Below are positions 1 through 64,000 of a DNA stretch of 64,000 nt, piece after piece (within the stretch, counting starts at the first letter, position 1; each line of letters opens with the position of its first letter). Source of the stretch: Xanthobacteraceae bacterium (GTDB lineage: Bacteria; Pseudomonadota; Alphaproteobacteria; Rhizobiales; Xanthobacteraceae); NCBI GenBank assembly GCA_019635635.1, contig JAHBZB010000002.1, positions 767,204-831,203 on the forward strand, given 5' to 3'. Below the pieces are notes generated by a model. The model was given only the letters and a program-made list of their open reading frames with translations, had not been told where the DNA came from and searched no databases. A program made the translations under genes and the position numbers.

Positions 1-792
1 CGCATCCTTATAGGCGGACGAGATGTAGCCCGCGCCGAAGGCCTCGAGGAGGCCAACGACCAGCCCGCCGACAATCGCGCCGAGCGGATTGCCCATGCCA
101 CCCAACATCGCGGCCGAGAAGCCCTTGAGCGCGAGCAGCGTGCCGACGTCGTAATTCGTGAGCGTGATCGGGGTCACGAGAATGCCGCCGATCGCGCCGA
201 TCGCGGCGGAAACTGCGAACGAAGCGCAGATGATCCAGACCGTATTGATGCCGACAAGACGCGCGGCCATGCGGTTCGCAGCAGTCGCGATCATCGCCTT
301 GCCGAGGAGCGTGCGCGACATGAAGACCCAGAGCAGCACGACGACCGCCGCGGCACCGCCCAGCACCAGCACGCTCTGCGGCAGGATTGACGCGCCGCCG
401 ACGCGCCATGCCTCGCCGGGAATGAAAGCGGGAAGCGCGTGAAAGCGCTTGTCGAAGACGATGGAGGCAAGCCCGCGCAGCAAAATCGACGCGCCGATGG
501 TTATAATGATGAGCGTGACCGCGGACGCGCCCTTCGCCGGCTCGATTGCGAGCAGATGCAGCGCGACGCCGACCAGCACCGCGACCGCGATGGCGAGAAG
601 TGCCGCGAGCGGCAGCGGCACGCCGGCAGCCGTGGCGAACACCGTCACCATGCCGCCGAGCATGACGAACTCGCCCTGCGCGAAATTGATGACGCCCGAA
701 GCGTTGTAGATCAGCGTGAACCCGAGCGCGACCAGCGCATAGACCGCGCCGACCGTTAGCCCCGAGAACGCATATTGAAGAAACTGCGCCAC
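1..792 (-). CDS. livH: Branched-chain amino acid-type ABC transporter permease LivH (3' end outside window)
   Basis: This is an inner-membrane permease of the LivHMGF family, a high-affinity importer of branched-chain amino acids and, in several relatives, of aromatic or dicarboxylic acids. The 264 codons visible start at a GTG and give successive hydrophobic helices with the family's VGAVYALVALGFTLIYNASG start and the INFAQGE stretch after helix 1. The gene follows the binding-protein gene on the same strand, and the rest of the operon (livM, livG, livF expected) lies beyond the left edge. Because the operon is divergent from paaG and shares its control region, phenylacetate or a related aromatic acid is a reasonable substrate guess. 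The family is certain; the substrate is inferred. Confidence 0.85.
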   Translation of the reverse strand, partial: MAQFLQYAFSGLTVGAVYALVALGFTLIYNASGVINFAQGEFVMLGGMVTVFATAAGVPLPLAALLAIAVAVLVGVALHLLAIEPAKGASAVTLIIITIGASILLRGLASIVFDKRFHALPAFIPGEAWRVGGASILPQSVLVLGGAAAVVVLLWVFMSRTLLGKAMIATAANRMAARLVGINTVWIICASFAVSAAIGAIGGILVTPITLTNYDVGTLLALKGFSAAMLGGMGNPLGAIVGGLVVGLLEAFGAGYISSAYKDA

Positions 793-820
793 TGTCCGCG
801 ACCCCTTCCCGGAAAATGAC

Positions 821-844
821 CGGGACGGCGCGAACGCCGTCCCG
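821..844 (-). other. Perfect intercistronic hairpin with UUCG loop between livK and livH
   Basis: A perfect 10-bp stem closes on a TTCG tetraloop when read on the minus strand, in the gap between the binding-protein stop and the permease start. Hairpins at this place in ABC operons often stabilise the upstream message, so that binding protein is made in excess over permease. The plus-strand copy is followed by five T (845-849), but no plus-strand gene ends here. Confidence 0.7.
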
Positions 845-871
845 TTTTTCGCGTGCCGACTATCGCCTCGA

Positions 872-2014
872 TTATTCGGCGAGCGTCCAGTTGCCGTTCT
901 TGATTTCCAGCATCTTGAACGCGGTCAGGTCGAGACCGAGATGGTCGGTCGGCGACATGTTCACGACGCCGCCGGTGCCGATGAAGTTCTTGGTCTTTTC
1001 GATTTCGTCGCGGACCTTGGCTTTATCCTTGGCGCCGCCCGCACGCTTCATCGCTTCGATCATGATCATGAAGCCGTCGTACATGTGACCGCCGAAGGTC
1101 GAAACCGGCTGCTTGGTGTCGGCTTCGTACTTCGTCTTGTAGGCGACGACGATCTTCTTCTGCGGGTCGCTGTCCGGCAGAATGGTCGCGACCAGAAGGG
1201 CCGCCGCCGGAAGGCGAACGCCGTTCGCGGCGTCGCCAGCGAGGTCGATATACTGCTTCGAACCGACGCCGTGGCTCTGGTAGAGCGGCACCAAAATGCC
1301 GAGCTGGCGATAGTTGCGGGTCACGATCGCCGGACCCTGACCGAAGCCGGTGTTGACCACCGCCTGCACGCCCGCCTTCGCCTTGATGTTGGTGAGCTGC
1401 GGAGTCATGTCGCTGTCACGCGGACCATAGGTTTCCTCGTGCAGCACCTCGATGCCGTACTTCTTGACGACCGTCATGCACTGGTCGCGCATGGATTTGC
1501 CGAAGGCGTCGGTGCCCGAGATGATCGCGATCTTGGTGAGCTTGCGCTTCTGGAGGTCCACGAAAATCTTTTCGCAGGCCATCAGATCGGTGTGCGGCGT
1601 CTTGAAGTTCCATTTGAACTTCGGATCGGCCGCAACCACGGCGCCCGCGAAATTGATCAGCGGGATTTTCGCCTCTTCGGCGAGCGGGATGATTGCCATC
1701 GTGGTCGCAGTCGTCGAACCCGCGAGCAGCGCGTCGACCTTGTCTTCCTCGATCAGGCGCGTCGCAAAGGTGCGGGCCTGGTTCGGGTCGCCGCCATCGT
1801 CATAGATAACGACTTCGAGTTTCTGGCCGTTGATGCCGCCCTGCTTGTTGATTTCGGCGGCGTAGATTTCAAGCGTGCGCTTCTCGGGATCGCCGAGGAA
1901 CGACGCCGGCCCGGTGACCGAAAGCACCGCGCCGATCTTGATCTGCGCATCCGCGACGGTCGCCGACGCGAACACAAAAACCGCAACCGCAAACACTTTA
2001 CGGAGCAAGTTCAT
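872..2014 (-). CDS. livK: Branched-chain amino acid/aromatic acid ABC transporter substrate-binding protein
   Basis: A periplasmic binding protein of the LivK/LivJ type (type I periplasmic fold), 380 residues, the usual length. Residues 1-23 form a Sec signal peptide ending in VADA, and the mature protein begins QIKIGAVLSVTGPASFLG, the typical family opening. It captures ligand for the permease encoded just downstream at 1-792. The start ATG has an AGGAG-like site just upstream. It is transcribed away from the paa genes, and a candidate PaaR operator lies in its promoter, so aromatic-acid uptake is plausible. Family assignment is firm; the ligand cannot be read from the sequence. Confidence 0.88.
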   Translation of the reverse strand: MNLLRKVFAVAVFVFASATVADAQIKIGAVLSVTGPASFLGDPEKRTLEIYAAEINKQGGINGQKLEVVIYDDGGDPNQARTFATRLIEEDKVDALLAGSTTATTMAIIPLAEEAKIPLINFAGAVVAADPKFKWNFKTPHTDLMACEKIFVDLQKRKLTKIAIISGTDAFGKSMRDQCMTVVKKYGIEVLHEETYGPRDSDMTPQLTNIKAKAGVQAVVNTGFGQGPAIVTRNYRQLGILVPLYQSHGVGSKQYIDLAGDAANGVRLPAAALLVATILPDSDPQKKIVVAYKTKYEADTKQPVSTFGGHMYDGFMIMIEAMKRAGGAKDKAKVRDEIEKTKNFIGTGGVVNMSPTDHLGLDLTAFKMLEIKNGNWTLAE

Positions 2015-2165
2015 TTTTATCTCCTCCCGTTTTATTTTCTTCTACGGCTTTCGCCCGGCGAGGCCGGACGAATTTTTTAAGTTTTTCAGGAAGCAGAACG
2101 CGAGCGAAAAACCGCCCGCACCTCCTCCCCCTCGATGTTCGCGCCGTCGTTCCGTTCGCGGCGCG

Positions 2166-2194
2166 TTGACACTCGATACAGTGGCCCATATTAA
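2166..2194 (+). promoter_or_regulatory. Predicted sigma70 promoter of paaGIKR
   Basis: TTGACA at 2166-2171 and TATTAA at 2189-2194 are separated by 17 bp, close to consensus. The palindromic operator at 2200-2217 begins 6 bp after the -10 box, where a bound repressor would block initiation. The paaG start is at 2300. Confidence 0.6.
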
Positions 2195-2218
2195 TTACCT
2201 GACCAACCGGTCGGTCAA
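2189..2218 (-). promoter_or_regulatory. Predicted divergent promoter of livK
   Basis: On the minus strand TTGACC (2218-2213) and TTAATA (2194-2189) lie 18 bp apart. The -10 box occupies the same six bases as the plus-strand -10 box of the paaG promoter, and the palindrome at 2200-2217 fills the spacer. The two promoters cannot easily be occupied together and could both be shut by one repressor. Confidence 0.45.
2200..2217. promoter_or_regulatory. 18-bp palindromic operator, probable PaaR site 1
   Basis: TGACCAACCGGTCGGTCA is a palindrome with a single mismatched pair. A close copy occurs at 10210-10227 in front of paaZ. TetR-family regulators bind palindromes of this size, and the TetR-family gene at 4857-5477 is the third gene downstream of paaG. 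Assignment to PaaR is inference from the duplicate site and gene context. Confidence 0.65.
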
Positions 2219-2299
2219 GTCCGGAAACATAAAAACTTACGCGATACGCGGCTCGAAAACGAAAGCCGCGGCGCGGTGCAAGAAAAGTTCGGGGACGGC

Positions 2300-3097
2300 A
2301 TGGAAGAAGCGCCAATCCTTTCCGCTACGCGGGGCAATTTTCGCGTCGTTACGCTCAACCGCCCGCAGCGGCTGAACTCGTTCAACGAAGCGATGCATGC
2401 TGCACTGCAAGCAGCGCTCGACGAGGCCGAGCGCGATCCGCAATGCCGCGCACTGCTCGTCACCGGCGCGGGGCGCGGCTTCTGCGCGGGACAGGATTTG
2501 TCCGACCGTAATGTCTCGGGCGGCGACCGCCCCGATCTCGGCCGCACCATCGGCACGTTCTACAATCCGCTGGTGAAGCGCATTAAGTCGCTGCCGTTCC
2601 CGACCGTCTGCGCGGTGAACGGGGTTGCGGCCGGCGCCGGCGCGAATATCGCGCTCGCCTTCGACATCGTGCTCGCCGCGCGCTCGGCGAATTTCATTCA
2701 GGCGTTCGCAAAGATCGCGCTCATTCCGGATTCGGGCGGCACATGGTTTCTGCCGAAGCTTGCGGGTGCCGCGCGCGCGCGTGGCCTCGCAATGCTCGCC
2801 GAACCCTTGTCTGCCGAGAAAGCGGAAAGCTGGGGCTTGATCTGGAAAGCGGTCGATGACGCTTCGCTCATGAGCGAAGCGGTGAAAATTTGCGCGCAGC
2901 TTGCAAGCGGCCCGACCGAAGCGCTGGTTTCAATCCGCCGCGCGCTCGAAGACGCCGAGACGAATACGCTCGACGAACAACTCGAACTCGAGCGCAAGGT
3001 GCAGGCCGGGCTTGGGGCCGCCGACGATTACGCCGAAGGCGTTAAGGCCTTCATGGAAAAACGCGCTGCGAACTTCTCCGCGCGAAAGGCGAAATAA
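2300..3097 (+). CDS. paaG: 1,2-epoxyphenylacetyl-CoA isomerase
   Basis: A crotonase-fold enzyme that rearranges ring-1,2-epoxyphenylacetyl-CoA to oxepin-CoA in the aerobic phenylacetate pathway, and also isomerises a later dehydro-acyl-CoA. It is 265 residues, the usual size. It shows the LNRPQRLNSFN opening, the oxyanion-hole segments GAGRGFCAGQD and NGVAAGAGANIALAFD, and IPDSGGT with the catalytic aspartate typical of PaaG. I chose ATG 2300 because the N-terminus then lines up with known PaaG proteins; an in-frame GTG at 2276 would add eight residues. It is first in paaGIKR, and its stop overlaps the paaI start (TAATG). Confidence 0.92.
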   Translation: MEEAPILSATRGNFRVVTLNRPQRLNSFNEAMHAALQAALDEAERDPQCRALLVTGAGRGFCAGQDLSDRNVSGGDRPDLGRTIGTFYNPLVKRIKSLPFPTVCAVNGVAAGAGANIALAFDIVLAARSANFIQAFAKIALIPDSGGTWFLPKLAGAARARGLAMLAEPLSAEKAESWGLIWKAVDDASLMSEAVKICAQLASGPTEALVSIRRALEDAETNTLDEQLELERKVQAGLGAADDYAEGVKAFMEKRAANFSARKAK

Positions 3098-3555
3098 TGG
3101 ACGCGCTTGCCATCGCAAAGGCTTCCGCGGACAAGATGTGGTCCGAGGACGAGGCAAGCCGCGCGCTCGGCATGGAGATCGTCTCGGTTGCGCCGGGCAA
3201 GGCGACGATGACCATGCTCGTCACCGACAAGATGGTGAACGGCCACAAAATCTGCCACGGCGGCTATATTTTCCTGCTCGCGGATTCGACCTTCGCCTTC
3301 GCCTGCAACACCTACAACCAGATCACCGTCGCGCAGCAATGTGCAGTGACCTTCATCCGCCCCGGTAAGCTCGGCGACAAGCTGCGCGCAGACGCGATGG
3401 AAGTTTCGAAGTCCGGCCGTTCCGGCATCTACGACATCACAGTCACGCGGCAGGACGGCACCGTGATTGCGGAATTCCGCGGACACTCCCGCGCCATCGA
3501 GGGCGAGATCGTGCCCGGACTGACCAACGCCAGTGGAGACGGTAATGCTCGATAA
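3097..3555 (+). CDS. paaI: Hydroxyphenylacetyl-CoA thioesterase
   Basis: A cytoplasmic hotdog-fold thioesterase, 152 residues. In the phenylacetate pathway it rescues CoA from stalled or misoxygenated intermediates. The active-site stretch NGHKICHGGYIFLLAD is clear: His54, Gly55 and Asp63 match the catalytic HGG and Asp of characterised PaaI. It overlaps paaG by one base at the front and paaK by 11 bases at the back, so the three are translated from one message. Confidence 0.92.
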   Translation: MDALAIAKASADKMWSEDEASRALGMEIVSVAPGKATMTMLVTDKMVNGHKICHGGYIFLLADSTFAFACNTYNQITVAQQCAVTFIRPGKLGDKLRADAMEVSKSGRSGIYDITVTRQDGTVIAEFRGHSRAIEGEIVPGLTNASGDGNAR

Positions 3556-4855
3556 GTCTTCCTATCAACCCTACGGTCTCGAGCCGATCGAGCGCGCCTC
3601 GCGCGATGAGATTTCCGCGCTACAGACGCAGCGGCTGAAATGGACGCTGGAGCACGTCTATAAAAACGTGCCGGCCTACAAGAAAAAGTTCGACGCGGCG
3701 GGTGTCTCGCCCGCGGACTTCAAACATCTCGAAGACCTCGCGAAGTTTCCTTTCACCGTAAAGAGCGACCTGCGCGACAACTATCCCTTCGGCATGTTCG
3801 CCGTACCGCAGGACAAGGTCGTGCGCATTCACGCTTCCTCCGGCACTACCGGCAAGCCGACGGTGGTCGGCTATACGCAGAACGACATCGATACCTGGTC
3901 GCATGTCATGGCGCGCTCGATCCGCGCTTCCGGCGGCAGACCCGGCATGAAGGTGCATGTCTCCTACGGTTACGGGCTGTTCACGGGGGGCTTAGGCGCG
4001 CATTACGGCGCGGAAAAGCTCGGCTGCACCGTGATTCCGGTTTCGGGCGGCATGACCGAGCGGCAGGTGCAACTGATCGAGGATTTCAAACCCGAGATCA
4101 TCATGGTGACTCCCTCTTACATGCTCGCAATTCTCGACGAGTATCGCGCGAAGGGTCTGGACCCGCGCAAGTCGCCGCTGCAGGTCGGCATCTTCGGCGC
4201 CGAGCCCTGGACCAATTCGATGCGCGCGGAAATCGAGGAGGCCTTCGACATGGACGCGGTCGATATTTACGGACTCTCCGAAGTTATGGGTCCCGGCGTC
4301 GCGAATGAATGCGTCGAGACCAAAGACGGGCTGCATATCTGGGAAGATCATTTCTATCCGGAGGTCATCGACCCGGAGACCGGCAAGGTGCTGCCCGATG
4401 GCGAGAAAGGCGAACTCGTCTTCACCTCGCTCACCAAGGAAGCATTTCCGATCATCCGCTACCGCACGCGCGACCTGACACGGCTTCTACCCGGCACCGC
4501 GCGCTCGATGCGGCGCATGGAGAAAGTCACCGGGCGCTCCGACGACATGATGATCATTCGCGGCGTCAACGTGTTCCCGACGCAGATCGAGGAACTGTTG
4601 CTTCGCTGCGAGCGTCTCGCGCCTCATTATCAGATCGAACTCACGCGCGACGAGCGGCTGGATGTGATGCTGTTGATGGTCGAGGCGCGCGAAGGCGCGG
4701 CGGAAGCCGAAAGCCACAGCGAAGGCGCGAAGCTCGCCGATCTCATCAAGAACAACATCGGCGTGTCCGCCAAGGTGAAAGTGTCGGCGCCCGGCGGCGT
4801 CGAGCGCTCCGCGGGCAAGGCACGCCGCATCGTCGACAAGCGGCCGAAGGCATAA
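3545..4855 (+). CDS. paaK: Phenylacetate-CoA ligase
   Basis: This enzyme activates phenylacetate with ATP and CoA to phenylacetyl-CoA, the first step and the commitment to the pathway. It has 436 residues, practically the length of the E. coli enzyme, and belongs to the adenylate-forming superfamily. The phosphate-binding loop SSGTTGKP is at residues 98-105, and YGLSEVMGPGVANEC is the adenine/acid-site motif. ATG 3545 is preferred over the in-frame GTG at 3533, because GGAG stands at the right distance before it and the N-terminus matches the family. It follows paaI with an 11-bp overlap and precedes paaR by one base. Confidence 0.95.
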   Translation: MLDKSSYQPYGLEPIERASRDEISALQTQRLKWTLEHVYKNVPAYKKKFDAAGVSPADFKHLEDLAKFPFTVKSDLRDNYPFGMFAVPQDKVVRIHASSGTTGKPTVVGYTQNDIDTWSHVMARSIRASGGRPGMKVHVSYGYGLFTGGLGAHYGAEKLGCTVIPVSGGMTERQVQLIEDFKPEIIMVTPSYMLAILDEYRAKGLDPRKSPLQVGIFGAEPWTNSMRAEIEEAFDMDAVDIYGLSEVMGPGVANECVETKDGLHIWEDHFYPEVIDPETGKVLPDGEKGELVFTSLTKEAFPIIRYRTRDLTRLLPGTARSMRRMEKVTGRSDDMMIIRGVNVFPTQIEELLLRCERLAPHYQIELTRDERLDVMLLMVEAREGAAEAESHSEGAKLADLIKNNIGVSAKVKVSAPGGVERSAGKARRIVDKRPKA

Positions 4856-4856
4856 C

Positions 4857-5477
4857 ATGGCACGTCCCCGCGCGGCGGATTACGACGGCAAGCGCAAGGC
4901 GATCCTCGATCGCTCGGCGAAGCTGTTTGCAAAGAACGGCTACGACCGCACCTCGATGGCGGAGGTCGCCGGTGCCTGCCGCGTGTCGAAGGCGCTGCTC
5001 TATCATTACTACGTCAGCAAGGACGAACTCCTGTTCGACATCCTGAAGTCGCATCTCGACGACCTGATCGGCGCGGTGCGCGCGGTGGACGAGAAGCTCG
5101 CGCCGAAGCCGCGGCTGCGCGCGCTGGTCGGCGCGCTGCTCGACGCCTACAAGGACGCGGACAGCCAACACAAAATCCAGATCAACGAATTGTCGAAACT
5201 GGCATCCGCCAAACGCCAGCAACTGATCGCGCTCGAGCGCGAACTGGTCGCGATCTTTTCAGGCGCGATCGCGGCCGCGAACCGCAACATCGGCGCGTCG
5301 CCGCGGCTTTTGAAGCCAGTGACGATGTCACTGTTCGGAATGCTGAACTGGCATTATATGTGGTTCCGCGAGGGCGGCGCGATGAGCCGCGAGGAGTATG
5401 CGGACCTTGCGACTCAGTTGCTGATCGAGGGCGCGGCGTCGCTCGAAGACGTCAAGCCCGCGCGGCGCGCGAGCTAG
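4857..5477 (+). CDS. paaR: TetR-family transcriptional repressor of phenylacetate degradation
   Basis: A 206-residue TetR-family protein. Residues about 10-57 form the DNA-binding domain, with the helix-turn-helix and the hallmark KALLYHYYVSKDELLFDIL; the rest is the helical ligand-binding and dimer domain. It is cotranscribed with paaK, its start lying one base after the paaK stop. In other proteobacteria PaaR-type TetR repressors are released by phenylacetyl-CoA. Two near-identical palindromes, at 2200-2217 and 10210-10227, are likely targets, which would make it autoregulated. The stop is only 6 bp from the stop of the converging paaE. Confidence 0.82.
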   Translation: MARPRAADYDGKRKAILDRSAKLFAKNGYDRTSMAEVAGACRVSKALLYHYYVSKDELLFDILKSHLDDLIGAVRAVDEKLAPKPRLRALVGALLDAYKDADSQHKIQINELSKLASAKRQQLIALERELVAIFSGAIAAANRNIGASPRLLKPVTMSLFGMLNWHYMWFREGGAMSREEYADLATQLLIEGAASLEDVKPARRAS

Positions 5478-5483
5478 TTTTCC

Positions 5484-6557
5484 CTAAAGCTGGTCGAAAT
5501 CGACCGCGACGGATTTCGTGGTCGGCCGCGCCTGACAGGTGAGCACGAAGCCCGCCTTCATCTCCCAGTCTTCGAGCGAATAATTGTGCTCCATCTCGAC
5601 GTCGCCTTGCGTGAGCTTGGCGCGGCAGGTGCAGCACATCCCGCCTTTGCAGGAGAACGGCAGGTCGAGGCCCGCGCGCAGACCCGCGTCGATGATGGTT
5701 TCGTCGGCTTTCATCGGCACGTCGTACTGAATGCCGTTCAGCGTGATCGAAGCGTTGACGTCGACGTTCTCCGCGAGTTTGCTCGCGGGATTTTTGGTCG
5801 CCACCGGCAGTCCATCATTCGAGAAATATTCGACGTGAATGCGCGAAGTATCGAGACCGAGCGCGCGCAGCGCCTCCTCGCCTTCCTTCACGAGCCCGCC
5901 GGGGCCGCAAAGGAACGCATGCGCAATGCTGGCCGCGGGCAGCGAACTTTTCGTGAGACTCGTGATCTTTTCGTGATCGAGGCGGCCGCTCAAGAGCGCG
6001 ATTTCCTGCGGCTCGCGCGACAACACATGATGCACCACGAGGCGGTCGAGGAACTGATCTTTCAGGTCCTCGAGCTGATCCTTGAACATGATGCTTTTTG
6101 CGTTGCGGTTGCCGTAGATCAGCACGAAGCGGCTTTTCGGTTCGCGCGTGAGCATGGTGCGAATCATCGAGTTGACCGGCGTGATGCCGGAGCCGGCCGC
6201 GACCGCGAGATAGTTGCGCGCTTCGTCCGGTGCGGGCGTGACGCCGAAGCGGCCCTGCGGCGTCATGACTTCGATCTCGTCGCCCGCGCGCAGCTTCTCG
6301 TTCACCCATGACGACACGCTGCCGCCATCGACCTTCTTGACCGCGATGCGCAGTTCGTCGTCGTCGAGCCCCGCGCAGATCGAGTAGGAGCGGCGCAATT
6401 CGTTATTGCCGTTCCTGATCTTCAAAGTGAGATGCTGGCCCGGTTTGAAGCGGTAGGCATCGCGCAAGGACGCCGGAATATCGAAGGCGATCGAGACCGC
6501 GTCCGGGGTTTCGCGGCGCAGGTCCGAAACTTTCAGCTTATGGAATGCGATCGACAT
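5484..6557 (-). CDS. paaE: Phenylacetyl-CoA epoxidase reductase subunit
   Basis: The reductase of the PaaABCE multicomponent epoxidase, passing electrons from NADPH through FAD and a plant-type 2Fe-2S cluster to the diiron centre of PaaA. It has 357 residues: an FNR-type FAD domain with RRSYSIC near residue 55, an NADP-binding segment AAGSGITPVNSM near 120, and a C-terminal 2Fe-2S domain with Cys303, Cys308, Cys311 and Cys341 in the CX4CX2C...C pattern. It is last in paaABCDE, 9 bp after paaD. Confidence 0.93.
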   Translation of the reverse strand: MSIAFHKLKVSDLRRETPDAVSIAFDIPASLRDAYRFKPGQHLTLKIRNGNNELRRSYSICAGLDDDELRIAVKKVDGGSVSSWVNEKLRAGDEIEVMTPQGRFGVTPAPDEARNYLAVAAGSGITPVNSMIRTMLTREPKSRFVLIYGNRNAKSIMFKDQLEDLKDQFLDRLVVHHVLSREPQEIALLSGRLDHEKITSLTKSSLPAASIAHAFLCGPGGLVKEGEEALRALGLDTSRIHVEYFSNDGLPVATKNPASKLAENVDVNASITLNGIQYDVPMKADETIIDAGLRAGLDLPFSCKGGMCCTCRAKLTQGDVEMEHNYSLEDWEMKAGFVLTCQARPTTKSVAVDFDQL

Positions 6558-6566
6558 TGGCGCGGC

Positions 6567-7079
6567 TCAGATGCACTTGAAGTAATCGAAAGGTTCGGAA
6601 CACGTCTTGCAGCGCCACAGCGCCTTGCAGGAGGTCGAGCCGAATTCGGAGATGCGCTCGGTGTTCGTGGATTTGCACGACGGGCAGGCCACGTTTTCTT
6701 CGCCGAACAGCGCACGGCGGCCCGCTTTCGCGAGCGGCGGCGCGATGCCGAACTCGCGAAGTTTTTCTTTCCCGGATTCCGACATCCAGTCGGTGGACCA
6801 GGCCGGCGACATCACGGTCGTCACTTTCGGCTTCGCAAAGCCCGCACGCTCGAGCGCAAGTTCGACTTCCAGCGTGATCATGTTCATCGCCGGGCAGCCG
6901 AGATAGGTCGGCGTTATAAGTGCTTCGACCTTGCCCTCGCCGCTCACGCGGACTTCGCGGAGCACGCCGAGATCCTCAATCGTCAGTACCGGCAATTCCG
7001 GATCGACCACGGCAGCGGCCGCCGTCCAGGCCCGCTCGCGCAGCCGCGCGGCGTCGAGTTTTTCGATTGCCGCGCTCAC
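6567..7079 (-). CDS. paaD: Phenylacetyl-CoA epoxidase maturation protein PaaD
   Basis: PaaD belongs to the MIP18/DUF59 group of iron-sulfur assembly factors and is needed for a working epoxidase. The N-terminal part shows VVDPELPVLTIEDLGVLREV, and TPTYLGCPAMNMI carries the conserved Cys. The C-terminal tail has four CXXC-like pairs suited to zinc or Fe-S binding. The start is a GTG that overlaps the paaC stop as GTGA. The open frame continues further upstream, but that extension is antisense-like and inside paaC, so I exclude it. 170 residues is normal for the family. Confidence 0.92.
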   Translation of the reverse strand: MSAAIEKLDAARLRERAWTAAAAVVDPELPVLTIEDLGVLREVRVSGEGKVEALITPTYLGCPAMNMITLEVELALERAGFAKPKVTTVMSPAWSTDWMSESGKEKLREFGIAPPLAKAGRRALFGEENVACPSCKSTNTERISEFGSTSCKALWRCKTCSEPFDYFKCI

Positions 7080-7840
7080 CACGCCGCTCCGGGATAAGTG
7101 CGCTGGAGGAACTGCATGTCGGCGAGGATGTAGCCGAAATGCTCGCTGTGCCGCCCGCTGCGCCCGCCGGTCTGGGCGAAACTTTGCGGCGGCGTTTTCA
7201 ACGTCGCTTCGGAGAAGACGTGGTTGACCGTCCGCTCCCATTCCGGGCGCAGGACCGCCGGATCGACGGCGATGCCGGCCTCGATCAACGCGCGCTCAAC
7301 GTCATCGCTTTCGAACAGTTCAGTCGAATAGGCGTACAATTCGTCTAGCGCTTCCTGCGTGCGCGCATAGCTTTCTGCGGTACCGTCGCCGAGGCGGATT
7401 ACCCATTCGCCGCTGTGGCGAACGTGATAGGCGATTTCCTTCTCGGCTTTCGCCGCGATCGCGGCGAGCGTTTGATCCTTCGATTTCGTGAGCGCTGCAT
7501 AAAGCGGATGTGCGTAGGCAGCGAACAGCAACTGACGGATCATGGTCGCGGCGAAATCGCCGTTCGGCTGCTCGACCAGCAATACGTTGCGCCAGTCTTT
7601 TGCGTCGCGCAGATAGGCGAGCTTGTCCTCGTCGCGGCCCTTGCCTTCGACCTCGCCGGCATAAGCATAAAACGCGCGTGCCTGCCCGATCAGGTCGAGA
7701 CCCATGTTGCCGAGCGCAAGGTCTTCCTCCAGCGCGGGCGAATGGCCGATCCACTCCGACAGGCGATGCCCGAGGATCAGCGCGTTATCCGCAAGCCGGA
7801 GCGCGTAAGCGAAGAGCGGCGTCTCGTGCATCTCGATCAC
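7076..7840 (-). CDS. paaC: Phenylacetyl-CoA epoxidase structural subunit PaaC
   Basis: PaaC is the ferritin-like partner of the catalytic subunit PaaA; it holds the complex together and lacks its own active diiron centre. The 254-residue product begins with a helical segment ending ALRLADNALILGHRLSEW and contains LALGNMGLDLIGQAR, as in known PaaC. The GTG at 7840 overlaps the paaB stop as GTGA; an ATG three codons later is the alternative. Its stop overlaps the GTG of paaD in the same way, so paaB, paaC and paaD look translationally coupled. Confidence 0.92.
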   Translation of the reverse strand: MIEMHETPLFAYALRLADNALILGHRLSEWIGHSPALEEDLALGNMGLDLIGQARAFYAYAGEVEGKGRDEDKLAYLRDAKDWRNVLLVEQPNGDFAATMIRQLLFAAYAHPLYAALTKSKDQTLAAIAAKAEKEIAYHVRHSGEWVIRLGDGTAESYARTQEALDELYAYSTELFESDDVERALIEAGIAVDPAVLRPEWERTVNHVFSEATLKTPPQSFAQTGGRSGRHSEHFGYILADMQFLQRTYPGAAW

Positions 7841-8136
7841 ATGTGCCCGACTTCGTCGGGAATGTCGTAGAAGGTCGGGTGACGATAAATCTTCGATTCC
7901 GACGGCTCGAACATCACGTCCTTGTCGGTGGGGTCGGAAGCGGTGATCGCGTTCGACGGCACCACCCAGATCGAATGTCCCTCGCCGCGGCGCGTGTAAA
8001 CATCGCGCGCGGCCTGCAAGGCCATGGTCGCGTCGGTCGCATGCAGGCTCCCGGCATGACGATGCGAGAGGCCGTTCTTGGAGCGGATGAAGACTTCCCA
8101 GAGCGGCCAATGCGGTTCGGTTTTCTGTTCGGTCAT
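7837..8136 (-). CDS. paaB: Phenylacetyl-CoA epoxidase subunit PaaB
   Basis: A small 99-residue subunit of the epoxidase complex, thought to bridge PaaAC dimers. WPLWEVFIRSKNGLSHRHAG and the end IYRHPTFYDIPDEVGHM are typical of the family. ATG 8136 has GGTGAG at a suitable distance. The longer open frame reaching 8274 lies inside paaA and is not used. It starts 8 bp after paaA ends. Confidence 0.94.
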   Translation of the reverse strand: MTEQKTEPHWPLWEVFIRSKNGLSHRHAGSLHATDATMALQAARDVYTRRGEGHSIWVVPSNAITASDPTDKDVMFEPSESKIYRHPTFYDIPDEVGHM

Positions 8137-8144
8137 GCTCTCAC

Positions 8145-9143
8145 CTATTCCGCTGCGATCTTCGCGGCGGCTTCGCGGTTCCTTCGCTTTTCGGCGTAAG
8201 CGAGTGCTGCTTCGCGTACCCAGCGGCCATTGTCGTGCGCGGCACGGCGCTGCTTCATGCGCTGCTTGTTGCACGGGCCATCTCCCGCGATCACGCGCTT
8301 GAATTCGGTCCAGTCGATCTCGCCGAAGTCCCAGTGCTGGGTCTCTTGGTTGAACTTCAAATCCTTGTCCGGAAACTCGAGGCCGATGAAGTGGCCTTGC
8401 GGCACGGTCGCGTCGATGAATTTCTGGCGCAAATCATCGTTGGAGAAGCGCTTAATCTTCCAGCGCATGGTCTGGTCGGAATGCTGGCTCTCGGTATCGG
8501 AGGGACCGAACATCATCACCGACGGCCACCACCAGCGGTTCAGCGCGTCCTGCGCCATCGCCTTTTGTTCGGGTGTGCCGCGCGCGAGCGTCATCATGAT
8601 CTCATAGCCCTGACGCTGGTGGAAGCTCTCTTCCTTGCAGATGCGGATCATCGCGCGCGCATAAGGGCCATAGGAGCAGCGGCAGAGCGGGATCTGATTC
8701 ATGATCGCCGCACCATCGACGAGCCAGCCGATCGCGCCGATGTCGGCCCAGGTCAGCGTCGGATAATTGAAGATCGAGGAATATTTTGCTTTGCCGGAAA
8801 GCAGTTGCTCGAACATCTGCTCGCGCGACGTGCCGAGCGTTTCGGCTGCCGAATAGAGATAAAGGCCGTGGCCGCCCTCGTCCTGCACCTTGGCGAGCAG
8901 CGCTGCCTTACGGCGAAGCGTCGGCGCGCGCGTAATCCAGTTGCCCTCGGGCAGCATGCCGACGATCTCGGAATGCGCGTGCTGGGAAATCTGCCGCGTC
9001 AGCGTCTTGCGGTAGCCTTCCGGCATCCAGTCGTTAGGCTCGATCTTGAGCTCGGCATCGACATGCGCCTGAAAGCGCGCCTCGAGCACTGGATCGCCCG
9101 CTGCGGTCGGTTCGTCCTTGACGTTCAGGGCCTGCGTATACAT
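8145..9143 (-). CDS. paaA: Phenylacetyl-CoA epoxidase catalytic (diiron) subunit
   Basis: The oxygenase subunit that epoxidises the ring of phenylacetyl-CoA using O2. The 332 residues show a ferritin-like four-helix core with metal-ligand motifs QDEGGH (Glu89, His92) and KEESFH (Glu171/172, His175). The CoA-binding and C-terminal basic regions are intact. GGAGG precedes the ATG. It is first in paaABCDE, and its promoter carries a strong inverted repeat (9188-9233) that is probably the PaaX target. Confidence 0.95.
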
Positions 9144-9185
9144 CGGCTGCCTCCGCGGAAGGTGCCAGCTTGGAATTGCTACAGG

Positions 9186-9215
9186 ATAATATGTTACAAA
9201 AAATTCTTAGGTCAA
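9186..9215 (-). promoter_or_regulatory. Predicted promoter of paaABCDE
   Basis: On the minus strand TTGACC (9215-9210) and TATTAT (9191-9186) are 18 bp apart, 42 bp before the paaA start. The arms of the inverted repeat at 9188-9233 lie on either side of the -35 box, one of them overlapping the -10 box. Confidence 0.6.
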
Positions 9216-9233
9216 TGATTTCTGTAACATATT
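9188..9233. promoter_or_regulatory. Inverted repeat with 11-bp arms over the paaA promoter, probable PaaX operator
   Basis: AATATGTTACA at 9188-9198 is exactly repeated in inverse at 9223-9233, with a 24-bp spacer that holds the -35 box. The arms are AT-rich against a GC-rich background. E. coli PaaX also binds two short arms separated by more than 20 bp, though of different sequence. The paaX gene ends just 11 bp away. Confidence 0.6.
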
Positions 9234-9243
9234 CACCGGACCG

Positions 9244-10125
9244 CTATTGCGCCGCAGCAAAGCGTTGAGAAAGCGAAATATTCGGCTTCGGCAGGGTGTG
9301 GGTCTCATCGGCCTGGCACTGGTCGAGCTGCCGCTCGGAGGCGGTCAGCACCTTTTTGTAGATCGACGCGGCAAGCGCGCGCGCTTCCTCTCCCGGCCAG
9401 CCGGCGGGCAGCAGCGCGGAAGGCAGCGCCGGATCGCGCAGCACGGCTCGGCGAAACTCCTGAATGAGGAGAAGCCGCACGGTCAGCGCATCGGTGTCGC
9501 TCAACCGTACGCCGCGCTTCAAGGCATCGTGCAGCTTGCGAAACAGCGCGATGAACTCGCGATAACGCTCCGCGAGATCGTCGAGCTTATAGGCCGCGCG
9601 CAGAATCTCGACCGCTTCGGCCGACGCCGGCAGATCGAGCAAATGGATTCCCTTGATGATTTTTAGGGGAGCGGGAGCGCCATCGGCCGAGACATAGCTC
9701 AAGGCATTGAACGGCGCGAAGCCCGCCGCCTCGAGCGCATTGCGCTGCGCGGCGCGATTTGCGGCCTCGCCGTTCAGCAGCGCAAGCCGCACCTTCGCCG
9801 TATCCGCCTTGCGCGCGAAATAAATTCGCTTGGTGGCTTCGGCAAAAGCGCCCTCGCCCCGCTTCGAGAGCTTATAAAAAGTATTGCGGCCGACCTTCTT
9901 GCGCTCGAGCCACTTCTCGGTCGTGAGCCGGGAAATCGCGGTGCGTACGTGCCCGCCGTCGATGCGGAACAATTCCATGATGCGCGCGATGTCGCCGAGC
10001 GAAAGGCTGCCGCCGCGCGGCACGATCGCGTCGCCATACAACGTGACGATCAGCGAGCCGGCGCGCACCGGCTTGCGGCGGTTGAAGGCGCCGACCAGAT
10101 CGCAGACCAGTGCGTTCGTTTCCAT
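9244..10125 (-). CDS. paaX: Phenylacetate degradation operon repressor PaaX
   Basis: A winged-helix repressor of the PaaX family that is released by phenylacetyl-CoA in E. coli. It has 293 residues, close to the family norm: the N-terminal PaaX domain (RAGSLIVTLYGDAIVPRGG, residues about 21-39) with the winged helix to about residue 95, then a middle and a C-terminal domain with LPAGWPGEEARAL. It is transcribed toward paaA, whose start lies 100 bp beyond its stop. The upstream gap is shared with paaZ. Having both PaaX and a TetR-type PaaR in one cluster is notable. Confidence 0.9.
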   Translation of the reverse strand: METNALVCDLVGAFNRRKPVRAGSLIVTLYGDAIVPRGGSLSLGDIARIMELFRIDGGHVRTAISRLTTEKWLERKKVGRNTFYKLSKRGEGAFAEATKRIYFARKADTAKVRLALLNGEAANRAAQRNALEAAGFAPFNALSYVSADGAPAPLKIIKGIHLLDLPASAEAVEILRAAYKLDDLAERYREFIALFRKLHDALKRGVRLSDTDALTVRLLLIQEFRRAVLRDPALPSALLPAGWPGEEARALAASIYKKVLTASERQLDQCQADETHTLPKPNISLSQRFAAAQ

Positions 10126-10203
10126 TTACCTGCCACTCGTTGCAGCGCACCTTATATCGGCTCCCCGATCCGGCGAAAGCCGAGGGAATGACGAGAAGCA
10201 CCT

Positions 10204-10232
10204 TTTCGCTGACCGGCCGGTTGGTCTATAAT
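10204..10232 (+). promoter_or_regulatory. Predicted promoter of paaZ with embedded PaaR-type palindrome (site 2)
   Basis: TATAAT at 10227-10232 is a perfect -10 box; the -35 region (10204-10209) is weak. TGACCGGCCGGTTGGTCT at 10210-10227 fills the spacer and matches operator site 1 at 2200-2217 at 14 of 18 positions directly, and better against its reverse complement. Together they suggest TGACCRRCCGGTYGGTCW. A protein bound here would cover both promoter elements. Confidence 0.65.
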
Positions 10233-10283
10233 TCTGCCCGCAAGCCGCATCCATCCATAAGCGGCGGTTTCCGGGTGGAAGTC

Positions 10284-12323
10284 ATGAGCGCCATTCTTCA
10301 AAGCTATCTTCGCGGCCAGTGGGCCGCGCCCGCTAAAGACCTCGCCGAAATCCCGAGCGCGATCGATGGCGCGGTGATCGCGAAAACCGGCAGCAGCGGC
10401 AGCGACTTTGCCGAAGCGGTGCGCTACGCGCGCGAAACCGGCGGCAAAAATCTTCGCGCGCTCACCTTCCATCAGCGCGCGGACATTCTGAAAAAACTCG
10501 CGGCGTATCTCTCGGAGAAGAAAGAGCCGCTCTACGCGCTCGCAGCCCATACCGGCGCGACCAAGCGCGACAACATGGTGGACATCGAAGGCGGCATCGG
10601 CACGCTGTTTGCCTATGCCTCGCGCGGACGGCGCGACCTTCCGGCCGAGAAATTCATCGTCGAGGGACCGAACGAGCAGCTTTCCAAAGGCGGCAAGTTC
10701 GCGGGCACGCATATCCTGACGCCGCGCGCGGGCATCGCGGTTCATATCAACGCCTTCAACTTTCCGGTCTGGGGGCCGCTCGAAAAATTCGCGCCCGCTT
10801 TCCTTGCGGGCATCCCGGTCATTACCAAGCCCGCGACCGCTTCGGCCTATGTCAGCGAAGCCCTGATGCGGCTGATCGTGGAATCGAAGCTCCTGCCCGA
10901 CGGCGCATTGCAGATGATCTGCGGTCCTACAGGCGATCTCCTCGATCACCTCAACGGTCAGGACAGCCTCTGCTTCACCGGCTCGATCGAAACCTCGGAC
11001 AAGCTCCGCAATCACCCGGCGGTCTCGAAAAACGCCGTGCGCTTCGTCGCCGAGCGCGACTCGCTCAATGCCGCGATCCTCGGCACTGACGCGGCACCCG
11101 GCACGCCGGAGTTCGATCTCTTTATTAAAGAGGTCGTGCGCGAAATGACGGTGAAGGCGGGGCAGAAATGCACCGCGATCCGCCGCGTGTTCGTGCCGCG
11201 CGCGCAAGAAGCCGCCGTGATCGATGCGCTGAAGGCACAGCTTTCGGCGATAAAAATCGGCGATCCCCGTGTGGAAGATACGCGCATGGGTGCGCTGGTG
11301 AGTATGACGCAGAAGCGCTCGGTGCAGGAAAAAGTCCGCGAGATTGCGAGTGAAGCCGAGATCGTGTTCGGCGATCCCGCCGCCTCCGGCACCGATGACG
11401 CCGCGCTCAAAGGCGGCGCTTTCATTTCGCCCGTATTGCTACGCTGCGCGAAGCCGATGGATGCAAAGCGCGTGCATGTGACGGAAGCCTTCGGCCCGGT
11501 CGCGACCGTGATGGCCTACGACACGCTCGAGCAGGCGGTCGAACTGGTCGCGAAAGGTGAAGGCAGTCTGGTCGCCTCGGTCTTCACTTACGATCCCTCG
11601 GTTGCGTCCGCGCTCGTGTTCGGGATCGCGCCCTATCACGGGCGGCTGCTCGTGATTGACCGCGACAGCGGCAAGGAATCGACCGGGCACGGCTCGCCGC
11701 TTCCCTATCTCGTGCATGGCGGACCGGGACGTGCTGGCGGCGGCGAGGAACTCGGCGGTATGCGGAGCGTACATCACTATCTGCAACGCACCGCGATTCA
11801 GGCCTCCCCCGACCGCATCGTCAGCCTGACGAAAGACTGGAGCAAAGGTGCGGCGACCGTGCCGTCGCAGGAGCATCCGTTCCGCAAGGATTTCGATACG
11901 CTCGTGATCGGCGACACCATCGAGACGGCTGCGCGCAAGGTGTCGCTCGAGGACATCGAACATTTCGCGAATTTCACCGGCGACACCTTCTACGCGCACA
12001 TGGACGAAGCGGCGGCGAAGGCCAATCCGTTCTTTCCGGGCCGGGTCGCGCACGGCTATCTGATTTTGTCGTTCGCGGCGGGACTTTTTGTCGAGCCTGC
12101 GCCGGGGCCGGTGCTTGCGAATTACGGGCTCGACAACCTGCGCTTTCTGAAGCCCGTTTCTCCCGGCGACGACATCCGCGTGCGGCTCACCGTCAAGCAG
12201 AAGCAGGACGCGCGGAAGCCCGAATACGGCGAAGTGCGCTGGGACGTCGAAGTATTCAATCAGGACAGCGAGACGGTCGCGCGCTACGAGCTGCTCACGA
12301 TGAACGCGCGCCGCGCGGCGTAA
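10284..12323 (+). CDS. paaZ: Bifunctional oxepin-CoA hydrolase / 3-oxo-5,6-dehydrosuberyl-CoA semialdehyde dehydrogenase
   Basis: PaaZ opens the oxepin ring of the phenylacetate intermediate and oxidises the resulting aldehyde with NADP. The 679 residues consist of an aldehyde dehydrogenase domain (1 to about 525) with Glu257 and the nucleophile Cys296 in AGQKCTAIRR, then a MaoC-type hydratase domain with the catalytic pair Asp567 and His572 in FTGDTFYAHMDEAA. ATG 10284 was chosen, since it follows GGAAG and gives the family N-terminus MSAILQSYLRGQW; an upstream GTG at 10110 would include the promoter. The stop is 11 bp from the converging ugpE-like gene. Confidence 0.95.
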   Translation: MSAILQSYLRGQWAAPAKDLAEIPSAIDGAVIAKTGSSGSDFAEAVRYARETGGKNLRALTFHQRADILKKLAAYLSEKKEPLYALAAHTGATKRDNMVDIEGGIGTLFAYASRGRRDLPAEKFIVEGPNEQLSKGGKFAGTHILTPRAGIAVHINAFNFPVWGPLEKFAPAFLAGIPVITKPATASAYVSEALMRLIVESKLLPDGALQMICGPTGDLLDHLNGQDSLCFTGSIETSDKLRNHPAVSKNAVRFVAERDSLNAAILGTDAAPGTPEFDLFIKEVVREMTVKAGQKCTAIRRVFVPRAQEAAVIDALKAQLSAIKIGDPRVEDTRMGALVSMTQKRSVQEKVREIASEAEIVFGDPAASGTDDAALKGGAFISPVLLRCAKPMDAKRVHVTEAFGPVATVMAYDTLEQAVELVAKGEGSLVASVFTYDPSVASALVFGIAPYHGRLLVIDRDSGKESTGHGSPLPYLVHGGPGRAGGGEELGGMRSVHHYLQRTAIQASPDRIVSLTKDWSKGAATVPSQEHPFRKDFDTLVIGDTIETAARKVSLEDIEHFANFTGDTFYAHMDEAAAKANPFFPGRVAHGYLILSFAAGLFVEPAPGPVLANYGLDNLRFLKPVSPGDDIRVRLTVKQKQDARKPEYGEVRWDVEVFNQDSETVARYELLTMNARRAA

Positions 12324-12334
12324 CCCGCGCGGGC

Positions 12335-13177
12335 TTAGCGGATGCCTGCGCGCAGGAACGCCTGAATGAACTGGCGCTGGAATAAAATGAAGCCGAAAAA
12401 GAGCGGCGCGATTACCATGAGCGTCGCGGCACTGATGACGCCGATGTTCACGCCGCTTTCGGTGGCGCCGAACAGCGAGAGGCCGACAGTGAGCGGGCGC
12501 GTGTTCGTCGAGTTCGTCACGATCAGCGGCCAGAGAAAGTTATTCCAATGGGTCGCGACCGAGACCAGCGCATAGGCGAGATAAGTCGGCCACGCGGCCG
12601 GAACATAGACGCGCCATAACACGCCGAACCAGCCGCAGCCCTCGACACGCGCGGCTTCTTCGAGTTCCTGCGGCACCGACTTGAAAGCCTGCCGCAACAG
12701 GAAGATGCCGAAGGCGCTTGCCATGTAAGGCACGCCGATGCCGAGGATGGTGTCGAACAAGCCGAGCCGCGAGATCATCACGTAGTTCTCGACGATCAGC
12801 ACTTCCGGCAGAATGAAAAGCTGCAACAGAACGAGAATGAAGATCGCGTCCCTGCCCGGAAACCGGAAGCGCGCGAAGGCGTAGCCGGCGAGCGTGCAGA
12901 GCGTCAGTTGTCCGATCAGGATCACGGTGACGAGCAGCGTCGTGTTCAGGAAATAACGCGGCCAGGGTGCTGCGTCCCACGCGACGCGGAAATTCTCGAG
13001 CGTCAGCGGTGCGTTCAGCTTGAAGGAAAGCGCGCCTTCGGGCGTGTGAAACGCGGCCCAGACCGCGAACACGAGCGGCGACACCCAGACGATTGCCAAG
13101 AGCCACGCGCCGAGCGTGTCGAGCGACGGCAGCGAAAACAGTCTGCGGGGCGGCGCATAGGCCGTGACCGTGCTCAT
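12335..13177 (-). CDS. ugpE: Carbohydrate/glycerol-phosphate-type ABC transporter permease (UgpE-like)
   Basis: Inner-membrane permease of the CUT1 family, 280 residues with six predicted helices. The cytoplasmic EAA loop reads ELEEAARVEGCGWFGVLWRVYVP and contacts the ATPase. It pairs with the permease at 13174-14070, overlapping it by ATGA. The open frame continues upstream to 13777, but that is a shadow of the neighbouring permease. Glycerol-3-phosphate or glycerophosphodiesters are the likely substrate because of the PHO box and the GpdQ-like gene. Confidence 0.82.
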   Translation of the reverse strand: MSTVTAYAPPRRLFSLPSLDTLGAWLLAIVWVSPLVFAVWAAFHTPEGALSFKLNAPLTLENFRVAWDAAPWPRYFLNTTLLVTVILIGQLTLCTLAGYAFARFRFPGRDAIFILVLLQLFILPEVLIVENYVMISRLGLFDTILGIGVPYMASAFGIFLLRQAFKSVPQELEEAARVEGCGWFGVLWRVYVPAAWPTYLAYALVSVATHWNNFLWPLIVTNSTNTRPLTVGLSLFGATESGVNIGVISAATLMVIAPLFFGFILFQRQFIQAFLRAGIR

Positions 13178-14070
13178 CGGTAATGCACCCGTCGCTCGAG
13201 CACTGCGAACTGCACCGCCGCGACGATGCCGAGCACCACAAGAATCAACGTGGTCATGGTCGCTGCCTGCGGCGTGTCGAAATAGGCGAAGGCCATTTCC
13301 CATACCCAGTAGAGAATGAGCTTGGAGGCGTTGTCCGGCCCGCCTTTGGTCAGAATGAAAAGATGATCGATCAGCTTGACCGAGTTGATCAGCGCGTTCA
13401 CGAGCACGAACATCGTGGTCGGCGCGAGCAGCGGCAGCACGACGCGGCGGGTATAGGTCCAGCGTCCCGCGCCTTCCACGGTCGCGGCCTCGCGCAACTC
13501 GGGCGAGATCGTCTGCAACGCCGCGAGATAAAAGATCATGTAGAAGCCCGCTTCCTTCCAGATCGTGACGGCGATCACGGAATAAAGCGCGGTTTCCTGC
13601 TGGCCGAGCCAGTTCACCGAGGGAAAGCCGAATAGCGCGGTGATGCGGTCGATCACGCCGAGGTCGGGCGTATAGAAGAAGAGCCAGAGATTCGCTGCCG
13701 CGATCATCGGCAACATGGTCGGCGTGAAATAAGCCGCGCGCACGAAGCCGCGGCCGATAATCTGCGCGTTCGCCCACAGCGCCATGCCGAGCGCAATCGC
13801 AATCGAAACCGGGATCGTGATGCCGGCATAGATCAGGTTATTAGTGACGACCTTGCGGAACGCGGGGTCCGAAAACAGCGAGAGGTAATTCTCGACGCCG
13901 ACGAAATGCGACGGCCGGCGCAACGTGCCTTTGGAATAGAGACTCGCCCAGACCGTCTCAAACGCCGGGATGAAGGCGAAGGTGATGAGCAGGATCAGCG
14001 CCGGCGCAAGCAGCATCCAGCCGTAAAGCGCCATGCGGCTCTGCTCGGTGGATGCGGCGGGATTGCTCAT
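13174..14070 (-). CDS. ugpA: Carbohydrate/glycerol-phosphate-type ABC transporter permease (UgpA-like)
   Basis: A 298-residue CUT1-family permease that forms the membrane channel with the UgpE-like partner. It has an N-terminal helix LLAPALILLITFAFIPAFE, five further helices and the EAA loop ELREAATVEGAGRWTYTRRVVLP. The stop overlaps the start of the next permease by ATGA. It follows the binding-protein gene after a 45-bp gap that holds a strong hairpin (14083-14103). Confidence 0.83.
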   Translation of the reverse strand: MSNPAASTEQSRMALYGWMLLAPALILLITFAFIPAFETVWASLYSKGTLRRPSHFVGVENYLSLFSDPAFRKVVTNNLIYAGITIPVSIAIALGMALWANAQIIGRGFVRAAYFTPTMLPMIAAANLWLFFYTPDLGVIDRITALFGFPSVNWLGQQETALYSVIAVTIWKEAGFYMIFYLAALQTISPELREAATVEGAGRWTYTRRVVLPLLAPTTMFVLVNALINSVKLIDHLFILTKGGPDNASKLILYWVWEMAFAYFDTPQAATMTTLILVVLGIVAAVQFAVLERRVHYR

Positions 14071-14082
14071 CGAGGAAGGCCA

Positions 14083-14103
14083 GCGGGGGCGCGAGGCCCC
14101 CGC
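14083..14103 (-). other. Intercistronic hairpin after the binding-protein gene
   Basis: An 8-bp GC-only stem with a 5-nt loop lies in the gap between the ugpB-like stop and the ugpA-like start. No T run follows on the minus strand, so it is more likely an mRNA-stabilising or partial-termination element than a full terminator, like the hairpin after livK. Confidence 0.55.
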
Positions 14104-14115
14104 CGTTTCACTTAT

Positions 14116-15378
14116 TTATTTATAGTCTTTCAGGAGGCGGTCGGCCGCTTCCTGCGCGCCCTTCATCGCCGCTTCCGGCGTCTGCTTGCCGGTCAGCGCC
14201 GACTGCACGGCATTGGAAAGCACTTCACGCACGCGGGCAGTGGCGTAGGTCGAGAATTCCGCGACCGCGTATTCGAGCTGATCGCGCGCGACCAGCGCCT
14301 GCGGGAAGTCCTTCGCGTAGTTCTTGAGCGCGTCGGTCTGGTAGGACGCGGGGCTGACACCGACATAGCCGGTCGCGATCGACCACTGCGCAGCGCGCTC
14401 GGGCGCGGTCATGAAGCGCACGAAGGTGAGTGCCGCCTTCTGCTCTTCCTTGGATGCGCCCTTGAAGAGATAGAAGTTGCCGCCGCCGGTCGGCGAGCCG
14501 TAGCGCTTGTTCTGCGGCAGGAGCGCGACGCCGAAGTCGAACTTCGCTTCCTTCTTCACCGCGGTGAGGTTGCCGGTGGTGTGCCACATCATCGCGGTCT
14601 TGCCTTGCGTAAAGGCCTGACGGAGCGTGCCCCACTCGATCGTGCCTTCGGGCATGACCTTGTGAACGGCGGCGAGATCGCGCCAGTACTTCAGCGCCTC
14701 GATGGTCGCCGGCGCATTGAAGTGAACCTTCTTGCCGTTGTCGCTCATCAGTTCCTGGCCGTTCTGAATCGCGAAGGCCTGGAACATCCAGTAGGGATAG
14801 CCGGTCGAAGGCACCATGACGCCGTAGCGGCCGTCCTTGGTGAGCTTCTTCGCGTAAGCGGCCATCTCGGCCCAGGTCTTCGGCGGCTTGTTCGGGTCGA
14901 GACCGGCTTCCTTGAACATGTCCTTGTTATAGAAAAGCACGATGGTGGAGCGCTGGAACGGAATACCCCAGGTCTTGCCGTCCACTTCTCCGTTCTTCAT
15001 CAGCGCCGGATAAAAGCTCTTCAGCCAGGCGCGCTCCTCGTCGGTCGAGATCGCGTCGTCGAACGGCACGATCAGGCCCTGCTCGATCAGGTCATAGACG
15101 TCGATCGAGAACAGCACCGAAAGCTGCGCCGGCTGGCCGCCCTTGATCGCGGAAAGCGCGCGCACGCGCGTTTCGTCGTAGTTGCCGGCGTAGATCGCGT
15201 TGACCTTGATCGTCGGGTTCGCCTTCTGGAACTCGTCGATCATGCCGTCGATCACCTTGGTCAGCGCGCCGCCGACCGCGATCGGATAATACATCGTCAG
15301 TTGCGTCTGTGCCGACGCGATGCCGGAGGCGGCAAGGAACATCGTTCCCGCTACCAGCCCCTTCCAGAAGTTTTTCAT
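14116..15378 (-). CDS. ugpB: Extracellular solute-binding protein, UgpB-like
   Basis: Periplasmic binding protein of the CUT1 system, 420 residues. Residues 1-23 are a Sec signal peptide ending ASGIASA. The mature part has the UgpB-like YPIAVGGALTKVIDGMIDEF opening, YNKDMFKEAGLDPNKPPKTW near residue 152, and the C-terminal GKQTPEAAMKGAQEAADRLL segment seen in UgpB. It lies between the ATPase and permease genes. UgpB is the best family match, but sugar-binding relatives look similar. Confidence 0.78.
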   Translation of the reverse strand: MKNFWKGLVAGTMFLAASGIASAQTQLTMYYPIAVGGALTKVIDGMIDEFQKANPTIKVNAIYAGNYDETRVRALSAIKGGQPAQLSVLFSIDVYDLIEQGLIVPFDDAISTDEERAWLKSFYPALMKNGEVDGKTWGIPFQRSTIVLFYNKDMFKEAGLDPNKPPKTWAEMAAYAKKLTKDGRYGVMVPSTGYPYWMFQAFAIQNGQELMSDNGKKVHFNAPATIEALKYWRDLAAVHKVMPEGTIEWGTLRQAFTQGKTAMMWHTTGNLTAVKKEAKFDFGVALLPQNKRYGSPTGGGNFYLFKGASKEEQKAALTFVRFMTAPERAAQWSIATGYVGVSPASYQTDALKNYAKDFPQALVARDQLEYAVAEFSTYATARVREVLSNAVQSALTGKQTPEAAMKGAQEAADRLLKDYK

Positions 15379-15397
15379 TTTCCAGTTCCTCTTCTCG

Positions 15398-16477
15398 TTA
15401 TGCAGTCACGGCACGTTTTTGTCCGGCGTTGCCGGAATTCGATTCCAGCCGGCGGCCGGAGGTCTTGTCGAACAGCACCGCGTCCCCGCGATCCCATTCC
15501 AACGAAATCCTTTCGCCCGGCGCTCGCGACACGCGGCCGGGAAGCCGCGCGATCAGCGGGCCGGCGGCAGTGCCGGCATAGAGAAAAGTCTCCGCGCCCA
15601 TGAACTCGGCGTTCTGCACGGTGCCCTGCAAACCGTTCGCGCTACCGGCGGTCACGCGAATGCTTTCGGGGCGAATGCCGAGAATCAGATTCTCTTTCGC
15701 AGCGGCTTGCGGCGGCTGCGGCAAGAGCGCCTCCGGCACGCCCGAAGCAGGCAACAAAGTCATCGGCGGCGTGCCGACGAAAGACGCGGAGAACGCGGTC
15801 GCCGGTTCTTCATAAAGAGAAGCCGGCGAGCCCGCCTGTTCGATCTTGCCGTCTTTCATCAGCACCACGACATCGGCCATGGCCATGGCCTCGGTCTGAT
15901 CGTGCGTCACGTAGATGACAGTCATGTCAAGCTGGCGCTGGAGCGAACGGATTTCCTGCCGGACCGAATGCCGCAGCTTGGCGTCGAGATTGGAGAGCGG
16001 TTCGTCCATCAGGCAGATCGGATGATCGGCGATGATCGCGCGGGCGAGCGCCACGCGCTGCCGCTGGCCGCCGGAAAGCTGCGCGGGCTTGCGAAGCTCG
16101 TAGCCTTTCAGGCCCGTGCGCGCGAGTGCGGTTTCGAGGCGCTCATCGCGCTCGGCGCGGCCGACGCCGCGAACCTTCAGGCCGAAGACGATGTTCTCGG
16201 CGACGTTCAGATGCGGAAACAGCGCGTAGGACTGAAACACCATCGAGATGCCGCGCTTCGAAGGCGGCACGCCGGTGACGTCGCGTCCGTCGATCAAAAC
16301 GCGGCCCTGATCGGGCTGTTCGAGCCCCGCGATGATGCGCAGCGTCGTCGACTTGCCGCAGCCGGACGGCCCGAGCAACACGACGAACGAGCCTTTCGCG
16401 ATGGACAGACTGACGTTATCTATGCCGACGGCACCCGCCCACTTCTTGGTGGCGTTCTGAAGCTCGATGAAGGCCAT
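15398..16477 (-). CDS. ugpC: ABC transporter ATP-binding protein, UgpC/MalK type
   Basis: The ATPase of the importer, 359 residues, with Walker A GPSGCGKST at residues 36-44, Q loop, signature LSGGQRQRVALARA, Walker B CLMDEPLSNLDAKLR, and a C-terminal OB-fold regulatory domain typical of MalK/UgpC. It is the first gene of its operon. A PHO box lies 45-62 bp upstream of its start, pointing to induction by phosphate starvation. Confidence 0.85.
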   Translation of the reverse strand: MAFIELQNATKKWAGAVGIDNVSLSIAKGSFVVLLGPSGCGKSTTLRIIAGLEQPDQGRVLIDGRDVTGVPPSKRGISMVFQSYALFPHLNVAENIVFGLKVRGVGRAERDERLETALARTGLKGYELRKPAQLSGGQRQRVALARAIIADHPICLMDEPLSNLDAKLRHSVRQEIRSLQRQLDMTVIYVTHDQTEAMAMADVVVLMKDGKIEQAGSPASLYEEPATAFSASFVGTPPMTLLPASGVPEALLPQPPQAAAKENLILGIRPESIRVTAGSANGLQGTVQNAEFMGAETFLYAGTAAGPLIARLPGRVSRAPGERISLEWDRGDAVLFDKTSGRRLESNSGNAGQKRAVTA

Positions 16478-16521
16478 TCCGTCCCTGGAAACTTTTTGTA
16501 GTTCTGTGTTTCAGCATTCAT

Positions 16522-16539
16522 ATTACAGTTTAATGACAA
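16522..16539 (-). promoter_or_regulatory. PHO box (PhoB binding site) before the ugp-like operon
   Basis: On the minus strand the sequence reads TTGTCAT-TAAA-CTGTAAT. Each 7-bp half differs by one base from the PHO box repeat CTGTCAT, and the 4-bp spacer and its AT content fit. The site is 45 bp from the ugpC-like start and also lies upstream of the divergent phosphodiesterase gene. Confidence 0.75.
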
Positions 16540-16627
16540 TGGCTGCGACACATAATTCGCCAACAGAAATGTCTCTGGCAGCGGATTGTGCGGCGCACCC
16601 GTGCGCGCAGAACCGGAGCGGACGCCC

Positions 16628-17428
16628 GTGCTGATTGTGCAGATTTCCGACATGCACGTGTCGGTGCCGGGAAAGTTATTCGGCAGACATATCGACAGCC
16701 GCGCTTCGTTCGAGCGCGCGATAACGCGCGTGCTTGCGCTCGACCCGAAACCGGATCTCGTCGTGCTCTCAGGCGACCTTGCCGAAACCGGCGCGGGCCA
16801 AGAATACGATTTCATCGCCGCGCAGATCGCGCGGCTGCCCTGCCCCGCACTCGCGATTCCCGGCAACCACGATCTGCGCGAGGAGATGCTGCGCAAGCTG
16901 CCGCGAAATGTGCAGGGGCAGGACGGCGGCCATCTGAGTTTCGCCGAAGACGGATTCCCGCTGCGCGTGATCGGGCTCGACACCATCGTGCCGGGCGAGG
17001 TTCACGGCGAAATTTGCGAGCATCGTCTCGCATGGTTGCGCGGCGTGCTGGCGAAAGACAGCAGCAAGCCTGCGATGATCGCGATGCATCACCCGCCATT
17101 CACGACCGGTTTCGTCGCGATGGACAATTACGGCATCAAGCGCGGACTAGGCGAGTTCAGGGCAATCATCGCCGAACATGCGGCAAAAATTTCCGCAATC
17201 GTCTGCGGCCATGTGCATCGGAGCATTATCGGCAATCTCTCCGGCGTACCTGTTGTGATCGCGCCGGCAACGTCTTTTCCGTTCAAGCTGGCGCTCGGCG
17301 AAAAGCCGTCGCTGCGGTTCATCGCGGAGCCGCCGCAGTTCATGGTTCACAAATGGAGCCGCGACGCGGGTTTCGTCAGCCACGTTGCTTTCGTGGACGA
17401 ATTTCCGGGACCCTATCCGCTGTCGTGA
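16628..17428 (+). CDS. GpdQ-like binuclear metallophosphoesterase (glycerophosphodiesterase / cyclic nucleotide phosphodiesterase family)
   Basis: A calcineurin-type phosphodiesterase, 266 residues, the normal size. From GTG 16628 the metal ligands are Asp8, His10, Asp50, Asn80, His195 and His197, the same numbers I recall for Enterobacter GpdQ. The remaining ligand is His154 or His155 in MHHPP. This supports both the start codon (GGAG precedes it) and a glycerophosphodiesterase role. The close relative CpdA hydrolyses cAMP and cannot be excluded by sequence alone. It is divergent from the ugp-like operon across a PHO box, so import and hydrolysis of phosphodiesters during phosphate limitation is the likely use. 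No signal peptide. Confidence 0.8.
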   Translation: MLIVQISDMHVSVPGKLFGRHIDSRASFERAITRVLALDPKPDLVVLSGDLAETGAGQEYDFIAAQIARLPCPALAIPGNHDLREEMLRKLPRNVQGQDGGHLSFAEDGFPLRVIGLDTIVPGEVHGEICEHRLAWLRGVLAKDSSKPAMIAMHHPPFTTGFVAMDNYGIKRGLGEFRAIIAEHAAKISAIVCGHVHRSIIGNLSGVPVVIAPATSFPFKLALGEKPSLRFIAEPPQFMVHKWSRDAGFVSHVAFVDEFPGPYPLS

Positions 17429-17442
17429 GACGCCATGAGCGG

Positions 17443-18906
17443 CTACGCGGCTTCTTCTATGCCGCCGGGCTGCGCCGATCGTTCGCCGATGGCATAGCCG
17501 ATCACGACCAGAACCGGGCCGCCGCCCGCACCGATCTTGCGTGACGCAAGCTGCAAAAGATCGAGCCGCTCGATCGTCTGGCCGGCGCGCGAGACGTTGC
17601 GCAAAATTGCGACCGGCAAATCGGCGGGCGCCGACTTCGCCAGCAGCGCGCGGGCAAGTTCCGGCGCCGTTTCACCCCCCATATAAATGCAGGTGGTCGC
17701 GGCAGGATCCGCGAGCGCCGCGAGATCGAGGTCTTCCGGCAGGGCGCCGTTCTTGCCGCGCGCAGTCACGAATTGCACACGTCGCCCGAAATCGCGGTGA
17801 CTGAGCGATTGTTTGAGCGCGGCAGCGGCTGCCGAGGCGGCAGTTACGCCCGGCACGATCTCGACCGCGATACCGGCCGCGTTACAGGCCTCGATTTCCT
17901 CGCCGGCGCGCGCGAAGATCGCGGTATCGCCACCCTTGAGGCGAACCACTCTTTTTCCTTTTGCGGCCGATGACAGCATCAGCGCATTGATGTCGGCTTG
18001 TTTACAAGATGCTCCGTCGCCGATCTTTCCGACCGAAATCTTCTTCGCCTCGCGCCGCGCGAAATCGAGAATCCCGTCCGAGACGAGATCGTCGAACAGA
18101 ATGAGGTCGGCCGATTGCAGCGCACGCACCGCGCGCAGCGTGAGCAGTTCGGGATCGCCGGGGCCGGCGCCGACCAGCGTAACGGAGCCCTGCTCCGCGC
18201 TCGCGCCTTCCTCGCGCAACTTGCTCATGATCTTTCGGTAGTCGTGCTCGCCCGGAACATGCGCGGGTTCGGCAAGCGCATGCGCGGTGAATATCTGCCA
18301 GAAGCGGCGGCGCGCGGCGAAGGAAAGATTTTCGCCCGACTGCATGATGCCGCGCCAGCGGCGCGCGGCTTCCGCCCAAAACGCAAAGCCGGCGGGCAAA
18401 ATCGCTTCGATCTTGGCGCGGATCGCCTGCCCGAATACGGGTGCCGCGCCATCGGTCGAAATACCGATCACGAGCGGCGAACGGTTCACGATGGAGCCGA
18501 AGGCAAAATCGCAGAAGGCGGGCTTGTCGATCACGTTGACCGGCACGCCGGCAGCGCGCACGGCAAGAGCGAAGCGCTCGCATTCTGCATCCGACTTGAA
18601 CGTGCCGACCGCGATGGCCGCGCCGGGGAAATCCTCCGCCTGCCAGCTTCGCGCATGCAGCGTGATCTCGCCGCCCGGCGCTTCCTGCGAGAGCGCGAGC
18701 AGATCGGCACCGGCCTTCGGCGCATAGACATCGACACGCGCGCCTGCCGCGGACAGGAGCTCGATCTTCCAGACCGCTCCCGCGCCTTCGGCCGCGACCA
18801 GCGTGCGCTTGCCCTCTAACGCATAGAACACCGGAAGGCGCGCGAGCTTGCCCATGCGGCCGCGCGGCGCTTCAGACGGTTTGCGGGACTCGAGCGCTTT
18901 CAACAT
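17443..18906 (-). CDS. cysG: Siroheme synthase (multifunctional CysG)
   Basis: A cytoplasmic enzyme that methylates uroporphyrinogen III, oxidises precorrin-2 and inserts iron to make siroheme. In 487 residues it joins an N-terminal NAD-binding dehydrogenase/ferrochelatase half (to about residue 230) to a C-terminal SUMT half with VGAGPGDPELLTLRAVRALQ, VRLKGGDTAIFARAGEE and VPGVTAASAAAA. It is the last gene of the nitrate operon and overlaps the nasA end by 35 bp. Its product is the cofactor of the nitrite reductase encoded at 23187-24944. Confidence 0.94.
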   Translation of the reverse strand: MLKALESRKPSEAPRGRMGKLARLPVFYALEGKRTLVAAEGAGAVWKIELLSAAGARVDVYAPKAGADLLALSQEAPGGEITLHARSWQAEDFPGAAIAVGTFKSDAECERFALAVRAAGVPVNVIDKPAFCDFAFGSIVNRSPLVIGISTDGAAPVFGQAIRAKIEAILPAGFAFWAEAARRWRGIMQSGENLSFAARRRFWQIFTAHALAEPAHVPGEHDYRKIMSKLREEGASAEQGSVTLVGAGPGDPELLTLRAVRALQSADLILFDDLVSDGILDFARREAKKISVGKIGDGASCKQADINALMLSSAAKGKRVVRLKGGDTAIFARAGEEIEACNAAGIAVEIVPGVTAASAAAAALKQSLSHRDFGRRVQFVTARGKNGALPEDLDLAALADPAATTCIYMGGETAPELARALLAKSAPADLPVAILRNVSRAGQTIERLDLLQLASRKIGAGGGPVLVVIGYAIGERSAQPGGIEEAA

Positions 18907-21574
18907 CGTTCACGATCCTTTTCAATTCCGGCTTGCAGGAGCCGCAATTCGTTCCGGCGCGAAGCAAGGCGCCGATCTCCTCGACGCTGGCCGCTTTTCC
19001 GCTTTCGATCGCCGCGCGGATGGTGGCGAGGCCGACGCCGAAGCAGGCACAGACCAGCGGCCCGCAGTCAGCCTGCCCGTCGAGACTTCTTCCGGAGAGA
19101 AACGCGCTGCGCTCTTTTGCGCTCAGCGCGCCATTCGCGAAGGCCGCGCAGGCGGCATTCCACGAAACCGCTTTGTTCGCGGGCGCCACGAACAGCGCCA
19201 ACTCGATGCTCTCGTTGCGGACCAGCGCTGCGCGGAACACGTTCGCGGCGTCATCGGTGTATTCAATAAGGTTCGCATCCGGTGGCGCGTTCTCCGACAG
19301 ATACGCGCGCCAGTACGCGGCGTTCTGCGTACCGGCGAAAAGAACGCCCTCGCCGCCCTCGACTGCAACGCGCGACCAAGAGAGACCCTCGGACAATTCG
19401 ATCCGCTTTCGCGCGAGAATAAAACCCGCGAATGGAAATTCGACCGGCTCGATTGCAACGGGCGTCGCCTTCGCTTCCGGCTGACCCGAAAGCGGATCGG
19501 TCACGGCGACCACGACATCGCCGATGCGGCCGCTCCCGCTATTTGCTTGCGTCCAATGGATTGGCGCAAACAGCGAACCCCGTTGCTGGCCTTCCTCGAT
19601 CTTCACTTTCAGGATGGCTTTGCCATGCACGGAGCGCACGCGCGCGTGGCTGCCGTCACGCAACCCGGCGTGGCGCGCATCATCTGGATTCACTTCGACG
19701 AACGGCTCCGGAATGTGCTGGCCGAGCCGCGGGCTCAATCCGGTTCGGGACATGGTGTGCCACTGGTCACGGATGCGGCCCGTGTTCAGGCGCAGCGGAT
19801 ATTCGGACGATAATTCGCCATGCAGCTTCGGTTGCGCCAGTTCGGCAAATTTGGCGCGGCCGGTCGGGGTGAAAAAGCCGCCGTTCGCGAAGAAGCGCGT
19901 CTCGGGCGGGCCATTCTTCGTGCGCTTCGGCCACAGCACCGGATCGAGCGCGTCGTAAGCGCCCTGATCGACCGAGCGCAGCGCGCCGATGTCGAAATCG
20001 CGCGTGCCGTTATTCTCGAACGCGGAAAGTGCGGCATGTTCGCGGAATATTTCGGCCGCCGAGACGTAAGCGAAGGCTTCGCCGAAGCCCATCCGAGCGG
20101 CAACTTCGGAAACGATCTTCCAGTCGGGCTTCGCCTCTCCCGGCATCGCAAGAAATGCGCGCTGGCGCGAGATGCGGCGCTCGGAATTCGTAACTGTGCC
20201 GTCTTTCTCGCCCCACGCCGCCGCAGGCAGGACGACATGCGCGCCGCTTGCGACAGTATCGCTCGACAAAACATTTTCGGAGACGACGAGTAGATCGAGT
20301 TTCTTCAACGCATCTGCGACAAAACCCGCGCGCGGCAGCGACACGGCCGGGTTCGTCGCCATCACCCAGAGCGCCTTGATTTCGCCGCGGCCGATCGCCT
20401 CGAACATCTGCACGGCTTTCTTGCCTTCACGCGTCGCCATGTTCGGCGCGTTCCAGAAACGCCGTACGCGGTCGATTTCCTCGGGCGTGAAATTCATGTG
20501 CGCGGCAAGCTGGTTTGCGAGCCCGCCGACCTCGCGACCGCCCATCGCATTCGGCTGGCCGGTCAGCGAAAACGGAGCCATGCCGGCGCGGCCGATGCGC
20601 CCGGCCGCAAGATGACAATTGATGATCGCGTTCGCCTTGTCGGTGCCCTGCGCCGACTGGTTCACGCCCTGCGAGAACGCGGTCACGACGCGCTTGGTGG
20701 TGCGGAACAGCTCGTAGAACGCAAGGATGTCCTTTCGCGAAAGGCCGGTCCGGGCGGCAACGCTTTCGAGCGACGGCGCGATCTCGCGCGCGCGCATGAG
20801 CGCGGCCTCGAAGCCTTCGGTGTGCCGCGAGATGTAATCGAAATCGAGCGTGTGCCTGTCGGCGAGTTCGGCAAGCAGGCCGGAGAACAGCACCGTGTCC
20901 ATGCCCGGCGCGATCGCGAGGAAAAGATCGGCGTCTTCCGCGCTTGCCGTGCGGCGCGGGTCGATCACGACGATTTTGGTTCCGCGGCGCTCGCGGCTTT
21001 CCAACATGCGGCGAAACAGCACCGGATGGCACCAGGCCGCGTTCGAGCCGACGAGCACGATCAGATCGGCTTCGTCGAGATCCTCGTAACAGCCGGGCGC
21101 CGTATCGGCGCCGAATGCGCGGCGGTGTGCCGCGACCGACGAGGCCATGCAGAGCCGCGAATTCGTATCGACATTCGCGCTGCCGATGAATCCTTTCATC
21201 AGCTTGTTCGCGACGTAGTAGTCCTCGGTCAGCAACTGGCCGGAAAGATAGAACGCAACCGCGTCCGGCCCGTGTTGCTCGATGATCGAACGAAAGCCGT
21301 CCGCGACTTTCGAGACGGCCGTGCCCCAGTCCGTGCGCATTAGCTCGCCGCGCGTTCCGCGCATCATCGGGTAGAGGAGCCGCGTGCCGAGGCCGAGCGT
21401 TTCGCCGAGCGCCGAACCCTTGGAGCAAAGCTTTCCGAAATTCGCGGGATGCGCGGGATCGCCGGAAATTTCCGCGCCGCCGCTACCGTCGGGCCGCGCA
21501 AGCACGCCGCAACCGACTCCGCAATAAGGACAGGTGGTCCGCACCGCCGGGGCTATCGGTGCCTGCATGTTCAT
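18872..21574 (-). CDS. nasA: Assimilatory nitrate reductase catalytic subunit
   Basis: A cytoplasmic molybdopterin enzyme reducing nitrate to nitrite. It has 900 residues: an N-terminal 4Fe-4S domain with Cys15, Cys18, Cys22 and Cys50, the bis-MGD-binding core of the NasA/NarB class, a molydopterin dinucleotide-binding domain near residues 570-690, and a C-terminal BFD-like 2Fe-2S domain with Cys842, Cys844, Cys877 and Cys880. No signal peptide. Its ATG shares one base with the stop of the upstream flavoprotein (TGATG), which suggests that protein is its electron donor. Bradyrhizobium names the equivalent gene nasC. Confidence 0.94.
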   Translation of the reverse strand: MNMQAPIAPAVRTTCPYCGVGCGVLARPDGSGGAEISGDPAHPANFGKLCSKGSALGETLGLGTRLLYPMMRGTRGELMRTDWGTAVSKVADGFRSIIEQHGPDAVAFYLSGQLLTEDYYVANKLMKGFIGSANVDTNSRLCMASSVAAHRRAFGADTAPGCYEDLDEADLIVLVGSNAAWCHPVLFRRMLESRERRGTKIVVIDPRRTASAEDADLFLAIAPGMDTVLFSGLLAELADRHTLDFDYISRHTEGFEAALMRAREIAPSLESVAARTGLSRKDILAFYELFRTTKRVVTAFSQGVNQSAQGTDKANAIINCHLAAGRIGRAGMAPFSLTGQPNAMGGREVGGLANQLAAHMNFTPEEIDRVRRFWNAPNMATREGKKAVQMFEAIGRGEIKALWVMATNPAVSLPRAGFVADALKKLDLLVVSENVLSSDTVASGAHVVLPAAAWGEKDGTVTNSERRISRQRAFLAMPGEAKPDWKIVSEVAARMGFGEAFAYVSAAEIFREHAALSAFENNGTRDFDIGALRSVDQGAYDALDPVLWPKRTKNGPPETRFFANGGFFTPTGRAKFAELAQPKLHGELSSEYPLRLNTGRIRDQWHTMSRTGLSPRLGQHIPEPFVEVNPDDARHAGLRDGSHARVRSVHGKAILKVKIEEGQQRGSLFAPIHWTQANSGSGRIGDVVVAVTDPLSGQPEAKATPVAIEPVEFPFAGFILARKRIELSEGLSWSRVAVEGGEGVLFAGTQNAAYWRAYLSENAPPDANLIEYTDDAANVFRAALVRNESIELALFVAPANKAVSWNAACAAFANGALSAKERSAFLSGRSLDGQADCGPLVCACFGVGLATIRAAIESGKAASVEEIGALLRAGTNCGSCKPELKRIVNDVESARVPQTV

Positions 21575-23190
21575 CAGTAGACGTCCGCCTGATAGCGCTT
21601 CGCTTTTTTAAGCGCGTTCACATAAGCGACGGCGTCTTCCGCGGAGCGCTTGCCGTGCGTTGCCACGATCTCGGCCAGCGCGCCTTCGACGTCCTTGGCC
21701 ATACGCTTGGCGTCGCCGCATATATAGAAGTGAGCGCCGGCCTCGAGCCATGCGAAGATTTCGGTGCCCTCCTCGCGCATGCGGTCCTGCACATAGATTT
21801 TCTCGCTGCCGTCGCGCGACCATGCGAGCGTGAGGCGCGTGAGCAGCCCCGCCGCCTGCATGCCCTCGAACTCATCGCGATAGAAATAGTCGCAATCGCT
21901 GCGCTGGTGGCCAAAGAAGAGCCAGTTCCTGCCCTTGGCTTTCGTCGCCATGCGCTCTTGCAGGAATGCGCGGAACGGCGCGACGCCGGTGCCGGGGCCG
22001 ACCATGATGACCGGCACTTCCGGATTTTCCGGAAGCTCGAAATTGTGCGCGCGCTGAACATAGACCTTCAGCGCGCCGCCGGGCTCAAGGCCGTTCGCGA
22101 GGAAATCCGACGCGACCCCGCGCCGCTCGCGCCCGTTGATGACGTAACGCACGAGATCGACGGTGAGCGAGACCTTGTCCTTGTGCGCCTTCGGGCTCGA
22201 CGAGATCGAATAAAGCCGCGGCTGCAATGACTCGAGCGCCTCGACGAAAACTTCCGGATCGGGGTGGATACCCTCGAATTTCTTCACCGCTGCCAGCACG
22301 TCGAGCGTCTCGGCATCGCCGTCCGGGTCTTCACCGGCAGCCAGCGCTTTCGCTTTCATGCGTCGCTCGCCGCCGACCAGAAGTGAAATCAACTGGAACA
22401 GCGAATCCGGTGCCGGTGCGAGCGAAACTTCCTTGCGCAATACTTCGCGAAATGTTTTGCCGCCAACCTTCGCGTCAGGCCGCGCGCCGATGAGCGCGAT
22501 CACCGCGTCGACAAGGCCCGGATGGTTCTCCGGAAATATGCCGAAGGAATCGCCGACCACGTAATCGAGGCCGGTGCCGGAAAGATCGAAGTCGATGTGA
22601 TGCGTGCGCTTCTCTGACTTCGCGCCGTTCAGAAGATAGCGCGCCGACAGTTTCGCGGTTACCGGATTGTCACGCGAGCGGCCGGGCGCGGATGCAGGCG
22701 CTTCGGCTTGCTGCGTCTGCGCGCTTGCGGGCGCGGGCGGCGCAGCAATATCGCCGAATTCCTCGAACAGCTTCTTCAGCATCCGGTTGGTTTCCTTGCC
22801 GCCCGGAACGCAGAGATTGAGCCGCTCCTCGCTTTTCAGGAACAGCGCGTTCGAATAGTCTTCGCAATTGTAGCCGCATTGCCCGCAATCCTGCTGCGCC
22901 ATCGCGGCCATCAGCTTGCGGCGGAACGGGCGCGGCTCGGCGAGCTTCATGCGCTCCACGATCGGCATGGTCTGGTCGTGCCAAGGCGCCTCGCCGTCGT
23001 CGCCGTCGTCGAGCGGACCTTTCGGCATTTCCGGCAGCAGGCCTTTCGCCTGATCCTGCGTCAGCGCCGTGACCTGATCGAGTGAGACGAGACCTGCGAA
23101 AAATCCGTTCAGCCAGGCGCGCTGTTCCTCGGAGAACGGCGCGCTCTCCGGAACGATCATCGGCAATACCGGCTGCGCATTGACCGTCAT
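21574..23190 (-). CDS. CysJ-like FAD/NADPH reductase with added 4Fe-4S motif
   Basis: A 538-residue flavoprotein whose residues about 165-538 are the FAD- and NADPH-binding half of sulfite reductase alpha subunit (RLYSISSSP for FAD, GPGTGVAPFRAF for pyrophosphate, YICGDAKRMAKDV). It has no flavodoxin domain. Instead the N-terminal part contains Cys102, Cys105, Cys109 and Cys127 (CX2CX3CX17C), a likely 4Fe-4S site, and a linker rich in Ala, Pro and Gln. It overlaps nirA (ATGA) and nasA (TGATG), so it probably feeds NADPH electrons to one or both. Relatives in nitrate operons are usually labelled sulfite reductase alpha subunit. Confidence 0.85.
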   Translation of the reverse strand: MTVNAQPVLPMIVPESAPFSEEQRAWLNGFFAGLVSLDQVTALTQDQAKGLLPEMPKGPLDDGDDGEAPWHDQTMPIVERMKLAEPRPFRRKLMAAMAQQDCGQCGYNCEDYSNALFLKSEERLNLCVPGGKETNRMLKKLFEEFGDIAAPPAPASAQTQQAEAPASAPGRSRDNPVTAKLSARYLLNGAKSEKRTHHIDFDLSGTGLDYVVGDSFGIFPENHPGLVDAVIALIGARPDAKVGGKTFREVLRKEVSLAPAPDSLFQLISLLVGGERRMKAKALAAGEDPDGDAETLDVLAAVKKFEGIHPDPEVFVEALESLQPRLYSISSSPKAHKDKVSLTVDLVRYVINGRERRGVASDFLANGLEPGGALKVYVQRAHNFELPENPEVPVIMVGPGTGVAPFRAFLQERMATKAKGRNWLFFGHQRSDCDYFYRDEFEGMQAAGLLTRLTLAWSRDGSEKIYVQDRMREEGTEIFAWLEAGAHFYICGDAKRMAKDVEGALAEIVATHGKRSAEDAVAYVNALKKAKRYQADVY

Positions 23191-24944
23191 TCGGCAGCCT
23201 CCGCGTCGAACATCGCGCGCAAAGCGTCGACATCGTGACGCTTCGCAAAAGCGAGGAAGGTTTCGCTGCCGTCGCGCTGCGCGAGATAGCCTTTCAGCAT
23301 TTTCTCGACGACTTGCGGTGCGCGCTCCGCCTTCACGTCGCGATAGATTTCGCGGCCGATGGCAGCGTCCTCGCCGAAGCCGCCGCCGACAAAGATGTGA
23401 TAGCCCTCGACCGTCTCGCCTTCGGTTCCGGATTCGACGCGCGCGCCGATCAGGCCGATGTCGCCGATATAATGCTGCGCGCAGGAATGATGGCAGCCGG
23501 TGAGATGGATGTTCACCGGACCGTCAAGCTGCACGCGTGCTTCGCAATGATCGGCAATCGCAGCCGCGTGACCCTTGGTGTCGGAAGCCGAGAAGCGGCA
23601 ACCCTTGTTGCCGGTGCAGGCGACGAGGCCCGCGCGCACCGACGCAGCCCTGGTGGTGAGGCCGAGTTGTTCGATCGCGGCTTCCGCGAGCGCGACCTTC
23701 TCCGTGGGCACGCCCGAGATCAGAAGATTCTGCCAGACGGTCAGGCGAATATCGCCGTCGCCGAGATCGGTCGAAATTTTTGCGATCCCCCGCATCTGCC
23801 CGGCGGTGATCTTTCCGACCGGCAGTACGACGCCGATCCAGTGCAGGCCCTGCTGCTTCTGTTCGTGCACGCCGATATGGGCGAGCCGGTCGAACGGGAG
23901 ACGCGGCTTTACCGCTTCCGGAGGCACGCGCGTCAGCTTCGTACCGAGTTTTTCCTCGACCGCCGCGAGATATTTCTCGAAGCCCCAGGCATCGAGCACA
24001 TATTTCATGCGCGCTTTCAGGCGGTTGGTGCGGTCGCCATGATCGATGAAGACGCGGACGATCGCATCCGCGACTTTTCCCGCGTCGGCGGGTTTCACAA
24101 TCACGCCGGTGTCGCGCGCAAAATCCTTGTGGCCGGTGATCCCGCCGAGCGCGAGCCGGAACCAGACACCAGCCTCGACACCGAAGCCGTCAAGAACTTC
24201 GACCGCCTGAAAGCCGATGTCGTTGGTGTCTTCCAGCACCGGGATGATGCCGGCGCCATCGAAGGCTACGTTGAACTTGCGCGGCAGGCCGTAGAGTCCG
24301 CGATCGTTCAGGATGCGGTGATGCCATTCGCGCGCGTAAGGGCGCGTGTCGAGCAATTCCTGCGGATCGATGCCCGCGGTCGGCGTGCCGGTGACGTTGC
24401 GAATATTATCCGCGCCCGTGCCTTTCGTAGCCAAGCCAATGTCAACGATCTTTTCAATCAAGACAGGGCCGTCAGCGGCCGGGATCTCGCGGATTTGCAG
24501 GTTCGCGCGGGTCGTCACATGCGTGTAACCGCCGCCATGTTCATCGGCAATATCGGCAAGGGATGCAAATTGCCACGATTTCAGGATGCCGTTTGCGATC
24601 CGCAGGCGGCACATGAACGAATCCTGTACCGGCGCGACATAAAACAGGCCGTGATACTTCCAGCGGAAAACGTCCTGCCCCTTCGGAAAAGCGCCGCTCT
24701 TCGCCTGCTCTTTCAGCCTCGCATAAGCATCGAAAGCGTGCTCCTCGCGCTTGCCTTTCTCCTCGGCCGCGAGTTTTTTTCCTTCCGCCTCAAAACGCGC
24801 CTGCGCGGCCAAATGCGCGGCGTCCGGTCCGGACGGCGCGGCGGCGGTATTCCCGTTTACGCCGCGTGCCGCACGCGCGGTCTGCAATCCGGAAGCGAAG
24901 CCTTCGAGATAGCGCTTCTGTTCGGGATTGAAATCGGCGGACAT
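23187..24944 (-). CDS. nirA: Assimilatory nitrite reductase (siroheme, NirA type)
   Basis: Reduces nitrite to ammonium with six electrons at a siroheme-4Fe-4S centre. It has 585 residues with two sulfite/nitrite reductase repeats: half-domains near TTRANLQIREIPA and LTVWQNLLISGVP. The cluster ligands are Cys443, Cys449, Cys484 and Cys488 (ACTGNKGC, GCHHSC). ATG 24944 starts 3 bp after the preceding stop; the open frame running to 25553 is a shadow inside the FAD gene. There is no fused NADH domain as in NirB, so electrons must come from a partner, probably the flavoproteins on either side. Confidence 0.93.
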   Translation of the reverse strand: MSADFNPEQKRYLEGFASGLQTARAARGVNGNTAAAPSGPDAAHLAAQARFEAEGKKLAAEEKGKREEHAFDAYARLKEQAKSGAFPKGQDVFRWKYHGLFYVAPVQDSFMCRLRIANGILKSWQFASLADIADEHGGGYTHVTTRANLQIREIPAADGPVLIEKIVDIGLATKGTGADNIRNVTGTPTAGIDPQELLDTRPYAREWHHRILNDRGLYGLPRKFNVAFDGAGIIPVLEDTNDIGFQAVEVLDGFGVEAGVWFRLALGGITGHKDFARDTGVIVKPADAGKVADAIVRVFIDHGDRTNRLKARMKYVLDAWGFEKYLAAVEEKLGTKLTRVPPEAVKPRLPFDRLAHIGVHEQKQQGLHWIGVVLPVGKITAGQMRGIAKISTDLGDGDIRLTVWQNLLISGVPTEKVALAEAAIEQLGLTTRAASVRAGLVACTGNKGCRFSASDTKGHAAAIADHCEARVQLDGPVNIHLTGCHHSCAQHYIGDIGLIGARVESGTEGETVEGYHIFVGGGFGEDAAIGREIYRDVKAERAPQVVEKMLKGYLAQRDGSETFLAFAKRHDVDALRAMFDAEAAE

Positions 24945-24946
24945 GA

Positions 24947-26164
24947 TTACGCCGCCTCGCGCATCGCGAGCGTGCGCCCAAAGGCGAGCTCGCCGCGCAT
25001 ATCCGCAACCGAAGCGCCGGAGCGAATGAGTTCGAGATACCAGGTCCCGTCCGCGGTATCGCCGAACAACACGACGCCGACGAGCTTCTCGCCACGCAGG
25101 ATCAATTTCTTGTAAATCCTCGCCGCCGGATCGCGAAACACGAGCGGCTCGCAATTCTCGTCCGCGCCGGCGAAGTTTCCGGCGGAGAAAACGCTCAACC
25201 CGGTCACCTTCAAGTTGGTCGCAGTCTTTGCCGGACTGAACGACGCCTGCTCGCCTGCGAGCGTGTGCGCGGCGGCGACCGCCATTTCGTAAAGCGGCTC
25301 GACGAAACCGTAGCAACGATCGGCGTGTTCGGCGCATTCGCCGAGCGCGAGAATATCCGGATCCGAGGTGCGCATGTCGTCGCCGACGACGATGCCGCGC
25401 TCGACATGCAGGCCTGCGTCCCGCGCGATCCGCGTTTCGGGGCGGATGCCGGCGGCCATGACCACGAGATCGGCGGGATAGATCGTGCCGTCGTCGAGCA
25501 GCACGGCCTCCGCGCGCTCGTTCCCGAGAATTGCCTTCGTCTGCGCGAGGCAATGAACCTTGATGCCCCGGCTTTCGAGCGCGCGCTGCAAATACGCTCC
25601 CGCTGTAGCGTCGAGCTGCAATTCCATGGGGTGCGCCATGAGGTGCAAGACGACGACGTTCATGCCGCGTTTCTTAAGCGCGGCCGCAGCCTCAAGCCCG
25701 AGCAGTCCACCGCCGATCACGACCGCGTTCGCGCCGGGCGTTTCGGCGGCGGCGAGCATGGTCTGCACATCGCCGAAGTCGCGGAACGCAACCACGCCGG
25801 GAAGATCCTTTCCCGCTACCGGCAGAATGAACGGCGCGGACCCGGTCGCGAGCACCAGCCTGTCGTAAGCCGTTTCCCCGCGCGCGGAGACGACGACCTT
25901 GCGGGCACGGTCGATCTTCGTGACGGTCTCGCCGAAGCGGCACACGATCTTATGCTGCGTGTACCACGCGGCATCATGCACCACGATATTCTCAAAGCTC
26001 TCCTCGCCGGCGAGCACCGGCGAAAGCATGATGCGATTGTAATTTCCGTGCGGCTCGGCCCCGAACAGCGTGATGTCAAAGGCATCCGGCATGGCACGGC
26101 AGAGATGCTCGAGCATTCTCCCCGACGCCATACCGCTGCCGACAATGACAAGCCGTTCGCGCAC
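24947..26164 (-). CDS. NAD(P)/FAD-dependent oxidoreductase of the nitrate assimilation operon (Flp-like)
   Basis: A 405-residue pyridine-nucleotide disulfide oxidoreductase-fold protein matching the N-terminal half of NirB and NasB. FAD binding is shown by VIVGSGMASGRMLEHL at the start and DILALGECAEH near residue 275; VVIGGGLLGLEAAAAL near 148 binds NAD. It sits between the haemoglobin and nirA, the position taken by flp in the Bradyrhizobium narK-bjgb-flp-nasC operon. It could reduce the haemoglobin (NO detoxification) or donate electrons to nitrate or nitrite reductase. Confidence 0.85.
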   Translation of the reverse strand: MRERLVIVGSGMASGRMLEHLCRAMPDAFDITLFGAEPHGNYNRIMLSPVLAGEESFENIVVHDAAWYTQHKIVCRFGETVTKIDRARKVVVSARGETAYDRLVLATGSAPFILPVAGKDLPGVVAFRDFGDVQTMLAAAETPGANAVVIGGGLLGLEAAAALKKRGMNVVVLHLMAHPMELQLDATAGAYLQRALESRGIKVHCLAQTKAILGNERAEAVLLDDGTIYPADLVVMAAGIRPETRIARDAGLHVERGIVVGDDMRTSDPDILALGECAEHADRCYGFVEPLYEMAVAAAHTLAGEQASFSPAKTATNLKVTGLSVFSAGNFAGADENCEPLVFRDPAARIYKKLILRGEKLVGVVLFGDTADGTWYLELIRSGASVADMRGELAFGRTLAMREAA

Positions 26165-26174
26165 AGGTTGATTC

Positions 26175-26600
26175 CTATTCCGCGGCTTCGGCCTTGCCGT
26201 AGGCTTCGCTGATCATGTAGCCGGAGAGCGTGACATAGGCCTCGGTCCATGCGCTTGCGACATCGGGCGTCCACTTGTCGCCGAGACCTTTTTCGAGCGT
26301 CCACAACAACGCGGCGCCGACCGGCTCGTAATGCGCGGCCTTCACGCCGTAGCCGACGTGCTTCTTCGCCAGATTGCTCGCCGCTGGAAGAATGCTCGGC
26401 AAATCGCTCAGGCCCCGCACCACGATCACGAGCGTGCTCATGAGCTTTCTGCCCTGCTCGGTGATGTCGTTTTTGAACATCGGCTTCACTTCAGGTGCGA
26501 TCTCGAACAGCCGGCCGTAGAACAATGCTGCCGCCTGCTCCGAAATCGGTGCGACGTCGCCGAAGGTCTTCTGAACGAGTTCGACTTGTGCTGGCTTCAT
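26175..26600 (-). CDS. Single-domain haemoglobin (Bjgb/Vitreoscilla type)
   Basis: A 141-residue globin without a reductase domain. The proximal His (F8) is His81 in KKHVGYGVKAAHY and the distal TyrB10 is Tyr28. Bradyrhizobium carries such a globin, Bjgb, in its nitrate assimilation operon, where it removes NO formed during nitrate growth. Here it lies between the nrt transporter and the FAD oxidoreductase gene, a likely reductase for it. GGAGG-like sequence precedes the ATG. Confidence 0.92.
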   Translation of the reverse strand: MKPAQVELVQKTFGDVAPISEQAAALFYGRLFEIAPEVKPMFKNDITEQGRKLMSTLVIVVRGLSDLPSILPAASNLAKKHVGYGVKAAHYEPVGAALLWTLEKGLGDKWTPDVASAWTEAYVTLSGYMISEAYGKAEAAE

Positions 26601-26630
26601 GGCTTGCCTCCTGTTTGAAAACGAAAGGCG

Positions 26631-27419
26631 TTACGCGGCCTCGACGTAGCGGTGCCGCTCGTAGAGGAACTTCAGCACCGCGGCGCGGCACTTGATGTAA
26701 GCGGGGTCGGAAACGAGCTCGAGACGCTTGCGGGGATGTGCAAGCGGCACTTCGAGTACGTCGCCGATCGTCGCCGCCGGACCGTTGGTCATCATGACGA
26801 TGCGATCCGAAAGCAGCACGGCCTCGTCGACGTCGTGCGTGATCATCATGACGGTGTTGCCGAGCTTCTGATGGAGCGCCATCACCGAGTCCTGGAGATG
26901 CGCGCGCGTCAGCGCATCCAACGCGCCGAACGGTTCGTCGAGCAGGAGAACCTTCGGCTCCATCGCCAGCGCGCGGGCAATGCCGACGCGTTGCTTCATG
27001 CCGCCGGAGATTTCCGCCGGACGCTTGTCCTTGGCGTGCACCATCTGCACGAGATCGAGATTGTGCAGCGTCCAGGCATCGCGCTCGGCGCGCGACTTCG
27101 TCTTCCAGAACACCTTGTCCACCGCGAGCCGCACGTTGTCGTAGACCGTGAGCCACGGCAGCAACGAGTGATTCTGGAACACGACCGCGCGATCCGGGCC
27201 GGGCTCGTCCACCTGGCGGCCTTCGAGAATGATGCCGCCATTCGTCGCATTCGTCAGCCCCGCGACGATGTTGAGTAAAGTCGACTTGCCGCAGCCGGAA
27301 TGGCCGATGATCGAGACGTATTCGCCCTTCTCGATGTCGAGCGTGATGCCGCGGAGGACTTCCGTACGCTGCGAGCCGCGCTGGAAGGTTTTGTCGACAT
27401 GATCGATCTTGAGATACAT
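26631..27419 (-). CDS. nrtD: Nitrate ABC transporter ATP-binding protein
   Basis: The ATPase of the NrtABD nitrate/nitrite importer, 262 residues. Walker A GHSGCGKST is at residues 39-47, the signature is ISGGMKQRVGIARA and Walker B is VLLLDEPFGALDA. It belongs to the NitT/TauT ATPase family and lacks the binding-protein-like extension of cyanobacterial NrtC. It lies 10 bp downstream of nrtB. Confidence 0.9.
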   Translation of the reverse strand: MYLKIDHVDKTFQRGSQRTEVLRGITLDIEKGEYVSIIGHSGCGKSTLLNIVAGLTNATNGGIILEGRQVDEPGPDRAVVFQNHSLLPWLTVYDNVRLAVDKVFWKTKSRAERDAWTLHNLDLVQMVHAKDKRPAEISGGMKQRVGIARALAMEPKVLLLDEPFGALDALTRAHLQDSVMALHQKLGNTVMMITHDVDEAVLLSDRIVMMTNGPAATIGDVLEVPLAHPRKRLELVSDPAYIKCRAAVLKFLYERHRYVEAA

Positions 27420-27429
27420 CGCTCTCTCC

Positions 27430-28338
27430 TTATGCCTTTGCGGTGCCGCGGGTGACGATCGAGGACACGGCCACGACCACGCGGTCGAGCACGAAGCCGA
27501 CGATACCCACGTAAATCAGCGACAGAATGATTTCGGAGATGTGCGACGAGTTCCACGCATCCCAGATGAAGAAGCCGATGCCGACACCGCCGATCAGCAT
27601 TTCCGCTGCAACGATCGCGAGCCAGGACAGGCCGATGCCGATGCGAAGTCCGGTGAAGATATAGGGCGCGGCGGACGGCACCATGATCTTGTAGAAATAT
27701 TCGAGCGGATTGAGCTTCAGGACCAGCGCGACGTTGCGGTAGTCCTGCGGAATATTCCGGATGCCGACCGCGGTGTTGATGATGATCGGCCAGATAGAGG
27801 TGATGAAGATTACGAAGATCGCAGCCGGCTGGCCCTGCCGGAACGCGGCGAGCGAAAGCGGCAACCAGGCGAGCGGCGGAACGGTGCGCAGAACCTGGAA
27901 GATCGGATCCAGCCCGCGCATCGCCCAGGTCGATTGTCCGACCAGCGTGCCGAGCGCGATGCCGGCCGCGGCAGCCATCGCGTATCCGAGCGCGACGCGC
28001 TGCAGGCTCGCGGAAAGATGCCAGAACAATCCCTTGTCGATGCCGCCGCGGTCGAAGAACGGATCGAAGATCAGTTCCTTCGTATCGTTCCAGACCGTTG
28101 ACGGCGGCGGCAGTGTCGCGCCGCTGTTGCTGCAAAGCAGTTCCCAGATGCCGAGCAGCAGCGCAATCACGATCATCGGCGGCACGATGTTCGTGGCCGC
28201 CGTGAGGGCGAAGGCGCCCAGCTTTTTCAGCACCGGCCGGCCCGTTACCGGCAGTTGCACGACCGTTTCCGCGCCCGCAGGCTGCGGCAGCGAGACCACC
28301 TCGCCGGTGAGTTTCTTTTTGGCGACCGTCATATTCAT
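27430..28338 (-). CDS. nrtB: Nitrate ABC transporter permease
   Basis: A 302-residue inner-membrane permease of the NitT/TauT family with an N-terminal cytoplasmic stretch, about six helices and VGIRNIPQDYRNVALVLKLN as the coupling loop. ATG 28338 has AGGAG 10 bp upstream; an ATG two codons later is possible. The frame running to 28524 overlaps nrtA and is rejected. Confidence 0.9.
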   Translation of the reverse strand: MNMTVAKKKLTGEVVSLPQPAGAETVVQLPVTGRPVLKKLGAFALTAATNIVPPMIVIALLLGIWELLCSNSGATLPPPSTVWNDTKELIFDPFFDRGGIDKGLFWHLSASLQRVALGYAMAAAAGIALGTLVGQSTWAMRGLDPIFQVLRTVPPLAWLPLSLAAFRQGQPAAIFVIFITSIWPIIINTAVGIRNIPQDYRNVALVLKLNPLEYFYKIMVPSAAPYIFTGLRIGIGLSWLAIVAAEMLIGGVGIGFFIWDAWNSSHISEIILSLIYVGIVGFVLDRVVVAVSSIVTRGTAKA

Positions 28339-28365
28339 CGCGCGAATTCTCCTGGTTGAGTCGGG

Positions 28366-28382
28366 GTGCGGACCGCCCGCAC
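28366..28382 (-). other. Small hairpin between nrtA and nrtB
   Basis: A 6-bp stem (GTGCGG/CCGCAC) with a 5-nt loop lies in the 61-bp nrtA-nrtB gap. It may protect the 3' end of the nrtA message. This is the third binding-protein gene in the window followed by a hairpin. Confidence 0.35.
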
Positions 28383-28399
28383 GGCGGCCCGCGTTTTCG

Positions 28400-29704
28400 T
28401 CAGACTTCCACGCGCTTGATCGCGAGACTCTTGAGGTAGGCTGCGGGATTTTCGGGATCGAAGACCTTGCCGTCGAAGAAGGTTTCCTTGCCGCGCGATT
28501 TCGAAGCCGGGATGTCGGCGGCATCGACGCCGATCGCCTTCGCGGCGTCGCGCCAGAGGTCTTCGCGGTTCACCTTGCCGATGAGCGTCTTCGCGTCGTA
28601 GCCCGCTTCGAATTTGCCCCAGCGAATGTCTTCGGTGATGAACCACAGGTCGTGGCTCTGGAACGGATAGGACGCGTGGTCCTTCCAGTAACGCATGATG
28701 TGCGGGCTGTTCTCGACGACCTTGCCGGGAATGCCGTAATCGAACTTGCCGAGAAAGCGGTCGGTGACGTCCTTCACCGGCACGTTGATCCACTGGCGCT
28801 TGGCGCAGATCGCCGCCGTTTCGGCGCGGTTCTCCATCTTCTCGCACCATTGCTGCGCCTCGAGCACGGCTTGGAGCAGCGCCATGGTCGCCTTCGGATA
28901 CTTGTCGACGAACTCCGCGCGCATGCCGAACGACTTTTCGGGATGCTTGTCCCAGAGTTCGCCGGTCGTGATTGCGGTGTAGCCGATCTGCTGATGGATG
29001 AGCTGAAGGTTCCACGGCTCGCAGACGCAGAAGCAGTCCATCGTGCCGACCTTCATGTTGGCGACCATCTGCGCGGGCGGAACGACGATGGTTTCGATGT
29101 CCTTATCGGGATCGACACCGCCGGCAGCGAGCCAGTAGCGGATCCAGAGATCGTGCGTGCCGCCGGGAAAGGTCATCGCGGCCTTGATCGACTTGCCGGA
29201 AGCTTTCTTCTTCTCCAGCGCGACCTTGAAATTCGTCGTGTCGACGCCGACCTTGATGTCCTCGTATTCCTTGCCGACCGAGATGCACTGGCCGTTCAGG
29301 TTGAGGCGCGCGAGGATATACATCGGCGTCGGCTGGTTGTTCTGGGTCACTTTGCCGGCGCTGATGAGATAGGGCATCGGCGTCAAGATATGTGCGCCAT
29401 CGATGCCGCTCGCTTCGCCGCCGAGTACGAGGTTGTCGCGCGTCGCGCCCCAAGAGGCCTGCTTCAGCACTTCGGTTTCGGGAACGCCGTATTTCGCGAA
29501 AATCCCCTTCTCCTTCGCGACGAACAGCGGCGCTGCGTCGGTAAGCGCGATGAACCCGAGTTTTGCGCCCTTCACTTCCGGGCCTGACTGCGCGAACACT
29601 GCGCCCGCGGGCAGCGCAACTTTCGCCGCGGCGAGCAGCGCCGCGGTGCTTGCGCTTTTCTTCAGAAATTCGCGCCTTGCGATCGTGTTTACTGTCTTCT
29701 TCAT
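28400..29704 (-). CDS. nrtA: Nitrate-binding periplasmic protein
   Basis: The nitrate/nitrite-binding protein of the importer, 434 residues. The N-terminus carries a Tat-type signal (ARREFLKKSAST) followed by a hydrophobic stretch and cleavage near VFAQ. The body resembles cyanobacterial NrtA, with TFPGGTHDLWIRYWLAAGGVDPDKD. ATG 29704 follows GGGGA, and the longer frame from 29767 would begin inside the leader terminator. The gene is preceded by a 310-nt leader after nasS. Confidence 0.92.
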   Translation of the reverse strand: MKKTVNTIARREFLKKSASTAALLAAAKVALPAGAVFAQSGPEVKGAKLGFIALTDAAPLFVAKEKGIFAKYGVPETEVLKQASWGATRDNLVLGGEASGIDGAHILTPMPYLISAGKVTQNNQPTPMYILARLNLNGQCISVGKEYEDIKVGVDTTNFKVALEKKKASGKSIKAAMTFPGGTHDLWIRYWLAAGGVDPDKDIETIVVPPAQMVANMKVGTMDCFCVCEPWNLQLIHQQIGYTAITTGELWDKHPEKSFGMRAEFVDKYPKATMALLQAVLEAQQWCEKMENRAETAAICAKRQWINVPVKDVTDRFLGKFDYGIPGKVVENSPHIMRYWKDHASYPFQSHDLWFITEDIRWGKFEAGYDAKTLIGKVNREDLWRDAAKAIGVDAADIPASKSRGKETFFDGKVFDPENPAAYLKSLAIKRVEV

Positions 29705-29741
29705 CTCGTTCCCCTCTGTTTTCGTGACACCGGCCCAAAAC

Positions 29742-29770
29742 AAAAAACGCCGCGAACTTTCCCGCACGGC
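29742..29770 (-). terminator. Leader terminator 38 nt before nrtA
   Basis: On the minus strand the stem GCCGTG/CGCGGC (29770-29765 with 29754-29749, one G-U pair) closes a 10-nt loop and is followed by G and then six T (29747-29742). GCGGCGT at 29747-29753 (minus-strand reading) can also pair with ACGCCGC at 29788-29794, so two exclusive folds are possible, as expected for an attenuator. Confidence 0.6.
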
Positions 29771-29955
29771 TTGGCGCGGTCAGTTCAGCGGCGTCGCTGT
29801 ACTTGGTCCTGCTCGGACTGGTGTGCCGTCAGCATCGGCGGCACGATTCGAGTTGGTCTAATTCAAGCGTCGTGCCAGCCCACGCAGCAAGACGATATGT
29901 GCGGCAAAACCAGTGGGTTACTGCCGAGAAACACGCCGGATGAAATCGCGGCGTT

Positions 29956-29973
29956 GCAGGCTTTTCTGCCTGC
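29956..29973 (-). promoter_or_regulatory. Perfect 6-bp hairpin with hexanucleotide loop, candidate ANTAR-binding hairpin
   Basis: The minus-strand RNA reads GCAGGC-AGAAAA-GCCUGC: a perfect stem with a six-base loop starting with A. ANTAR targets are hexaloop hairpins with A at loop position 1 and usually G at position 4; here position 4 is A, so the match is partial. Confidence 0.45.
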
Positions 29974-30014
29974 GCTTGAGTCAGTTGCGCGATAATTGTG
30001 CAACGCACCACCCA

Positions 30015-31187
30015 TTAGCGGCGGCGAACCTTCCACGTCGCGAGATGTTTTTCGAGATCGAACGGGTCGAACTCCGGCCCGTCGAACGCGCCGACACCGT
30101 CCTCCGGTTCGCCTTGCGGCGGCAGATCGCCCGCACCCAGCACTTCGTCGTAAATATCGGGACGGAAGGTTTCGCGCGCCGCCATCAGAAGATCATTCGA
30201 CAGCGGCGCCTGCCCCCAGCGCACCATCTGCGCATAAAGCCAGGAGGCCTGTGTGCGATCGGGGCGCGCGGCGCCACGGCGTCCGACCATCAGATAGCGT
30301 TCGCTTTCGCGATAGTTTCCGTCGGGTGACACTTTCAGCCGCCCGTCGAGCGTCCGGCGCGTGATTTCCGGTTCTACGTTCAGGCGGTTCGGCGCCGAGA
30401 TAATCCGGCAGGATTCCTCGCGATTGGCTTCGTCTTCGATGAAGTCCGCCGCCTTCTTGTGCGCACGCACGAGCGCGGCCACGCTTTCGGGATTCTCCGC
30501 CGCCCACGTCGTGCGAAGCGCCAGCACTTTCTCGGCGGCGCGCTGGAGAATTTCCGAAACAAAATGGAGGATATGCGCGATGCCCAGATCGACCGCGACC
30601 GAATTCCATGGCGCGCCGACGCAGAAGGCATCGACATGGCCATTCACGATGCTTTCCACCATGAAGGGCGGGGGCAGCACCACCATCTGCACGTCTTCGT
30701 CGGGATCGACGCCGGCCGAAGCCATCCAGAAACGAAGCTGGTAGTTGTGGGTAGAGAACGGGAACGTCATGCCGAAATTCAGGGGCGGCTGGCCTTTCCG
30801 CTTGCGCTCGGCGACGATCGCGGCAAGCGCCTTTGCCGACATTTTCGGATCCGTCAGATCGCCTTCGGCCTTGTCTTCCAGCGCGTTCTTCAGCGCGTTG
30901 GTTACGGTGATCGCGTTGCCGTTCAGCCCCAGATTGAACGGCGCGATGATCGGTACGCGAACATGGCCAATGCCAAGATTCGAGGCGATCGCGACCGGCG
31001 CGAGCAGATGGGCGGCGTCGAACAGGCCGATATTGAGCTTGTCGCGCACGTTCGACCACGAAACCTCGCGAACGAGTTCGACATCGAGCCCCTCTTCGGC
31101 GGCAAAGCCCTTGTCGATCGCGACAATGAGTGCTGCGGCATCGACCAGCGGAATGAACCCGATGCGGAGTTTTTTCGAGGTTGTCAT
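30015..31187 (-). CDS. nasS: Nitrate sensor NasS
   Basis: A cytoplasmic NrtA-like protein, 390 residues, with no signal peptide. It begins KKLRIGFIPLVDAAALIVAIDKG and shares FGMTFPFSTHNYQLRFWMAS with the nitrate-binding protein. NasS holds NasT inactive and releases it when nitrate or nitrite binds. The ATG overlaps the nasT stop as ATGA. The open frame to 31817 runs through nasT in another frame and is not real. Confidence 0.92.
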   Translation of the reverse strand: MTTSKKLRIGFIPLVDAAALIVAIDKGFAAEEGLDVELVREVSWSNVRDKLNIGLFDAAHLLAPVAIASNLGIGHVRVPIIAPFNLGLNGNAITVTNALKNALEDKAEGDLTDPKMSAKALAAIVAERKRKGQPPLNFGMTFPFSTHNYQLRFWMASAGVDPDEDVQMVVLPPPFMVESIVNGHVDAFCVGAPWNSVAVDLGIAHILHFVSEILQRAAEKVLALRTTWAAENPESVAALVRAHKKAADFIEDEANREESCRIISAPNRLNVEPEITRRTLDGRLKVSPDGNYRESERYLMVGRRGAARPDRTQASWLYAQMVRWGQAPLSNDLLMAARETFRPDIYDEVLGAGDLPPQGEPEDGVGAFDGPEFDPFDLEKHLATWKVRRR

Positions 31188-31774
31188 TTCAGTAGCTCCG
31201 CTGCCGTGATGATGGACTGGGCGATGTCCGCAATTTTCTTCTTCTCGTTCTGCGCGCTGGTGCGCAGCAGCGCATAGGCCTGCTCTTCGGTGAGCCCCTT
31301 TCGTTTCATCAGGATGCCCTTGGCGCGGTCGATGACCTTGCGCTCCTCGAGCGCCGATTTCGTCTGCTCGAGTTCCGTGCTGATGCGGGAGAAGGCGTTG
31401 AAGCGCGAAATCGAAATATCGAGGATGTGCTTGATGCGGTCCTTCTTCAGCCCGTCGACGATGTAGCTCGAGACACCGGCATCGACGGCGGCCGCGATCG
31501 AGGCGCTGTCGCTCTGATCGACGAACATGGCGATCGGCCGCTTCACCGCGCGGCTCACGCGGAACATCTGCTCCAGCACGTCGCGGCTCGGGTTTTCGAG
31601 GTCGATCAGGATGACGTCGGGGTCGATCGCGTAGATGCGCTCGAGCAGGTTCTCGGTGCCCTCGATCCGGATGACCTGAAGGTGGCCGGCGTCGCGCAGG
31701 CCCTCTTCCAGAATCGCTGCGCGCACGGAACTGTCGTCGACAATGACGATCTTGAGACTGGCGTCGCGTTGCAT
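31184..31774 (-). CDS. nasT: ANTAR-domain response regulator NasT (transcription antiterminator)
   Basis: A 196-residue RNA-binding regulator. Residues about 8-120 form a receiver domain (KIVIVDDSSVRAAILEEGL, acceptor Asp in VILIDLENPSRD), and the C-terminal ANTAR domain reads KVIDRAKGILMKRKGLTEEQAYALLR. It controls nitrate assimilation operons by stopping termination in their leaders. ATG 31774 gives a normal N-terminus; earlier starts add a basic stretch not seen in the family. A GC-only hairpin (31837-31852) lies in the 96-bp gap behind hemB. Confidence 0.92.
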   Translation of the reverse strand: MQRDASLKIVIVDDSSVRAAILEEGLRDAGHLQVIRIEGTENLLERIYAIDPDVILIDLENPSRDVLEQMFRVSRAVKRPIAMFVDQSDSASIAAAVDAGVSSYIVDGLKKDRIKHILDISISRFNAFSRISTELEQTKSALEERKVIDRAKGILMKRKGLTEEQAYALLRTSAQNEKKKIADIAQSIITAAELLK

Positions 31775-31870
31775 ATTCGGCAGCCGGAAACTCCAATACT
31801 GCCGTGTTTTTATGCAATGAACGGGCCAGTGCCGCTGCCGCCCCGGCGGCAATTCAGCGCTTAACCGGCG

Positions 31871-32875
31871 CTACCCCTGCTGGAGCCAGAGGGCCGCGTC
31901 TTTCGCATGATAGGTGATGAGGAGGTCGGCTCCGGCGCGCTTGATGCCGGTGAGCAGTTCGAGCGTGACCGCGCGCTCGTCGATCCAGCCGTTCCGGCCC
32001 GCCGCCTTCACCATCGCGTATTCACCGCTGACGTTATAGGCCGCGATCGGCACGTCGAAGCGGTCGCGGGTCTGCCGGACGATGTCGAGATAGGAAAGCG
32101 CCGGCTTGATCATCACCATGTCGGCGCCCTCGCCGATATCGGTTTCGATCTCGCGCATGGCTTCGCGCGCGTTCGCGGGGTCCATCTGATAGGCGCGGCG
32201 GTCGCCGAAGGCGGGCGCGGAATCCGCGGCGACACGGAATGGGCCATAAAGTGCGGAGGAATATTTTGCGGAATAGCCGAGGATTGCGGTGTCCTTGAAT
32301 CCGGCCTTGTCGAGCGACACGCGGATCGCCTTGACCTGCCCGTCCATCATGCCGCTCGGCGCGACCACATCGGCACCGGCGGCTGCGTGCGAGACGGCGA
32401 CGCGGCCGAAGATTTCGAGCGTTTCGTCGTTTTCGACCACGCCGTTGCGGATCAGCCCGCAATGGCCGTGGTCGGTATACTCGCACATGCAGACATCGGT
32501 CATGACGACGATGTCGGGCGCGACTTTCTTGATCTCGCGGATCGCCTGCTGGACGATGCCGTTGTCCGCGAAATTTTCCGTTCCGGTCTCGTCTTTTTGC
32601 GCGGGCAGCCCGAACAGCAACACGGCAGGAATATTCAGTTCGGCGATTGCATCGATCTCGCGCGCGAGCCTGTCGGCCGACCACTGAAATACGCCGGGCA
32701 TCGACGGGATTTCGTCCTTTGCATTGCTGCCGTGCTTCACGAACAGCGGCAGGATGAAATCGCGCGGCGAAAGCGCGGTCTCGCGCACCAGTCCGCGCAG
32801 CGAGGCAGTGCGGCGCAGCCGACGCATTCGCCGGAGCGGTGTTTCGCCTGCAATGATGCGGGACAGAACGGTCAT
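31871..32875 (-). CDS. hemB: Porphobilinogen synthase (ALA dehydratase), zinc-type
   Basis: Condenses two ALA to porphobilinogen. The 334 residues show the Schiff-base lysines in GYSAKYSSALYGPFR and MIKPALSYLD. Cys129, Cys131 and Cys139 in DVCMCEYTDHGHCG form the catalytic zinc triad. Rhizobial HemB proteins that I know have aspartates there and use magnesium, so this is a different metal type. The ATG overlaps the hemD stop as ATGA. Confidence 0.94.
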   Translation of the reverse strand: MTVLSRIIAGETPLRRMRRLRRTASLRGLVRETALSPRDFILPLFVKHGSNAKDEIPSMPGVFQWSADRLAREIDAIAELNIPAVLLFGLPAQKDETGTENFADNGIVQQAIREIKKVAPDIVVMTDVCMCEYTDHGHCGLIRNGVVENDETLEIFGRVAVSHAAAGADVVAPSGMMDGQVKAIRVSLDKAGFKDTAILGYSAKYSSALYGPFRVAADSAPAFGDRRAYQMDPANAREAMREIETDIGEGADMVMIKPALSYLDIVRQTRDRFDVPIAAYNVSGEYAMVKAAGRNGWIDERAVTLELLTGIKRAGADLLITYHAKDAALWLQQG

Positions 32876-33618
32876 GCGCCTTTTTCGCGCAAACCGGGAA
32901 ATTTATCCAGCGCTTCCGTCAATCCCTCAACGGTGTGCTGCTCAGCCTCTACTGCAACCGTGAAGCCGAGTTCGCTCGCGACTTTCGTAGTCGAAGGTCC
33001 GATGCTCGCGACGACGAGGTGCGCGGGGAGCGACGCGGGGCTTATTTTTTGGGCAAGGCTTTGGGCGGCCGAGCCACTCGCGAAGGTGAGTACATCGGCG
33101 TCATTCCATGCGAACGGCGCCGCACTTGTCGCCGCTATGGTGCGATAGGCGACCACTTCCTCGAGCTTCATGGCTTTGGCGAGCAAGGCATGGGAAAGTT
33201 CGGGCAAGGCAATCTCGGAACGAACGAGCAGCGCGGACTTTCCTTTCACGTCGCCAAGCGCTTCAGCGAAGGCATGGCTCTGAAAATCCGAAGGCATGGC
33301 GTCTGGCTTATGCCCGAGTGCGGTCAGCGCTGCCGCGGTTTTCGGCCCGATCGCGCCGATACGAACGAGGGAAAGTTTTCGGCCCTTCAACGTCTCAAAA
33401 AAATATCGCGCGCCATTCGCGCTCGAGAACAGAAGCCAGTCGAAATTCGCTGCGTTATCAGCCGCCGTTGCGAGCGCTCCCTTATCCAGTGCAGGCGCAA
33501 TTTCGATCAGGGGCCATTCGATTGCGGAAGCGCCACGCGCGCGCAGGAGCGCGTTGAACTCGGCCGCACTTTCGCGCGGGCGCGTGACGACGACGCGCTT
33601 GCCCTGCAAGTTACCCAC
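32872..33618 (-). CDS. hemD: Uroporphyrinogen-III synthase
   Basis: Closes hydroxymethylbilane to uroporphyrinogen III with inversion of ring D. The 248-residue, two-lobed protein begins LQGKRVVVTRPRESAAEFN and contains LLFSSANGARYFFETL and SIGPSTTKVASELG, the conserved though loose family marks. It overlaps hemC by 8 bp and hemB by 4 bp. Confidence 0.88.
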   Translation of the reverse strand: MGNLQGKRVVVTRPRESAAEFNALLRARGASAIEWPLIEIAPALDKGALATAADNAANFDWLLFSSANGARYFFETLKGRKLSLVRIGAIGPKTAAALTALGHKPDAMPSDFQSHAFAEALGDVKGKSALLVRSEIALPELSHALLAKAMKLEEVVAYRTIAATSAAPFAWNDADVLTFASGSAAQSLAQKISPASLPAHLVVASIGPSTTKVASELGFTVAVEAEQHTVEGLTEALDKFPGLREKGA

Positions 33619-34543
33619 GGGGTTTCGCTGCTTTCAGCAATTCACGGCCGCCTGACTGCAAGACTTTTTCTCCGAGCGTGCGGCCCAGCGCTTCGGCATC
33701 GCGAGCCGGTCCGCTTGCATGATCGCGGATAATTCTCGTTCCCTCGGGGTTTGCGATCAAGCCTTCGACCCGGAGAATGTCGCCGCTCAGCGTCGCATAG
33801 CCGCCGACCGGCAACGAACACCCAGCGCCGAAAGTACGCAGGAATGCGCGCTCAGCCTCGACCGCAGCGCGCGTTTCGGCATGATCCAGAGGGCGCAACA
33901 GATCGATTGCCGCCTTATCATCCGCGCGGCACTCGATGACCAGCGCCCCCTGCCCGACCGACGGCAGCATTTCGTCCGGCGAAAAATAGCTCGTAATGCG
34001 ATCACGTAAACCCAGCCTTTCGAGACCAGCGGCGGCAAGCACGATCGCGTCATACTCGCTATTGTCGAGTTTCCGGATCCGCGTATCGACGTTGCCGCGA
34101 ATGTTGCGGTGATCGAGCCCGGAGCGCAGCGCGCGCAACTGCGCGGAGCGGCGCTCGCTGGAGCTGCCGACGCGCGCGCCTTGCGGCAATTGTTGCAAGC
34201 CCACATTGTTGCGCGACACGAGTGCGTCGCGCGCATCGCCGCGCGGAAGCACCGCAACCAGGAGAAGCCCGTCCGGTTGCGAGGCCGGTAAGTCCTTGAG
34301 GCTGTGCACGGCGAAGTCGATCGCACCCGCGCGCAGTTCCTGCTCGATCTCTCCGACGAATACGCCGCGGCCGCCGAGCTTTGTGAGCGAGTCGCGCTGG
34401 TTGCGGTCGCCTTCGGTGGTGATGATGCGCGTTTCGATTTCCAGCGCGGGCGCGACGGCCCGGATCGCATCGGTCACGATCCGGGTCTGGATCAGCGCGA
34501 GCTTGCTGCCGCGCGTTCCGGCCGTGAGCGTCGTCCGCGTCAC
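33611..34543 (-). CDS. hemC: Hydroxymethylbilane synthase (porphobilinogen deaminase)
   Basis: Polymerises four porphobilinogen units. The 310 residues start TLTAGTRGSKLALIQT and include KDLP (83-86), GSSSERRSAQL (126-135) and Cys242 in FGAGCSLPVGGYA, which binds the dipyrromethane cofactor. It lies between hemA (6-bp gap) and hemD (8-bp overlap). Confidence 0.94.
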   Translation of the reverse strand: MTRTTLTAGTRGSKLALIQTRIVTDAIRAVAPALEIETRIITTEGDRNQRDSLTKLGGRGVFVGEIEQELRAGAIDFAVHSLKDLPASQPDGLLLVAVLPRGDARDALVSRNNVGLQQLPQGARVGSSSERRSAQLRALRSGLDHRNIRGNVDTRIRKLDNSEYDAIVLAAAGLERLGLRDRITSYFSPDEMLPSVGQGALVIECRADDKAAIDLLRPLDHAETRAAVEAERAFLRTFGAGCSLPVGGYATLSGDILRVEGLIANPEGTRIIRDHASGPARDAEALGRTLGEKVLQSGGRELLKAAKPRG

Positions 34544-34549
34544 AACCGC

Positions 34550-35827
34550 CTAAGCCCGTGATCGGATGGCTGCCGGTGCGGATTCCAGCGATCTCGCCTG
34601 GGCCGCTGCATCCCCGGAGACGAACGGCAATCCGCTCTCGCGCCACACCGCTTCCAACGCCGTTACGAACTCGCCGATCAGCCGGCTATCGTGCTGCGGC
34701 GTCGGTGTGGCGCGGAGCCGCTCGGTTCCTTTCGGCACGGTCGGATAATTGATCGGCTGCACATAGACGCCGTGCTCATGCAGCAGCCGGTCGCTCAATT
34801 GCTTGCAGATTTCCGCATCGCCGACGGGTATCGCCACGATCTGGGATTCGTTCGGAAGCACCGGCAGCTTTGCCGCCGCGAGCTTTTCCTTCAGTTCGCG
34901 GACATTGCGTTGCTGCGCTTCGCGCTCGGCGCTGGACGACTTCAGGTGCCGCACCGCCGCGAGCGCAGCCACGCAAACGGCAGGAGGCAATGCAGTCGTG
35001 AAAATGAAACCCGGCGCGTAAGAGCGGACGGCATCGACCAGCGCTTCGTTTCCGGCAATGTAGCCGCCGATGCAGCCGAACGCCTTGCCGAGCGTGCCCT
35101 GTATCACATCGATCCGCGATGCGAGACCTTCACGCTCGGCGATGCCCCCGCCATGCGCACCGTACATGCCGACGGCATGGACTTCGTCGAGATAGGTCAT
35201 CGCGCCGTAGCGCTCGGCGAGCGTGACGATCTCGGCAATCGGCGCAATGGCGCCGTCCATCGAATAGACGCTCTCGAACACGATCAGCTTGGGTCGCGCC
35301 GGCGTTTCCGCGCACAACAGTTCCTCGAGATGATTCAGGTCATTGTGCCGGAAGATCGCTTTCCGCGCGTCCGAGCGGCGGATGCCTTCGATGATCGAGT
35401 TGTGATTTCCGGCGTCGGAAAAGATCACACCATCGGGAAGCAAACGCCCGATGGTCGCGAGCGCGGTCTGGTTCGCCACGTAACCCGACGTAAACAGGAG
35501 CGCGCTTTCCTTTTCATGAAGCGACGCGAGTTCGCGCTCCAACAACACCGCGGGGTGATGCGTACCGGAAATGTTGCGCGTGCCGCCGGCGCCGGCGCCA
35601 TACTTCTCGACCGCCTCGGTCATGGCCGAGATCACAGCGGGATGCTGCCCCATGCCGAGGTAATCGTTGGAACACCACACGACGACTTCACGCAGGCCCG
35701 CGGGCGAATGCCAGTGCGCGCGCGGGAAGCGTCCTGGAATCCGCTCCAGATCGGCGAACTCGCGATAGCGCCGCTCGTTGCGCAGCTGCGCGATGGCGGT
35801 CCGGAATATACGCTCGTAGTTCGTCAT
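34550..35827 (-). CDS. hemA: 5-aminolevulinate synthase
   Basis: The PLP enzyme of the C4 (Shemin) pathway, which joins glycine and succinyl-CoA to ALA; it is found in alphaproteobacteria and mitochondria. It has 425 residues; Lys248 in [14 protein letters not shown] binds PLP, and [14 protein letters not shown] and [15 protein letters not shown] are the substrate motifs. It is the first gene of hemACDB, which runs into the nitrate genes on the same strand. The species may have another hemA elsewhere. Confidence 0.93.
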
Positions 35828-35879
35828 CTTTCACGCCATGCAGGTAAGCCGAACCGGCTTGTTCCGAAACCTACTGCGG

Positions 35880-35895
35880 TGCAAGAAATTTTGCA
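35880..35895. promoter_or_regulatory. Imperfect inverted repeat in the hemA upstream region
   Basis: TGCAAGAAATTTTGCA has TGCAA/TTGCA arms with a 6-bp AT-rich spacer, 53 bp before the hemA start. The whole 35828-36118 gap between hemA and the divergent Rossmann gene is AT-rich for this genome and must hold both promoters. I cannot name the regulator. Confidence 0.3.
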
Positions 35896-36118
35896 GGGTT
35901 TCTTTGTTGCAGCTTTTTCGCGCAAGGATCGCGAAGTACTTTTCTTCATATTATTCAAATTGTTACGGGCCGCGCGGATGGCGAGGATTTGCGATGATCC
36001 CGGCTGCTCGACTCTATCGGGCGATAGGACTTCACAATAATGAAGTGCTTGACGCCTCGGTCACGAAAACGAATACACCGGCGCATTGCCTCGTCGCTTT
36101 CAACACAAGAAGTAAATA

Positions 36119-37168
36119 ATGCCGCGCAACGTTCTGATCCTGGGAGCGTCCTACGGCTCCCTGCTTGCAACCAAGTGCCTGATGGCCGGCCACAACGCCA
36201 CGCTCGTGTGCCGCCAGAAGACCGCGGACCTCATCAATAAGGAAGGCACGGAAGTCCGCCTGAAGCTGCGTGACGAGCCCGCGCACCGCCCCATTTTTTC
36301 GCGCGCGCTTCTCGGCAAGCTCGACGCCGCCGCGCCCGAGAACGTGGACATATCGCGCTATGATCTCGTCTGTCTCGCGATGCAGGAGCCGCAATACGCG
36401 AACCATACCATTCGCATGCTGATGGTGAAGATCGCGGAAGCACGGCTTCCTTGTCTTTCGATCATGAACATGCCGCCGCTGCCCTATCTCAAACGAATTC
36501 CGTCGCTGGCGGCGATGACTCTCGACGTGGCCTATACCAATGCGCAGGTGTGGGATCGTTTCGAGCCGGGGCTAATGTCGCTGTGCTCTCCCGATCCGCA
36601 GGCGTTTCGTCCGCCCGAAGAAGCCGCCAATGTTTTGCACGTCGGCCTGCCGACGAACTTCAAAGCGGCGATCTTCGCCGACGAACGCCATAACGCGATC
36701 CTGCGCGAACTGGATGCCGATATTTCCCAAGTGAAACTCGACGGGCATGATGTCCCGGTGAAGCTCAAGGTTCACGACTCGCTTTTCGTGCCGCTCGCGA
36801 AGTGGTCGATGCTGCTGACCGGAAACTACCGCTGCATCACGCTCGGCGAGCCAAAATCCATTCGCGACGCGGTACATGGCGACCTCGCGCTGTCGAAGTC
36901 GATCTACGATCACGTCGATCTGATCGCGCGAAAGCTCGGCGCCGACCCAGCCGATCAGGTGCCGTTCGAGAAATACGCGAAGGCCGCAGAGAGCCTCTTG
37001 AAACCGTCTTCGGCCGCACGCGCGGTTGCGGCCGGTGCGCCGTTCATCGAGCGCGTCGATCTTCTGGTGAAGCTCATCTCGCACCAGCTCGGCATGCCGA
37101 ATGCGGAAATCGACCGCACGGTCGGGATCGTCGATCAGCGCCTGAGCGAGCGGATTCTGCCGGGCTAA
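36119..37168 (+). CDS. Ketopantoate reductase-like NAD(P)-binding protein of unknown function
   Basis: A 349-residue cytoplasmic protein. The N-terminus NVLILGASYGSLLATKCLMAGHN is a Rossmann dinucleotide-binding fold (GXSXGS in place of GXGXXG) like ApbA/PanE and opine dehydrogenases. Residues about 120-250 and the helical C-terminal half do not show clear catalytic marks that I can assign. It stands alone on the plus strand between hemA and the converging gene at 37205-37834. The start is ATG with a weak AAGAAG site. I do not recognise a specific function. Confidence 0.7.
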   Translation: MPRNVLILGASYGSLLATKCLMAGHNATLVCRQKTADLINKEGTEVRLKLRDEPAHRPIFSRALLGKLDAAAPENVDISRYDLVCLAMQEPQYANHTIRMLMVKIAEARLPCLSIMNMPPLPYLKRIPSLAAMTLDVAYTNAQVWDRFEPGLMSLCSPDPQAFRPPEEAANVLHVGLPTNFKAAIFADERHNAILRELDADISQVKLDGHDVPVKLKVHDSLFVPLAKWSMLLTGNYRCITLGEPKSIRDAVHGDLALSKSIYDHVDLIARKLGADPADQVPFEKYAKAAESLLKPSSAARAVAAGAPFIERVDLLVKLISHQLGMPNAEIDRTVGIVDQRLSERILPG

Positions 37169-37204
37169 CGGCCGGCAGGCTTTCGGCGCCGTGAGCGCCG
37201 GCGA

Positions 37205-37834
37205 TCATCCCCGAAGCGAAAAAATCTGCTGGTAGATACGAATAATCCCGGACGCCTCGGCCAATGCTGCCGTTGCGCTTGCCACGTGCAGCGATTCCCG
37301 ATCGTCGGATTCCAGCAGCAGCAGACCGGCAAATGTGTTGTCGCTGGTACGAAGATCGCGTTCATTGGTACGAAGCTCCGTCTTTTTCCGGTCTGTTTCG
37401 AGAAAATGCACCGACCGGATTCCGGACGCAGCCGCGACGCCTTCCAGCAAGTTCTCGGGCCTTGATGGTGCGGCGTCGAAGCCGATCGCCATGATCAAGC
37501 CCGCGGGTTCTTTGCGTCTGCGCGCCTTTACCGTGCCGCCTGCCCTTCCGAAATTGCCCAGAATTGGCATGATCCGCCGGGACCACGGCGTCGGGCTATT
37601 CAGCCGATCGAGATAGGCCGCGCTATCGACGACGTCGGCATTCCTCAATTCGTACCAGATGAAATACTGGCGGCCGCCTTCGATGGGCCGCATGAAAATC
37701 CGGACCGCGAGAAAGCCAGGGATTCCAAGCCGCTCGTGGACATGCTCGGTCGTGAGCCAGGCCAGGTAGTCTTCATCCTGCTCAGCCTTCACGTCGCTGA
37801 GCACGACAAGAAAGCCTTCTTCCGCGTCGCTCAC
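37205..37834 (-). CDS. Hypothetical protein with two dimeric alpha-beta-like halves (DUF4286/EthD-like)
   Basis: A 209-residue soluble protein starting at GTG with GGGAG upstream. The first half (FLVVLSDVKAEQDEDYLAWLTTEHVHERLGIPGF in pattern) looks like the ferredoxin-like barrel of small EthD/DUF4286 proteins, which often sit in catabolic operons. The second half, around residues 110-200, may be a repeat of the same fold. It is the last gene of the long minus-strand operon that starts at 53055, 104 bp after fdxA. Function unknown. Confidence 0.6.
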   Translation of the reverse strand: MSDAEEGFLVVLSDVKAEQDEDYLAWLTTEHVHERLGIPGFLAVRIFMRPIEGGRQYFIWYELRNADVVDSAAYLDRLNSPTPWSRRIMPILGNFGRAGGTVKARRRKEPAGLIMAIGFDAAPSRPENLLEGVAAASGIRSVHFLETDRKKTELRTNERDLRTSDNTFAGLLLLESDDRESLHVASATAALAEASGIIRIYQQIFSLRG

Positions 37835-37938
37835 TTTCGACTACTCCCGCATTGCCGCCGGTAATTTGTCGGGCATTTTCGCTACCGCGTGCATCACAAG
37901 GATATAGCCGTCGCGGCTGTTCTCGCTAGTGCACGGCC

Positions 37939-38271
37939 TCACCGCCCGGCTGGTTTGACGGATAACAACGCGAGCTTGTTCGGCTTGTCCTTCCAGAATT
38001 CGGCGTCTTCAGGCGCGGAGCCTTTCTCCGTAATTCTGGGCCAGACCGAACTGTAATCCTTGTTGAGCGTGACCCAGCTCTCCAGGCCTTCCGCCGTATC
38101 GGGTCTGATCGCTTCTACCGGACACTCCGGCTCGCATACGCCGCAATCGATGCATTCGTCCGGATTGATAACGAGCATGTTCTCGCCTTCATAAAAGCAA
38201 TCGACCGGACAAACCGAAACACAATCCATGTGCTTGCACTTGATACAGTTCTCGGTGACGACGTAGGTCAT
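37939..38271 (-). CDS. fdxA: 7Fe ferredoxin (3Fe-4S plus 4Fe-4S), FdxA type
   Basis: A 110-residue ferredoxin. Cys9, Cys17 and Cys50 fit the 3Fe-4S cluster, and Cys21, Cys40, Cys43 and Cys46 the 4Fe-4S cluster, as in Azotobacter ferredoxin I. The long C-terminal tail ([13 protein letters not shown]) is typical of FdxA. It is encoded 11 bp after a ferredoxin-NADP reductase gene, so the two are likely redox partners serving the oxygenase or flavoprotein of the same operon. Confidence 0.93.
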
Positions 38272-38282
38272 TGCTTTTCCTT

Positions 38283-39056
38283 TCAGGCGTCGGCAAAGGC
38301 TTTTTCAACGACGAAGTGGCCTGGCTTGGAACCGCTGCCTTCTTCGAAGCCGAGGCTCAGGAAATAACCGCGGAGGTCTTTCACCATCTCCGGACTGCCG
38401 CAGATTTCGATGCGGTCGTGCTCGCTGTCGAGTGCAGGCTGCGCGGTATCCTCGAACAATCTTCCGGACGCAATGAGATCGGTGATACGGCCGCGATTGA
38501 CGAACGGCTCGCGCGTCACGGTCGGATAATAGACGAGCTGCTTTTTCACAAACGCACCGACGAATTCGTCGTTCGGCAAGCCTTCCGTGATCATTTCGCC
38601 ATAGGCGAGTTCGGCAACCTGCCGGCAGCCATGCACGAGGATCACGGTTTCAAACCGCTCATAGGTCTCTGGATCCTTGATGACGCTCAGAAACGGCGCG
38701 AGGCCCGTGCCGGTGCCAAGTAGATAGAGTCGCTTGCCCGGCAGAAGATTGTGGTGCACGAGCGTCCCGGTCGCCTTTCGGCCGATCAGAACCTGATCGC
38801 CATCCTTCAAGTGTTGAAGCCGCGAAGTCAGCGGGCCATCGGGTACCTTGATGCTGAAGAACTCGAGCTCGTCTTCATAGGTCGCGCTTGCGAGGCTGTA
38901 GGCGCGCATGAGCGGCCTGCCGTCGATCTCGAGACCCAGCATCGTGAACTGACCGCTGTCGAAACGAAACGACTGATCCCGGCTGGTCCGGAAGCTGAAA
39001 AGCGATTCCGTCCAATGATGAACATGCGTCACGCGTTCGCGGAAGAAGTTGCTCAT
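38283..39056 (-). CDS. fpr: Ferredoxin-NADP+ reductase
   Basis: A 257-residue bacterial [25 protein letters not shown] binds [21 protein letters not shown] binds the pyrophosphate, and the sequence ends [10 protein letters not shown]. It moves electrons between NADPH and the FdxA ferredoxin encoded next to it. It lies within the catabolic operon rather than alone, so it is probably a dedicated copy. Confidence 0.93.
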
Positions 39057-39076
39057 TTTCTTGTTCCTTGCCGTCG

Positions 39077-40708
39077 TCAGTCGATGGTGAAATTCAGACC
39101 GCCGCTACCGGTCACGAGACCGGTATCCTCATAGGCGACGGTATGGCCCTTCAGCGGCCACTGATACTCGCAGCACGCGATCATCCCTTCGCGCAGCACG
39201 GCGTGCCCGGATGCGGTGAATTGCACATGGGAAAGATTGTTCTTGCCGAGCACGTGGCCAACGTCGCGATCGAAGTCGGCCGGCACCGCGACGGCGCGGG
39301 AGAGCGTGTTCCCCGGCAAATTCACACGCTTCAGATCCTCGACGGCGAGCCGATGAATCGAAGCGCCGTCCGCGCCGATTTTGCACGCGGGAATGAGCCG
39401 GTCGACGACGCTGTCACGGAAGATTTGGTAGATTTCCTCGCCGTCTTTCGTCAGGCAAAGCGTGCGGGCGATGTCGGAGCAGCCGAGCAGAGTGCCGCTT
39501 CGGTCGAAAATCATGCAGCCCGCATCGATCTTCAGCGTATTGATACGCTCGTCGATCGGATGGGCCGCCGGGTTCGAAGGAAATATCGTCCGGTTGCCGC
39601 AATGGAAATTCGTTAGCGTGCGCGCGACGCGTAGTTCCGGCGCATGCGCGGAAACATAGCCATAGAGTTCATCGAGATAGACTTTATATGCGTCCATCTC
39701 CGTAATGCGCGATGAACGATGCATCGAGGCGAACGCCAGCGCTTTCATGATCGCGTGTGCGGACGCTCGTGCCGCGAGAATATAAAACGCGAGGTCGGGC
39801 AGCGTGCTGCTGTCGCGCCACATCCGGACCAGATTGTCGGCGGGCACCGCTTCCCGGTCGCGCAGGCCCATCGCAGAAAACATCCACGCGGGCATGTCGT
39901 CCATTTCGACGCCTGCACGCCCCTTACCGGTAATCTCTTCAATTGCGGCCCGTAATGACGGATATTCCTTGCCTTCCGACTGCGGCCCAGCGGCGATCCG
40001 CCAAAGACCTTTGTCGCGCGAATAGACCGCGGCAAGCGCGCGGCTATTCCCGCGCATCGGCAAGCCTGTCAGTTCCTGAACATTGAGCGCGGAAGTGACG
40101 ATCAGCGACTGCAAATCTTCGCCGCTAAGCAGCTTGTCCAGAAGCGCGAAGCGGCCGTCTTCGTGCCGATCCAGAAAACCGCTGAGCGCCTCCCGGTGCC
40201 GCGACTTCTCGATAATTTTCTTTGCAATCCTGCGTCCGTTCGGTCTTTCGCGCGACAGAACCTCGAGCACTTCGTGCGGCTCGAGCCGCCTCGCGCGTAC
40301 CGAGCCTATTCCCATCATGTTGTCGAAAGAGATTTCGAAACGCTTCTCGAGCCTGCGAACGATGGATTGCGGAACGTGGTCGTCGAGAACAAGTTCACGC
40401 TCGCCTGCCGCCAATTCGTCGAGCAATTCCTCGAGATTGCGCTTAACGGCCGGCGACTGCTCGCCAGCGTCGAAATTGTAGTACGGGTTGTAGAAGCGCT
40501 GTTCGATCTGCGCGGGAAGCATCGCGGCCTGTGCGTTCCCTTTCTCCACGTGAAGAAACAGGCCGAAGCGCTTGCCGTCCTTCTTCTCCAGAATGAACGG
40601 CGTCACGGTCTTCGCATTGTCGAACGAGCGGATCGCCATCAGGAACCTGTCCGGAAGTGCGCAGCCGAAGGCGTGCTCGATCGTCGGCCAATGCGAATGA
40701 AGACGCAT
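39077..40708 (-). CDS. M24-fold (creatinase/prolidase/aminopeptidase P-like) protein with a novel N-terminal extension
   Basis: A 543-residue soluble protein. From about residue 300 it follows the pita-bread M24 fold, and all five metal ligands appear to be present: Asp395 (IDAG), Asp412 (SDIAR), His485 (GHVLG), Glu514 (CEYQW) and Glu527 (YEDTG). Residues about 200-260 look like the creatinase N-terminal domain. The first 190 residues match nothing I know. M24 members include dipeptidases, creatinase and ectoine hydrolase. The gene lies 4 bp after a 2Fe-2S protein in the catabolic operon, so hydrolysis of an amide or C-N bond in the substrate is possible. The similarity is weak; the precise reaction is unknown. 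Confidence 0.6.
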   Translation of the reverse strand: MRLHSHWPTIEHAFGCALPDRFLMAIRSFDNAKTVTPFILEKKDGKRFGLFLHVEKGNAQAAMLPAQIEQRFYNPYYNFDAGEQSPAVKRNLEELLDELAAGERELVLDDHVPQSIVRRLEKRFEISFDNMMGIGSVRARRLEPHEVLEVLSRERPNGRRIAKKIIEKSRHREALSGFLDRHEDGRFALLDKLLSGEDLQSLIVTSALNVQELTGLPMRGNSRALAAVYSRDKGLWRIAAGPQSEGKEYPSLRAAIEEITGKGRAGVEMDDMPAWMFSAMGLRDREAVPADNLVRMWRDSSTLPDLAFYILAARASAHAIMKALAFASMHRSSRITEMDAYKVYLDELYGYVSAHAPELRVARTLTNFHCGNRTIFPSNPAAHPIDERINTLKIDAGCMIFDRSGTLLGCSDIARTLCLTKDGEEIYQIFRDSVVDRLIPACKIGADGASIHRLAVEDLKRVNLPGNTLSRAVAVPADFDRDVGHVLGKNNLSHVQFTASGHAVLREGMIACCEYQWPLKGHTVAYEDTGLVTGSGGLNFTID

Positions 40709-40712
40709 CGCG

Positions 40713-41048
40713 TCAGCCTTCCGCGGTGAACGAGAATTGATTCTCGCGCGCCATGCTGAGATCGACCACGGTATCTTTCACCCGCAGCGTCGCCTTGACC
40801 GGCTCAATCACCATGCCGTCCGTCACGGGCGTAACGCAGGCGGTTTCGATCTTGCCATTTGCACGCACCACGCAACAGGCGCACATGCCGCGGCGACACG
40901 ACAGGTAGTAGCCGATGCTGCCGTCGTAATTCCGCGCGACGTACTGGAGCGCGCTGCTGATGCTGGCGAGCCCCTCATCGGGAATCTCATATTCGTCCTG
41001 CCGCACTTCGGCGCCGTCTGCGCCGCCTCTGACCAGTGTGATACGCAT
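40713..41048 (-). CDS. Stand-alone 2Fe-2S protein equal to the N-terminal domain of fumarate reductase/succinate dehydrogenase subunit B
   Basis: A 111-residue protein with Cys51, Cys56, Cys59 and Cys71 in the CX4CX2CX11C arrangement of FrdB/SdhB, the preceding ISSALQYVARN segment, and nothing of the second domain that carries the 4Fe-4S and 3Fe-4S clusters. It is encoded 9 bp after a fumarate-reductase-like flavoprotein, its obvious partner. The two missing clusters are of the same type as those in FdxA, encoded in the same operon. Confidence 0.8.
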   Translation of the reverse strand: MRITLVRGGADGAEVRQDEYEIPDEGLASISSALQYVARNYDGSIGYYLSCRRGMCACCVVRANGKIETACVTPVTDGMVIEPVKATLRVKDTVVDLSMARENQFSFTAEG

Positions 41049-41057
41049 GACCGACTC

Positions 41058-42773
41058 CTATTTCGTTTCGTTGCCGGCGACGGCAACCCGCCGGGTCTGC
41101 AACGTGCCGTCCTTCAGCGAAACGACCGTGTTGTGGTGAAACTCCGGCTTCTGTTCGCGAAAATCGTCGCGATAATGCGCGCCTCGACTTTCCTCGCGAA
41201 TGACCGCCGACATCGCGATCGCCTCGACCGTGAGCGCAGCGCTCTGGACTTCCTGCGCATCGATCCAGTTGCGATTGTAGCGGCGATCCTTTGAAGCACT
41301 GAACATTCTTGTCACTTCGCCTGCACGGAGCGCCCTGATTTCCCTCAAGCCTTGCGCCATGTTGCTGCCGTTGCGCACGACGTTGAGCGTACGGTTGGCG
41401 ATATCCTGAATCTGCGATGCAAGCGTATGCGGCTGCACGCCGTCGCTTGCGAGCAGCGGCGCTTCGACCTCGGCGAGTTTTTCCTTCCAGTCGGCGGCGT
41501 CGATCTCCGGCATCGGCGCGGAGCTCGCGAATTGCGCTGCGGAGCGGCCGGCAATCCGGCCCTGGACGAGAAACTGGCTACAGGCATTTCCGGAGAGCCG
41601 GTTCGCACCGTGCACGCCGCCCGCGATCTCGCCGCAGGCGAGCAGACCCGGCACCGCCGTGCCGCACTCCGCGTCGATACGCACGCCACCCATATTGAAG
41701 TGGCTGGCGGGCGCGACCTCGACCGCGTAACCCTGCTTGATGCGCTCGATCAGCGGCCGGAAGTCGAAGCCTTCCCAGTGCCACGTCTCGCGCAGGAGCG
41801 GCTTGCCGTACCATTTCGGCAGGAACTCCAGAATGTCGTGCGGAAGATGCGCCCACGACATGAAGACACCACCGCCCGGTCCGCCCCGGCCTTCCTGCAC
41901 CTCGCGCACGCAAGCGATCGAAATCTTGTCGCGTGTAGACATCTCCATGCGCTCGGGATCGTAACGCGCCATGAAGCGCTCGCCGTAGCGATTGAGCAGC
42001 CAGGCGCGCGTGCTGCTTTGCGGGCCGATAATCCAGGGAAACTGAATGCCGCGCCAAAGCGGCGGGTTGACGAGACAGCACGGCAGGAACTGCACCATCT
42101 CCATATCGATGAGTTCGGCGCCCGCACGCAGCGCCATCCGATAGCCGTCGCCGACCAGTTCTTCCGGCGCGGTGCGGAACGGATGGATCATGGCAGAGCC
42201 GCCGGTCGCAAGAATTACGGTCTTGGCGGCCAGACTGTGCGCCTCGCCGGTACGAAGATCGATACCCGCTATGCCGGTGACGCCGTCGGCATTGCGAAGC
42301 ACGTCGGTGACGTAGAACTCGTCACGGAAGCGCGCGCCTGCCGCGACTGCGCGGCGTGTGAGAATTTGCAGCAACTGCATGCCGGAGATTAGAACACCGC
42401 GCGGAAAGCGATGTCCCGGCGCGTGGCCGATACCCGCCACCTTCAATCCGGCCTCGAGCAGCGGCTTCAGTTCTTCGCCGACATGACTGATCATGCTCTG
42501 CACGAGGGCGCTCTGATTGAGGTAAGCGCCGCCCGTCATAGTGTCATCGTAGAAATCGCGGTCGCTGTCGCCTTCGTTCCCGCGCAGGCCGAGATAGTTG
42601 CGAATGGTTTTGCCGTCTACCGAGATGTCGCCGGTGATCGTCGCGGTCGCGCCCGAGCGGCCGACCTGCCCTTTCGTGAGCAGCACGACGTTCAAGCCGT
42701 GCTTCGCCGCTTCTTCTGCCGCAACCAGACCGGCAGCTCCGCTCCCGACAACGATTACATCCACATTCGTCAT
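41058..42773 (-). CDS. Fumarate reductase/succinate dehydrogenase-type flavoprotein
   Basis: A 571-residue FAD protein. GSGAAGLVAAEEAAKHGL (residues 10-27) binds FAD, ASHFNMGGVRID and GEIAGGVHGANRLSGNA form the dicarboxylate/capping region, and ESRGAHYRDDF resembles the SdhA C-terminal motif. The residue that carries covalent FAD in SdhA/FrdA is not evident (GRSGATATITGD), so FAD is probably non-covalent, as in soluble fumarate reductases. ATG 42773 has AGGA upstream. With the 2Fe-2S protein it probably oxidises or reduces a C-C bond next to a carboxylate in the degradation route. Confidence 0.82.
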   Translation of the reverse strand: MTNVDVIVVGSGAAGLVAAEEAAKHGLNVVLLTKGQVGRSGATATITGDISVDGKTIRNYLGLRGNEGDSDRDFYDDTMTGGAYLNQSALVQSMISHVGEELKPLLEAGLKVAGIGHAPGHRFPRGVLISGMQLLQILTRRAVAAGARFRDEFYVTDVLRNADGVTGIAGIDLRTGEAHSLAAKTVILATGGSAMIHPFRTAPEELVGDGYRMALRAGAELIDMEMVQFLPCCLVNPPLWRGIQFPWIIGPQSSTRAWLLNRYGERFMARYDPERMEMSTRDKISIACVREVQEGRGGPGGGVFMSWAHLPHDILEFLPKWYGKPLLRETWHWEGFDFRPLIERIKQGYAVEVAPASHFNMGGVRIDAECGTAVPGLLACGEIAGGVHGANRLSGNACSQFLVQGRIAGRSAAQFASSAPMPEIDAADWKEKLAEVEAPLLASDGVQPHTLASQIQDIANRTLNVVRNGSNMAQGLREIRALRAGEVTRMFSASKDRRYNRNWIDAQEVQSAALTVEAIAMSAVIREESRGAHYRDDFREQKPEFHHNTVVSLKDGTLQTRRVAVAGNETK

Positions 42774-42790
42774 GGCGTCCTCACGCACCT

Positions 42791-43795
42791 CTAGCTCAGT
42801 ATTTCGATTGCGCCGATCGCAGCGAACGCGATGAACGCAGTCTCGGCGATCATCAGCGCAACCGGCTTCCAGCCCAGCGACACCACCTGCTGGAACGACG
42901 TTTTTACGCCCAGCGCCGCTATGGCGACGACGAGGCACCAGCGCGATGCGGCAGACATTCCTTCGACGGCCGGCGCGGGTATCCACCCGAAGCTGCTTAC
43001 GATCGCAAGCGTGCAGAAGCCGATCAGGAACAACGGCAACAGCGGCGGCCGCGCCTCCGTTTCGTCCGCCGCACTATTGCGAAATATGAGCGTCGCAACG
43101 AAAACCACCGGCACCAGCAGGCTCACTCTGAAAAGTTTTACGACCGTTGCGGTGTCGCCGGCGGCATCCGAAAATAGATAGCCCGCACCTACCACTTGCG
43201 CGACATCGTGAATCGACGCTCCGATGAAGATGCCGGACTGCAAATCGGAAAATCCCAGGAGCTTCGCAAGCGCCGGGTAGACCACCATGGCGATGGTGGA
43301 CAATGTCGTAACGCCGACGACCGTGAGCACCGTCATCCGATGCTTGTCTTTGCCGGAAGGGAGTGCCGCGGAAATCGCGAGCGCGGCTGATGCCCCGCAG
43401 ATCGCGACCGCGCCGCCTGTCAGGAGACCAACTCTCGCGCGATAGGAAAACAATCGCGCGCATGCAATTCCGAACGAGATGGTCAGCAACACGATGAATG
43501 CGACGGCCGCCATCTGTAGCCATCCAATCTGCGCCACTTTTGCGAACGTGATCCGTGCGCCAAGAAGCGCGACGCCGATCCGTAGAATCGTGCGGCCCGC
43601 AAAATCGATACCCGGCTTGGTGCGCGGATCGGCGGCAAGAAAATTGAACGCAATCCCGAAGAACAACGCGTAAAGCAACTGCGGCCCGCCATAGCGATCC
43701 GAAACAAGCGTCGCCGCGAAAGCGACAGTCACGGCCAAAAGCAGGCCCGGTCCGCGCGAGAATCCTTTCTGAACGTTTTCAGCAACGACGCTCAT
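42791..43795 (-). CDS. YeiH/UPF0324-family membrane protein (putative sulfate exporter family)
   Basis: A 334-residue protein with about ten transmembrane helices and the family's GRTILRIGVALLGARIT, AICGASAALAI and GASIHDVAQVVGAGY segments. The family is called putative sulfate exporter because members accompany genes that release sulfite from organosulfonates; direct proof of transport is thin. Here it is in an operon with a MetC-like lyase and a flavin monooxygenase, which would fit export of an inorganic sulfur product. It overlaps a small upstream gene by ATGA. Confidence 0.82.
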   Translation of the reverse strand: MSVVAENVQKGFSRGPGLLLAVTVAFAATLVSDRYGGPQLLYALFFGIAFNFLAADPRTKPGIDFAGRTILRIGVALLGARITFAKVAQIGWLQMAAVAFIVLLTISFGIACARLFSYRARVGLLTGGAVAICGASAALAISAALPSGKDKHRMTVLTVVGVTTLSTIAMVVYPALAKLLGFSDLQSGIFIGASIHDVAQVVGAGYLFSDAAGDTATVVKLFRVSLLVPVVFVATLIFRNSAADETEARPPLLPLFLIGFCTLAIVSSFGWIPAPAVEGMSAASRWCLVVAIAALGVKTSFQQVVSLGWKPVALMIAETAFIAFAAIGAIEILS

Positions 43796-43953
43796 AGCCG
43801 CTCACCCGGTGAGAGCGGCCAGCGAGCCGAAGTCTGATTCGAGATCTGGCGGATCTGCTTAAGCAACGCCTCGGCCACGGCAGGATTGGCTGCGTTGTGC
43901 AACTGTGCAGCTGCGCCGGGAACCGTAGTAATATGCCGTGCGCAATCAAGCAT
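43792..43953 (-). CDS. Small hypothetical protein coupled to the YeiH-type exporter
   Basis: A reading frame of 53 codons fills the otherwise empty 150 bp between the crotonase stop and the exporter start, and ends in an ATGA overlap with the exporter, which suggests that it is translated. The product is Ala-rich and helical (NAANPAVAEALLKQIRQIS) and ends SPGERL. A GTG at 43986 could extend it to 64 residues, overlapping the crotonase. No family recognised. Confidence 0.4.
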   Translation of the reverse strand: MLDCARHITTVPGAAAQLHNAANPAVAEALLKQIRQISNQTSARWPLSPGERL

Positions 43954-44710
43954 CAGGCGCCACTCTGCGGCCGGAAGCGCCGACACGACGCGCTGAATTT
44001 GCGTAAGCGACGATGCGATCGCGCAGCCCCGGAGCGGCGGCACTGCGCACAAGGCTGGCGAGATCTTGATCACGCAGATCGGGCCGCGATGCGCGATAAA
44101 TATCATTCAATGTCGCGCGCTGAACAGTGAGCTTGGGAAGGTCCGCCGTGATCCAGCTTTCTACGCTTTCGCGTTCGGTAAGATCCGTTGCCAGACCGGC
44201 GCTGCGAGCCTCGCCGGCACCTATCTCTTCATTCGCCGCGATCCAGCGGCGCGCAGTCGTCTCGCCCACCCTCGTGCAAAGCCGGCGAGTGCCGAGCACG
44301 ATGCCAAATCCCGCGCCGGGAAAGCGAAACGTCGCGGTTGATTTCGCGATCCGGAAATCGCATGCCGCAAAAATATCCGCCCCTGCGCCCCAGGTTCTGC
44401 CAGTGGCGAAAGCCGCGGTACGAATGGGTGCATGCCAGATTTCCGAGAGCAGCAGTTCGATCTCGACGAAACGCAGCAGGATATCACCGTCACTTTGATC
44501 CTCTAGCCCCGCAAGATCGAAGCCGGTGCAGAGGTTCCGTCCGGCGCCGGAAATCGCGACGGTATCGACGTTCTGATCGGCGAAGACTTCTTGCAGGGCA
44601 TAGCGAAGCTCGCGGACCATTTCCACCGAAAGCGCGTTTCCGCGTTCGGGCTGATTGAGTTCTACTATCGCCGAGCGCTCTACAATCTTGCGGGATATCA
44701 GGGCACTCAT
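43946..44710 (-). CDS. Enoyl-CoA hydratase/isomerase (crotonase) family protein with altered active site
   Basis: A 254-residue crotonase-fold protein. The oxyanion-hole segments GAGRNLCTGFDL and GRTWGAGADIFAACD are present. The two glutamates of classical enoyl-CoA hydratase are replaced: the first position reads Asp (GAGADIF) and the second Gly (FPGAGFGI). It may therefore be an isomerase, hydrolase or decarboxylase acting on a CoA ester. ATG 44710 lies 1 bp after the stop of the MetC-like gene; longer frames upstream are shadows of that gene. Confidence 0.78.
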   Translation of the reverse strand: MSALISRKIVERSAIVELNQPERGNALSVEMVRELRYALQEVFADQNVDTVAISGAGRNLCTGFDLAGLEDQSDGDILLRFVEIELLLSEIWHAPIRTAAFATGRTWGAGADIFAACDFRIAKSTATFRFPGAGFGIVLGTRRLCTRVGETTARRWIAANEEIGAGEARSAGLATDLTERESVESWITADLPKLTVQRATLNDIYRASRPDLRDQDLASLVRSAAAPGLRDRIVAYANSARRVGASGRRVAPDA

Positions 44711-44711
44711 T

Positions 44712-45902
44712 TCAATACTTTCCCAGCATGACTGCTGCGGCGTCGAGGTCGGCAATGAGATCTCGGATATCCTCGAAACCGGCGTGGAAACGCACCAGCG
44801 GTCCGTAGTTTTCTCCGTCAATCGAACGGATCGTGCGCTCATTCTCGACGCGCACGAGGCTTTCAAATCCGCCCCACGACGAGCCGAGACCGAACAGCGA
44901 AAGCGAATTGACGAAACGATCGACCGATGCGGCATCGACGCCGCGAAGCTCGACGGTAAAAAGACCACATGATCCCGTGAAATCTCTCTTCCAGATTTCG
45001 TGGCGCGGATGGTCTTCCAACTCGGGATAATAAATCTTCCGGACAAACGGCTTGCCGGCAAACCACTCGATTAGCCGCATGGCCTGCCTGCGATGCTCCT
45101 CGATACGGATCGCGGCGCTTCGCGCACCACGCAGGACTTGATAGCAATCGTCCGGCGACGCGCAGGTACCGAGCCAATCTGCTGTTTCATTTAAGCGCTT
45201 CCAGGCGCTTTCATTGGCGACAGCCGCACCGAGGATCACATCGGAGGCGCCGCAGAGATATTTGGTTGCAGACAACACGGAGATATCCGCGCCGAGTCGA
45301 ATGGGATGATGCGTTACGCCCGACGCCCATGTGCTGTCGACCGCGACGACTATCCCCTTCGGTTTCGCGATGGCTGCGATAGCGGGAATATCGACGAGCT
45401 CGAACAGGACCGATCCGGGATTCTCGAGATAAATCAGCTTCGTGTTTGAGCGAATCCTACCCTCGATATCGGAGCCATCAGCGCGGACATAGTCGAAGGC
45501 GATTTGCTGGTCCGAGAGATAGGATTTTACGAAGCGCTTCACGGGTGCGTAGACGCCGTCCGAAATCAGCAGGTGATCCCCGGGACGCAGAAACGCGAGA
45601 AACACGAGTGTGTTCGCGGCAAGACCGCTCGACGCGAGCCGCGCGCCATGGCCGCCTTCGAGTTCCGTGAGCAAATCCTCGAGTTGGAAACTCGTCCCCG
45701 TGCCCCGGCGGCCGTAATAATCCTCGCGCGCGCCGCCGAGGCGCCGCTGCTCGGTAGCGCGCATTTCTTCGGCGGTCGCATGAAGATAAGTGCTCGCGCG
45801 AACGAGCGGCGGGTTTACCGGAACGGGCAGACCGGAAGCCGGCCGGCCGGCATGGATCAGAACCGACCGCTGCTTATGAGCTTTGTCGTCATTTCCGGCC
45901 AC
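44712..45902 (-). CDS. Cystathionine beta-lyase-like PLP enzyme (MetC type)
   Basis: A 396-residue Cys/Met-metabolism PLP enzyme. DYYGRRGTGTSFQLEDLL, LIYLENPGSVLFELVDIPAI, Lys214 in SVLSATKYLCGASDV (PLP) and SLSLFGLGSSWGGFESLV line up along their length with E. coli MetC. Such enzymes cleave C-S bonds by beta-elimination, giving a thiol and 2-aminoacrylate. Finding it together with RidA, which deaminates 2-aminoacrylate, supports lyase activity in the pathway rather than in methionine synthesis. Confidence 0.85.
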   Translation of the reverse strand: MAGNDDKAHKQRSVLIHAGRPASGLPVPVNPPLVRASTYLHATAEEMRATEQRRLGGAREDYYGRRGTGTSFQLEDLLTELEGGHGARLASSGLAANTLVFLAFLRPGDHLLISDGVYAPVKRFVKSYLSDQQIAFDYVRADGSDIEGRIRSNTKLIYLENPGSVLFELVDIPAIAAIAKPKGIVVAVDSTWASGVTHHPIRLGADISVLSATKYLCGASDVILGAAVANESAWKRLNETADWLGTCASPDDCYQVLRGARSAAIRIEEHRRQAMRLIEWFAGKPFVRKIYYPELEDHPRHEIWKRDFTGSCGLFTVELRGVDAASVDRFVNSLSLFGLGSSWGGFESLVRVENERTIRSIDGENYGPLVRFHAGFEDIRDLIADLDAAAVMLGKY

Positions 45903-45910
45903 GTACTAAC

Positions 45911-47059
45911 CTATGCGGACTTCATAATGGTTGGTTGCGCGAAAACTTCCTCGGTGTGCTCGCCGAGCGCGGGAGGATTTCGATAGATTTCCAGACCCTC
46001 CCCGTTGATCGTGATCGGAGAGCCGAAGGTCTTGATCGACGCTCCCTCGGGAATATTCATCGATTTGACCCAGCCGTAGTGTTCGACCTGCGGGTCACTC
46101 AACGCTTCTGAATAATTGTTGATCGGCGCACAAGGAACTCCGCGTTCGTTCATGATCCGGAGGCAGTGGTCGGCGGTCAGATCGGCGAAAGATGTTTCCA
46201 GCAGCTTGCGCAGCTCCACCTGGTTCTGGGCGCGCAGCTCGGGCGAAGTGAAGCGCGAATCGCCAACCAGTTCGGTGCGGCCAATTGCTTCGCAGGTTCG
46301 CTGGAAAAGGCTGTCGTTGCCGGCAGCAAGAACAAAGTATCCGTCCTTGCAGCGAAACGCCTGGTAGGGAGCGTTCCGCGGATGCGCGGAGCCGAGCTTC
46401 ACCGGGTTGCGGTTGGTTCCGAAATACTCGCTCACCTGAAGCGCCGCGATACCAAGCGTCGCGCCGAGCATCGGAATATCGAGATGCGCGCCACGGCCGC
46501 CATTCTGTACGCGGCGTAGAAGGCTGGTTACCGAAAACGCTGCGTAAAGGCCGGCCGCGAAGTCCGTAAGCGGCACACCGCACTTCACCGGCTCGCCGTC
46601 CGGCTCGCCGGTTACGCTCATGACGCCGCCGATCGCCTGCAAGGTTACGTCGAACCCGCCCTCGTTCGCGCGCGGGCCCTTCTGTCCGTATGCCGATATC
46701 GAACAGTAAATCAGCGACGGCTTCGTTTCGCTCAGCGCTGCGTAACCCATGCCGAGACGTTCCATCACGCCCGGCCTGAAGTTTTCGAGCACAACATCCC
46801 CCGACAGGCAAAGATCCTTGGCACGCTTGAGATCGGCGGCATCTTTCAGATTAAGTACGACCGAGCGCTTGTTGCGATTGAGCGAAGCGAAGTTTTCCGA
46901 ATAGCCCTTGGTCAATGGCGGCCAGGAACGCATGCCGTCACCGTCCGGCGACTCTACCTTGATGACGTCTGCACCCATGTCAGCGAGCAGCATTCCGGCG
47001 AACGGGCCGGAGGCGATCTGACAGAACTCGACGACGGTTATCCCTTCTAGCGGCAGCAT
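45911..47059 (-). CDS. CaiB/BaiF family III CoA-transferase
   Basis: A 382-residue family III CoA-transferase, which moves CoA between carboxylic acids. The opening LEGITVVEFCQIASGPFAGMLLADMGADVIKVE is typical, and the catalytic Asp is probably that in CGVPLTDFAAGLYAAFSV (after MSVTGEPDGEPV). It likely activates a carboxylic intermediate for the crotonase and SDR enzymes. It stops 8 bp before the MetC-like gene. Confidence 0.88.
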   Translation of the reverse strand: MLPLEGITVVEFCQIASGPFAGMLLADMGADVIKVESPDGDGMRSWPPLTKGYSENFASLNRNKRSVVLNLKDAADLKRAKDLCLSGDVVLENFRPGVMERLGMGYAALSETKPSLIYCSISAYGQKGPRANEGGFDVTLQAIGGVMSVTGEPDGEPVKCGVPLTDFAAGLYAAFSVTSLLRRVQNGGRGAHLDIPMLGATLGIAALQVSEYFGTNRNPVKLGSAHPRNAPYQAFRCKDGYFVLAAGNDSLFQRTCEAIGRTELVGDSRFTSPELRAQNQVELRKLLETSFADLTADHCLRIMNERGVPCAPINNYSEALSDPQVEHYGWVKSMNIPEGASIKTFGSPITINGEGLEIYRNPPALGEHTEEVFAQPTIMKSA

Positions 47060-47109
47060 TTTCTGATTGCCTTGCAGTTGAACAACATTTTTGTGCTGAG
47101 GTTTCGTTC

Positions 47110-47925
47110 TCAGCTTTTCGGCAGATCCATCGTCAGGTGCGAGACCTCGGCCACGCCGGCAGTCCGGCCGCCGTCGACGGGAAGCACGGCGCCGGTGATG
47201 TATTTCGCTTCGTCCGAGGCAAGGAAAAGCGTGGCAGCCGCGATGTCATCCGCCTCGCCAATTCGGCCAAGGGGAATGACCATGGAAGTACGGCGCCAGT
47301 TGTTGTCGAAATCGCCGGAAGCCTTGAGTGCGCCACGCAGCATCGGGGTATCGATCGAACCGGGGCAGATGCAGTTCACACGGATGTTCAGGGCCGCGAG
47401 CGAAAGCGCCATCGACTTTGTCAGCGACACCACGCCTGCCTTGGTGGCGCCATACATTGGCTGCCAAGGTCTACCAACGATACCGGCGTTCGACGCATCA
47501 TGGACGATCGACCCGCCGCCCGCTTTCTGCATGTGCGGAATGACGGCCTGACTTGCGTACATCAGGCCTTTCAGATTCACGCCAACCAGAAAATCCACAT
47601 CATCGCTACTGGTATCGACGAACGGCTTGGTCAGCGTGACTCCGGCATTGTTGACGAGCACGGTGACCGGACCAAACTGCGCCACCGCTTCGGCGACGAG
47701 CCCGGATATATCGTCTTTCCTGGTGACATCGCCTGCCTTGGCGACGACTTTCGTGCCGCCCTTCTTTAGTTCGTCGGCAACGGCGGTTAGCGTGGCCGCA
47801 TCCTTATCGAGCAGGCCGAGTGCCGCGCCTTCCCGCGCAAACATCCGGGCCGTTGCCTGCCCGATACCGTTGGCGGCTCCGGTTACGATCGCAACCTTGC
47901 CGGCCAGTCTTCCATTAGTTGTCAT
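47110..47925 (-). CDS. Short-chain dehydrogenase/reductase
   Basis: A 271-residue classical SDR: VTGAANGIGQATARMF binds the cofactor (Asp after strand 2 in GLLDKD favours NAD), LVNNAGVT is the structural motif, and the catalytic set is Ser in DASNAG with Tyr and Lys in YGATK. PGSIDTPM follows. It probably oxidises a hydroxyacyl or alcohol intermediate of the operon's pathway. Substrate unknown. Confidence 0.88.
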   Translation of the reverse strand: MTTNGRLAGKVAIVTGAANGIGQATARMFAREGAALGLLDKDAATLTAVADELKKGGTKVVAKAGDVTRKDDISGLVAEAVAQFGPVTVLVNNAGVTLTKPFVDTSSDDVDFLVGVNLKGLMYASQAVIPHMQKAGGGSIVHDASNAGIVGRPWQPMYGATKAGVVSLTKSMALSLAALNIRVNCICPGSIDTPMLRGALKASGDFDNNWRRTSMVIPLGRIGEADDIAAATLFLASDEAKYITGAVLPVDGGRTAGVAEVSHLTMDLPKS

Positions 47926-47958
47926 GAACGAATTCCATTCGATCAGAGATCGCGTGAG

Positions 47959-48426
47959 CTAGTCTTCGATTTTCGGAGCGGGCCCAGCGGGCTCGAACTG
48001 GTCGAGGCGGGAAATTCCGCAGAAGATCGGTATCGGCCATGCTTCGATCTGCATGATCTTCGCCGGCTTGTCCGGATCACGATTGATATGCCGGTGCGGC
48101 ACGTTAGGCGGCAGATAGAACGTGTCGCCGACTTCCCAATCGATGGTTTGGTCGCCGATGATCTCCCTGCCCTTGCCTTCGAGCACATATGCGACAGCCT
48201 CGAAGGTGTGCTGATGCAGCCCGGACTGGCGGCCCGGCGGTATCTCCGTCAGCAACATTCCGAAGAACTTCGCGTTCATCCCGGTCGTCTCATCAACGAT
48301 GATCGCATTGCGGCCCTGTGGGCTCGTATGCCACTGCACATCCTTCGCCTTGATGATCAGCTTGCCTTTGTACGTGTAAGTCTCGGCTTGCCGACGCATC
48401 AGGCTTTCGTAAAACGTCTCACCCAT
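47959..48426 (-). CDS. Cupin-domain protein
   Basis: A 155-residue single-cupin protein. Motif 1 is in PPGRQSGLHQHTFEAVAYVLEGKG (HXH and Glu metal ligands) and motif 2 in GDTFYLPPNVPHRHIN. Metal binding is likely. Cupins of this size include dioxygenases, isomerases and lyases, and sequence alone does not decide. It lies between ridA and the SDR gene. Confidence 0.8.
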   Translation of the reverse strand: MGETFYESLMRRQAETYTYKGKLIIKAKDVQWHTSPQGRNAIIVDETTGMNAKFFGMLLTEIPPGRQSGLHQHTFEAVAYVLEGKGREIIGDQTIDWEVGDTFYLPPNVPHRHINRDPDKPAKIMQIEAWPIPIFCGISRLDQFEPAGPAPKIED

Positions 48427-48441
48427 TTGAGATCCCCTGGA

Positions 48442-48822
48442 TCAATCGCAGACTGCAATGGCTTCGATCTCAACGATGAAGCCGCCGAGCAGACCGCCTT
48501 GCAGCGTCGTACGCGCGGGAAAGTTGGGACCCTTGAAGACTTCCGAAAACGCCTCGTTGAAGCCGACATAATCGGTCGGGAAATTTGGCAGGATGCAGGT
48601 GAGCTTCATGATCTTGTCGAGCGAGCTGCCCGAGGCCTCGAGCACCGCCTTCAGATTCTTCAGCGTCTGCCGGGTCTGCTCCTTGATATCGCCGAGCATC
48701 GGCTTGCCGGTTTCGCCGTCGAAGGCAACCTGCCCCGCGACATAGACGACACCGTTATGCTTCACGGCCTGCGAGAACGGACCCTTGGGCATAGTGGGCG
48801 GCGTGGTTTTTACGACTTCCAT
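48442..48822 (-). CDS. ridA: RidA-family enamine/imine deaminase
   Basis: A 126-residue YjgF/RidA/UK114 protein with GPFSQAVKHNGVVYVAGQVAFD at the start and FPARTTLQGGLLGG near the end; the latter contains the conserved Arg that holds the substrate carboxylate. RidA hydrolyses 2-aminoacrylate and similar enamines. ATG 48822 has GGAGAGG in front; an upstream in-frame TTG lies inside that site. It probably clears the product of the MetC-like lyase. Confidence 0.88.
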   Translation of the reverse strand: MEVVKTTPPTMPKGPFSQAVKHNGVVYVAGQVAFDGETGKPMLGDIKEQTRQTLKNLKAVLEASGSSLDKIMKLTCILPNFPTDYVGFNEAFSEVFKGPNFPARTTLQGGLLGGFIVEIEAIAVCD

Positions 48823-48850
48823 TTTCCTCTCCTTCAAACTTGGCCGGTCT

Positions 48851-49681
48851 TCAGAGACCTGCGCCCAATTCTTGACTGCGCTTGGTCGAGCGACCCTTCA
48901 CGAAAATCCGCTCGGCGTACTCGACCGCGAAATAAAAGATGAAGCCGATCGCGATAAGCCAGATGATCGCTGCGAACACGAGCACCATGTTGAGGCTGGC
49001 GCGCGCCTCGACGAGTACGTAGCCGAGGCCCGCCTCGGATGCGACGAACTCGGCAACGATCGCGCCGACGACCGCGAAGGTCATGCCAATCTTCAAGCCT
49101 GAGAAGATGTGCGGCAGCGCGGTCGGAAGACGGACTTTCCAGAACGATTGCCAGCGCGAACCGCCCATCGAGCGCAGGAGCATCAGGCTTTCCGGACGAA
49201 CCGCAGAAAGTCCGGCGAGCGTATCGACCACGATCGGGAAGAACGCGATCAGGAAAGTCATCAGAACTTTCGGGATCAGGCCGAATCCGAACCACACGAT
49301 AAAGAGCGGCGCGAGGGCAACCTTCGGCAATACCTGCGCGGTAATCAGGATCGGGTAGATCGCCCGGTTGAACGCATCCGAGTAGATCATGAGCGTCGCG
49401 ATCGGAATTCCGATAACAACCGCGAGACCGAAACCGAGCAGGATCGCCCAGATGGTGGAAAGCGCGTGCCGGAACAGGAGCGGCGACTCGGCAACGGCCA
49501 CATGCGCAACCTTGCTGGGCGGCGGCAACATATAGATCGGAATGTTGAGCAGCCGAACAACTCCCTCCCACAATAGAAGGAGAGCGAGAATTGAAAGTAC
49601 CGGGACCAGCCAACGCACCGAACTTTTCGCTGGTGGTTTCTTTTTTACTTCAGTTTGCATGGCCACAGCCGCATCAGTCAT
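48851..49681 (-). CDS. NitT/TauT-family ABC transporter permease
   Basis: A 276-residue permease with an N-terminal basic tail, six helices and the coupling loop SAVRPESLMLLRSMGGSRWQS. The start at 49681 overlaps the ATPase gene by 8 bp; ATG 49660 is the alternative. It works with the ATPase (49674-50465) and binding protein (50507-51532). This family imports sulfonates, nitrate, pyrimidine precursors and aromatic acids. Confidence 0.87.
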   Translation of the reverse strand: MTDAAVAMQTEVKKKPPAKSSVRWLVPVLSILALLLLWEGVVRLLNIPIYMLPPPSKVAHVAVAESPLLFRHALSTIWAILLGFGLAVVIGIPIATLMIYSDAFNRAIYPILITAQVLPKVALAPLFIVWFGFGLIPKVLMTFLIAFFPIVVDTLAGLSAVRPESLMLLRSMGGSRWQSFWKVRLPTALPHIFSGLKIGMTFAVVGAIVAEFVASEAGLGYVLVEARASLNMVLVFAAIIWLIAIGFIFYFAVEYAERIFVKGRSTKRSQELGAGL

Positions 49682-50465
49682 TGGTGAAAACCCCGAGGTC
49701 CTTGAACATCTCACGTATGTGGCCGGTGTAGGCATTGAACTCGCTGGAATCGCGAATGCCGAGCTTGCGCGGCCTAGGCAAGTCAATCTTGATGTCTTCC
49801 GCGACCGACGCCGGACGGCCGGTCATTACGACCACGCGATCCGACAGGAACACGGCCTCGTCGATACTGTGCGTCACCAGGATCGCGGTCTTGCGCTTCT
49901 CGAGCCAGATGCGTTGCAGATCGATATTCATCTGGTCGCGCGTCATGGCATCAAGCGCGCCAAACGGTTCGTCCATGAGAAGAATATCCGGGTCGTGCAC
50001 GAGCGCGCGGCATAGCGCGACGCGCTGCTTCATGCCGCCCGAGAGTTCGTCGGGATAACGATCCTCGAAGCCGCTCAGGCCAACCTGACTCAAGAGCTGC
50101 TTCGCGATCGGGATATACGTGTTGATATCCAGCTTGCGGATTTCCATTTGGAGCAGAATGTTCTGGAGCGCCGTGCGCCACTCGAGCAGCTCGGCATTCT
50201 GAAAAACGATTCCGATGTCCGTGTACGGATCTACGATCTTCTTGCCTTCGATCTGGACCTCGCCTTTTGAAGCCGCCGACAGACCGGCAACAATCATCAT
50301 CAGCGTGGTTTTTCCGCATCCGCTCGGCCCCAGCAGCGAAACGAACTCGCCCTGCTTGATCTTCAGGCTGACGCTGGACAGCGCCGGAACGTCTTCTCCC
50401 GTGTCCGACTGATAAACTTTTGCGACTGACCGGATATCGATGAACGATGCAGATGTCTGGTCCAT
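49674..50465 (-). CDS. NitT/TauT-family ABC transporter ATP-binding protein
   Basis: A 263-residue ATPase with Walker A LLGPSGCGKTTLM, signature LSGGMKQRVALCRA and Walker B ILLMDEPFGALDA. ATG 50465 follows GAGGATC; ATG 50477 would add four residues but leaves no ribosome site. It is the middle gene of a three-gene importer. Confidence 0.88.
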   Translation of the reverse strand: MDQTSASFIDIRSVAKVYQSDTGEDVPALSSVSLKIKQGEFVSLLGPSGCGKTTLMMIVAGLSAASKGEVQIEGKKIVDPYTDIGIVFQNAELLEWRTALQNILLQMEIRKLDINTYIPIAKQLLSQVGLSGFEDRYPDELSGGMKQRVALCRALVHDPDILLMDEPFGALDAMTRDQMNIDLQRIWLEKRKTAILVTHSIDEAVFLSDRVVVMTGRPASVAEDIKIDLPRPRKLGIRDSSEFNAYTGHIREMFKDLGVFTND

Positions 50466-50506
50466 TTCGATCCTCATAATGCTATCCGGTCAGCCGCGCG
50501 TTGGTT

Positions 50507-51532
50507 TTACTTCTTAAGATATTCGTTGGTGAAGACCATTTCCGGCTTCACCGAACCCTTGGGAAGATCGGCATACTCGGTGAGCGTGTCGATCGTCTTC
50601 TGCCAGTCTTCGGCGGCCATAATGCCGTAGGGCTGGTTCGCAGTCGCCTTCGTGTGCAGAAGCTTGATCGTTTCAAGCCACTGACGCTTCACGACTTCCC
50701 GGCTGAAGCGCGCATCCTTCGCATATTTGAAGAACGCATCAATGCCTTTATCGGGATCCTTGACTGCAAGTTCGATGGCTTCCTGAGTCGCAAGTGCGAA
50801 GCGCTTCACGATATCGGGGTTCTTCGCAGCGTATTCGTCACCGACCATCACGCCGTTCGCGACATAGGTGATGTTCAGGTCCGAGTACTTGATGATGTTT
50901 ATCTTGCATTTGCAACGCTCTTCCATGATCGGAAGTTGCGTCACGGTATATCCGAAGCTGAAGTCGATCTGCTTGGTGATGAAGAGATTGTCGCGCGTCG
51001 GAATATCGACTGCAACCCGCGAAATTTTACTGCCGTCAATTCCGGTCGCCTTAACAAAAGCGCCGAATACCTGCTCGGGCGCCGAACCGTTACCGAAGCC
51101 GCCCTTGCGGCCCATGAGATCCTTCGGCGCCTTGATGCCGGAATCCGGCAACGCGAGAATGATCGAGGGCGTCGTTTGCAACATGCCAACGATCTGTTTC
51201 GCCTTCAGGCCTTGGGCCGCGAACTTCACAAGCGTGCCACCATCGGCCCAACCAAACTGGTCGGTTCCCGCAGAGACCACCTGAATGGTGTTGCCCGAAC
51301 CGCGGCCCGGCAACGCCGTCACGTCCAGACCATGCTTCTTATAGATGCCGTCGACGATGCCGAGCAGAATCGGCACATGCGAGCCATAGAAGAAGACATC
51401 CATGCGAATGTTGACGGGCGTCAAATTCTGCGCGGTTGCCGGCGATGCAAAAGATACGAGAAGCAACGCCGCACTTGCTGCGATTGCTCTTGTTCCTCTC
51501 GCGAGTATCTTAGAGATAAGATCAACTTTCAT
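50507..51532 (-). CDS. NMT1/THI5-like ABC transporter substrate-binding protein
   Basis: A 341-residue periplasmic protein with a Sec signal (residues 1-34, ending SPATAQ). The mature part begins LTPVNIRMDVFFYGSHVPILLGIVDGIYKKHGLDV, the NMT1/SsuA-type fold. Proteins of this type bind small pyrimidines, sulfonates, phthalates and other acids. It should take up the substrate of the operon. Confidence 0.87.
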   Translation of the reverse strand: MKVDLISKILARGTRAIAASAALLLVSFASPATAQNLTPVNIRMDVFFYGSHVPILLGIVDGIYKKHGLDVTALPGRGSGNTIQVVSAGTDQFGWADGGTLVKFAAQGLKAKQIVGMLQTTPSIILALPDSGIKAPKDLMGRKGGFGNGSAPEQVFGAFVKATGIDGSKISRVAVDIPTRDNLFITKQIDFSFGYTVTQLPIMEERCKCKINIIKYSDLNITYVANGVMVGDEYAAKNPDIVKRFALATQEAIELAVKDPDKGIDAFFKYAKDARFSREVVKRQWLETIKLLHTKATANQPYGIMAAEDWQKTIDTLTEYADLPKGSVKPEMVFTNEYLKK

Positions 51533-51606
51533 AGTTCCCCTCCGTTTTCGAACGCCTCAGTGGTTGGTCTCGTATTCATGCGAATTCCGGGCCATCCGTC
51601 TCGCAA

Positions 51607-53055
51607 TTAGTGCGTTACGGGTTCATTTGCCGCAGCCGCGATATTTCGATGCGACGACTCATTCTTTTCTTCTCTCTGTTGCTCCGCGTTGATCTCAAAC
51701 TGCCTCGAACGCCGGGCTACGCGCTTGCGCGTCTTTCGCATCACTGCGTCGAGCTCGCGATAGTAGATCTTGCTTTCTTCCTGCATGCTGTGGCGCGCGG
51801 CAGTTCCGTAGTGGCGCGCAATCCATGAATGCTTCGCCGCGATTTGCCTGCGCATTTCGGCGACGCTCGGCAGCGACGCGCCGGTGGACTCTATTTCAGC
51901 GATCCAACGCGCTTGACGCTCGGATGCGTAGTTCACCGGCGTGTCGAGATTAACGATGCCGACGAAATAGAGTCCCGGAGATTCCGGCGGAACGACTCTC
52001 AGATAGAGATCGAGCCGCTCTTTATCGGTGTCGAGAATATCGCGCGACAAAAACGGAAATGCCGTCACGTAGCCGGTCGCGGCGATTACGACGTCGAACT
52101 CCTGCGTGGTGCCGTCGACGAAAGTTATCTTGTTTTCCTCGATCGATTCGATGCCCTGGCGCACCCTTACGCGGTTGAAAAGAATATCCTGCACGATCGT
52201 CGAGCTGATCGTGGGATGCACACGGTGTTCCAACGGCTTGAAACCGAGTTTCGTCTCCGATCCGTGCACCACATAAACCAGAGACCGGACAATGAACCGC
52301 CTTACCACGTCGGGTATCCACCACCGCTGGAGCGAACGGCCGATATCGTTGAGACTTTTGCCGGCAATGAAATGCGGAACGATCTTCACGGCCGAGCGCG
52401 CAACCAGCGACACCGATTGAGCCGTCGTGCACAGGTCGCTGGCAATATCTACGGCGCTATTGGCAGCACCGACAACGCACACGCGCTTGCCGACGTATCG
52501 CTCGGGTTCGCGATATTCCGCAGCGTGCAGATATTCGCCCGAGAATTTTCTCAGTTCCGGGGAATGTTTGGGCCTGTCGAACGCTCCGCTGCAAACAACG
52601 ACGAAGTCGAAGATGTCGGCCGTATTGTCCCCGGTCACGACTTTCCATTTTGGCCGATCGTGCTCGGCCGGCTGTAACGGGGTCACTTCCCGCACCGGAG
52701 ACCGGAAGCAAATTCGGCGCGTAATGCCGAAATGATCCGCATAGGCCGCGAGATAGCGCGCCATGTCACGATGATCGGGTATCGCCTGGGTCTCGGGCGG
52801 AAACGGAAAGCCGGAGAAAGCCGTCAGGCGCTTCGACGTATTAATATGCAGGTTCTTGTACAGAAACTGGCGGCCGTTATCGTTCCCGTAAGTCCAGGTG
52901 CCGCCGACGAAACTCCCCTTCTCATAGAGGGTAACGTCGAAGCCACTTTCCATAAGTGTTTTGGCAGTAACGAGGCCCGCAGGACCGGCTCCGATCACCG
53001 CCGCGCGGCGAGCCGGATGTTCGTTATTAGGCAATTTTGTCTCATAAATGCCCAT
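51607..53055 (-). CDS. Flavin-containing monooxygenase
   Basis: A 482-residue FMO. GAGPAG at 22-27 binds FAD, the FMO signature FSGEYLHAAEY is at 171-181, and VVGAANSAVDIA about 15 residues later binds NADPH; the ATGY motif is present near residue 330. FMOs insert one oxygen at S or N, or carry out Baeyer-Villiger oxidation. It is the first gene of the 16-kb operon and is divergent from the LysR gene, so it probably makes the first attack on the substrate. The Arg- and Glu-rich C-terminal tail is unusual. Confidence 0.88.
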   Translation of the reverse strand: MGIYETKLPNNEHPARRAAVIGAGPAGLVTAKTLMESGFDVTLYEKGSFVGGTWTYGNDNGRQFLYKNLHINTSKRLTAFSGFPFPPETQAIPDHRDMARYLAAYADHFGITRRICFRSPVREVTPLQPAEHDRPKWKVVTGDNTADIFDFVVVCSGAFDRPKHSPELRKFSGEYLHAAEYREPERYVGKRVCVVGAANSAVDIASDLCTTAQSVSLVARSAVKIVPHFIAGKSLNDIGRSLQRWWIPDVVRRFIVRSLVYVVHGSETKLGFKPLEHRVHPTISSTIVQDILFNRVRVRQGIESIEENKITFVDGTTQEFDVVIAATGYVTAFPFLSRDILDTDKERLDLYLRVVPPESPGLYFVGIVNLDTPVNYASERQARWIAEIESTGASLPSVAEMRRQIAAKHSWIARHYGTAARHSMQEESKIYYRELDAVMRKTRKRVARRSRQFEINAEQQREEKNESSHRNIAAAANEPVTH

Positions 53056-53132
53056 AAACCGATCACTATTTAACAGCCTTCGCTAAGCCTACTGCGCAGA
53101 CCTCGTCGAACAAGACAGTTTTCAAGGCCCCG

Positions 53133-53155
53133 ATACATAAGCTATGCTTAAGTAT
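53133..53155. promoter_or_regulatory. Inverted repeat between the FMO operon and lysR, probable LysR operator
   Basis: ATACATAAGC and GCTTAAGTAT are inverted copies (9 of 10 bases) around a 3-bp centre. The repeat covers the first two bases of the LysR start codon and lies 78 bp from the FMO start, the usual place for a LysR-type activator site that also represses its own gene. Confidence 0.55.
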
Positions 53156-53999
53156 GAGATTGGATCTGGAGTCGCTGCGGACGTTTGTGTCGATCGTCGA
53201 GCGCGGCTCGTTCGCAGCCGCCGCGGGCGGCGTTCACAAAAGCCAGCCGGCCATCACACAAAGAATTCGCGGCCTTGAACAAAATATCGGGAAGCCGCTG
53301 TTCGTTAAGTCCGGCCGGCGAAAGGTTCTCTCCGACGACGGTCTGCGCTTGTATGAATATGCGCGCAGGCTCGTCACGCTGCACGACGAAGCCTGCAAAG
53401 CGATGGCAAATCAACAATTGCAGGGAGACATCAGGCTGGGCTCGCCCGACGACGTGTCGGACGCCATTTTGCCGAGCCTGCTACAGCGCTTCTCGTCTTC
53501 CTTTCCGAACGTCCGCATAATCATTCACGTCGCAAGAAGCGCGTTTTTGATGGACGCCATGAAACGAGGCGATATCGACATGGCGGTATCCACACGAGAC
53601 GATCCGGCGCATCCGCGCACGGTTCTGCGTACCGTGCCGACCGTTTGGATCGGTGCTGCGAACTTCCGGCTGGATCCGAACTTGCCGTTGCCGCTGGTGT
53701 TGCACGATGAGCCGAGCCTTTTCCGCAGCCTTGCGCTCGAAGCGCTTTCAAGAACGCAGCGGCCTTACCGGATCAACTATATTTCCCCTTCACTCGCAGG
53801 CATTCGAGCCGCGGTACGAGCGGGCCTCGGGATCACCGCGAGATCGGTCGAGATGATGAATTCCGATTTTCGCGTGCTTGCCGAGAAGGAAGGGCTTCCC
53901 AGAATGCCGGACGTGAACTTCTATCTGTATCTGGCGAGCATGAACGCTAATCCAATGGCGCGGCAGCTTTTCGCACTGATGGATTCAGAGTTGAACTGA
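53154..53999 (+). CDS. LysR-family transcriptional regulator
   Basis: A 281-residue LTTR: residues 1-62 form the winged helix-turn-helix (LRTFVSIVERGSFAAAAGGVHKSQPAITQRI), and residues from about 90 form the effector domain. It is divergent from the FMO operon across a 98-bp gap with an inverted repeat, so it is the likely regulator of the 53.1-37.2 kb operon. It is followed directly by the IS remnant. Confidence 0.88.
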   Translation: MRLDLESLRTFVSIVERGSFAAAAGGVHKSQPAITQRIRGLEQNIGKPLFVKSGRRKVLSDDGLRLYEYARRLVTLHDEACKAMANQQLQGDIRLGSPDDVSDAILPSLLQRFSSSFPNVRIIIHVARSAFLMDAMKRGDIDMAVSTRDDPAHPRTVLRTVPTVWIGAANFRLDPNLPLPLVLHDEPSLFRSLALEALSRTQRPYRINYISPSLAGIRAAVRAGLGITARSVEMMNSDFRVLAEKEGLPRMPDVNFYLYLASMNANPMARQLFALMDSELN

Positions 54000-54012
54000 T
54001 TGCCTGACCTCG

Positions 54013-54143
54013 ATATCGGGCGAAATCTTCTACACGTTGAAGGAAGCGAAGATCATGATCGAAGCCTGGCGGCGTCACTACAACACGGTCCGTCCGCACT
54101 CATCGCCCGGGTATCGACCGCCAGCGCGTGAAGCCATCACCTG
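54013..54143 (+). pseudogene. IS3-family transposase remnant (C-terminal end of OrfB)
   Basis: In frame from 54013 the translation contains GEIFYTLKEAKIMIEAWRRHYNTVRPHSS in two stretches, the well-conserved C-terminal end of IS3-family (IS407-like) integrases, ending in GYRPP. The catalytic core and the N-terminal part are missing, and the frame begins only 13 bp after the LysR stop. The rest of the gap (54144-54314) shows nothing that I recognise. It marks an old insertion or rearrangement point between two catabolic modules. Confidence 0.75.
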
Positions 54144-54314
54144 GCATGCAACAAAGTCGATGAACCACTCAGTGAGGGCCGATCAACAAGGCCGCTCGCG
54201 GAACCTGTGTTCCTGTGAAGCAGGCTCACAGATACCGGAAACGGCTTACGCCGCCGTCAAGAAGCGCGGCGCGAAAGGCAGGATTGAAATGGTGCGCTGG
54301 CTGAACGCGAGCGT

Positions 54315-54959
54315 TTATTTCTCGACGCGGTCACTTGGGCCGGTCGCAACATCCGCGACCTTGCTCATGGAAACGATCTCGCCAAGGCTCGCATAGTTCG
54401 GGCCGCCGATACGGCAAACGGGGCGAAGCTCGCGCGTATCGATCTTGTTGTTCGTGCAAAGGCCGTCGCGAATATGGAAAGCCAATACTTCGCCTACCAA
54501 AAACTTAGAGCCTGACTTGCCAAAGGCGATATCGTGCCGGAGGGCGCATTCCATGCTCACTGGCACATCCGCAAGGCGCGGAACCGGTATATGATCGCTC
54601 GGCGCGGTCTTCAGACCGAGCAACGTGGTTTCGCTGACGTTGTGAGGATGCGCAACCGCGCTGAGGTGAATCTGCTCGATCATCGAGTCGTCGCCGATAT
54701 TCACGACGAAAGTCTTTTGCTCGAGAATGTTCCGCCCGGTATCCTTCTGCTCGCCACTGCGTAGCCCGACGTTGATGCCGACCATCGGCGGATTCGAAGA
54801 CACGAATGTAAAGCAACTGAACGGCGCCAGATTAATGATCCCTTCCGCCGACAACGTCGTCACCCATGCGATCGGTCGCGGCACGACGATGCCGGTAAGC
54901 AAACGATAGATGTCCTGAGGCTGCATCGGCGCCGGATCGATTTTCATCGGGAATTCCAT
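54315..54959 (-). CDS. Flavin reductase-like FMN-binding protein (DIM6/NTAB family)
   Basis: A 214-residue protein with the split-barrel FMN fold: YRLLTGIVVPRPIAWVTTLS near the start and NLAPFSCFTFVSSNPPMVGIN. Members reduce free flavin for two-component monooxygenases or act as oxidoreductases themselves. ATG 54959 or 54947 could be used; neither has a strong ribosome site. It is last in the second module, 31 bp after the IclR gene. No two-component oxygenase is visible, so its partner is unknown. Confidence 0.82.
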   Translation of the reverse strand: MEFPMKIDPAPMQPQDIYRLLTGIVVPRPIAWVTTLSAEGIINLAPFSCFTFVSSNPPMVGINVGLRSGEQKDTGRNILEQKTFVVNIGDDSMIEQIHLSAVAHPHNVSETTLLGLKTAPSDHIPVPRLADVPVSMECALRHDIAFGKSGSKFLVGEVLAFHIRDGLCTNNKIDTRELRPVCRIGGPNYASLGEIVSMSKVADVATGPSDRVEK

Positions 54960-54990
54960 GTTTCGCGGCGCTCGCCGCCTATTGCACCAA

Positions 54991-55794
54991 TCAGGCGGCA
55001 GGGCTCTTTCGGCGTCCAGAATCGCCGAAGGCTGGACCCGGCAGAGCGCCCTGCTTCGACGAAATTATCGCGGCACAGCGCTCGGTTACTTCCTGCATAT
55101 TCTTGAAAAACGCCTTGTCTTGGCCCTGCTTGTGAATTGCAGAACTCATCGCAGCAACAACTGCACCCGAGGCATCACGAATTGGGCAGCCGATTGCGAA
55201 AATATCGACGAGATTCTCTTCATCCGAGATCGAGTATCCGCGGCTCCGCGTAGCGCGAAGATCGGTCATCAACGCCCGACTGTTCACGATGCTGTAAGGA
55301 GTAAGACGATTGAGCGAGAGCTTAGGCAGCAGGTCGCGTAGCTCGTCGTCGCTCATCGCGGCGAGCAACACTTTTCCGGCGGCGGTCGTGTGAAGCTGGC
55401 CAGTAACACCGGTATTGATGCGGAAGACATAAGGTTGCGCGCCTTGAATGGCGTAGAGATAGAGCATCATGTTATTCGAGCGAACGCCCAGATAGACGTT
55501 GAGGTTCTCTTTCTCCGCAAGCTGGTGCAGGTCGTCGTGACAGGCGCTGTAAAGCGGATTAGCGCGGGTATATTTCTGACCAATTTCGAATGTCGTCGCC
55601 CCAACGCGGTAGCGGCGCGTGGCTCGATTTTGCTCCAGGAATCCCTCTTCAGCGAGCGTCAGCAGAAGCCGCGACGCCTTGCTTTTGTCGAGCGATAAAA
55701 GCCGGGCAACTTCGCGCACGCCAAGTTCCGGACCGTGCTCGGCAATCGTTCTCAGTATCCTGAGGCCGTGCGAAAGCGACTGATTGATAGCCAT
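54991..55794 (-). CDS. IclR-family transcriptional regulator
   Basis: A 267-residue IclR-type protein: N-terminal winged helix (LRILRTIAEHGPELGVREVARLLSLDKSKASRLL pattern, residues 10-45) and C-terminal GAF-like effector domain with TGQLHTTAAGKVLLA. It follows the ABC permease gene by 9 bp and probably controls the importer and the molybdenum hydroxylase upstream on the same strand. The tandem repeats at 58515-58544 are its possible target. Confidence 0.88.
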   Translation of the reverse strand: MAINQSLSHGLRILRTIAEHGPELGVREVARLLSLDKSKASRLLLTLAEEGFLEQNRATRRYRVGATTFEIGQKYTRANPLYSACHDDLHQLAEKENLNVYLGVRSNNMMLYLYAIQGAQPYVFRINTGVTGQLHTTAAGKVLLAAMSDDELRDLLPKLSLNRLTPYSIVNSRALMTDLRATRSRGYSISDEENLVDIFAIGCPIRDASGAVVAAMSSAIHKQGQDKAFFKNMQEVTERCAAIISSKQGALPGPAFGDSGRRKSPAA

Positions 55795-55803
55795 AATCGG
55801 CCT

Positions 55804-56586
55804 TTAGTGCCCCGACACTGGAGCGGTAAGAGTTGTCTTTTCCCAGTAAACTACTTTCCGATAAACGGAACGAACAGCAAAATTGGCAAGCACTCCGATC
55901 AAAGACAGCGTGAAAACGGAGGTAAACATCGCGCCGACATCGAAATTCATCGAGGACGACTGAATCAAATGCCCGAGTCCCTGCCGCGCGGCAAGGAATT
56001 CGCCGACGACCGTGCCGATCAGACCAAGAACGATACTAATTTGCAGTCCGGCGAAAATCGAATTGGCGGCGCTCGGCAGCTTTACATCCCAGAAGATCAG
56101 CCAGCGCGGCGCAGAAAACGCGCGATACAGATCCACAAGATCGGGATTTGCAGAGCGCAGGCCGGTCATCGTGTTGATGAACATCGGGAAGAAGCAGATC
56201 AGCGCGACGAGCACGACCTTGAAGGTCATGCCGAAGCCGAACCACACCAGCAGCAGCGGCGCCAGCGCAACCTTCGGCATCGACTGAAAGCCGACGACAT
56301 ATGGAAATAGGATGCGTTCCGCCAACACAAACTCGGCGACCAGCGCGCCGAGAAGAAATGCGATGATGCAGCCTAGAAAGTATCCGAGCAGCATCTGTGT
56401 CAACGTTATCCCGATATGCGGGAAAATCAGGCCGGTGGAGTAAAGAACCCAGGCGGATTTCGCAACCTCGATCGGCCCCGGCAACAGATAACTGGGGACG
56501 CCCGACCATTTTGTGCCGAAGTGCCAGATCAGGAGGAAGCAGGTGATTGATATTACGGAGACGGAATAGGCCTTGAGCTTCGTCAT
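55804..56586 (-). CDS. NitT/TauT-family ABC transporter permease
   Basis: A 260-residue permease with six helices and the coupling loop SANPDLVDLYRAFSAPRWLI. GGGGGA precedes its ATG. It is 12 bp downstream of its ATPase gene. Confidence 0.86.
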   Translation of the reverse strand: MTKLKAYSVSVISITCFLLIWHFGTKWSGVPSYLLPGPIEVAKSAWVLYSTGLIFPHIGITLTQMLLGYFLGCIIAFLLGALVAEFVLAERILFPYVVGFQSMPKVALAPLLLVWFGFGMTFKVVLVALICFFPMFINTMTGLRSANPDLVDLYRAFSAPRWLIFWDVKLPSAANSIFAGLQISIVLGLIGTVVGEFLAARQGLGHLIQSSSMNFDVGAMFTSVFTLSLIGVLANFAVRSVYRKVVYWEKTTLTAPVSGH

Positions 56587-56598
56587 TCCCCCTCTCCG

Positions 56599-57375
56599 TC
56601 AATGCATCGCCGAGCTTGCGCCCAGCATCTGTCGTAACTGGTTCGCGATCTTTCCAAATTCGGGGCTTGCGAGCGTCTCCAGCGTACGCGGCCGCGCGAT
56701 ATCGACCGGCACTTCCAGAACCTTCGTGCCCGGCCGTCCGGACAGCACCACGATCTTATCCGCGAGAAATACCGCTTCCGGGATTGAATGCGTGATGAAG
56801 ACGACGGTCTTACGCGTATTCAGCCAGATCGATTGCAGTTCCATTGTCATCCGCTCGCGGGTCAAGGCATCGAGCGCCGCGAAGGGTTCATCCATCAGCA
56901 ATACCGCGGGATCGTGGATGAGACCGCGCGCAATACCGGCGCGCTGTTGCATACCGCCTGACAGCTCGCGCGGAAGATGATTGGCAAACTTGCCGAGCCC
57001 GACGAGTTCAAGCAACTCCTCCGCTCTCGCGCGATAGTTCGCGGTCGGCAATCCTAGCGCGCGGATTGGAACCAGCACATTCTCGATTACCGTTTTCCAG
57101 GGCAGCAGGGTGGGCTGCTGGAATACGATACCGACATCAGAACGGGGACCCGTGATCGCAGAGCCGGAAAGCTTGGCGCTGCCTTCCGAGACCGGCATCA
57201 AACCGCTCACGACGCGGAGCAACGTGGACTTTCCGCATCCGGACGAGCCAATGACCGAGACGAACTGCCCCTTCTCGATCTTCAGATCGAGACCACGCAG
57301 AGCCAGAAGCGGGCCCTGCGTGGTCTGATAGACGACCGAGATGCCGTCGATATCGAGCGTCGGGACGTTTGCCAT
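56599..57375 (-). CDS. NitT/TauT-family ABC transporter ATP-binding protein
   Basis: A 258-residue ATPase with Walker A GSSGCGKSTLL, signature LSGGMQQRAGIARG and Walker B VLLMDEPFAALDA. The final helix LRQMLGASSAMH is short. It belongs to the importer formed with 55804-56586 and 57406-58497. Confidence 0.87.
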   Translation of the reverse strand: MANVPTLDIDGISVVYQTTQGPLLALRGLDLKIEKGQFVSVIGSSGCGKSTLLRVVSGLMPVSEGSAKLSGSAITGPRSDVGIVFQQPTLLPWKTVIENVLVPIRALGLPTANYRARAEELLELVGLGKFANHLPRELSGGMQQRAGIARGLIHDPAVLLMDEPFAALDALTRERMTMELQSIWLNTRKTVVFITHSIPEAVFLADKIVVLSGRPGTKVLEVPVDIARPRTLETLASPEFGKIANQLRQMLGASSAMH

Positions 57376-57405
57376 GGACTTATTGGTTCGCGTGAACGCG
57401 AAAAC

Positions 57406-58497
57406 TCACTTGTACGCCTTTGCCTTCTTCACCACGTCTTCACGGCTGAAGCGATTGTATTCGGCCACGAACTCGTTGGTATAAAGCGTATTGGTCGGGA
57501 TATTTGCTTTCTGATCGATCAGACCACCGAGCTTCAGCGCACCAATAATGAGTTGCCACTCCTTATCCGTAAACGCGCCCATATTCTTGTCATTGCGCGC
57601 ATAAAGCAGGTTCTCGAGACGCGGCTTGAGAATCGCCATTTCCCGCTTGATGTTTTCTTCCTCCGTGCCGGTCGTCGGCCGCATGGTCGGATATTCTTTC
57701 CAGAACGAGCGGATGCAGCCTTCGAGATTTGCCTGGCAGGCGACCGCCCCCTTCGACATCGCTCTTCCGAACTTCGCAATCAGGTCCGGCCGCTTCTTGA
57801 TCATCTCGTTCGTGTACGGGAAACCGTGACTCGGCAGGCCCTGATACTCTTTCGGAAATGCGATACGGCGAATTTTGGTTCCCGAAAGCTCGAGCGCGAC
57901 GTGCATGGTATCCCAGAGATTGAGCGCATCGATCTGCTTGCGGCGAAGCGCTTCGAAAGCCGGCACGCCTGATCCGACGCCCATCTTCTGGACCGTGCTC
58001 CAATCGACTCCCTGATTTTGCGCCATCGCCTGCGTCATCGCGATGTTACCGGAGGTGAGCGCGACGAAGCCGATGGTCGAGCCCTTCAGGTCGGCGAACG
58101 ACTTGATGCGACTATCGTCGAGAACGGCGAGCTCCCAGATCGAACGCGGCAGATAGTTGTATGCGAAGCGAATCGGGAAATTGGGCTTGCCTTCCTGTCG
58201 CGAAATCGGAATCGGTTCGAGCGAGGCGTAAGCGGTGTGAATCGATCCCTGCAACAACTGTGGAATGATTACACCCGAACCCGCGAGCACGATCAGTTCG
58301 ACATCAAGCCCCTCCTCATCGAAGAAGCCGAGCGCCTTTGCGAACGTGAAGTTGGCGACTCCAGAATTGATGGCGGAAGGCCACGCAAAAACGAACTTGT
58401 CCTTCGCCATTGCAGCCGGCCCGGAAATCGCCGCAGCAAGCGCGACGGCAGATATCGCTGCGGCCCGGCCCAGCGTCTTCAAGAGTTGCGTGTGCAT
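57406..58497 (-). CDS. NMT1/SsuA-like ABC transporter substrate-binding protein
   Basis: A 363-residue periplasmic protein with a Sec signal peptide (MHTQLLKTLGRAAAISAVAL, cleavage near AAMA). The fold begins FVFAWPSAINSGVANFTFAKALGFFDEEGLDVE. ATG 58497 has AGGGGAAG upstream; the longer frame from 58521 would start before that site. It is the first gene of the importer, 161 bp after the molybdenum hydroxylase operon, with its own predicted promoter. Confidence 0.87.
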   Translation of the reverse strand: MHTQLLKTLGRAAAISAVALAAAISGPAAMAKDKFVFAWPSAINSGVANFTFAKALGFFDEEGLDVELIVLAGSGVIIPQLLQGSIHTAYASLEPIPISRQEGKPNFPIRFAYNYLPRSIWELAVLDDSRIKSFADLKGSTIGFVALTSGNIAMTQAMAQNQGVDWSTVQKMGVGSGVPAFEALRRKQIDALNLWDTMHVALELSGTKIRRIAFPKEYQGLPSHGFPYTNEMIKKRPDLIAKFGRAMSKGAVACQANLEGCIRSFWKEYPTMRPTTGTEEENIKREMAILKPRLENLLYARNDKNMGAFTDKEWQLIIGALKLGGLIDQKANIPTNTLYTNEFVAEYNRFSREDVVKKAKAYK

Positions 58498-58514
58498 GAC
58501 TTCCCCTGTCCTCT

Positions 58515-58544
58515 GTCTCAACTAATTACTTTCCGTCTCAACTA
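58515..58544 (-). promoter_or_regulatory. Tandem 10-bp repeats before the binding-protein gene, probable repressor site
   Basis: GTCTCAACTA occurs at 58515-58524 and again at 58535-58544, exactly 20 bp (two helical turns) apart. On the minus strand TTGACA (58569-58564), followed after 17 bp by AATAGT (58546-58541), suggests a promoter whose -10 and start region is covered by the repeats. The IclR protein is the nearest candidate regulator. Confidence 0.5.
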
Positions 58545-58658
58545 TTGATACAACACCAGCGCCTGTCAAGTTTTAAGCTGCGATCTGAGGCTAAGTTCGG
58601 GACTTAAAGCGCACGAATTTTCGCCCCCCGCATAAGAAAAATGCCCGTTCCGGCGCCA

Positions 58659-61600
58659 TCAAACGAAGGCCAGTTTGTCGCCGGCAGCGACAAGCGCCCG
58701 TCTGACGACGTTCACAAGGAGCGACGCCTTGTAGCGATTGTTTTTCATCGGCAGCGCGCCAAACACGGCGGCCGAAGCGGCGGCATCGATCGCATCTGAT
58801 GTCAGCGACTCGCTGCGCAACAGATCTTCGCTATGGCTGGCCCGCGCCGGCGTTGGCGCAACACCGCCCATCACAATCGCCACGCCGGTCAAATTTGTTT
58901 TCGTGCCGGTCAGCCGAACCGCGGCGGACGCTTCGGCGAAGTCGCCGCGCCAGCGCGCATATTTTTCGTAGTGAAACGAAGATAGTTCACGTGGCTGCGG
59001 AATTTCTATGTGCGTTATCAACTCCGCGGGCGCGAGCACCGTCTCTCCTGCCCAGACGTAAAGTTGTTCGACTGGAATGCGCCGTTCGCCGCCTGATCCT
59101 GCCGTAACTACAACTGCGTCGAGGCAAGAAAGCATCGGCGCAAGATCGGCGACGCAAGGCGCTGCGCATCTTCCCGCACCCAGAATGGAATGATGCCGAT
59201 TGTCCCCGAGAACTGCATAACAGGGACACGCCGGCCCGGAGAAGCGATAGCAGGGCGTTGCCGAACGAAAGAACCAGCAGCGCTTCTCCTGACATAGATC
59301 GCCCGCGACGGTTGCACGGTTGCGAATTTGCTGGGTAGCAATCAGCGACGCGCCCTTCGAAAGACCCGGAAACTTCTCGGCGATGAGATCGCTTTTCACC
59401 AGCTGGTCGAGCGTGACCGCCGCGCCGACTTTAATAAAGTCACCGTGATCGGCGATGTCTTTGACACCGGGCACGTTCGCGTAAGAAACCAGTTTCGCCG
59501 GTCCATACACGCCCTGCCGGATACCGGGCAACAGATCGGTGCCGCCGCCAAGAAAACGGCTGCGCTCGGAAGCCTCGGCCTCCGCGACGGCCTCTTCGGC
59601 AGAAGCGGCGACGCAGGTTTCGAATTGCGAAACGCGGGGACGCGATTTCGCGGCGTACTTTCCGGCCTTCTTCATGACTGGAAACATTGCCGGATATATT
59701 TTGCGAACCGTCGCGACTTCGGCGTTGTACGGCCGCAAATACGGCTTCAACGGAAGTTCGCGCGCGTGCTTCTGCTCGATTGCAGCAAGCACGGCTTCCG
59801 GCGTGATCGGCAACTTGTGAAAACGAATCCCGACCGCGTCGGCAACCGCATTCGCGACCGCCGCAACCGTCGCGTTGATAGTCGGCTCACCCGCCGCTTT
59901 GGCACCGAAGGGACCGAGCGCGTCATTAGTCTCAATAAAGTCGACCGAGATGTTCGGCGTATCGGCAATCCGCGGCACGCGATAATTAATCAACGAGCGA
60001 TTTACCGGACGACCATTGTCGAAGATAACATCCTCGCTCAACGCCATGCCGACACCCTGCATGATGCCGCCATAAGTCTGGCCTTCGAGCGCAGTCGGAT
60101 TGAGAACGCGCCCAACGTCCTGCGCCGAGGCGATGTTCAGGACCGTTACGTGTCCGGTGCCGGGATCGACCTCCACCTCCACCGCCTGAGCGCCGAAAGC
60201 ATAAGCGGCAGCGTAGTTCCCGTAGCCGGTTACGGGATCTGGCCGTTCAAGCCCGATCGCATAGTGTCCTTCGACCCGTAGCGAACCGAAGCGCTGCGCC
60301 GCCTGCGCGAGCGTCAACTCCCGCCGCCGGTCCTCGGGATGCGTGAACACGCCTCCGCGATATTCGATAGCATCCGTCGCTACGGTCCATTCCTCCGACA
60401 ACCGCTCGCGGATTCTTGCAATCAATTCTTTTCCGCCCGCAATCGCCGCGTTGCCGGTTACGAAAGTTACCCGCGAAGCCGCGCTGCCGAGATCGTCGGG
60501 CGCGAGTTCGGTATCCATGTGAACGACGGTTATGCCTACGGTCGAGATTCCGAGCGTTTCGGCGACAAGCTGCGCGAGGATCGTATTCTGCCAGGTCCCT
60601 GCGTCGGCGGTCTGCGTGAAGACCGCAAGACTGCCATCGGCCTGAAGCTCGATGGCGACGTTCGAAAAATTTCCTTCGGCGTAGAGCACGCTTCCGCTCG
60701 GATGGATCATCGAAGCGATGCCGATCCCGCGATACGGCGGCAGCTTGCCTTTCTTCTCCGCCCAGCCAATCCGCTCGGCAGCCTTGCGCAGGCAGTCACT
60801 GAGACCGCAACTCGTGATTTTCCAGCCGAGCGGCGTGAGGTCTCCGGCCTGGTTCGCGATCTGAAGCCGGTATTCCACCGGATCGATGTTCAAACGCTCG
60901 GCGACTTCATCGACCTGGCTTTCGATAGCCCAGATGATTCCCGGTGCGCCCATGCCGCGATAGGAGCCGCCGGGAAGTTTGTTCGTGTAAACGAGCTTGG
61001 CACGCACACTGGCCGCGCCGACCCGATAGAGATTTGCCGTGCGCTGGCGCAGCGCCGACACATAAACCGGACCCATGTGCGTGTAGGCGCCGTTATCGAC
61101 GATGGCATCGACGGTTCGGCCGAGAATATTGCCTTTTGCGTCCACCGCGGTCCGCAGCGACATTGATTTCGCATGATCGCTCTTTCCGGCGATGTATTCC
61201 TCATCGCGCGAGAGCACGACCTTGACCGGCCTTCCCGCTCGTTTCGAAAGCAGTGCTGCAATCGCGATCTGTTCGGGGGATTGCGATTTGCCGCCAAAGC
61301 CGCCGCCGATCGCAACGGACCGGACAACGATATCCGCCACCTCCATGCCGATAACGCGCGCCAATTCCTTCCGCACGAAGAACGGCGCCTGCGTGCCGCA
61401 CCAGACTTCGAGCCTACCGCTCGCCGGGTCATATGACGCGACGGCGGCATTCGTCTCCATGCAGACGGGCCATACAACGCCATGTTCGTACTGGCCCTCC
61501 ACGACGAGAGCAGCTTCCTTGAACGCCGCATCGACGTCGCCGAGCTTCACATCGACGGATTGCGCGACATTCGACGGCAGCTTTTGCTTGCGCGCATGGA

Positions 61601-62036
61601 TTTCGGGTGCGCCAGTCGCGAGTGCTGCGGCGACCGTGACCGCCGCAGGGTGCTCGCGATACTTGACCGCAATCGCGCGAATACCGAGCCAGGCGGCCTG
61701 CGCCGTCTCTGCTGCGACCGCGGCAACCTCTTCGCCAAAAAAGCGCACACGGTCAGTCGCCAACGGATAACGATCGGAATAACCCGCGCCATAGTTCACG
61801 TATTGCGCGCCGTTGAAATCCGAAGACGAGATCGCATCCACTACGCCAGCGACGCCGCGAGCAGGCTTTAGATCAATCTCCAGAATCTGCGCCGAGGCAT
61901 GCGGGCTACGGAGGATCGCGCAGTACAACATCCCCGGCAGCTCGATATCATGCGTGTATTCCGCTTCGCCAGTAACCTTCGTCCTCGCCTCGATTTGCGG
62001 AATACGCCGGCCGATGACTCCGGGCTCGGATTTCAT
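58659..62036 (-). CDS. Fused molybdenum hydroxylase: Mo-cofactor subunit joined to an FAD subunit with a cysteine-rich insertion
   Basis: A 1125-residue protein of the xanthine dehydrogenase family. Residues 1 to about 770 form the molybdopterin subunit (GGGFGGKSQSPEQIAIAAL; active-site Glu717 in GAKAAGEP). Residues about 800-1125 form the FAD subunit (LGGGTDLLPGIRQG, TQQIRNRATVAGDL). The FAD half carries Cys915, 920, 929, 937, 939, 957 and 961 in a stretch like the extra 4Fe-4S domain of 4-hydroxybenzoyl-CoA reductase HcrB and of PaoB. The ATG overlaps the small-subunit stop as ATGA. Substrate unknown; such enzymes hydroxylate N-heterocycles, aldehydes or aromatic CoA esters. Confidence 0.88.
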   Translation of the reverse strand: MKSEPGVIGRRIPQIEARTKVTGEAEYTHDIELPGMLYCAILRSPHASAQILEIDLKPARGVAGVVDAISSSDFNGAQYVNYGAGYSDRYPLATDRVRFFGEEVAAVAAETAQAAWLGIRAIAVKYREHPAAVTVAAALATGAPEIHARKQKLPSNVAQSVDVKLGDVDAAFKEAALVVEGQYEHGVVWPVCMETNAAVASYDPASGRLEVWCGTQAPFFVRKELARVIGMEVADIVVRSVAIGGGFGGKSQSPEQIAIAALLSKRAGRPVKVVLSRDEEYIAGKSDHAKSMSLRTAVDAKGNILGRTVDAIVDNGAYTHMGPVYVSALRQRTANLYRVGAASVRAKLVYTNKLPGGSYRGMGAPGIIWAIESQVDEVAERLNIDPVEYRLQIANQAGDLTPLGWKITSCGLSDCLRKAAERIGWAEKKGKLPPYRGIGIASMIHPSGSVLYAEGNFSNVAIELQADGSLAVFTQTADAGTWQNTILAQLVAETLGISTVGITVVHMDTELAPDDLGSAASRVTFVTGNAAIAGGKELIARIRERLSEEWTVATDAIEYRGGVFTHPEDRRRELTLAQAAQRFGSLRVEGHYAIGLERPDPVTGYGNYAAAYAFGAQAVEVEVDPGTGHVTVLNIASAQDVGRVLNPTALEGQTYGGIMQGVGMALSEDVIFDNGRPVNRSLINYRVPRIADTPNISVDFIETNDALGPFGAKAAGEPTINATVAAVANAVADAVGIRFHKLPITPEAVLAAIEQKHARELPLKPYLRPYNAEVATVRKIYPAMFPVMKKAGKYAAKSRPRVSQFETCVAASAEEAVAEAEASERSRFLGGGTDLLPGIRQGVYGPAKLVSYANVPGVKDIADHGDFIKVGAAVTLDQLVKSDLIAEKFPGLSKGASLIATQQIRNRATVAGDLCQEKRCWFFRSATPCYRFSGPACPCYAVLGDNRHHSILGAGRCAAPCVADLAPMLSCLDAVVVTAGSGGERRIPVEQLYVWAGETVLAPAELITHIEIPQPRELSSFHYEKYARWRGDFAEASAAVRLTGTKTNLTGVAIVMGGVAPTPARASHSEDLLRSESLTSDAIDAAASAAVFGALPMKNNRYKASLLVNVVRRALVAAGDKLAFV

Positions 62037-62542
62037 GCGCCGGCCGCTGCGGCTCGTACGGCTTGAAGAATCTGCGCGTATCCGGTGCAACGGCAGATGT
62101 TACCCTGCAGCGCGATGCGGATTTCGTCTTCCGTTGGATTTTTTGTTTGCGAAAGCAGCGCATGCGCCGACATGATCATGCCGCTGGTGCAGAACCCGCA
62201 TTGGAAACCGCCATATTCAACGAACGCTTCCTGCAAGCGATCAAGCACACCATCGCGCTCCAGCCCTTCGATGGTGGTGACTTGCGAGCCGGACACCGTG
62301 CAGGCCAGTGTCACGCAAGAACAAACGGCGCTGCCATCCAGAACGACGGTGCATGCGCCGCATTCACCGCTGTTGCATCCGATTTTTGTGCCTCGCAGAT
62401 CGAGGCGATTGCGCAATACTTCGGCGAGCGACTCATGCGGCTCGACAAGAAGTTCTCGTTCGTTTCCGTTCACCGAGAGCGCGAGCGAGAACGAGCCTTC
62501 CGCCGAGGCGTCATCTTCGCGCGTTCTCGCCACCGCGCTCAT
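62033..62542 (-). CDS. Molybdenum hydroxylase small subunit (two 2Fe-2S clusters)
   Basis: A 169-residue iron-sulfur subunit. The plant-type cluster is bound by CNSGECGACTVVLDG plus a later Cys, the second cluster by CGFCTSG and CRCTG in the helical C-terminal half. It passes electrons from the Mo centre to FAD. ATG 62542 overlaps the stop of the upstream large subunit (ATGA). The 22-residue head before the ferredoxin domain is slightly longer than usual. Confidence 0.93.
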   Translation of the reverse strand: MSAVARTREDDASAEGSFSLALSVNGNERELLVEPHESLAEVLRNRLDLRGTKIGCNSGECGACTVVLDGSAVCSCVTLACTVSGSQVTTIEGLERDGVLDRLQEAFVEYGGFQCGFCTSGMIMSAHALLSQTKNPTEDEIRIALQGNICRCTGYAQILQAVRAAAAGA

Positions 62543-64000
62543 CCGAGCAGAATCTTTTCGGCCGTGATCGGCAGATGCATGATCCGCTTTCCGCATGCCG
62601 CAGCGACCGCGTTCGCGACTGCCGCCGGCGGCTGAATGGTCGGCGGCTCGCCGACGCCCTTCGCGCCATAAGGCCCCGCCACGGAAGGATGCGTGACGAG
62701 AATGACCTCGATCTTCGGCACGTCCATCGCGGTCGGCATTTTATAGTCCGTCAGGTTGCCGTTCTGGACATGACCATTCGCGATGATGATTTCTTCCGAG
62801 AGCGCCTGTCCGACGCCCTGCACCGCGCCCCCCTCCAGCTGTCCTTCAAGGTAGGTTGGGTTGATCGCGTAGCCGACATCCTGCGCGACGACATAACGGT
62901 TGATCGTAACTTCGCCGAGTACGTCATCCACCGAGAGGTCGGTCGCGTGGACATGAAAACTCGGCGAGGGCCAGCTCGGCGAGAAATGATTCTGCACCCG
63001 CGATGCGTCATGCTCGGCAGCGGGCGCAATGTAGGTCGCTTCGGCAATCAAACCGCCGCCCGCGGTATTCGCCTGTGCCGCAAGCTCGGCGAAGGTAATT
63101 TTCTTTTCGCCGGACCAGAACGCCTTATCGCGCATCGCAAGCGCCTGCTCGTCGGCACCGAGCGCCTTCGCGGCCCGCACGCGCATCTTTCCAAGCAGGT
63201 CGCGCGCGGCCTCGCGCGACGCATTCGCGACCGCAAACATGGTGCGGCTACCCTGCGAACCGAAATCGTATGGCGTCGTCAGCGAGTCGGCGCTGACGAC
63301 ATTAATGTCGGTCAGCTTCATACCCATTTCCTCAGCGACGACCTGCGCGGCACCCGTTAGCGCGCCCGTGCCCATCTCGACGACGCCAACCATCATGGTC
63401 AGTGTGCCATCCTGCATCAGCTTGAGATAAGAGCCGGAAGAACCGCGCGAGGTCATCCACCAGCCGCAGGCAAGGCCTTTCCCGCGATTATGTTCGGGCT
63501 TGCGGTGATCCCAGCCGATCGCAACTGCCGCTTTATCCAGACACTCTTCCAGGCCGACCGCGGTCATCTTCTGCCCGTTCACGGCAATGTCGCCCTCGCG
63601 CAGAATATTCCGGCGGCGCAACTCGAGCGGGTCGAGACCGAGATCTTCCGCAATCATGTCCATCTGGGACTCGGTTGCGAAGTTCGGCATCGGGCCGGAC
63701 GGCGCGCGGATCGAACCGTTGGGATGATTGTTCGTATAGACGGAAATGCCTTCGAGGTTCGCATTCGGAAGGCGGTATGGTCCCGCCAGGATCATTGTGC
63801 CGGTGGAAGCGACCAGCGGACCCGAGCCCGAACAGGCGCCCGCGTCTACGACGATGCGGCCCTGTTTTGCGAGGATATGGCCCTCCCTGTCGACACCGGT
63901 TTTCAACTCGATGGTCGTGGGCTGCCTGAACAGCGCGGCTGTCAATTCCTCCTCGCTGCTCGACATCACGCGCACGGGCCGCTTTGCCGCGCGCGCGAGT
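62539..64000 (-). CDS. Molybdenum hydroxylase large subunit (N-terminal part outside window)
   Basis: The visible 487 codons are the C-terminal two thirds of a second molybdopterin subunit: substrate channel and cofactor segments (GSIRAPSGPMPNFATESQMD, GVVEMGTGALTGAAQVVAEE, YVVAQDVGYAINPTYLEGQLEG) and the active-site Glu in PYGAKGVGEPP. It is cut by the right edge while the frame is open. It differs from the Mo half of the fused protein, so the operon encodes two distinct Mo subunits for one visible 2Fe-2S subunit. Confidence 0.88.
   Translation of the reverse strand, partial: LARAAKRPVRVMSSSEEELTAALFRQPTTIELKTGVDREGHILAKQGRIVVDAGACSGSGPLVASTGTMILAGPYRLPNANLEGISVYTNNHPNGSIRAPSGPMPNFATESQMDMIAEDLGLDPLELRRRNILREGDIAVNGQKMTAVGLEECLDKAAVAIGWDHRKPEHNRGKGLACGWWMTSRGSSGSYLKLMQDGTLTMMVGVVEMGTGALTGAAQVVAEEMGMKLTDINVVSADSLTTPYDFGSQGSRTMFAVANASREAARDLLGKMRVRAAKALGADEQALAMRDKAFWSGEKKITFAELAAQANTAGGGLIAEATYIAPAAEHDASRVQNHFSPSWPSPSFHVHATDLSVDDVLGEVTINRYVVAQDVGYAINPTYLEGQLEGGAVQGVGQALSEEIIIANGHVQNGNLTDYKMPTAMDVPKIEVILVTHPSVAGPYGAKGVGEPPTIQPPAAVANAVAAACGKRIMHLPITAEKILLG

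Follow-up and report, generated by a model that had tools for sequence, protein, structure and literature searches.

The window, which is the whole stretch of 64,000 nucleotides that was analysed, carries on its minus strand a run of genes from 53055 to 37205, made up of 17 well-supported open reading frames (ORFs) and one doubtful small ORF, with intergenic gaps of 150 bases at most. The initial annotation had counted eighteen closely spaced minus-strand genes; the spacing and seventeen of the genes stand, and the small protein (an out-of-frame overlap with no family hit) is doubtful. The families that it named are all present, from 53055 down to 37205, on the strand and in the order it gave, and the divergent LysR-type regulator is where it was placed (53154..53999, plus strand; PF00126 and PF03466), 98 bases from the start of the flavin monooxygenase (FMO) gene. 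No sigma-70 consensus was found in that divergent gap, terminator-like patterns within the run do not exceed chance (14 observed vs 17.3 +/- 4.1), and an Rfam scan of 36000-58700 gave zero matches at gathering level. From spacing, the sole basis for saying so, a single transcript for the run would be expected.

Pfam gathering scores were passed by the FMO, the NMT1-type substrate-binding protein (SBP), the ABC ATPase, Rid/YjgF, Cupin_2, the SDR and CoA-transferase III as well as by the Cys/Met PLP enzyme, the crotonase, PF03601 (YeiH), FAD_binding_2/Succ_DH_flav_C, Fer2_3, M24, both FNR domains and the FdxA domains. The last gene (37205..37834, minus strand) encodes a hypothetical protein of 209 aa with a sub-threshold DUF4286 match only and no NCBIfam hit. 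The parts, then, are known; their combination is genuine and hitherto undescribed, and among the titles and abstract openings of the open-access literature searched, no gene set like this one is described. The run was probably acquired, because its M24 gene is missing from the 199 other relatives searched, and the earlier claim of one catabolic gene run is borne out in this form. The cupin, at 1e-20, appears in one of 398 genomes of the phylum, which is the host itself.

The Core Module and Its Relative

Where else do such genes keep company? On contig SCTY01000071.1 of the betaproteobacterial MAG FW602_bin.15 (L012), 7 of 19 query proteins found a match, in the identical order SBP-ATPase-permease-Rid-cupin-SDR-M24 and at 46-79% identity. 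In the window, all on the minus strand, these are the NMT1/SsuA-like SBP (50507..51532; PF09084; 55% over 219 residues to L012), the ABC ATPase (49674..50477; PF00005; 65%), the ABC permease (48851..49681; SaoP/TauC-type NCBIfam matches, all below cut-offs; 61%), whose corrected start at about 49681 makes it overlap the ATPase end, the Rid/YjgF imine-enamine deaminase (48442..48822; PF01042; 79%), a single-domain cupin (47959..48426; PF07883; 67%), the SDR dehydrogenase (47110..47925; PF13561; 67%) and the M24 creatinase/prolidase-fold metallohydrolase of 543 aa (39077..40708; PF00557; 46%). In L012 the SDR and M24 genes are immediate neighbours, after M24 come a class II aldolase and another ABC set, and the 15.6 kb examined hold no match to CaiB, MetC, crotonase, YeiH, FrdA, 2Fe-2S, FNR or FdxA; the contig begins inside the SBP gene. 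The core module was seen in this one locus, from a scan that reaches only relatives with one of two short peptide patterns and whose two loci are thus a lower bound.

Because the core order is kept in L012 without the block genes, and SDR and M24 adjoin each other there, the operon appears to be composite: a block of sulfur genes set inside a gene set that is found elsewhere without it. The direction of insertion, block into core, is inferred. Since Rid, cupin, SDR and M24 stand in L012 without a sulfur gene in the examined stretch, the core could act on a sulfur-free substrate, and since Rid and M24 are both there, along with the ABC importer and with no MetC match in 15.6 kb, Rid goes with M24 and not with MetC. 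The chain that had been proposed from MetC through aminoacrylate to RidA finds no support in this comparison. The Rid protein itself scored 99 bits against PF01042 (gathering 27.3) and fell short of the TIGR00004 Rid-family cut-off (90.9 vs 106.25). Sulfonate import via the SBP was considered and rejected, its score lying below the SsuA cut-off (TIGR01728, 50.5 vs 163.5).

As to the M24 protein, residues D395, D412, H485, E514 and E527, which we take to be the five metal ligands, are identical in all six aligned sequences, and a fold search returned creatinase 1kp0 as best match (E 4e-9), the query being a low-confidence model (pLDDT 62) for which the alignment had three rows. M24, Rid and an NMT1-type ABC importer are also grouped on two Rhodococcus plasmids, with 25% identity (three contexts opened from four plasmid records found), and distant M24 relatives lie near carbamoylase, hydantoinase/oxoprolinase or Rid genes.

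The Probably Inserted Block

Between SDR and M24 lies the block, all of it on the minus strand. It begins with a CaiB-type (class III) CoA-transferase (45911..47059; PF02515, 405 bits; no L012 match) and a MetC-type PLP C-S lyase (44712..45902). The latter passes the cystathionine beta-lyase equivalog cut-off (TIGR01324, 379.3 vs 365.9 bits), as its earlier designation as a MetC-like C-S lyase would lead one to expect, and in alignment with 2fq6/1cl1 its ATKYL, VDSTWASG and VRFHAGFED (presumably the sites of the PLP Lys, the Asp and the substrate Arg) fall on those of E. coli MetC. We therefore predict, from sequence, an enzyme of the C-S lyase type that would carry out C-S beta-elimination. 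Other MetC-like genes in the host genome are at 39% and less; with these present, the gene may have arisen by duplication and taken on a different role. In the one MetC context opened, a 46% relative on an Aminobacter plasmid lies together with cysteine dioxygenase and rhodanese genes.

The crotonase-fold protein (43946..44710; PF00378) has, by a by-eye comparison, Asp and Gly at the positions that we take to be those of the hydratases' two catalytic Glu. The doubtful reading frame comes next: the 104-aa ORF at 43792-44106, which shares bases with the crotonase gene in another frame, matched no Pfam or NCBIfam family, and a 53-aa version (43792..43953), with its start at 43953 overlapping the crotonase stop and an ATGA shared with the YeiH start, fits better if the ORF is real. 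The PF03601 (YeiH-like) putative sulfur-oxyanion exporter (42791..43795) is 46% identical over 287 residues to a "putative sulfate exporter" gene in L008. It scored 216.7 against PF03601 (gathering 24.5) and 133.6 against TIGR00698, below the YeiH subfamily cut-off of 232.6, which qualifies the former YeiH-type assignment.

The whole block, CaiB-MetC-ECH-YeiH-FrdA-Fer2, was found in no locus opened, and neither was the set FMO, MetC, CaiB, FrdA and M24 whose co-occurrence the initial annotation had asked for; the M24 gene is by itself very rare. The block's clean placement between two genes that are adjacent in L012 would also fit two separate pathways behind one promoter region, one for the N-compound of the core and one for an organosulfur acid (the block with FMO, Fpr and FdxA), with no shared intermediates. 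We think this rather improbable, as core and block lie on a single strand with short gaps at both joints (50 and 4 bases) and such a join would presumably persist only where the products meet.

The FrdA-2Fe-2S Pair

The block ends with an FrdA-like flavoprotein of 571 aa (41058..42773, minus strand; PF00890, PF02910), whose start we correct from 42986 to about 42773, and a stand-alone 2Fe-2S protein that resembles the N-terminal part of TfrB/SdhB (40713..41048, minus strand; PF13085), 49% identical over 77 residues to the gene immediately downstream of FrdA in L036. The pair was found again in another genus (g516) at 49-50% identity, with a DszB-like gene in five of five loci and a rhodanese in four of five, and this recurrence independently strengthens the case for linking the block to sulfur. 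The g516 cluster, FrdA-2Fe-2S-JmjC/cupin-SBP5-DszB-like, shares the FrdA clade, the 2Fe-2S partner and the sulfur context with the operon; it has DszB-like in place of MetC, and only FrdA, 2Fe-2S and a generic ABC ATPase match operon proteins. Its JmjC neighbour is nearest to YxbC and a putative asparaginyl hydroxylase and is not obviously catabolic.

In alignments, FrdA keeps the catalytic Arg and the Arg/His/Arg of one carboxylate site, and the second carboxylate site is lost in both the window's FrdA and G793 (QFHP to QFLP, Leu for His, with the T/E-E-G loop gone). The covalent-FAD region reads GRSGAT vs GKAHT in M. smegmatis Sdh1, and the His is absent; the roles of the carboxylate sites (in part) and of this His are our assumption. 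The passages of PMC7921117 on urocanate reductase describe Arg411/His520/Arg560 as conserved and His364/365 of Fcc3 as replaced by Tyr. This enzyme and other Frd-like enoate reductases resemble the operon's FrdA in keeping carboxylate-binding and proton-donor residues and in replacing the second-carboxylate His. The description of UrdA there also sets the two apart, with an FMN-bearing N-terminal domain in UrdA, whereas the operon encodes its 2Fe-2S protein separately and has FNR and FdxA close by. We read the operon's FrdA as a likely NADPH-fed enoate reductase, the direction of reaction being part of that prediction. An AprA-type APS reductase was discarded as a candidate: it is not among the best 25 of 66 NCBIfam hits, where the top scores go to Tfr, Sdh and NadB types.

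At E <= 1e-60, relatives of FrdA are found in 9 of 101 near genomes, the host included. In eight near-genome stretches, its relatives are at 30-33% identity (tblastn), with a 2Fe-2S match in three of the eight and a CaiB, MetC, crotonase or YeiH match in none. Plasmid relatives (29-33%) are Sdh-like; in four contexts from the best 25 of 509 records, fumarase-like genes lie beside three and a TauE/SafE gene beside three, one of the latter also with a YeiH-type gene. As the four were picked by hand, this pattern is suggestive only. On the sulfur link as first proposed, the neighbours of the FrdA-2Fe-2S pair and of the MetC relative speak for it; the exporter and SBP stay below sulfur-specific cut-offs.

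Could the operon do without sulfur altogether? It might degrade a sulfur-free N heterocycle or amide, with the MetC-like protein performing another PLP reaction (racemisation or a non-sulfur elimination) and the PF03601 protein exporting another anion. The core without sulfur genes in L012, the neighbours of the distant M24 relatives and a weaker, below-cut-off match of MetC to an Ala/Glu racemase model (246.5 vs 629) agree with this, as does an adjacent same-strand operon with two xanthine-dehydrogenase-type Mo enzymes, a luciferase-like monooxygenase and a flavin reductase. Against it are the cystathionine beta-lyase cut-off passed by MetC and the recurrence of the FrdA-2Fe-2S pair with DszB-like and rhodanese genes, and we regard it as unlikely, if still worth serious thought.

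A Possible Pathway

The genes at both ends of the run complete the set. The FMO (51607..53055, minus strand; 482 aa; PF00743, 219.5 bits) contains FSGEYLHAAEY, which we take to be a motif of the FxGxxxHxxxY type; the core-carrying MAG has only a weak 45-residue match to it, and its plasmid relatives (41-48%; three contexts opened) stand in unlike catabolic sets. The Fpr-type ferredoxin-NADP reductase (38283..39056, minus strand; best NCBIfam NF008178, 158 bits, below the cut-off of 390) has no other close copy in the host genome, and the FdxA-type ferredoxin (37939..38271, minus strand; NF045490, 160.5 > 135) is a second copy, the other being 65% identical. The suggestion that the operon has its own redox chain thus holds up.

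Our preferred reading, held tentatively and at somewhat less than an even chance, is a probably acquired, LysR-linked catabolic operon of two modules (an N-compound core and a sulfur block) joined in one pathway. The NMT1-type importer would take up a small molecule that contains nitrogen; the M24 enzyme, with its probable creatinase fold and retained metal ligands, would hydrolyse a C-N bond; Rid would hydrolyse the resulting enamine or imine; and the SDR would convert the carbonyl product. The FMO would oxygenate a sulfur or nitrogen atom of the molecule, the MetC-type PLP enzyme would eliminate the sulfur-bearing group, and the PF03601 protein would export a sulfur oxyanion. CaiB would convert the carbon acid into its CoA thioester, on which the crotonase-fold enzyme would act. 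FrdA and its own 2Fe-2S protein would reduce an alpha,beta-unsaturated monocarboxylate, with electrons passing from NADPH through Fpr, FdxA and 2Fe-2S to FAD. The substrate class is most likely, we infer, an N-substituted or heterocyclic, cysteine-like organosulfur acid. The interpretation given in the initial annotation is, as a whole, partly supported.

A bolder version strikes us as improbable: a creatinase-fold hydrolase and Rid would free a cysteine-like core, the MetC-type lyase would release its sulfur, and a new soluble Frd-like clade (with private 2Fe-2S and NADPH/Fpr/FdxA) would reduce the enoate, the block having replaced the class II aldolase step of the sulfur-free relative and so switched C-C to C-S cleavage.

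The Rut pyrimidine pathway combines a flavin monooxygenase, an amide hydrolase, a Rid deaminase and a reductase; RutA is luciferase-like, and RutB is an isochorismatase-like hydrolase. The logic is alike, whereas the operon has FMO and M24 instead, plus C-S lyase and CoA genes. Catabolism of 3,3'-dithiodipropionate (DTDP) in Advenella mimigardefordensis, as the relevant passage of PMC5373536 presents it, has a cluster in which growth depends on the upstream LysR gene and which also encodes a class III CoA-transferase, a desulfinase, a thiol dioxygenase and solute receptors. The LysR gene, the class III CoA-transferase and the solute receptors have counterparts here, and both would be organosulfur clusters, but the DTDP genes named in that passage include no MetC-like lyase, M24, Rid, FrdA-2Fe-2S, FNR/FdxA or PF03601 (PMC5373536), and the operon has no acyl-CoA desulfinase: among its proteins scanned, Pfam gave neither an acyl-CoA dehydrogenase-type nor a cysteine-dioxygenase-type hit.

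If the preferred reading is true, the operon would be a testable case of a catabolic operon changing its substrate by taking in a gene block, and it would bring in an Frd-like clade that, along with its private 2Fe-2S partner, stands next to sulfur genes in two settings that are unrelated. To the study of organosulfur turnover, the operon would contribute a set of named candidate genes.

The Neighbouring Mo-Hydroxylase Operon

The adjacent operon raises one further reading, the degradation of ergothioneine or another thioimidazole or thiohydantoin, in which FrdA would be a thiolurocanate reductase, M24 would open the ring and the neighbouring operon would take part. FrdA's active-site pattern is like that of urocanate reductase, an S-Me-THD family gene lies in that same-strand operon beside its luciferase-like monooxygenase and Mo hydroxylases, and the best NCBIfam hit of the FMO is trimethylamine monooxygenase (NF058570), far below its cut-off (104.3 vs 675). 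We nonetheless think it highly improbable: among the operon proteins scanned, Pfam found no aromatic lyase of the ergothionase type, DUF917 (S-Me-THD) is a broad family, and only the ABC ATPase and permease of the neighbouring operon matched L012. Against all other loci examined, its proteins gave only ABC, XDH-type and IclR matches. Both this operon and the modular build of the run are additions to the initial annotation, which had mentioned neither.

Gene order and modular history of the operon

The initial annotation described a run of minus-strand genes divergent from a LysR gene, and this observation stands: from 53055 to 37205, we find in order the genes for FMO, SBP, ATPase, permease, Rid, cupin, SDR, CaiB, MetC-like, crotonase-fold, a small open reading frame, PF03601, FrdA-like, 2Fe-2S, M24, FNR, FdxA and a hypothetical protein, with LysR on the opposite strand, its start 98 bases from that of FMO. 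The end of the ATPase gene is overlapped by the permease gene, and the remaining intergenic gaps are of 1–104 bases, except for one of 150 bases that precedes the PF03601 gene and is spanned by the small reading frame (a doubtful one, of 53 amino acids, with an ATGA overlap). Terminator-like patterns in the operon region do not exceed chance in number. The families of all these parts are already known; what is new is the gene combination, its modular history and the clade of FrdA-like proteins with their 2Fe-2S partners.

How might such an operon have been put together? In a locus (L012) of the Betaproteobacteria MAG FW602_bin.15, contig SCTY01000071.1, a 15.6-kb stretch is matched by 7 of the 19 query proteins, in the same gene order as in the window: SBP (55% identity), ATPase (65%), permease (61%), Rid (79%), cupin (67%), SDR (67%) and M24 (46%). 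At 1e-4, this stretch has no match for FMO, CaiB, MetC, crotonase, the small reading frame, PF03601, FrdA, 2Fe-2S, FNR, FdxA, the hypothetical protein or LysR, in a comparison that runs from SBP onward, the contig starting inside that gene. FMO, the one of these twelve searched against the whole MAG, gave only a weak match of 45 residues there. The SDR gene of L012 ends at 3970 and its M24 gene starts at 3988; in the window, a block of six firm genes (47059–40713) lies between these two neighbors of L012. We infer that the block was gained by the window operon rather than lost from L012. Downstream of M24, L012 has a class II aldolase and a second ABC importer.

The contexts of more distant plasmid relatives of M24 were examined for three of four records: on two Rhodococcus plasmids, the M24 gene (25%) has Rid and NMT1-type ABC importer genes beside it, and around the Pantoea relative no gene is annotated as Rid within the stretch examined.

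The M24 gene is rare. Among 200 relatives, only the host has it; within the class, it occurs in the host and one more of 385 genomes; and by a three-row profile, the host is again the only carrier among 398 genomes of the phylum. A pattern-based scan of an 84,980-species collection returned two loci, one of which agrees in length and match position with a contig from the class-level M24 search. The operon genes have a G+C content of 55–63%, against 61–65% for the sequence to their left, as far as 36 kb, and lateral acquisition of the operon is the simplest reading.

How far does the sulfur reading extend?

The whole operon had been read as organosulfur catabolism, with MetC making aminoacrylate and RidA removing it. 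For the inserted block, this reading is strengthened by the sulfur context of the FrdA–2Fe-2S pair; for the operon as a whole it has lost ground, as has the coupling of MetC to RidA, and the substrate and reactions of the operon are putative.

The FrdA-like protein is 50% identical to a gene product of G793, a genome of another genus (at 1e-75, the host and G793 are the two genomes with hits among 398 of the phylum), where a 2Fe-2S protein is encoded directly downstream (49% to that of the window over 77 residues). A search of 101 genomes around G793 found FrdA of this type in five, which include G793 and belong to a single genus, and the order FrdA, 2Fe-2S, JmjC/cupin, SBP5, DszB-like is kept in all five loci; a rhodanese gene stands on the other side of the cluster in four, and the fifth contig stops at that point. 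The G793 DszB-like protein matches PDB 2de2/2de3 (E 3e-20) with the CPVP motif aligned, the assignment having been checked on this protein alone, which the other four match at 83–92%. These neighbors give the pair a sulfur context that is independent of the window. The JmjC neighbor has YxbC and a putative asparaginyl hydroxylase as its nearest matches, a likeness that cautions against too easy a sulfur reading of the pair.

In alignment, the window and G793 FrdA proteins keep the Arg of STRD/ATRD, the His of PxxHF and the Arg of ANRLSGN/GNRLSGN; Leu replaces the QFHP His, and the E-E-G loop is missing (also relative to M. smegmatis Sdh1). Residues of Sdh, Fcc3 and UrdA were equated by motif position rather than from a structure of the window protein. 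In urocanate reductase, according to one source (PMC7921117), the conserved residues bind the single carboxylate and give a proton, whereas another residue stands in place of the His specific to fumarate. From its residues, the FrdA-like protein is probably a soluble enoate reductase that acts on monocarboxylates.

Of 8 loci examined from relatives, three (L025, L027 and L029) have genes for XDH-type Mo enzymes next to those for distant FrdA-like paralogues. Plasmids L005–L008 carry Sdh-like flavoprotein sets, with fumarase-like genes in three of the four (L005, L006, L008), a TauE/SafE exporter in three (L005, L007, L008) and UxaA-family genes in two (L005, L007); these sets resemble catabolic clusters of the dicarboxylate or sulfonate type.

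Other enzymes of the operon

The MetC-like protein scores above the cystathionine beta-lyase cut-off and keeps the aligned catalytic residues. The genome has a second MetC-like gene (39%) and weaker ones, and a 46% relative occurs on an Aminobacter plasmid together with cysteine dioxygenase and rhodanese genes. Five ligand positions of M24 are kept in six sequences; its low-confidence model (pLDDT 62) has creatinase as top match, with prolidases and DddP lyases among those following. FdxA is a second copy in the genome (65% to the other), and the Fpr-type FNR has other relatives there at only 27–30%.

Neighboring genes

A flavin reductase gene (54315–54959), on the same strand, is the end of the next operon to the right, which also holds IclR (from its sequence, with IclR matches in other loci), an NMT1-type ABC importer and two XDH-type Mo enzymes. 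This operon, which takes up 54315–64000 of the window and 1743–7515 of L060, extends past the window to a luciferase-like monooxygenase and an S-Me-THD (DUF917) family gene. It looks like an operon for N- or N,S-heterocycle catabolism, and its proteins, compared with L012, give matches for the ABC ATPase and permease only. One reading frame of 1143 amino acids (58659–62090) fuses an XDH-type Mo subunit, which comes first, with a FAD subunit. Elsewhere in the window, genes of the phenylacetyl-CoA epoxidase type (paa) with PaaX (5484–10125) are ordinary.
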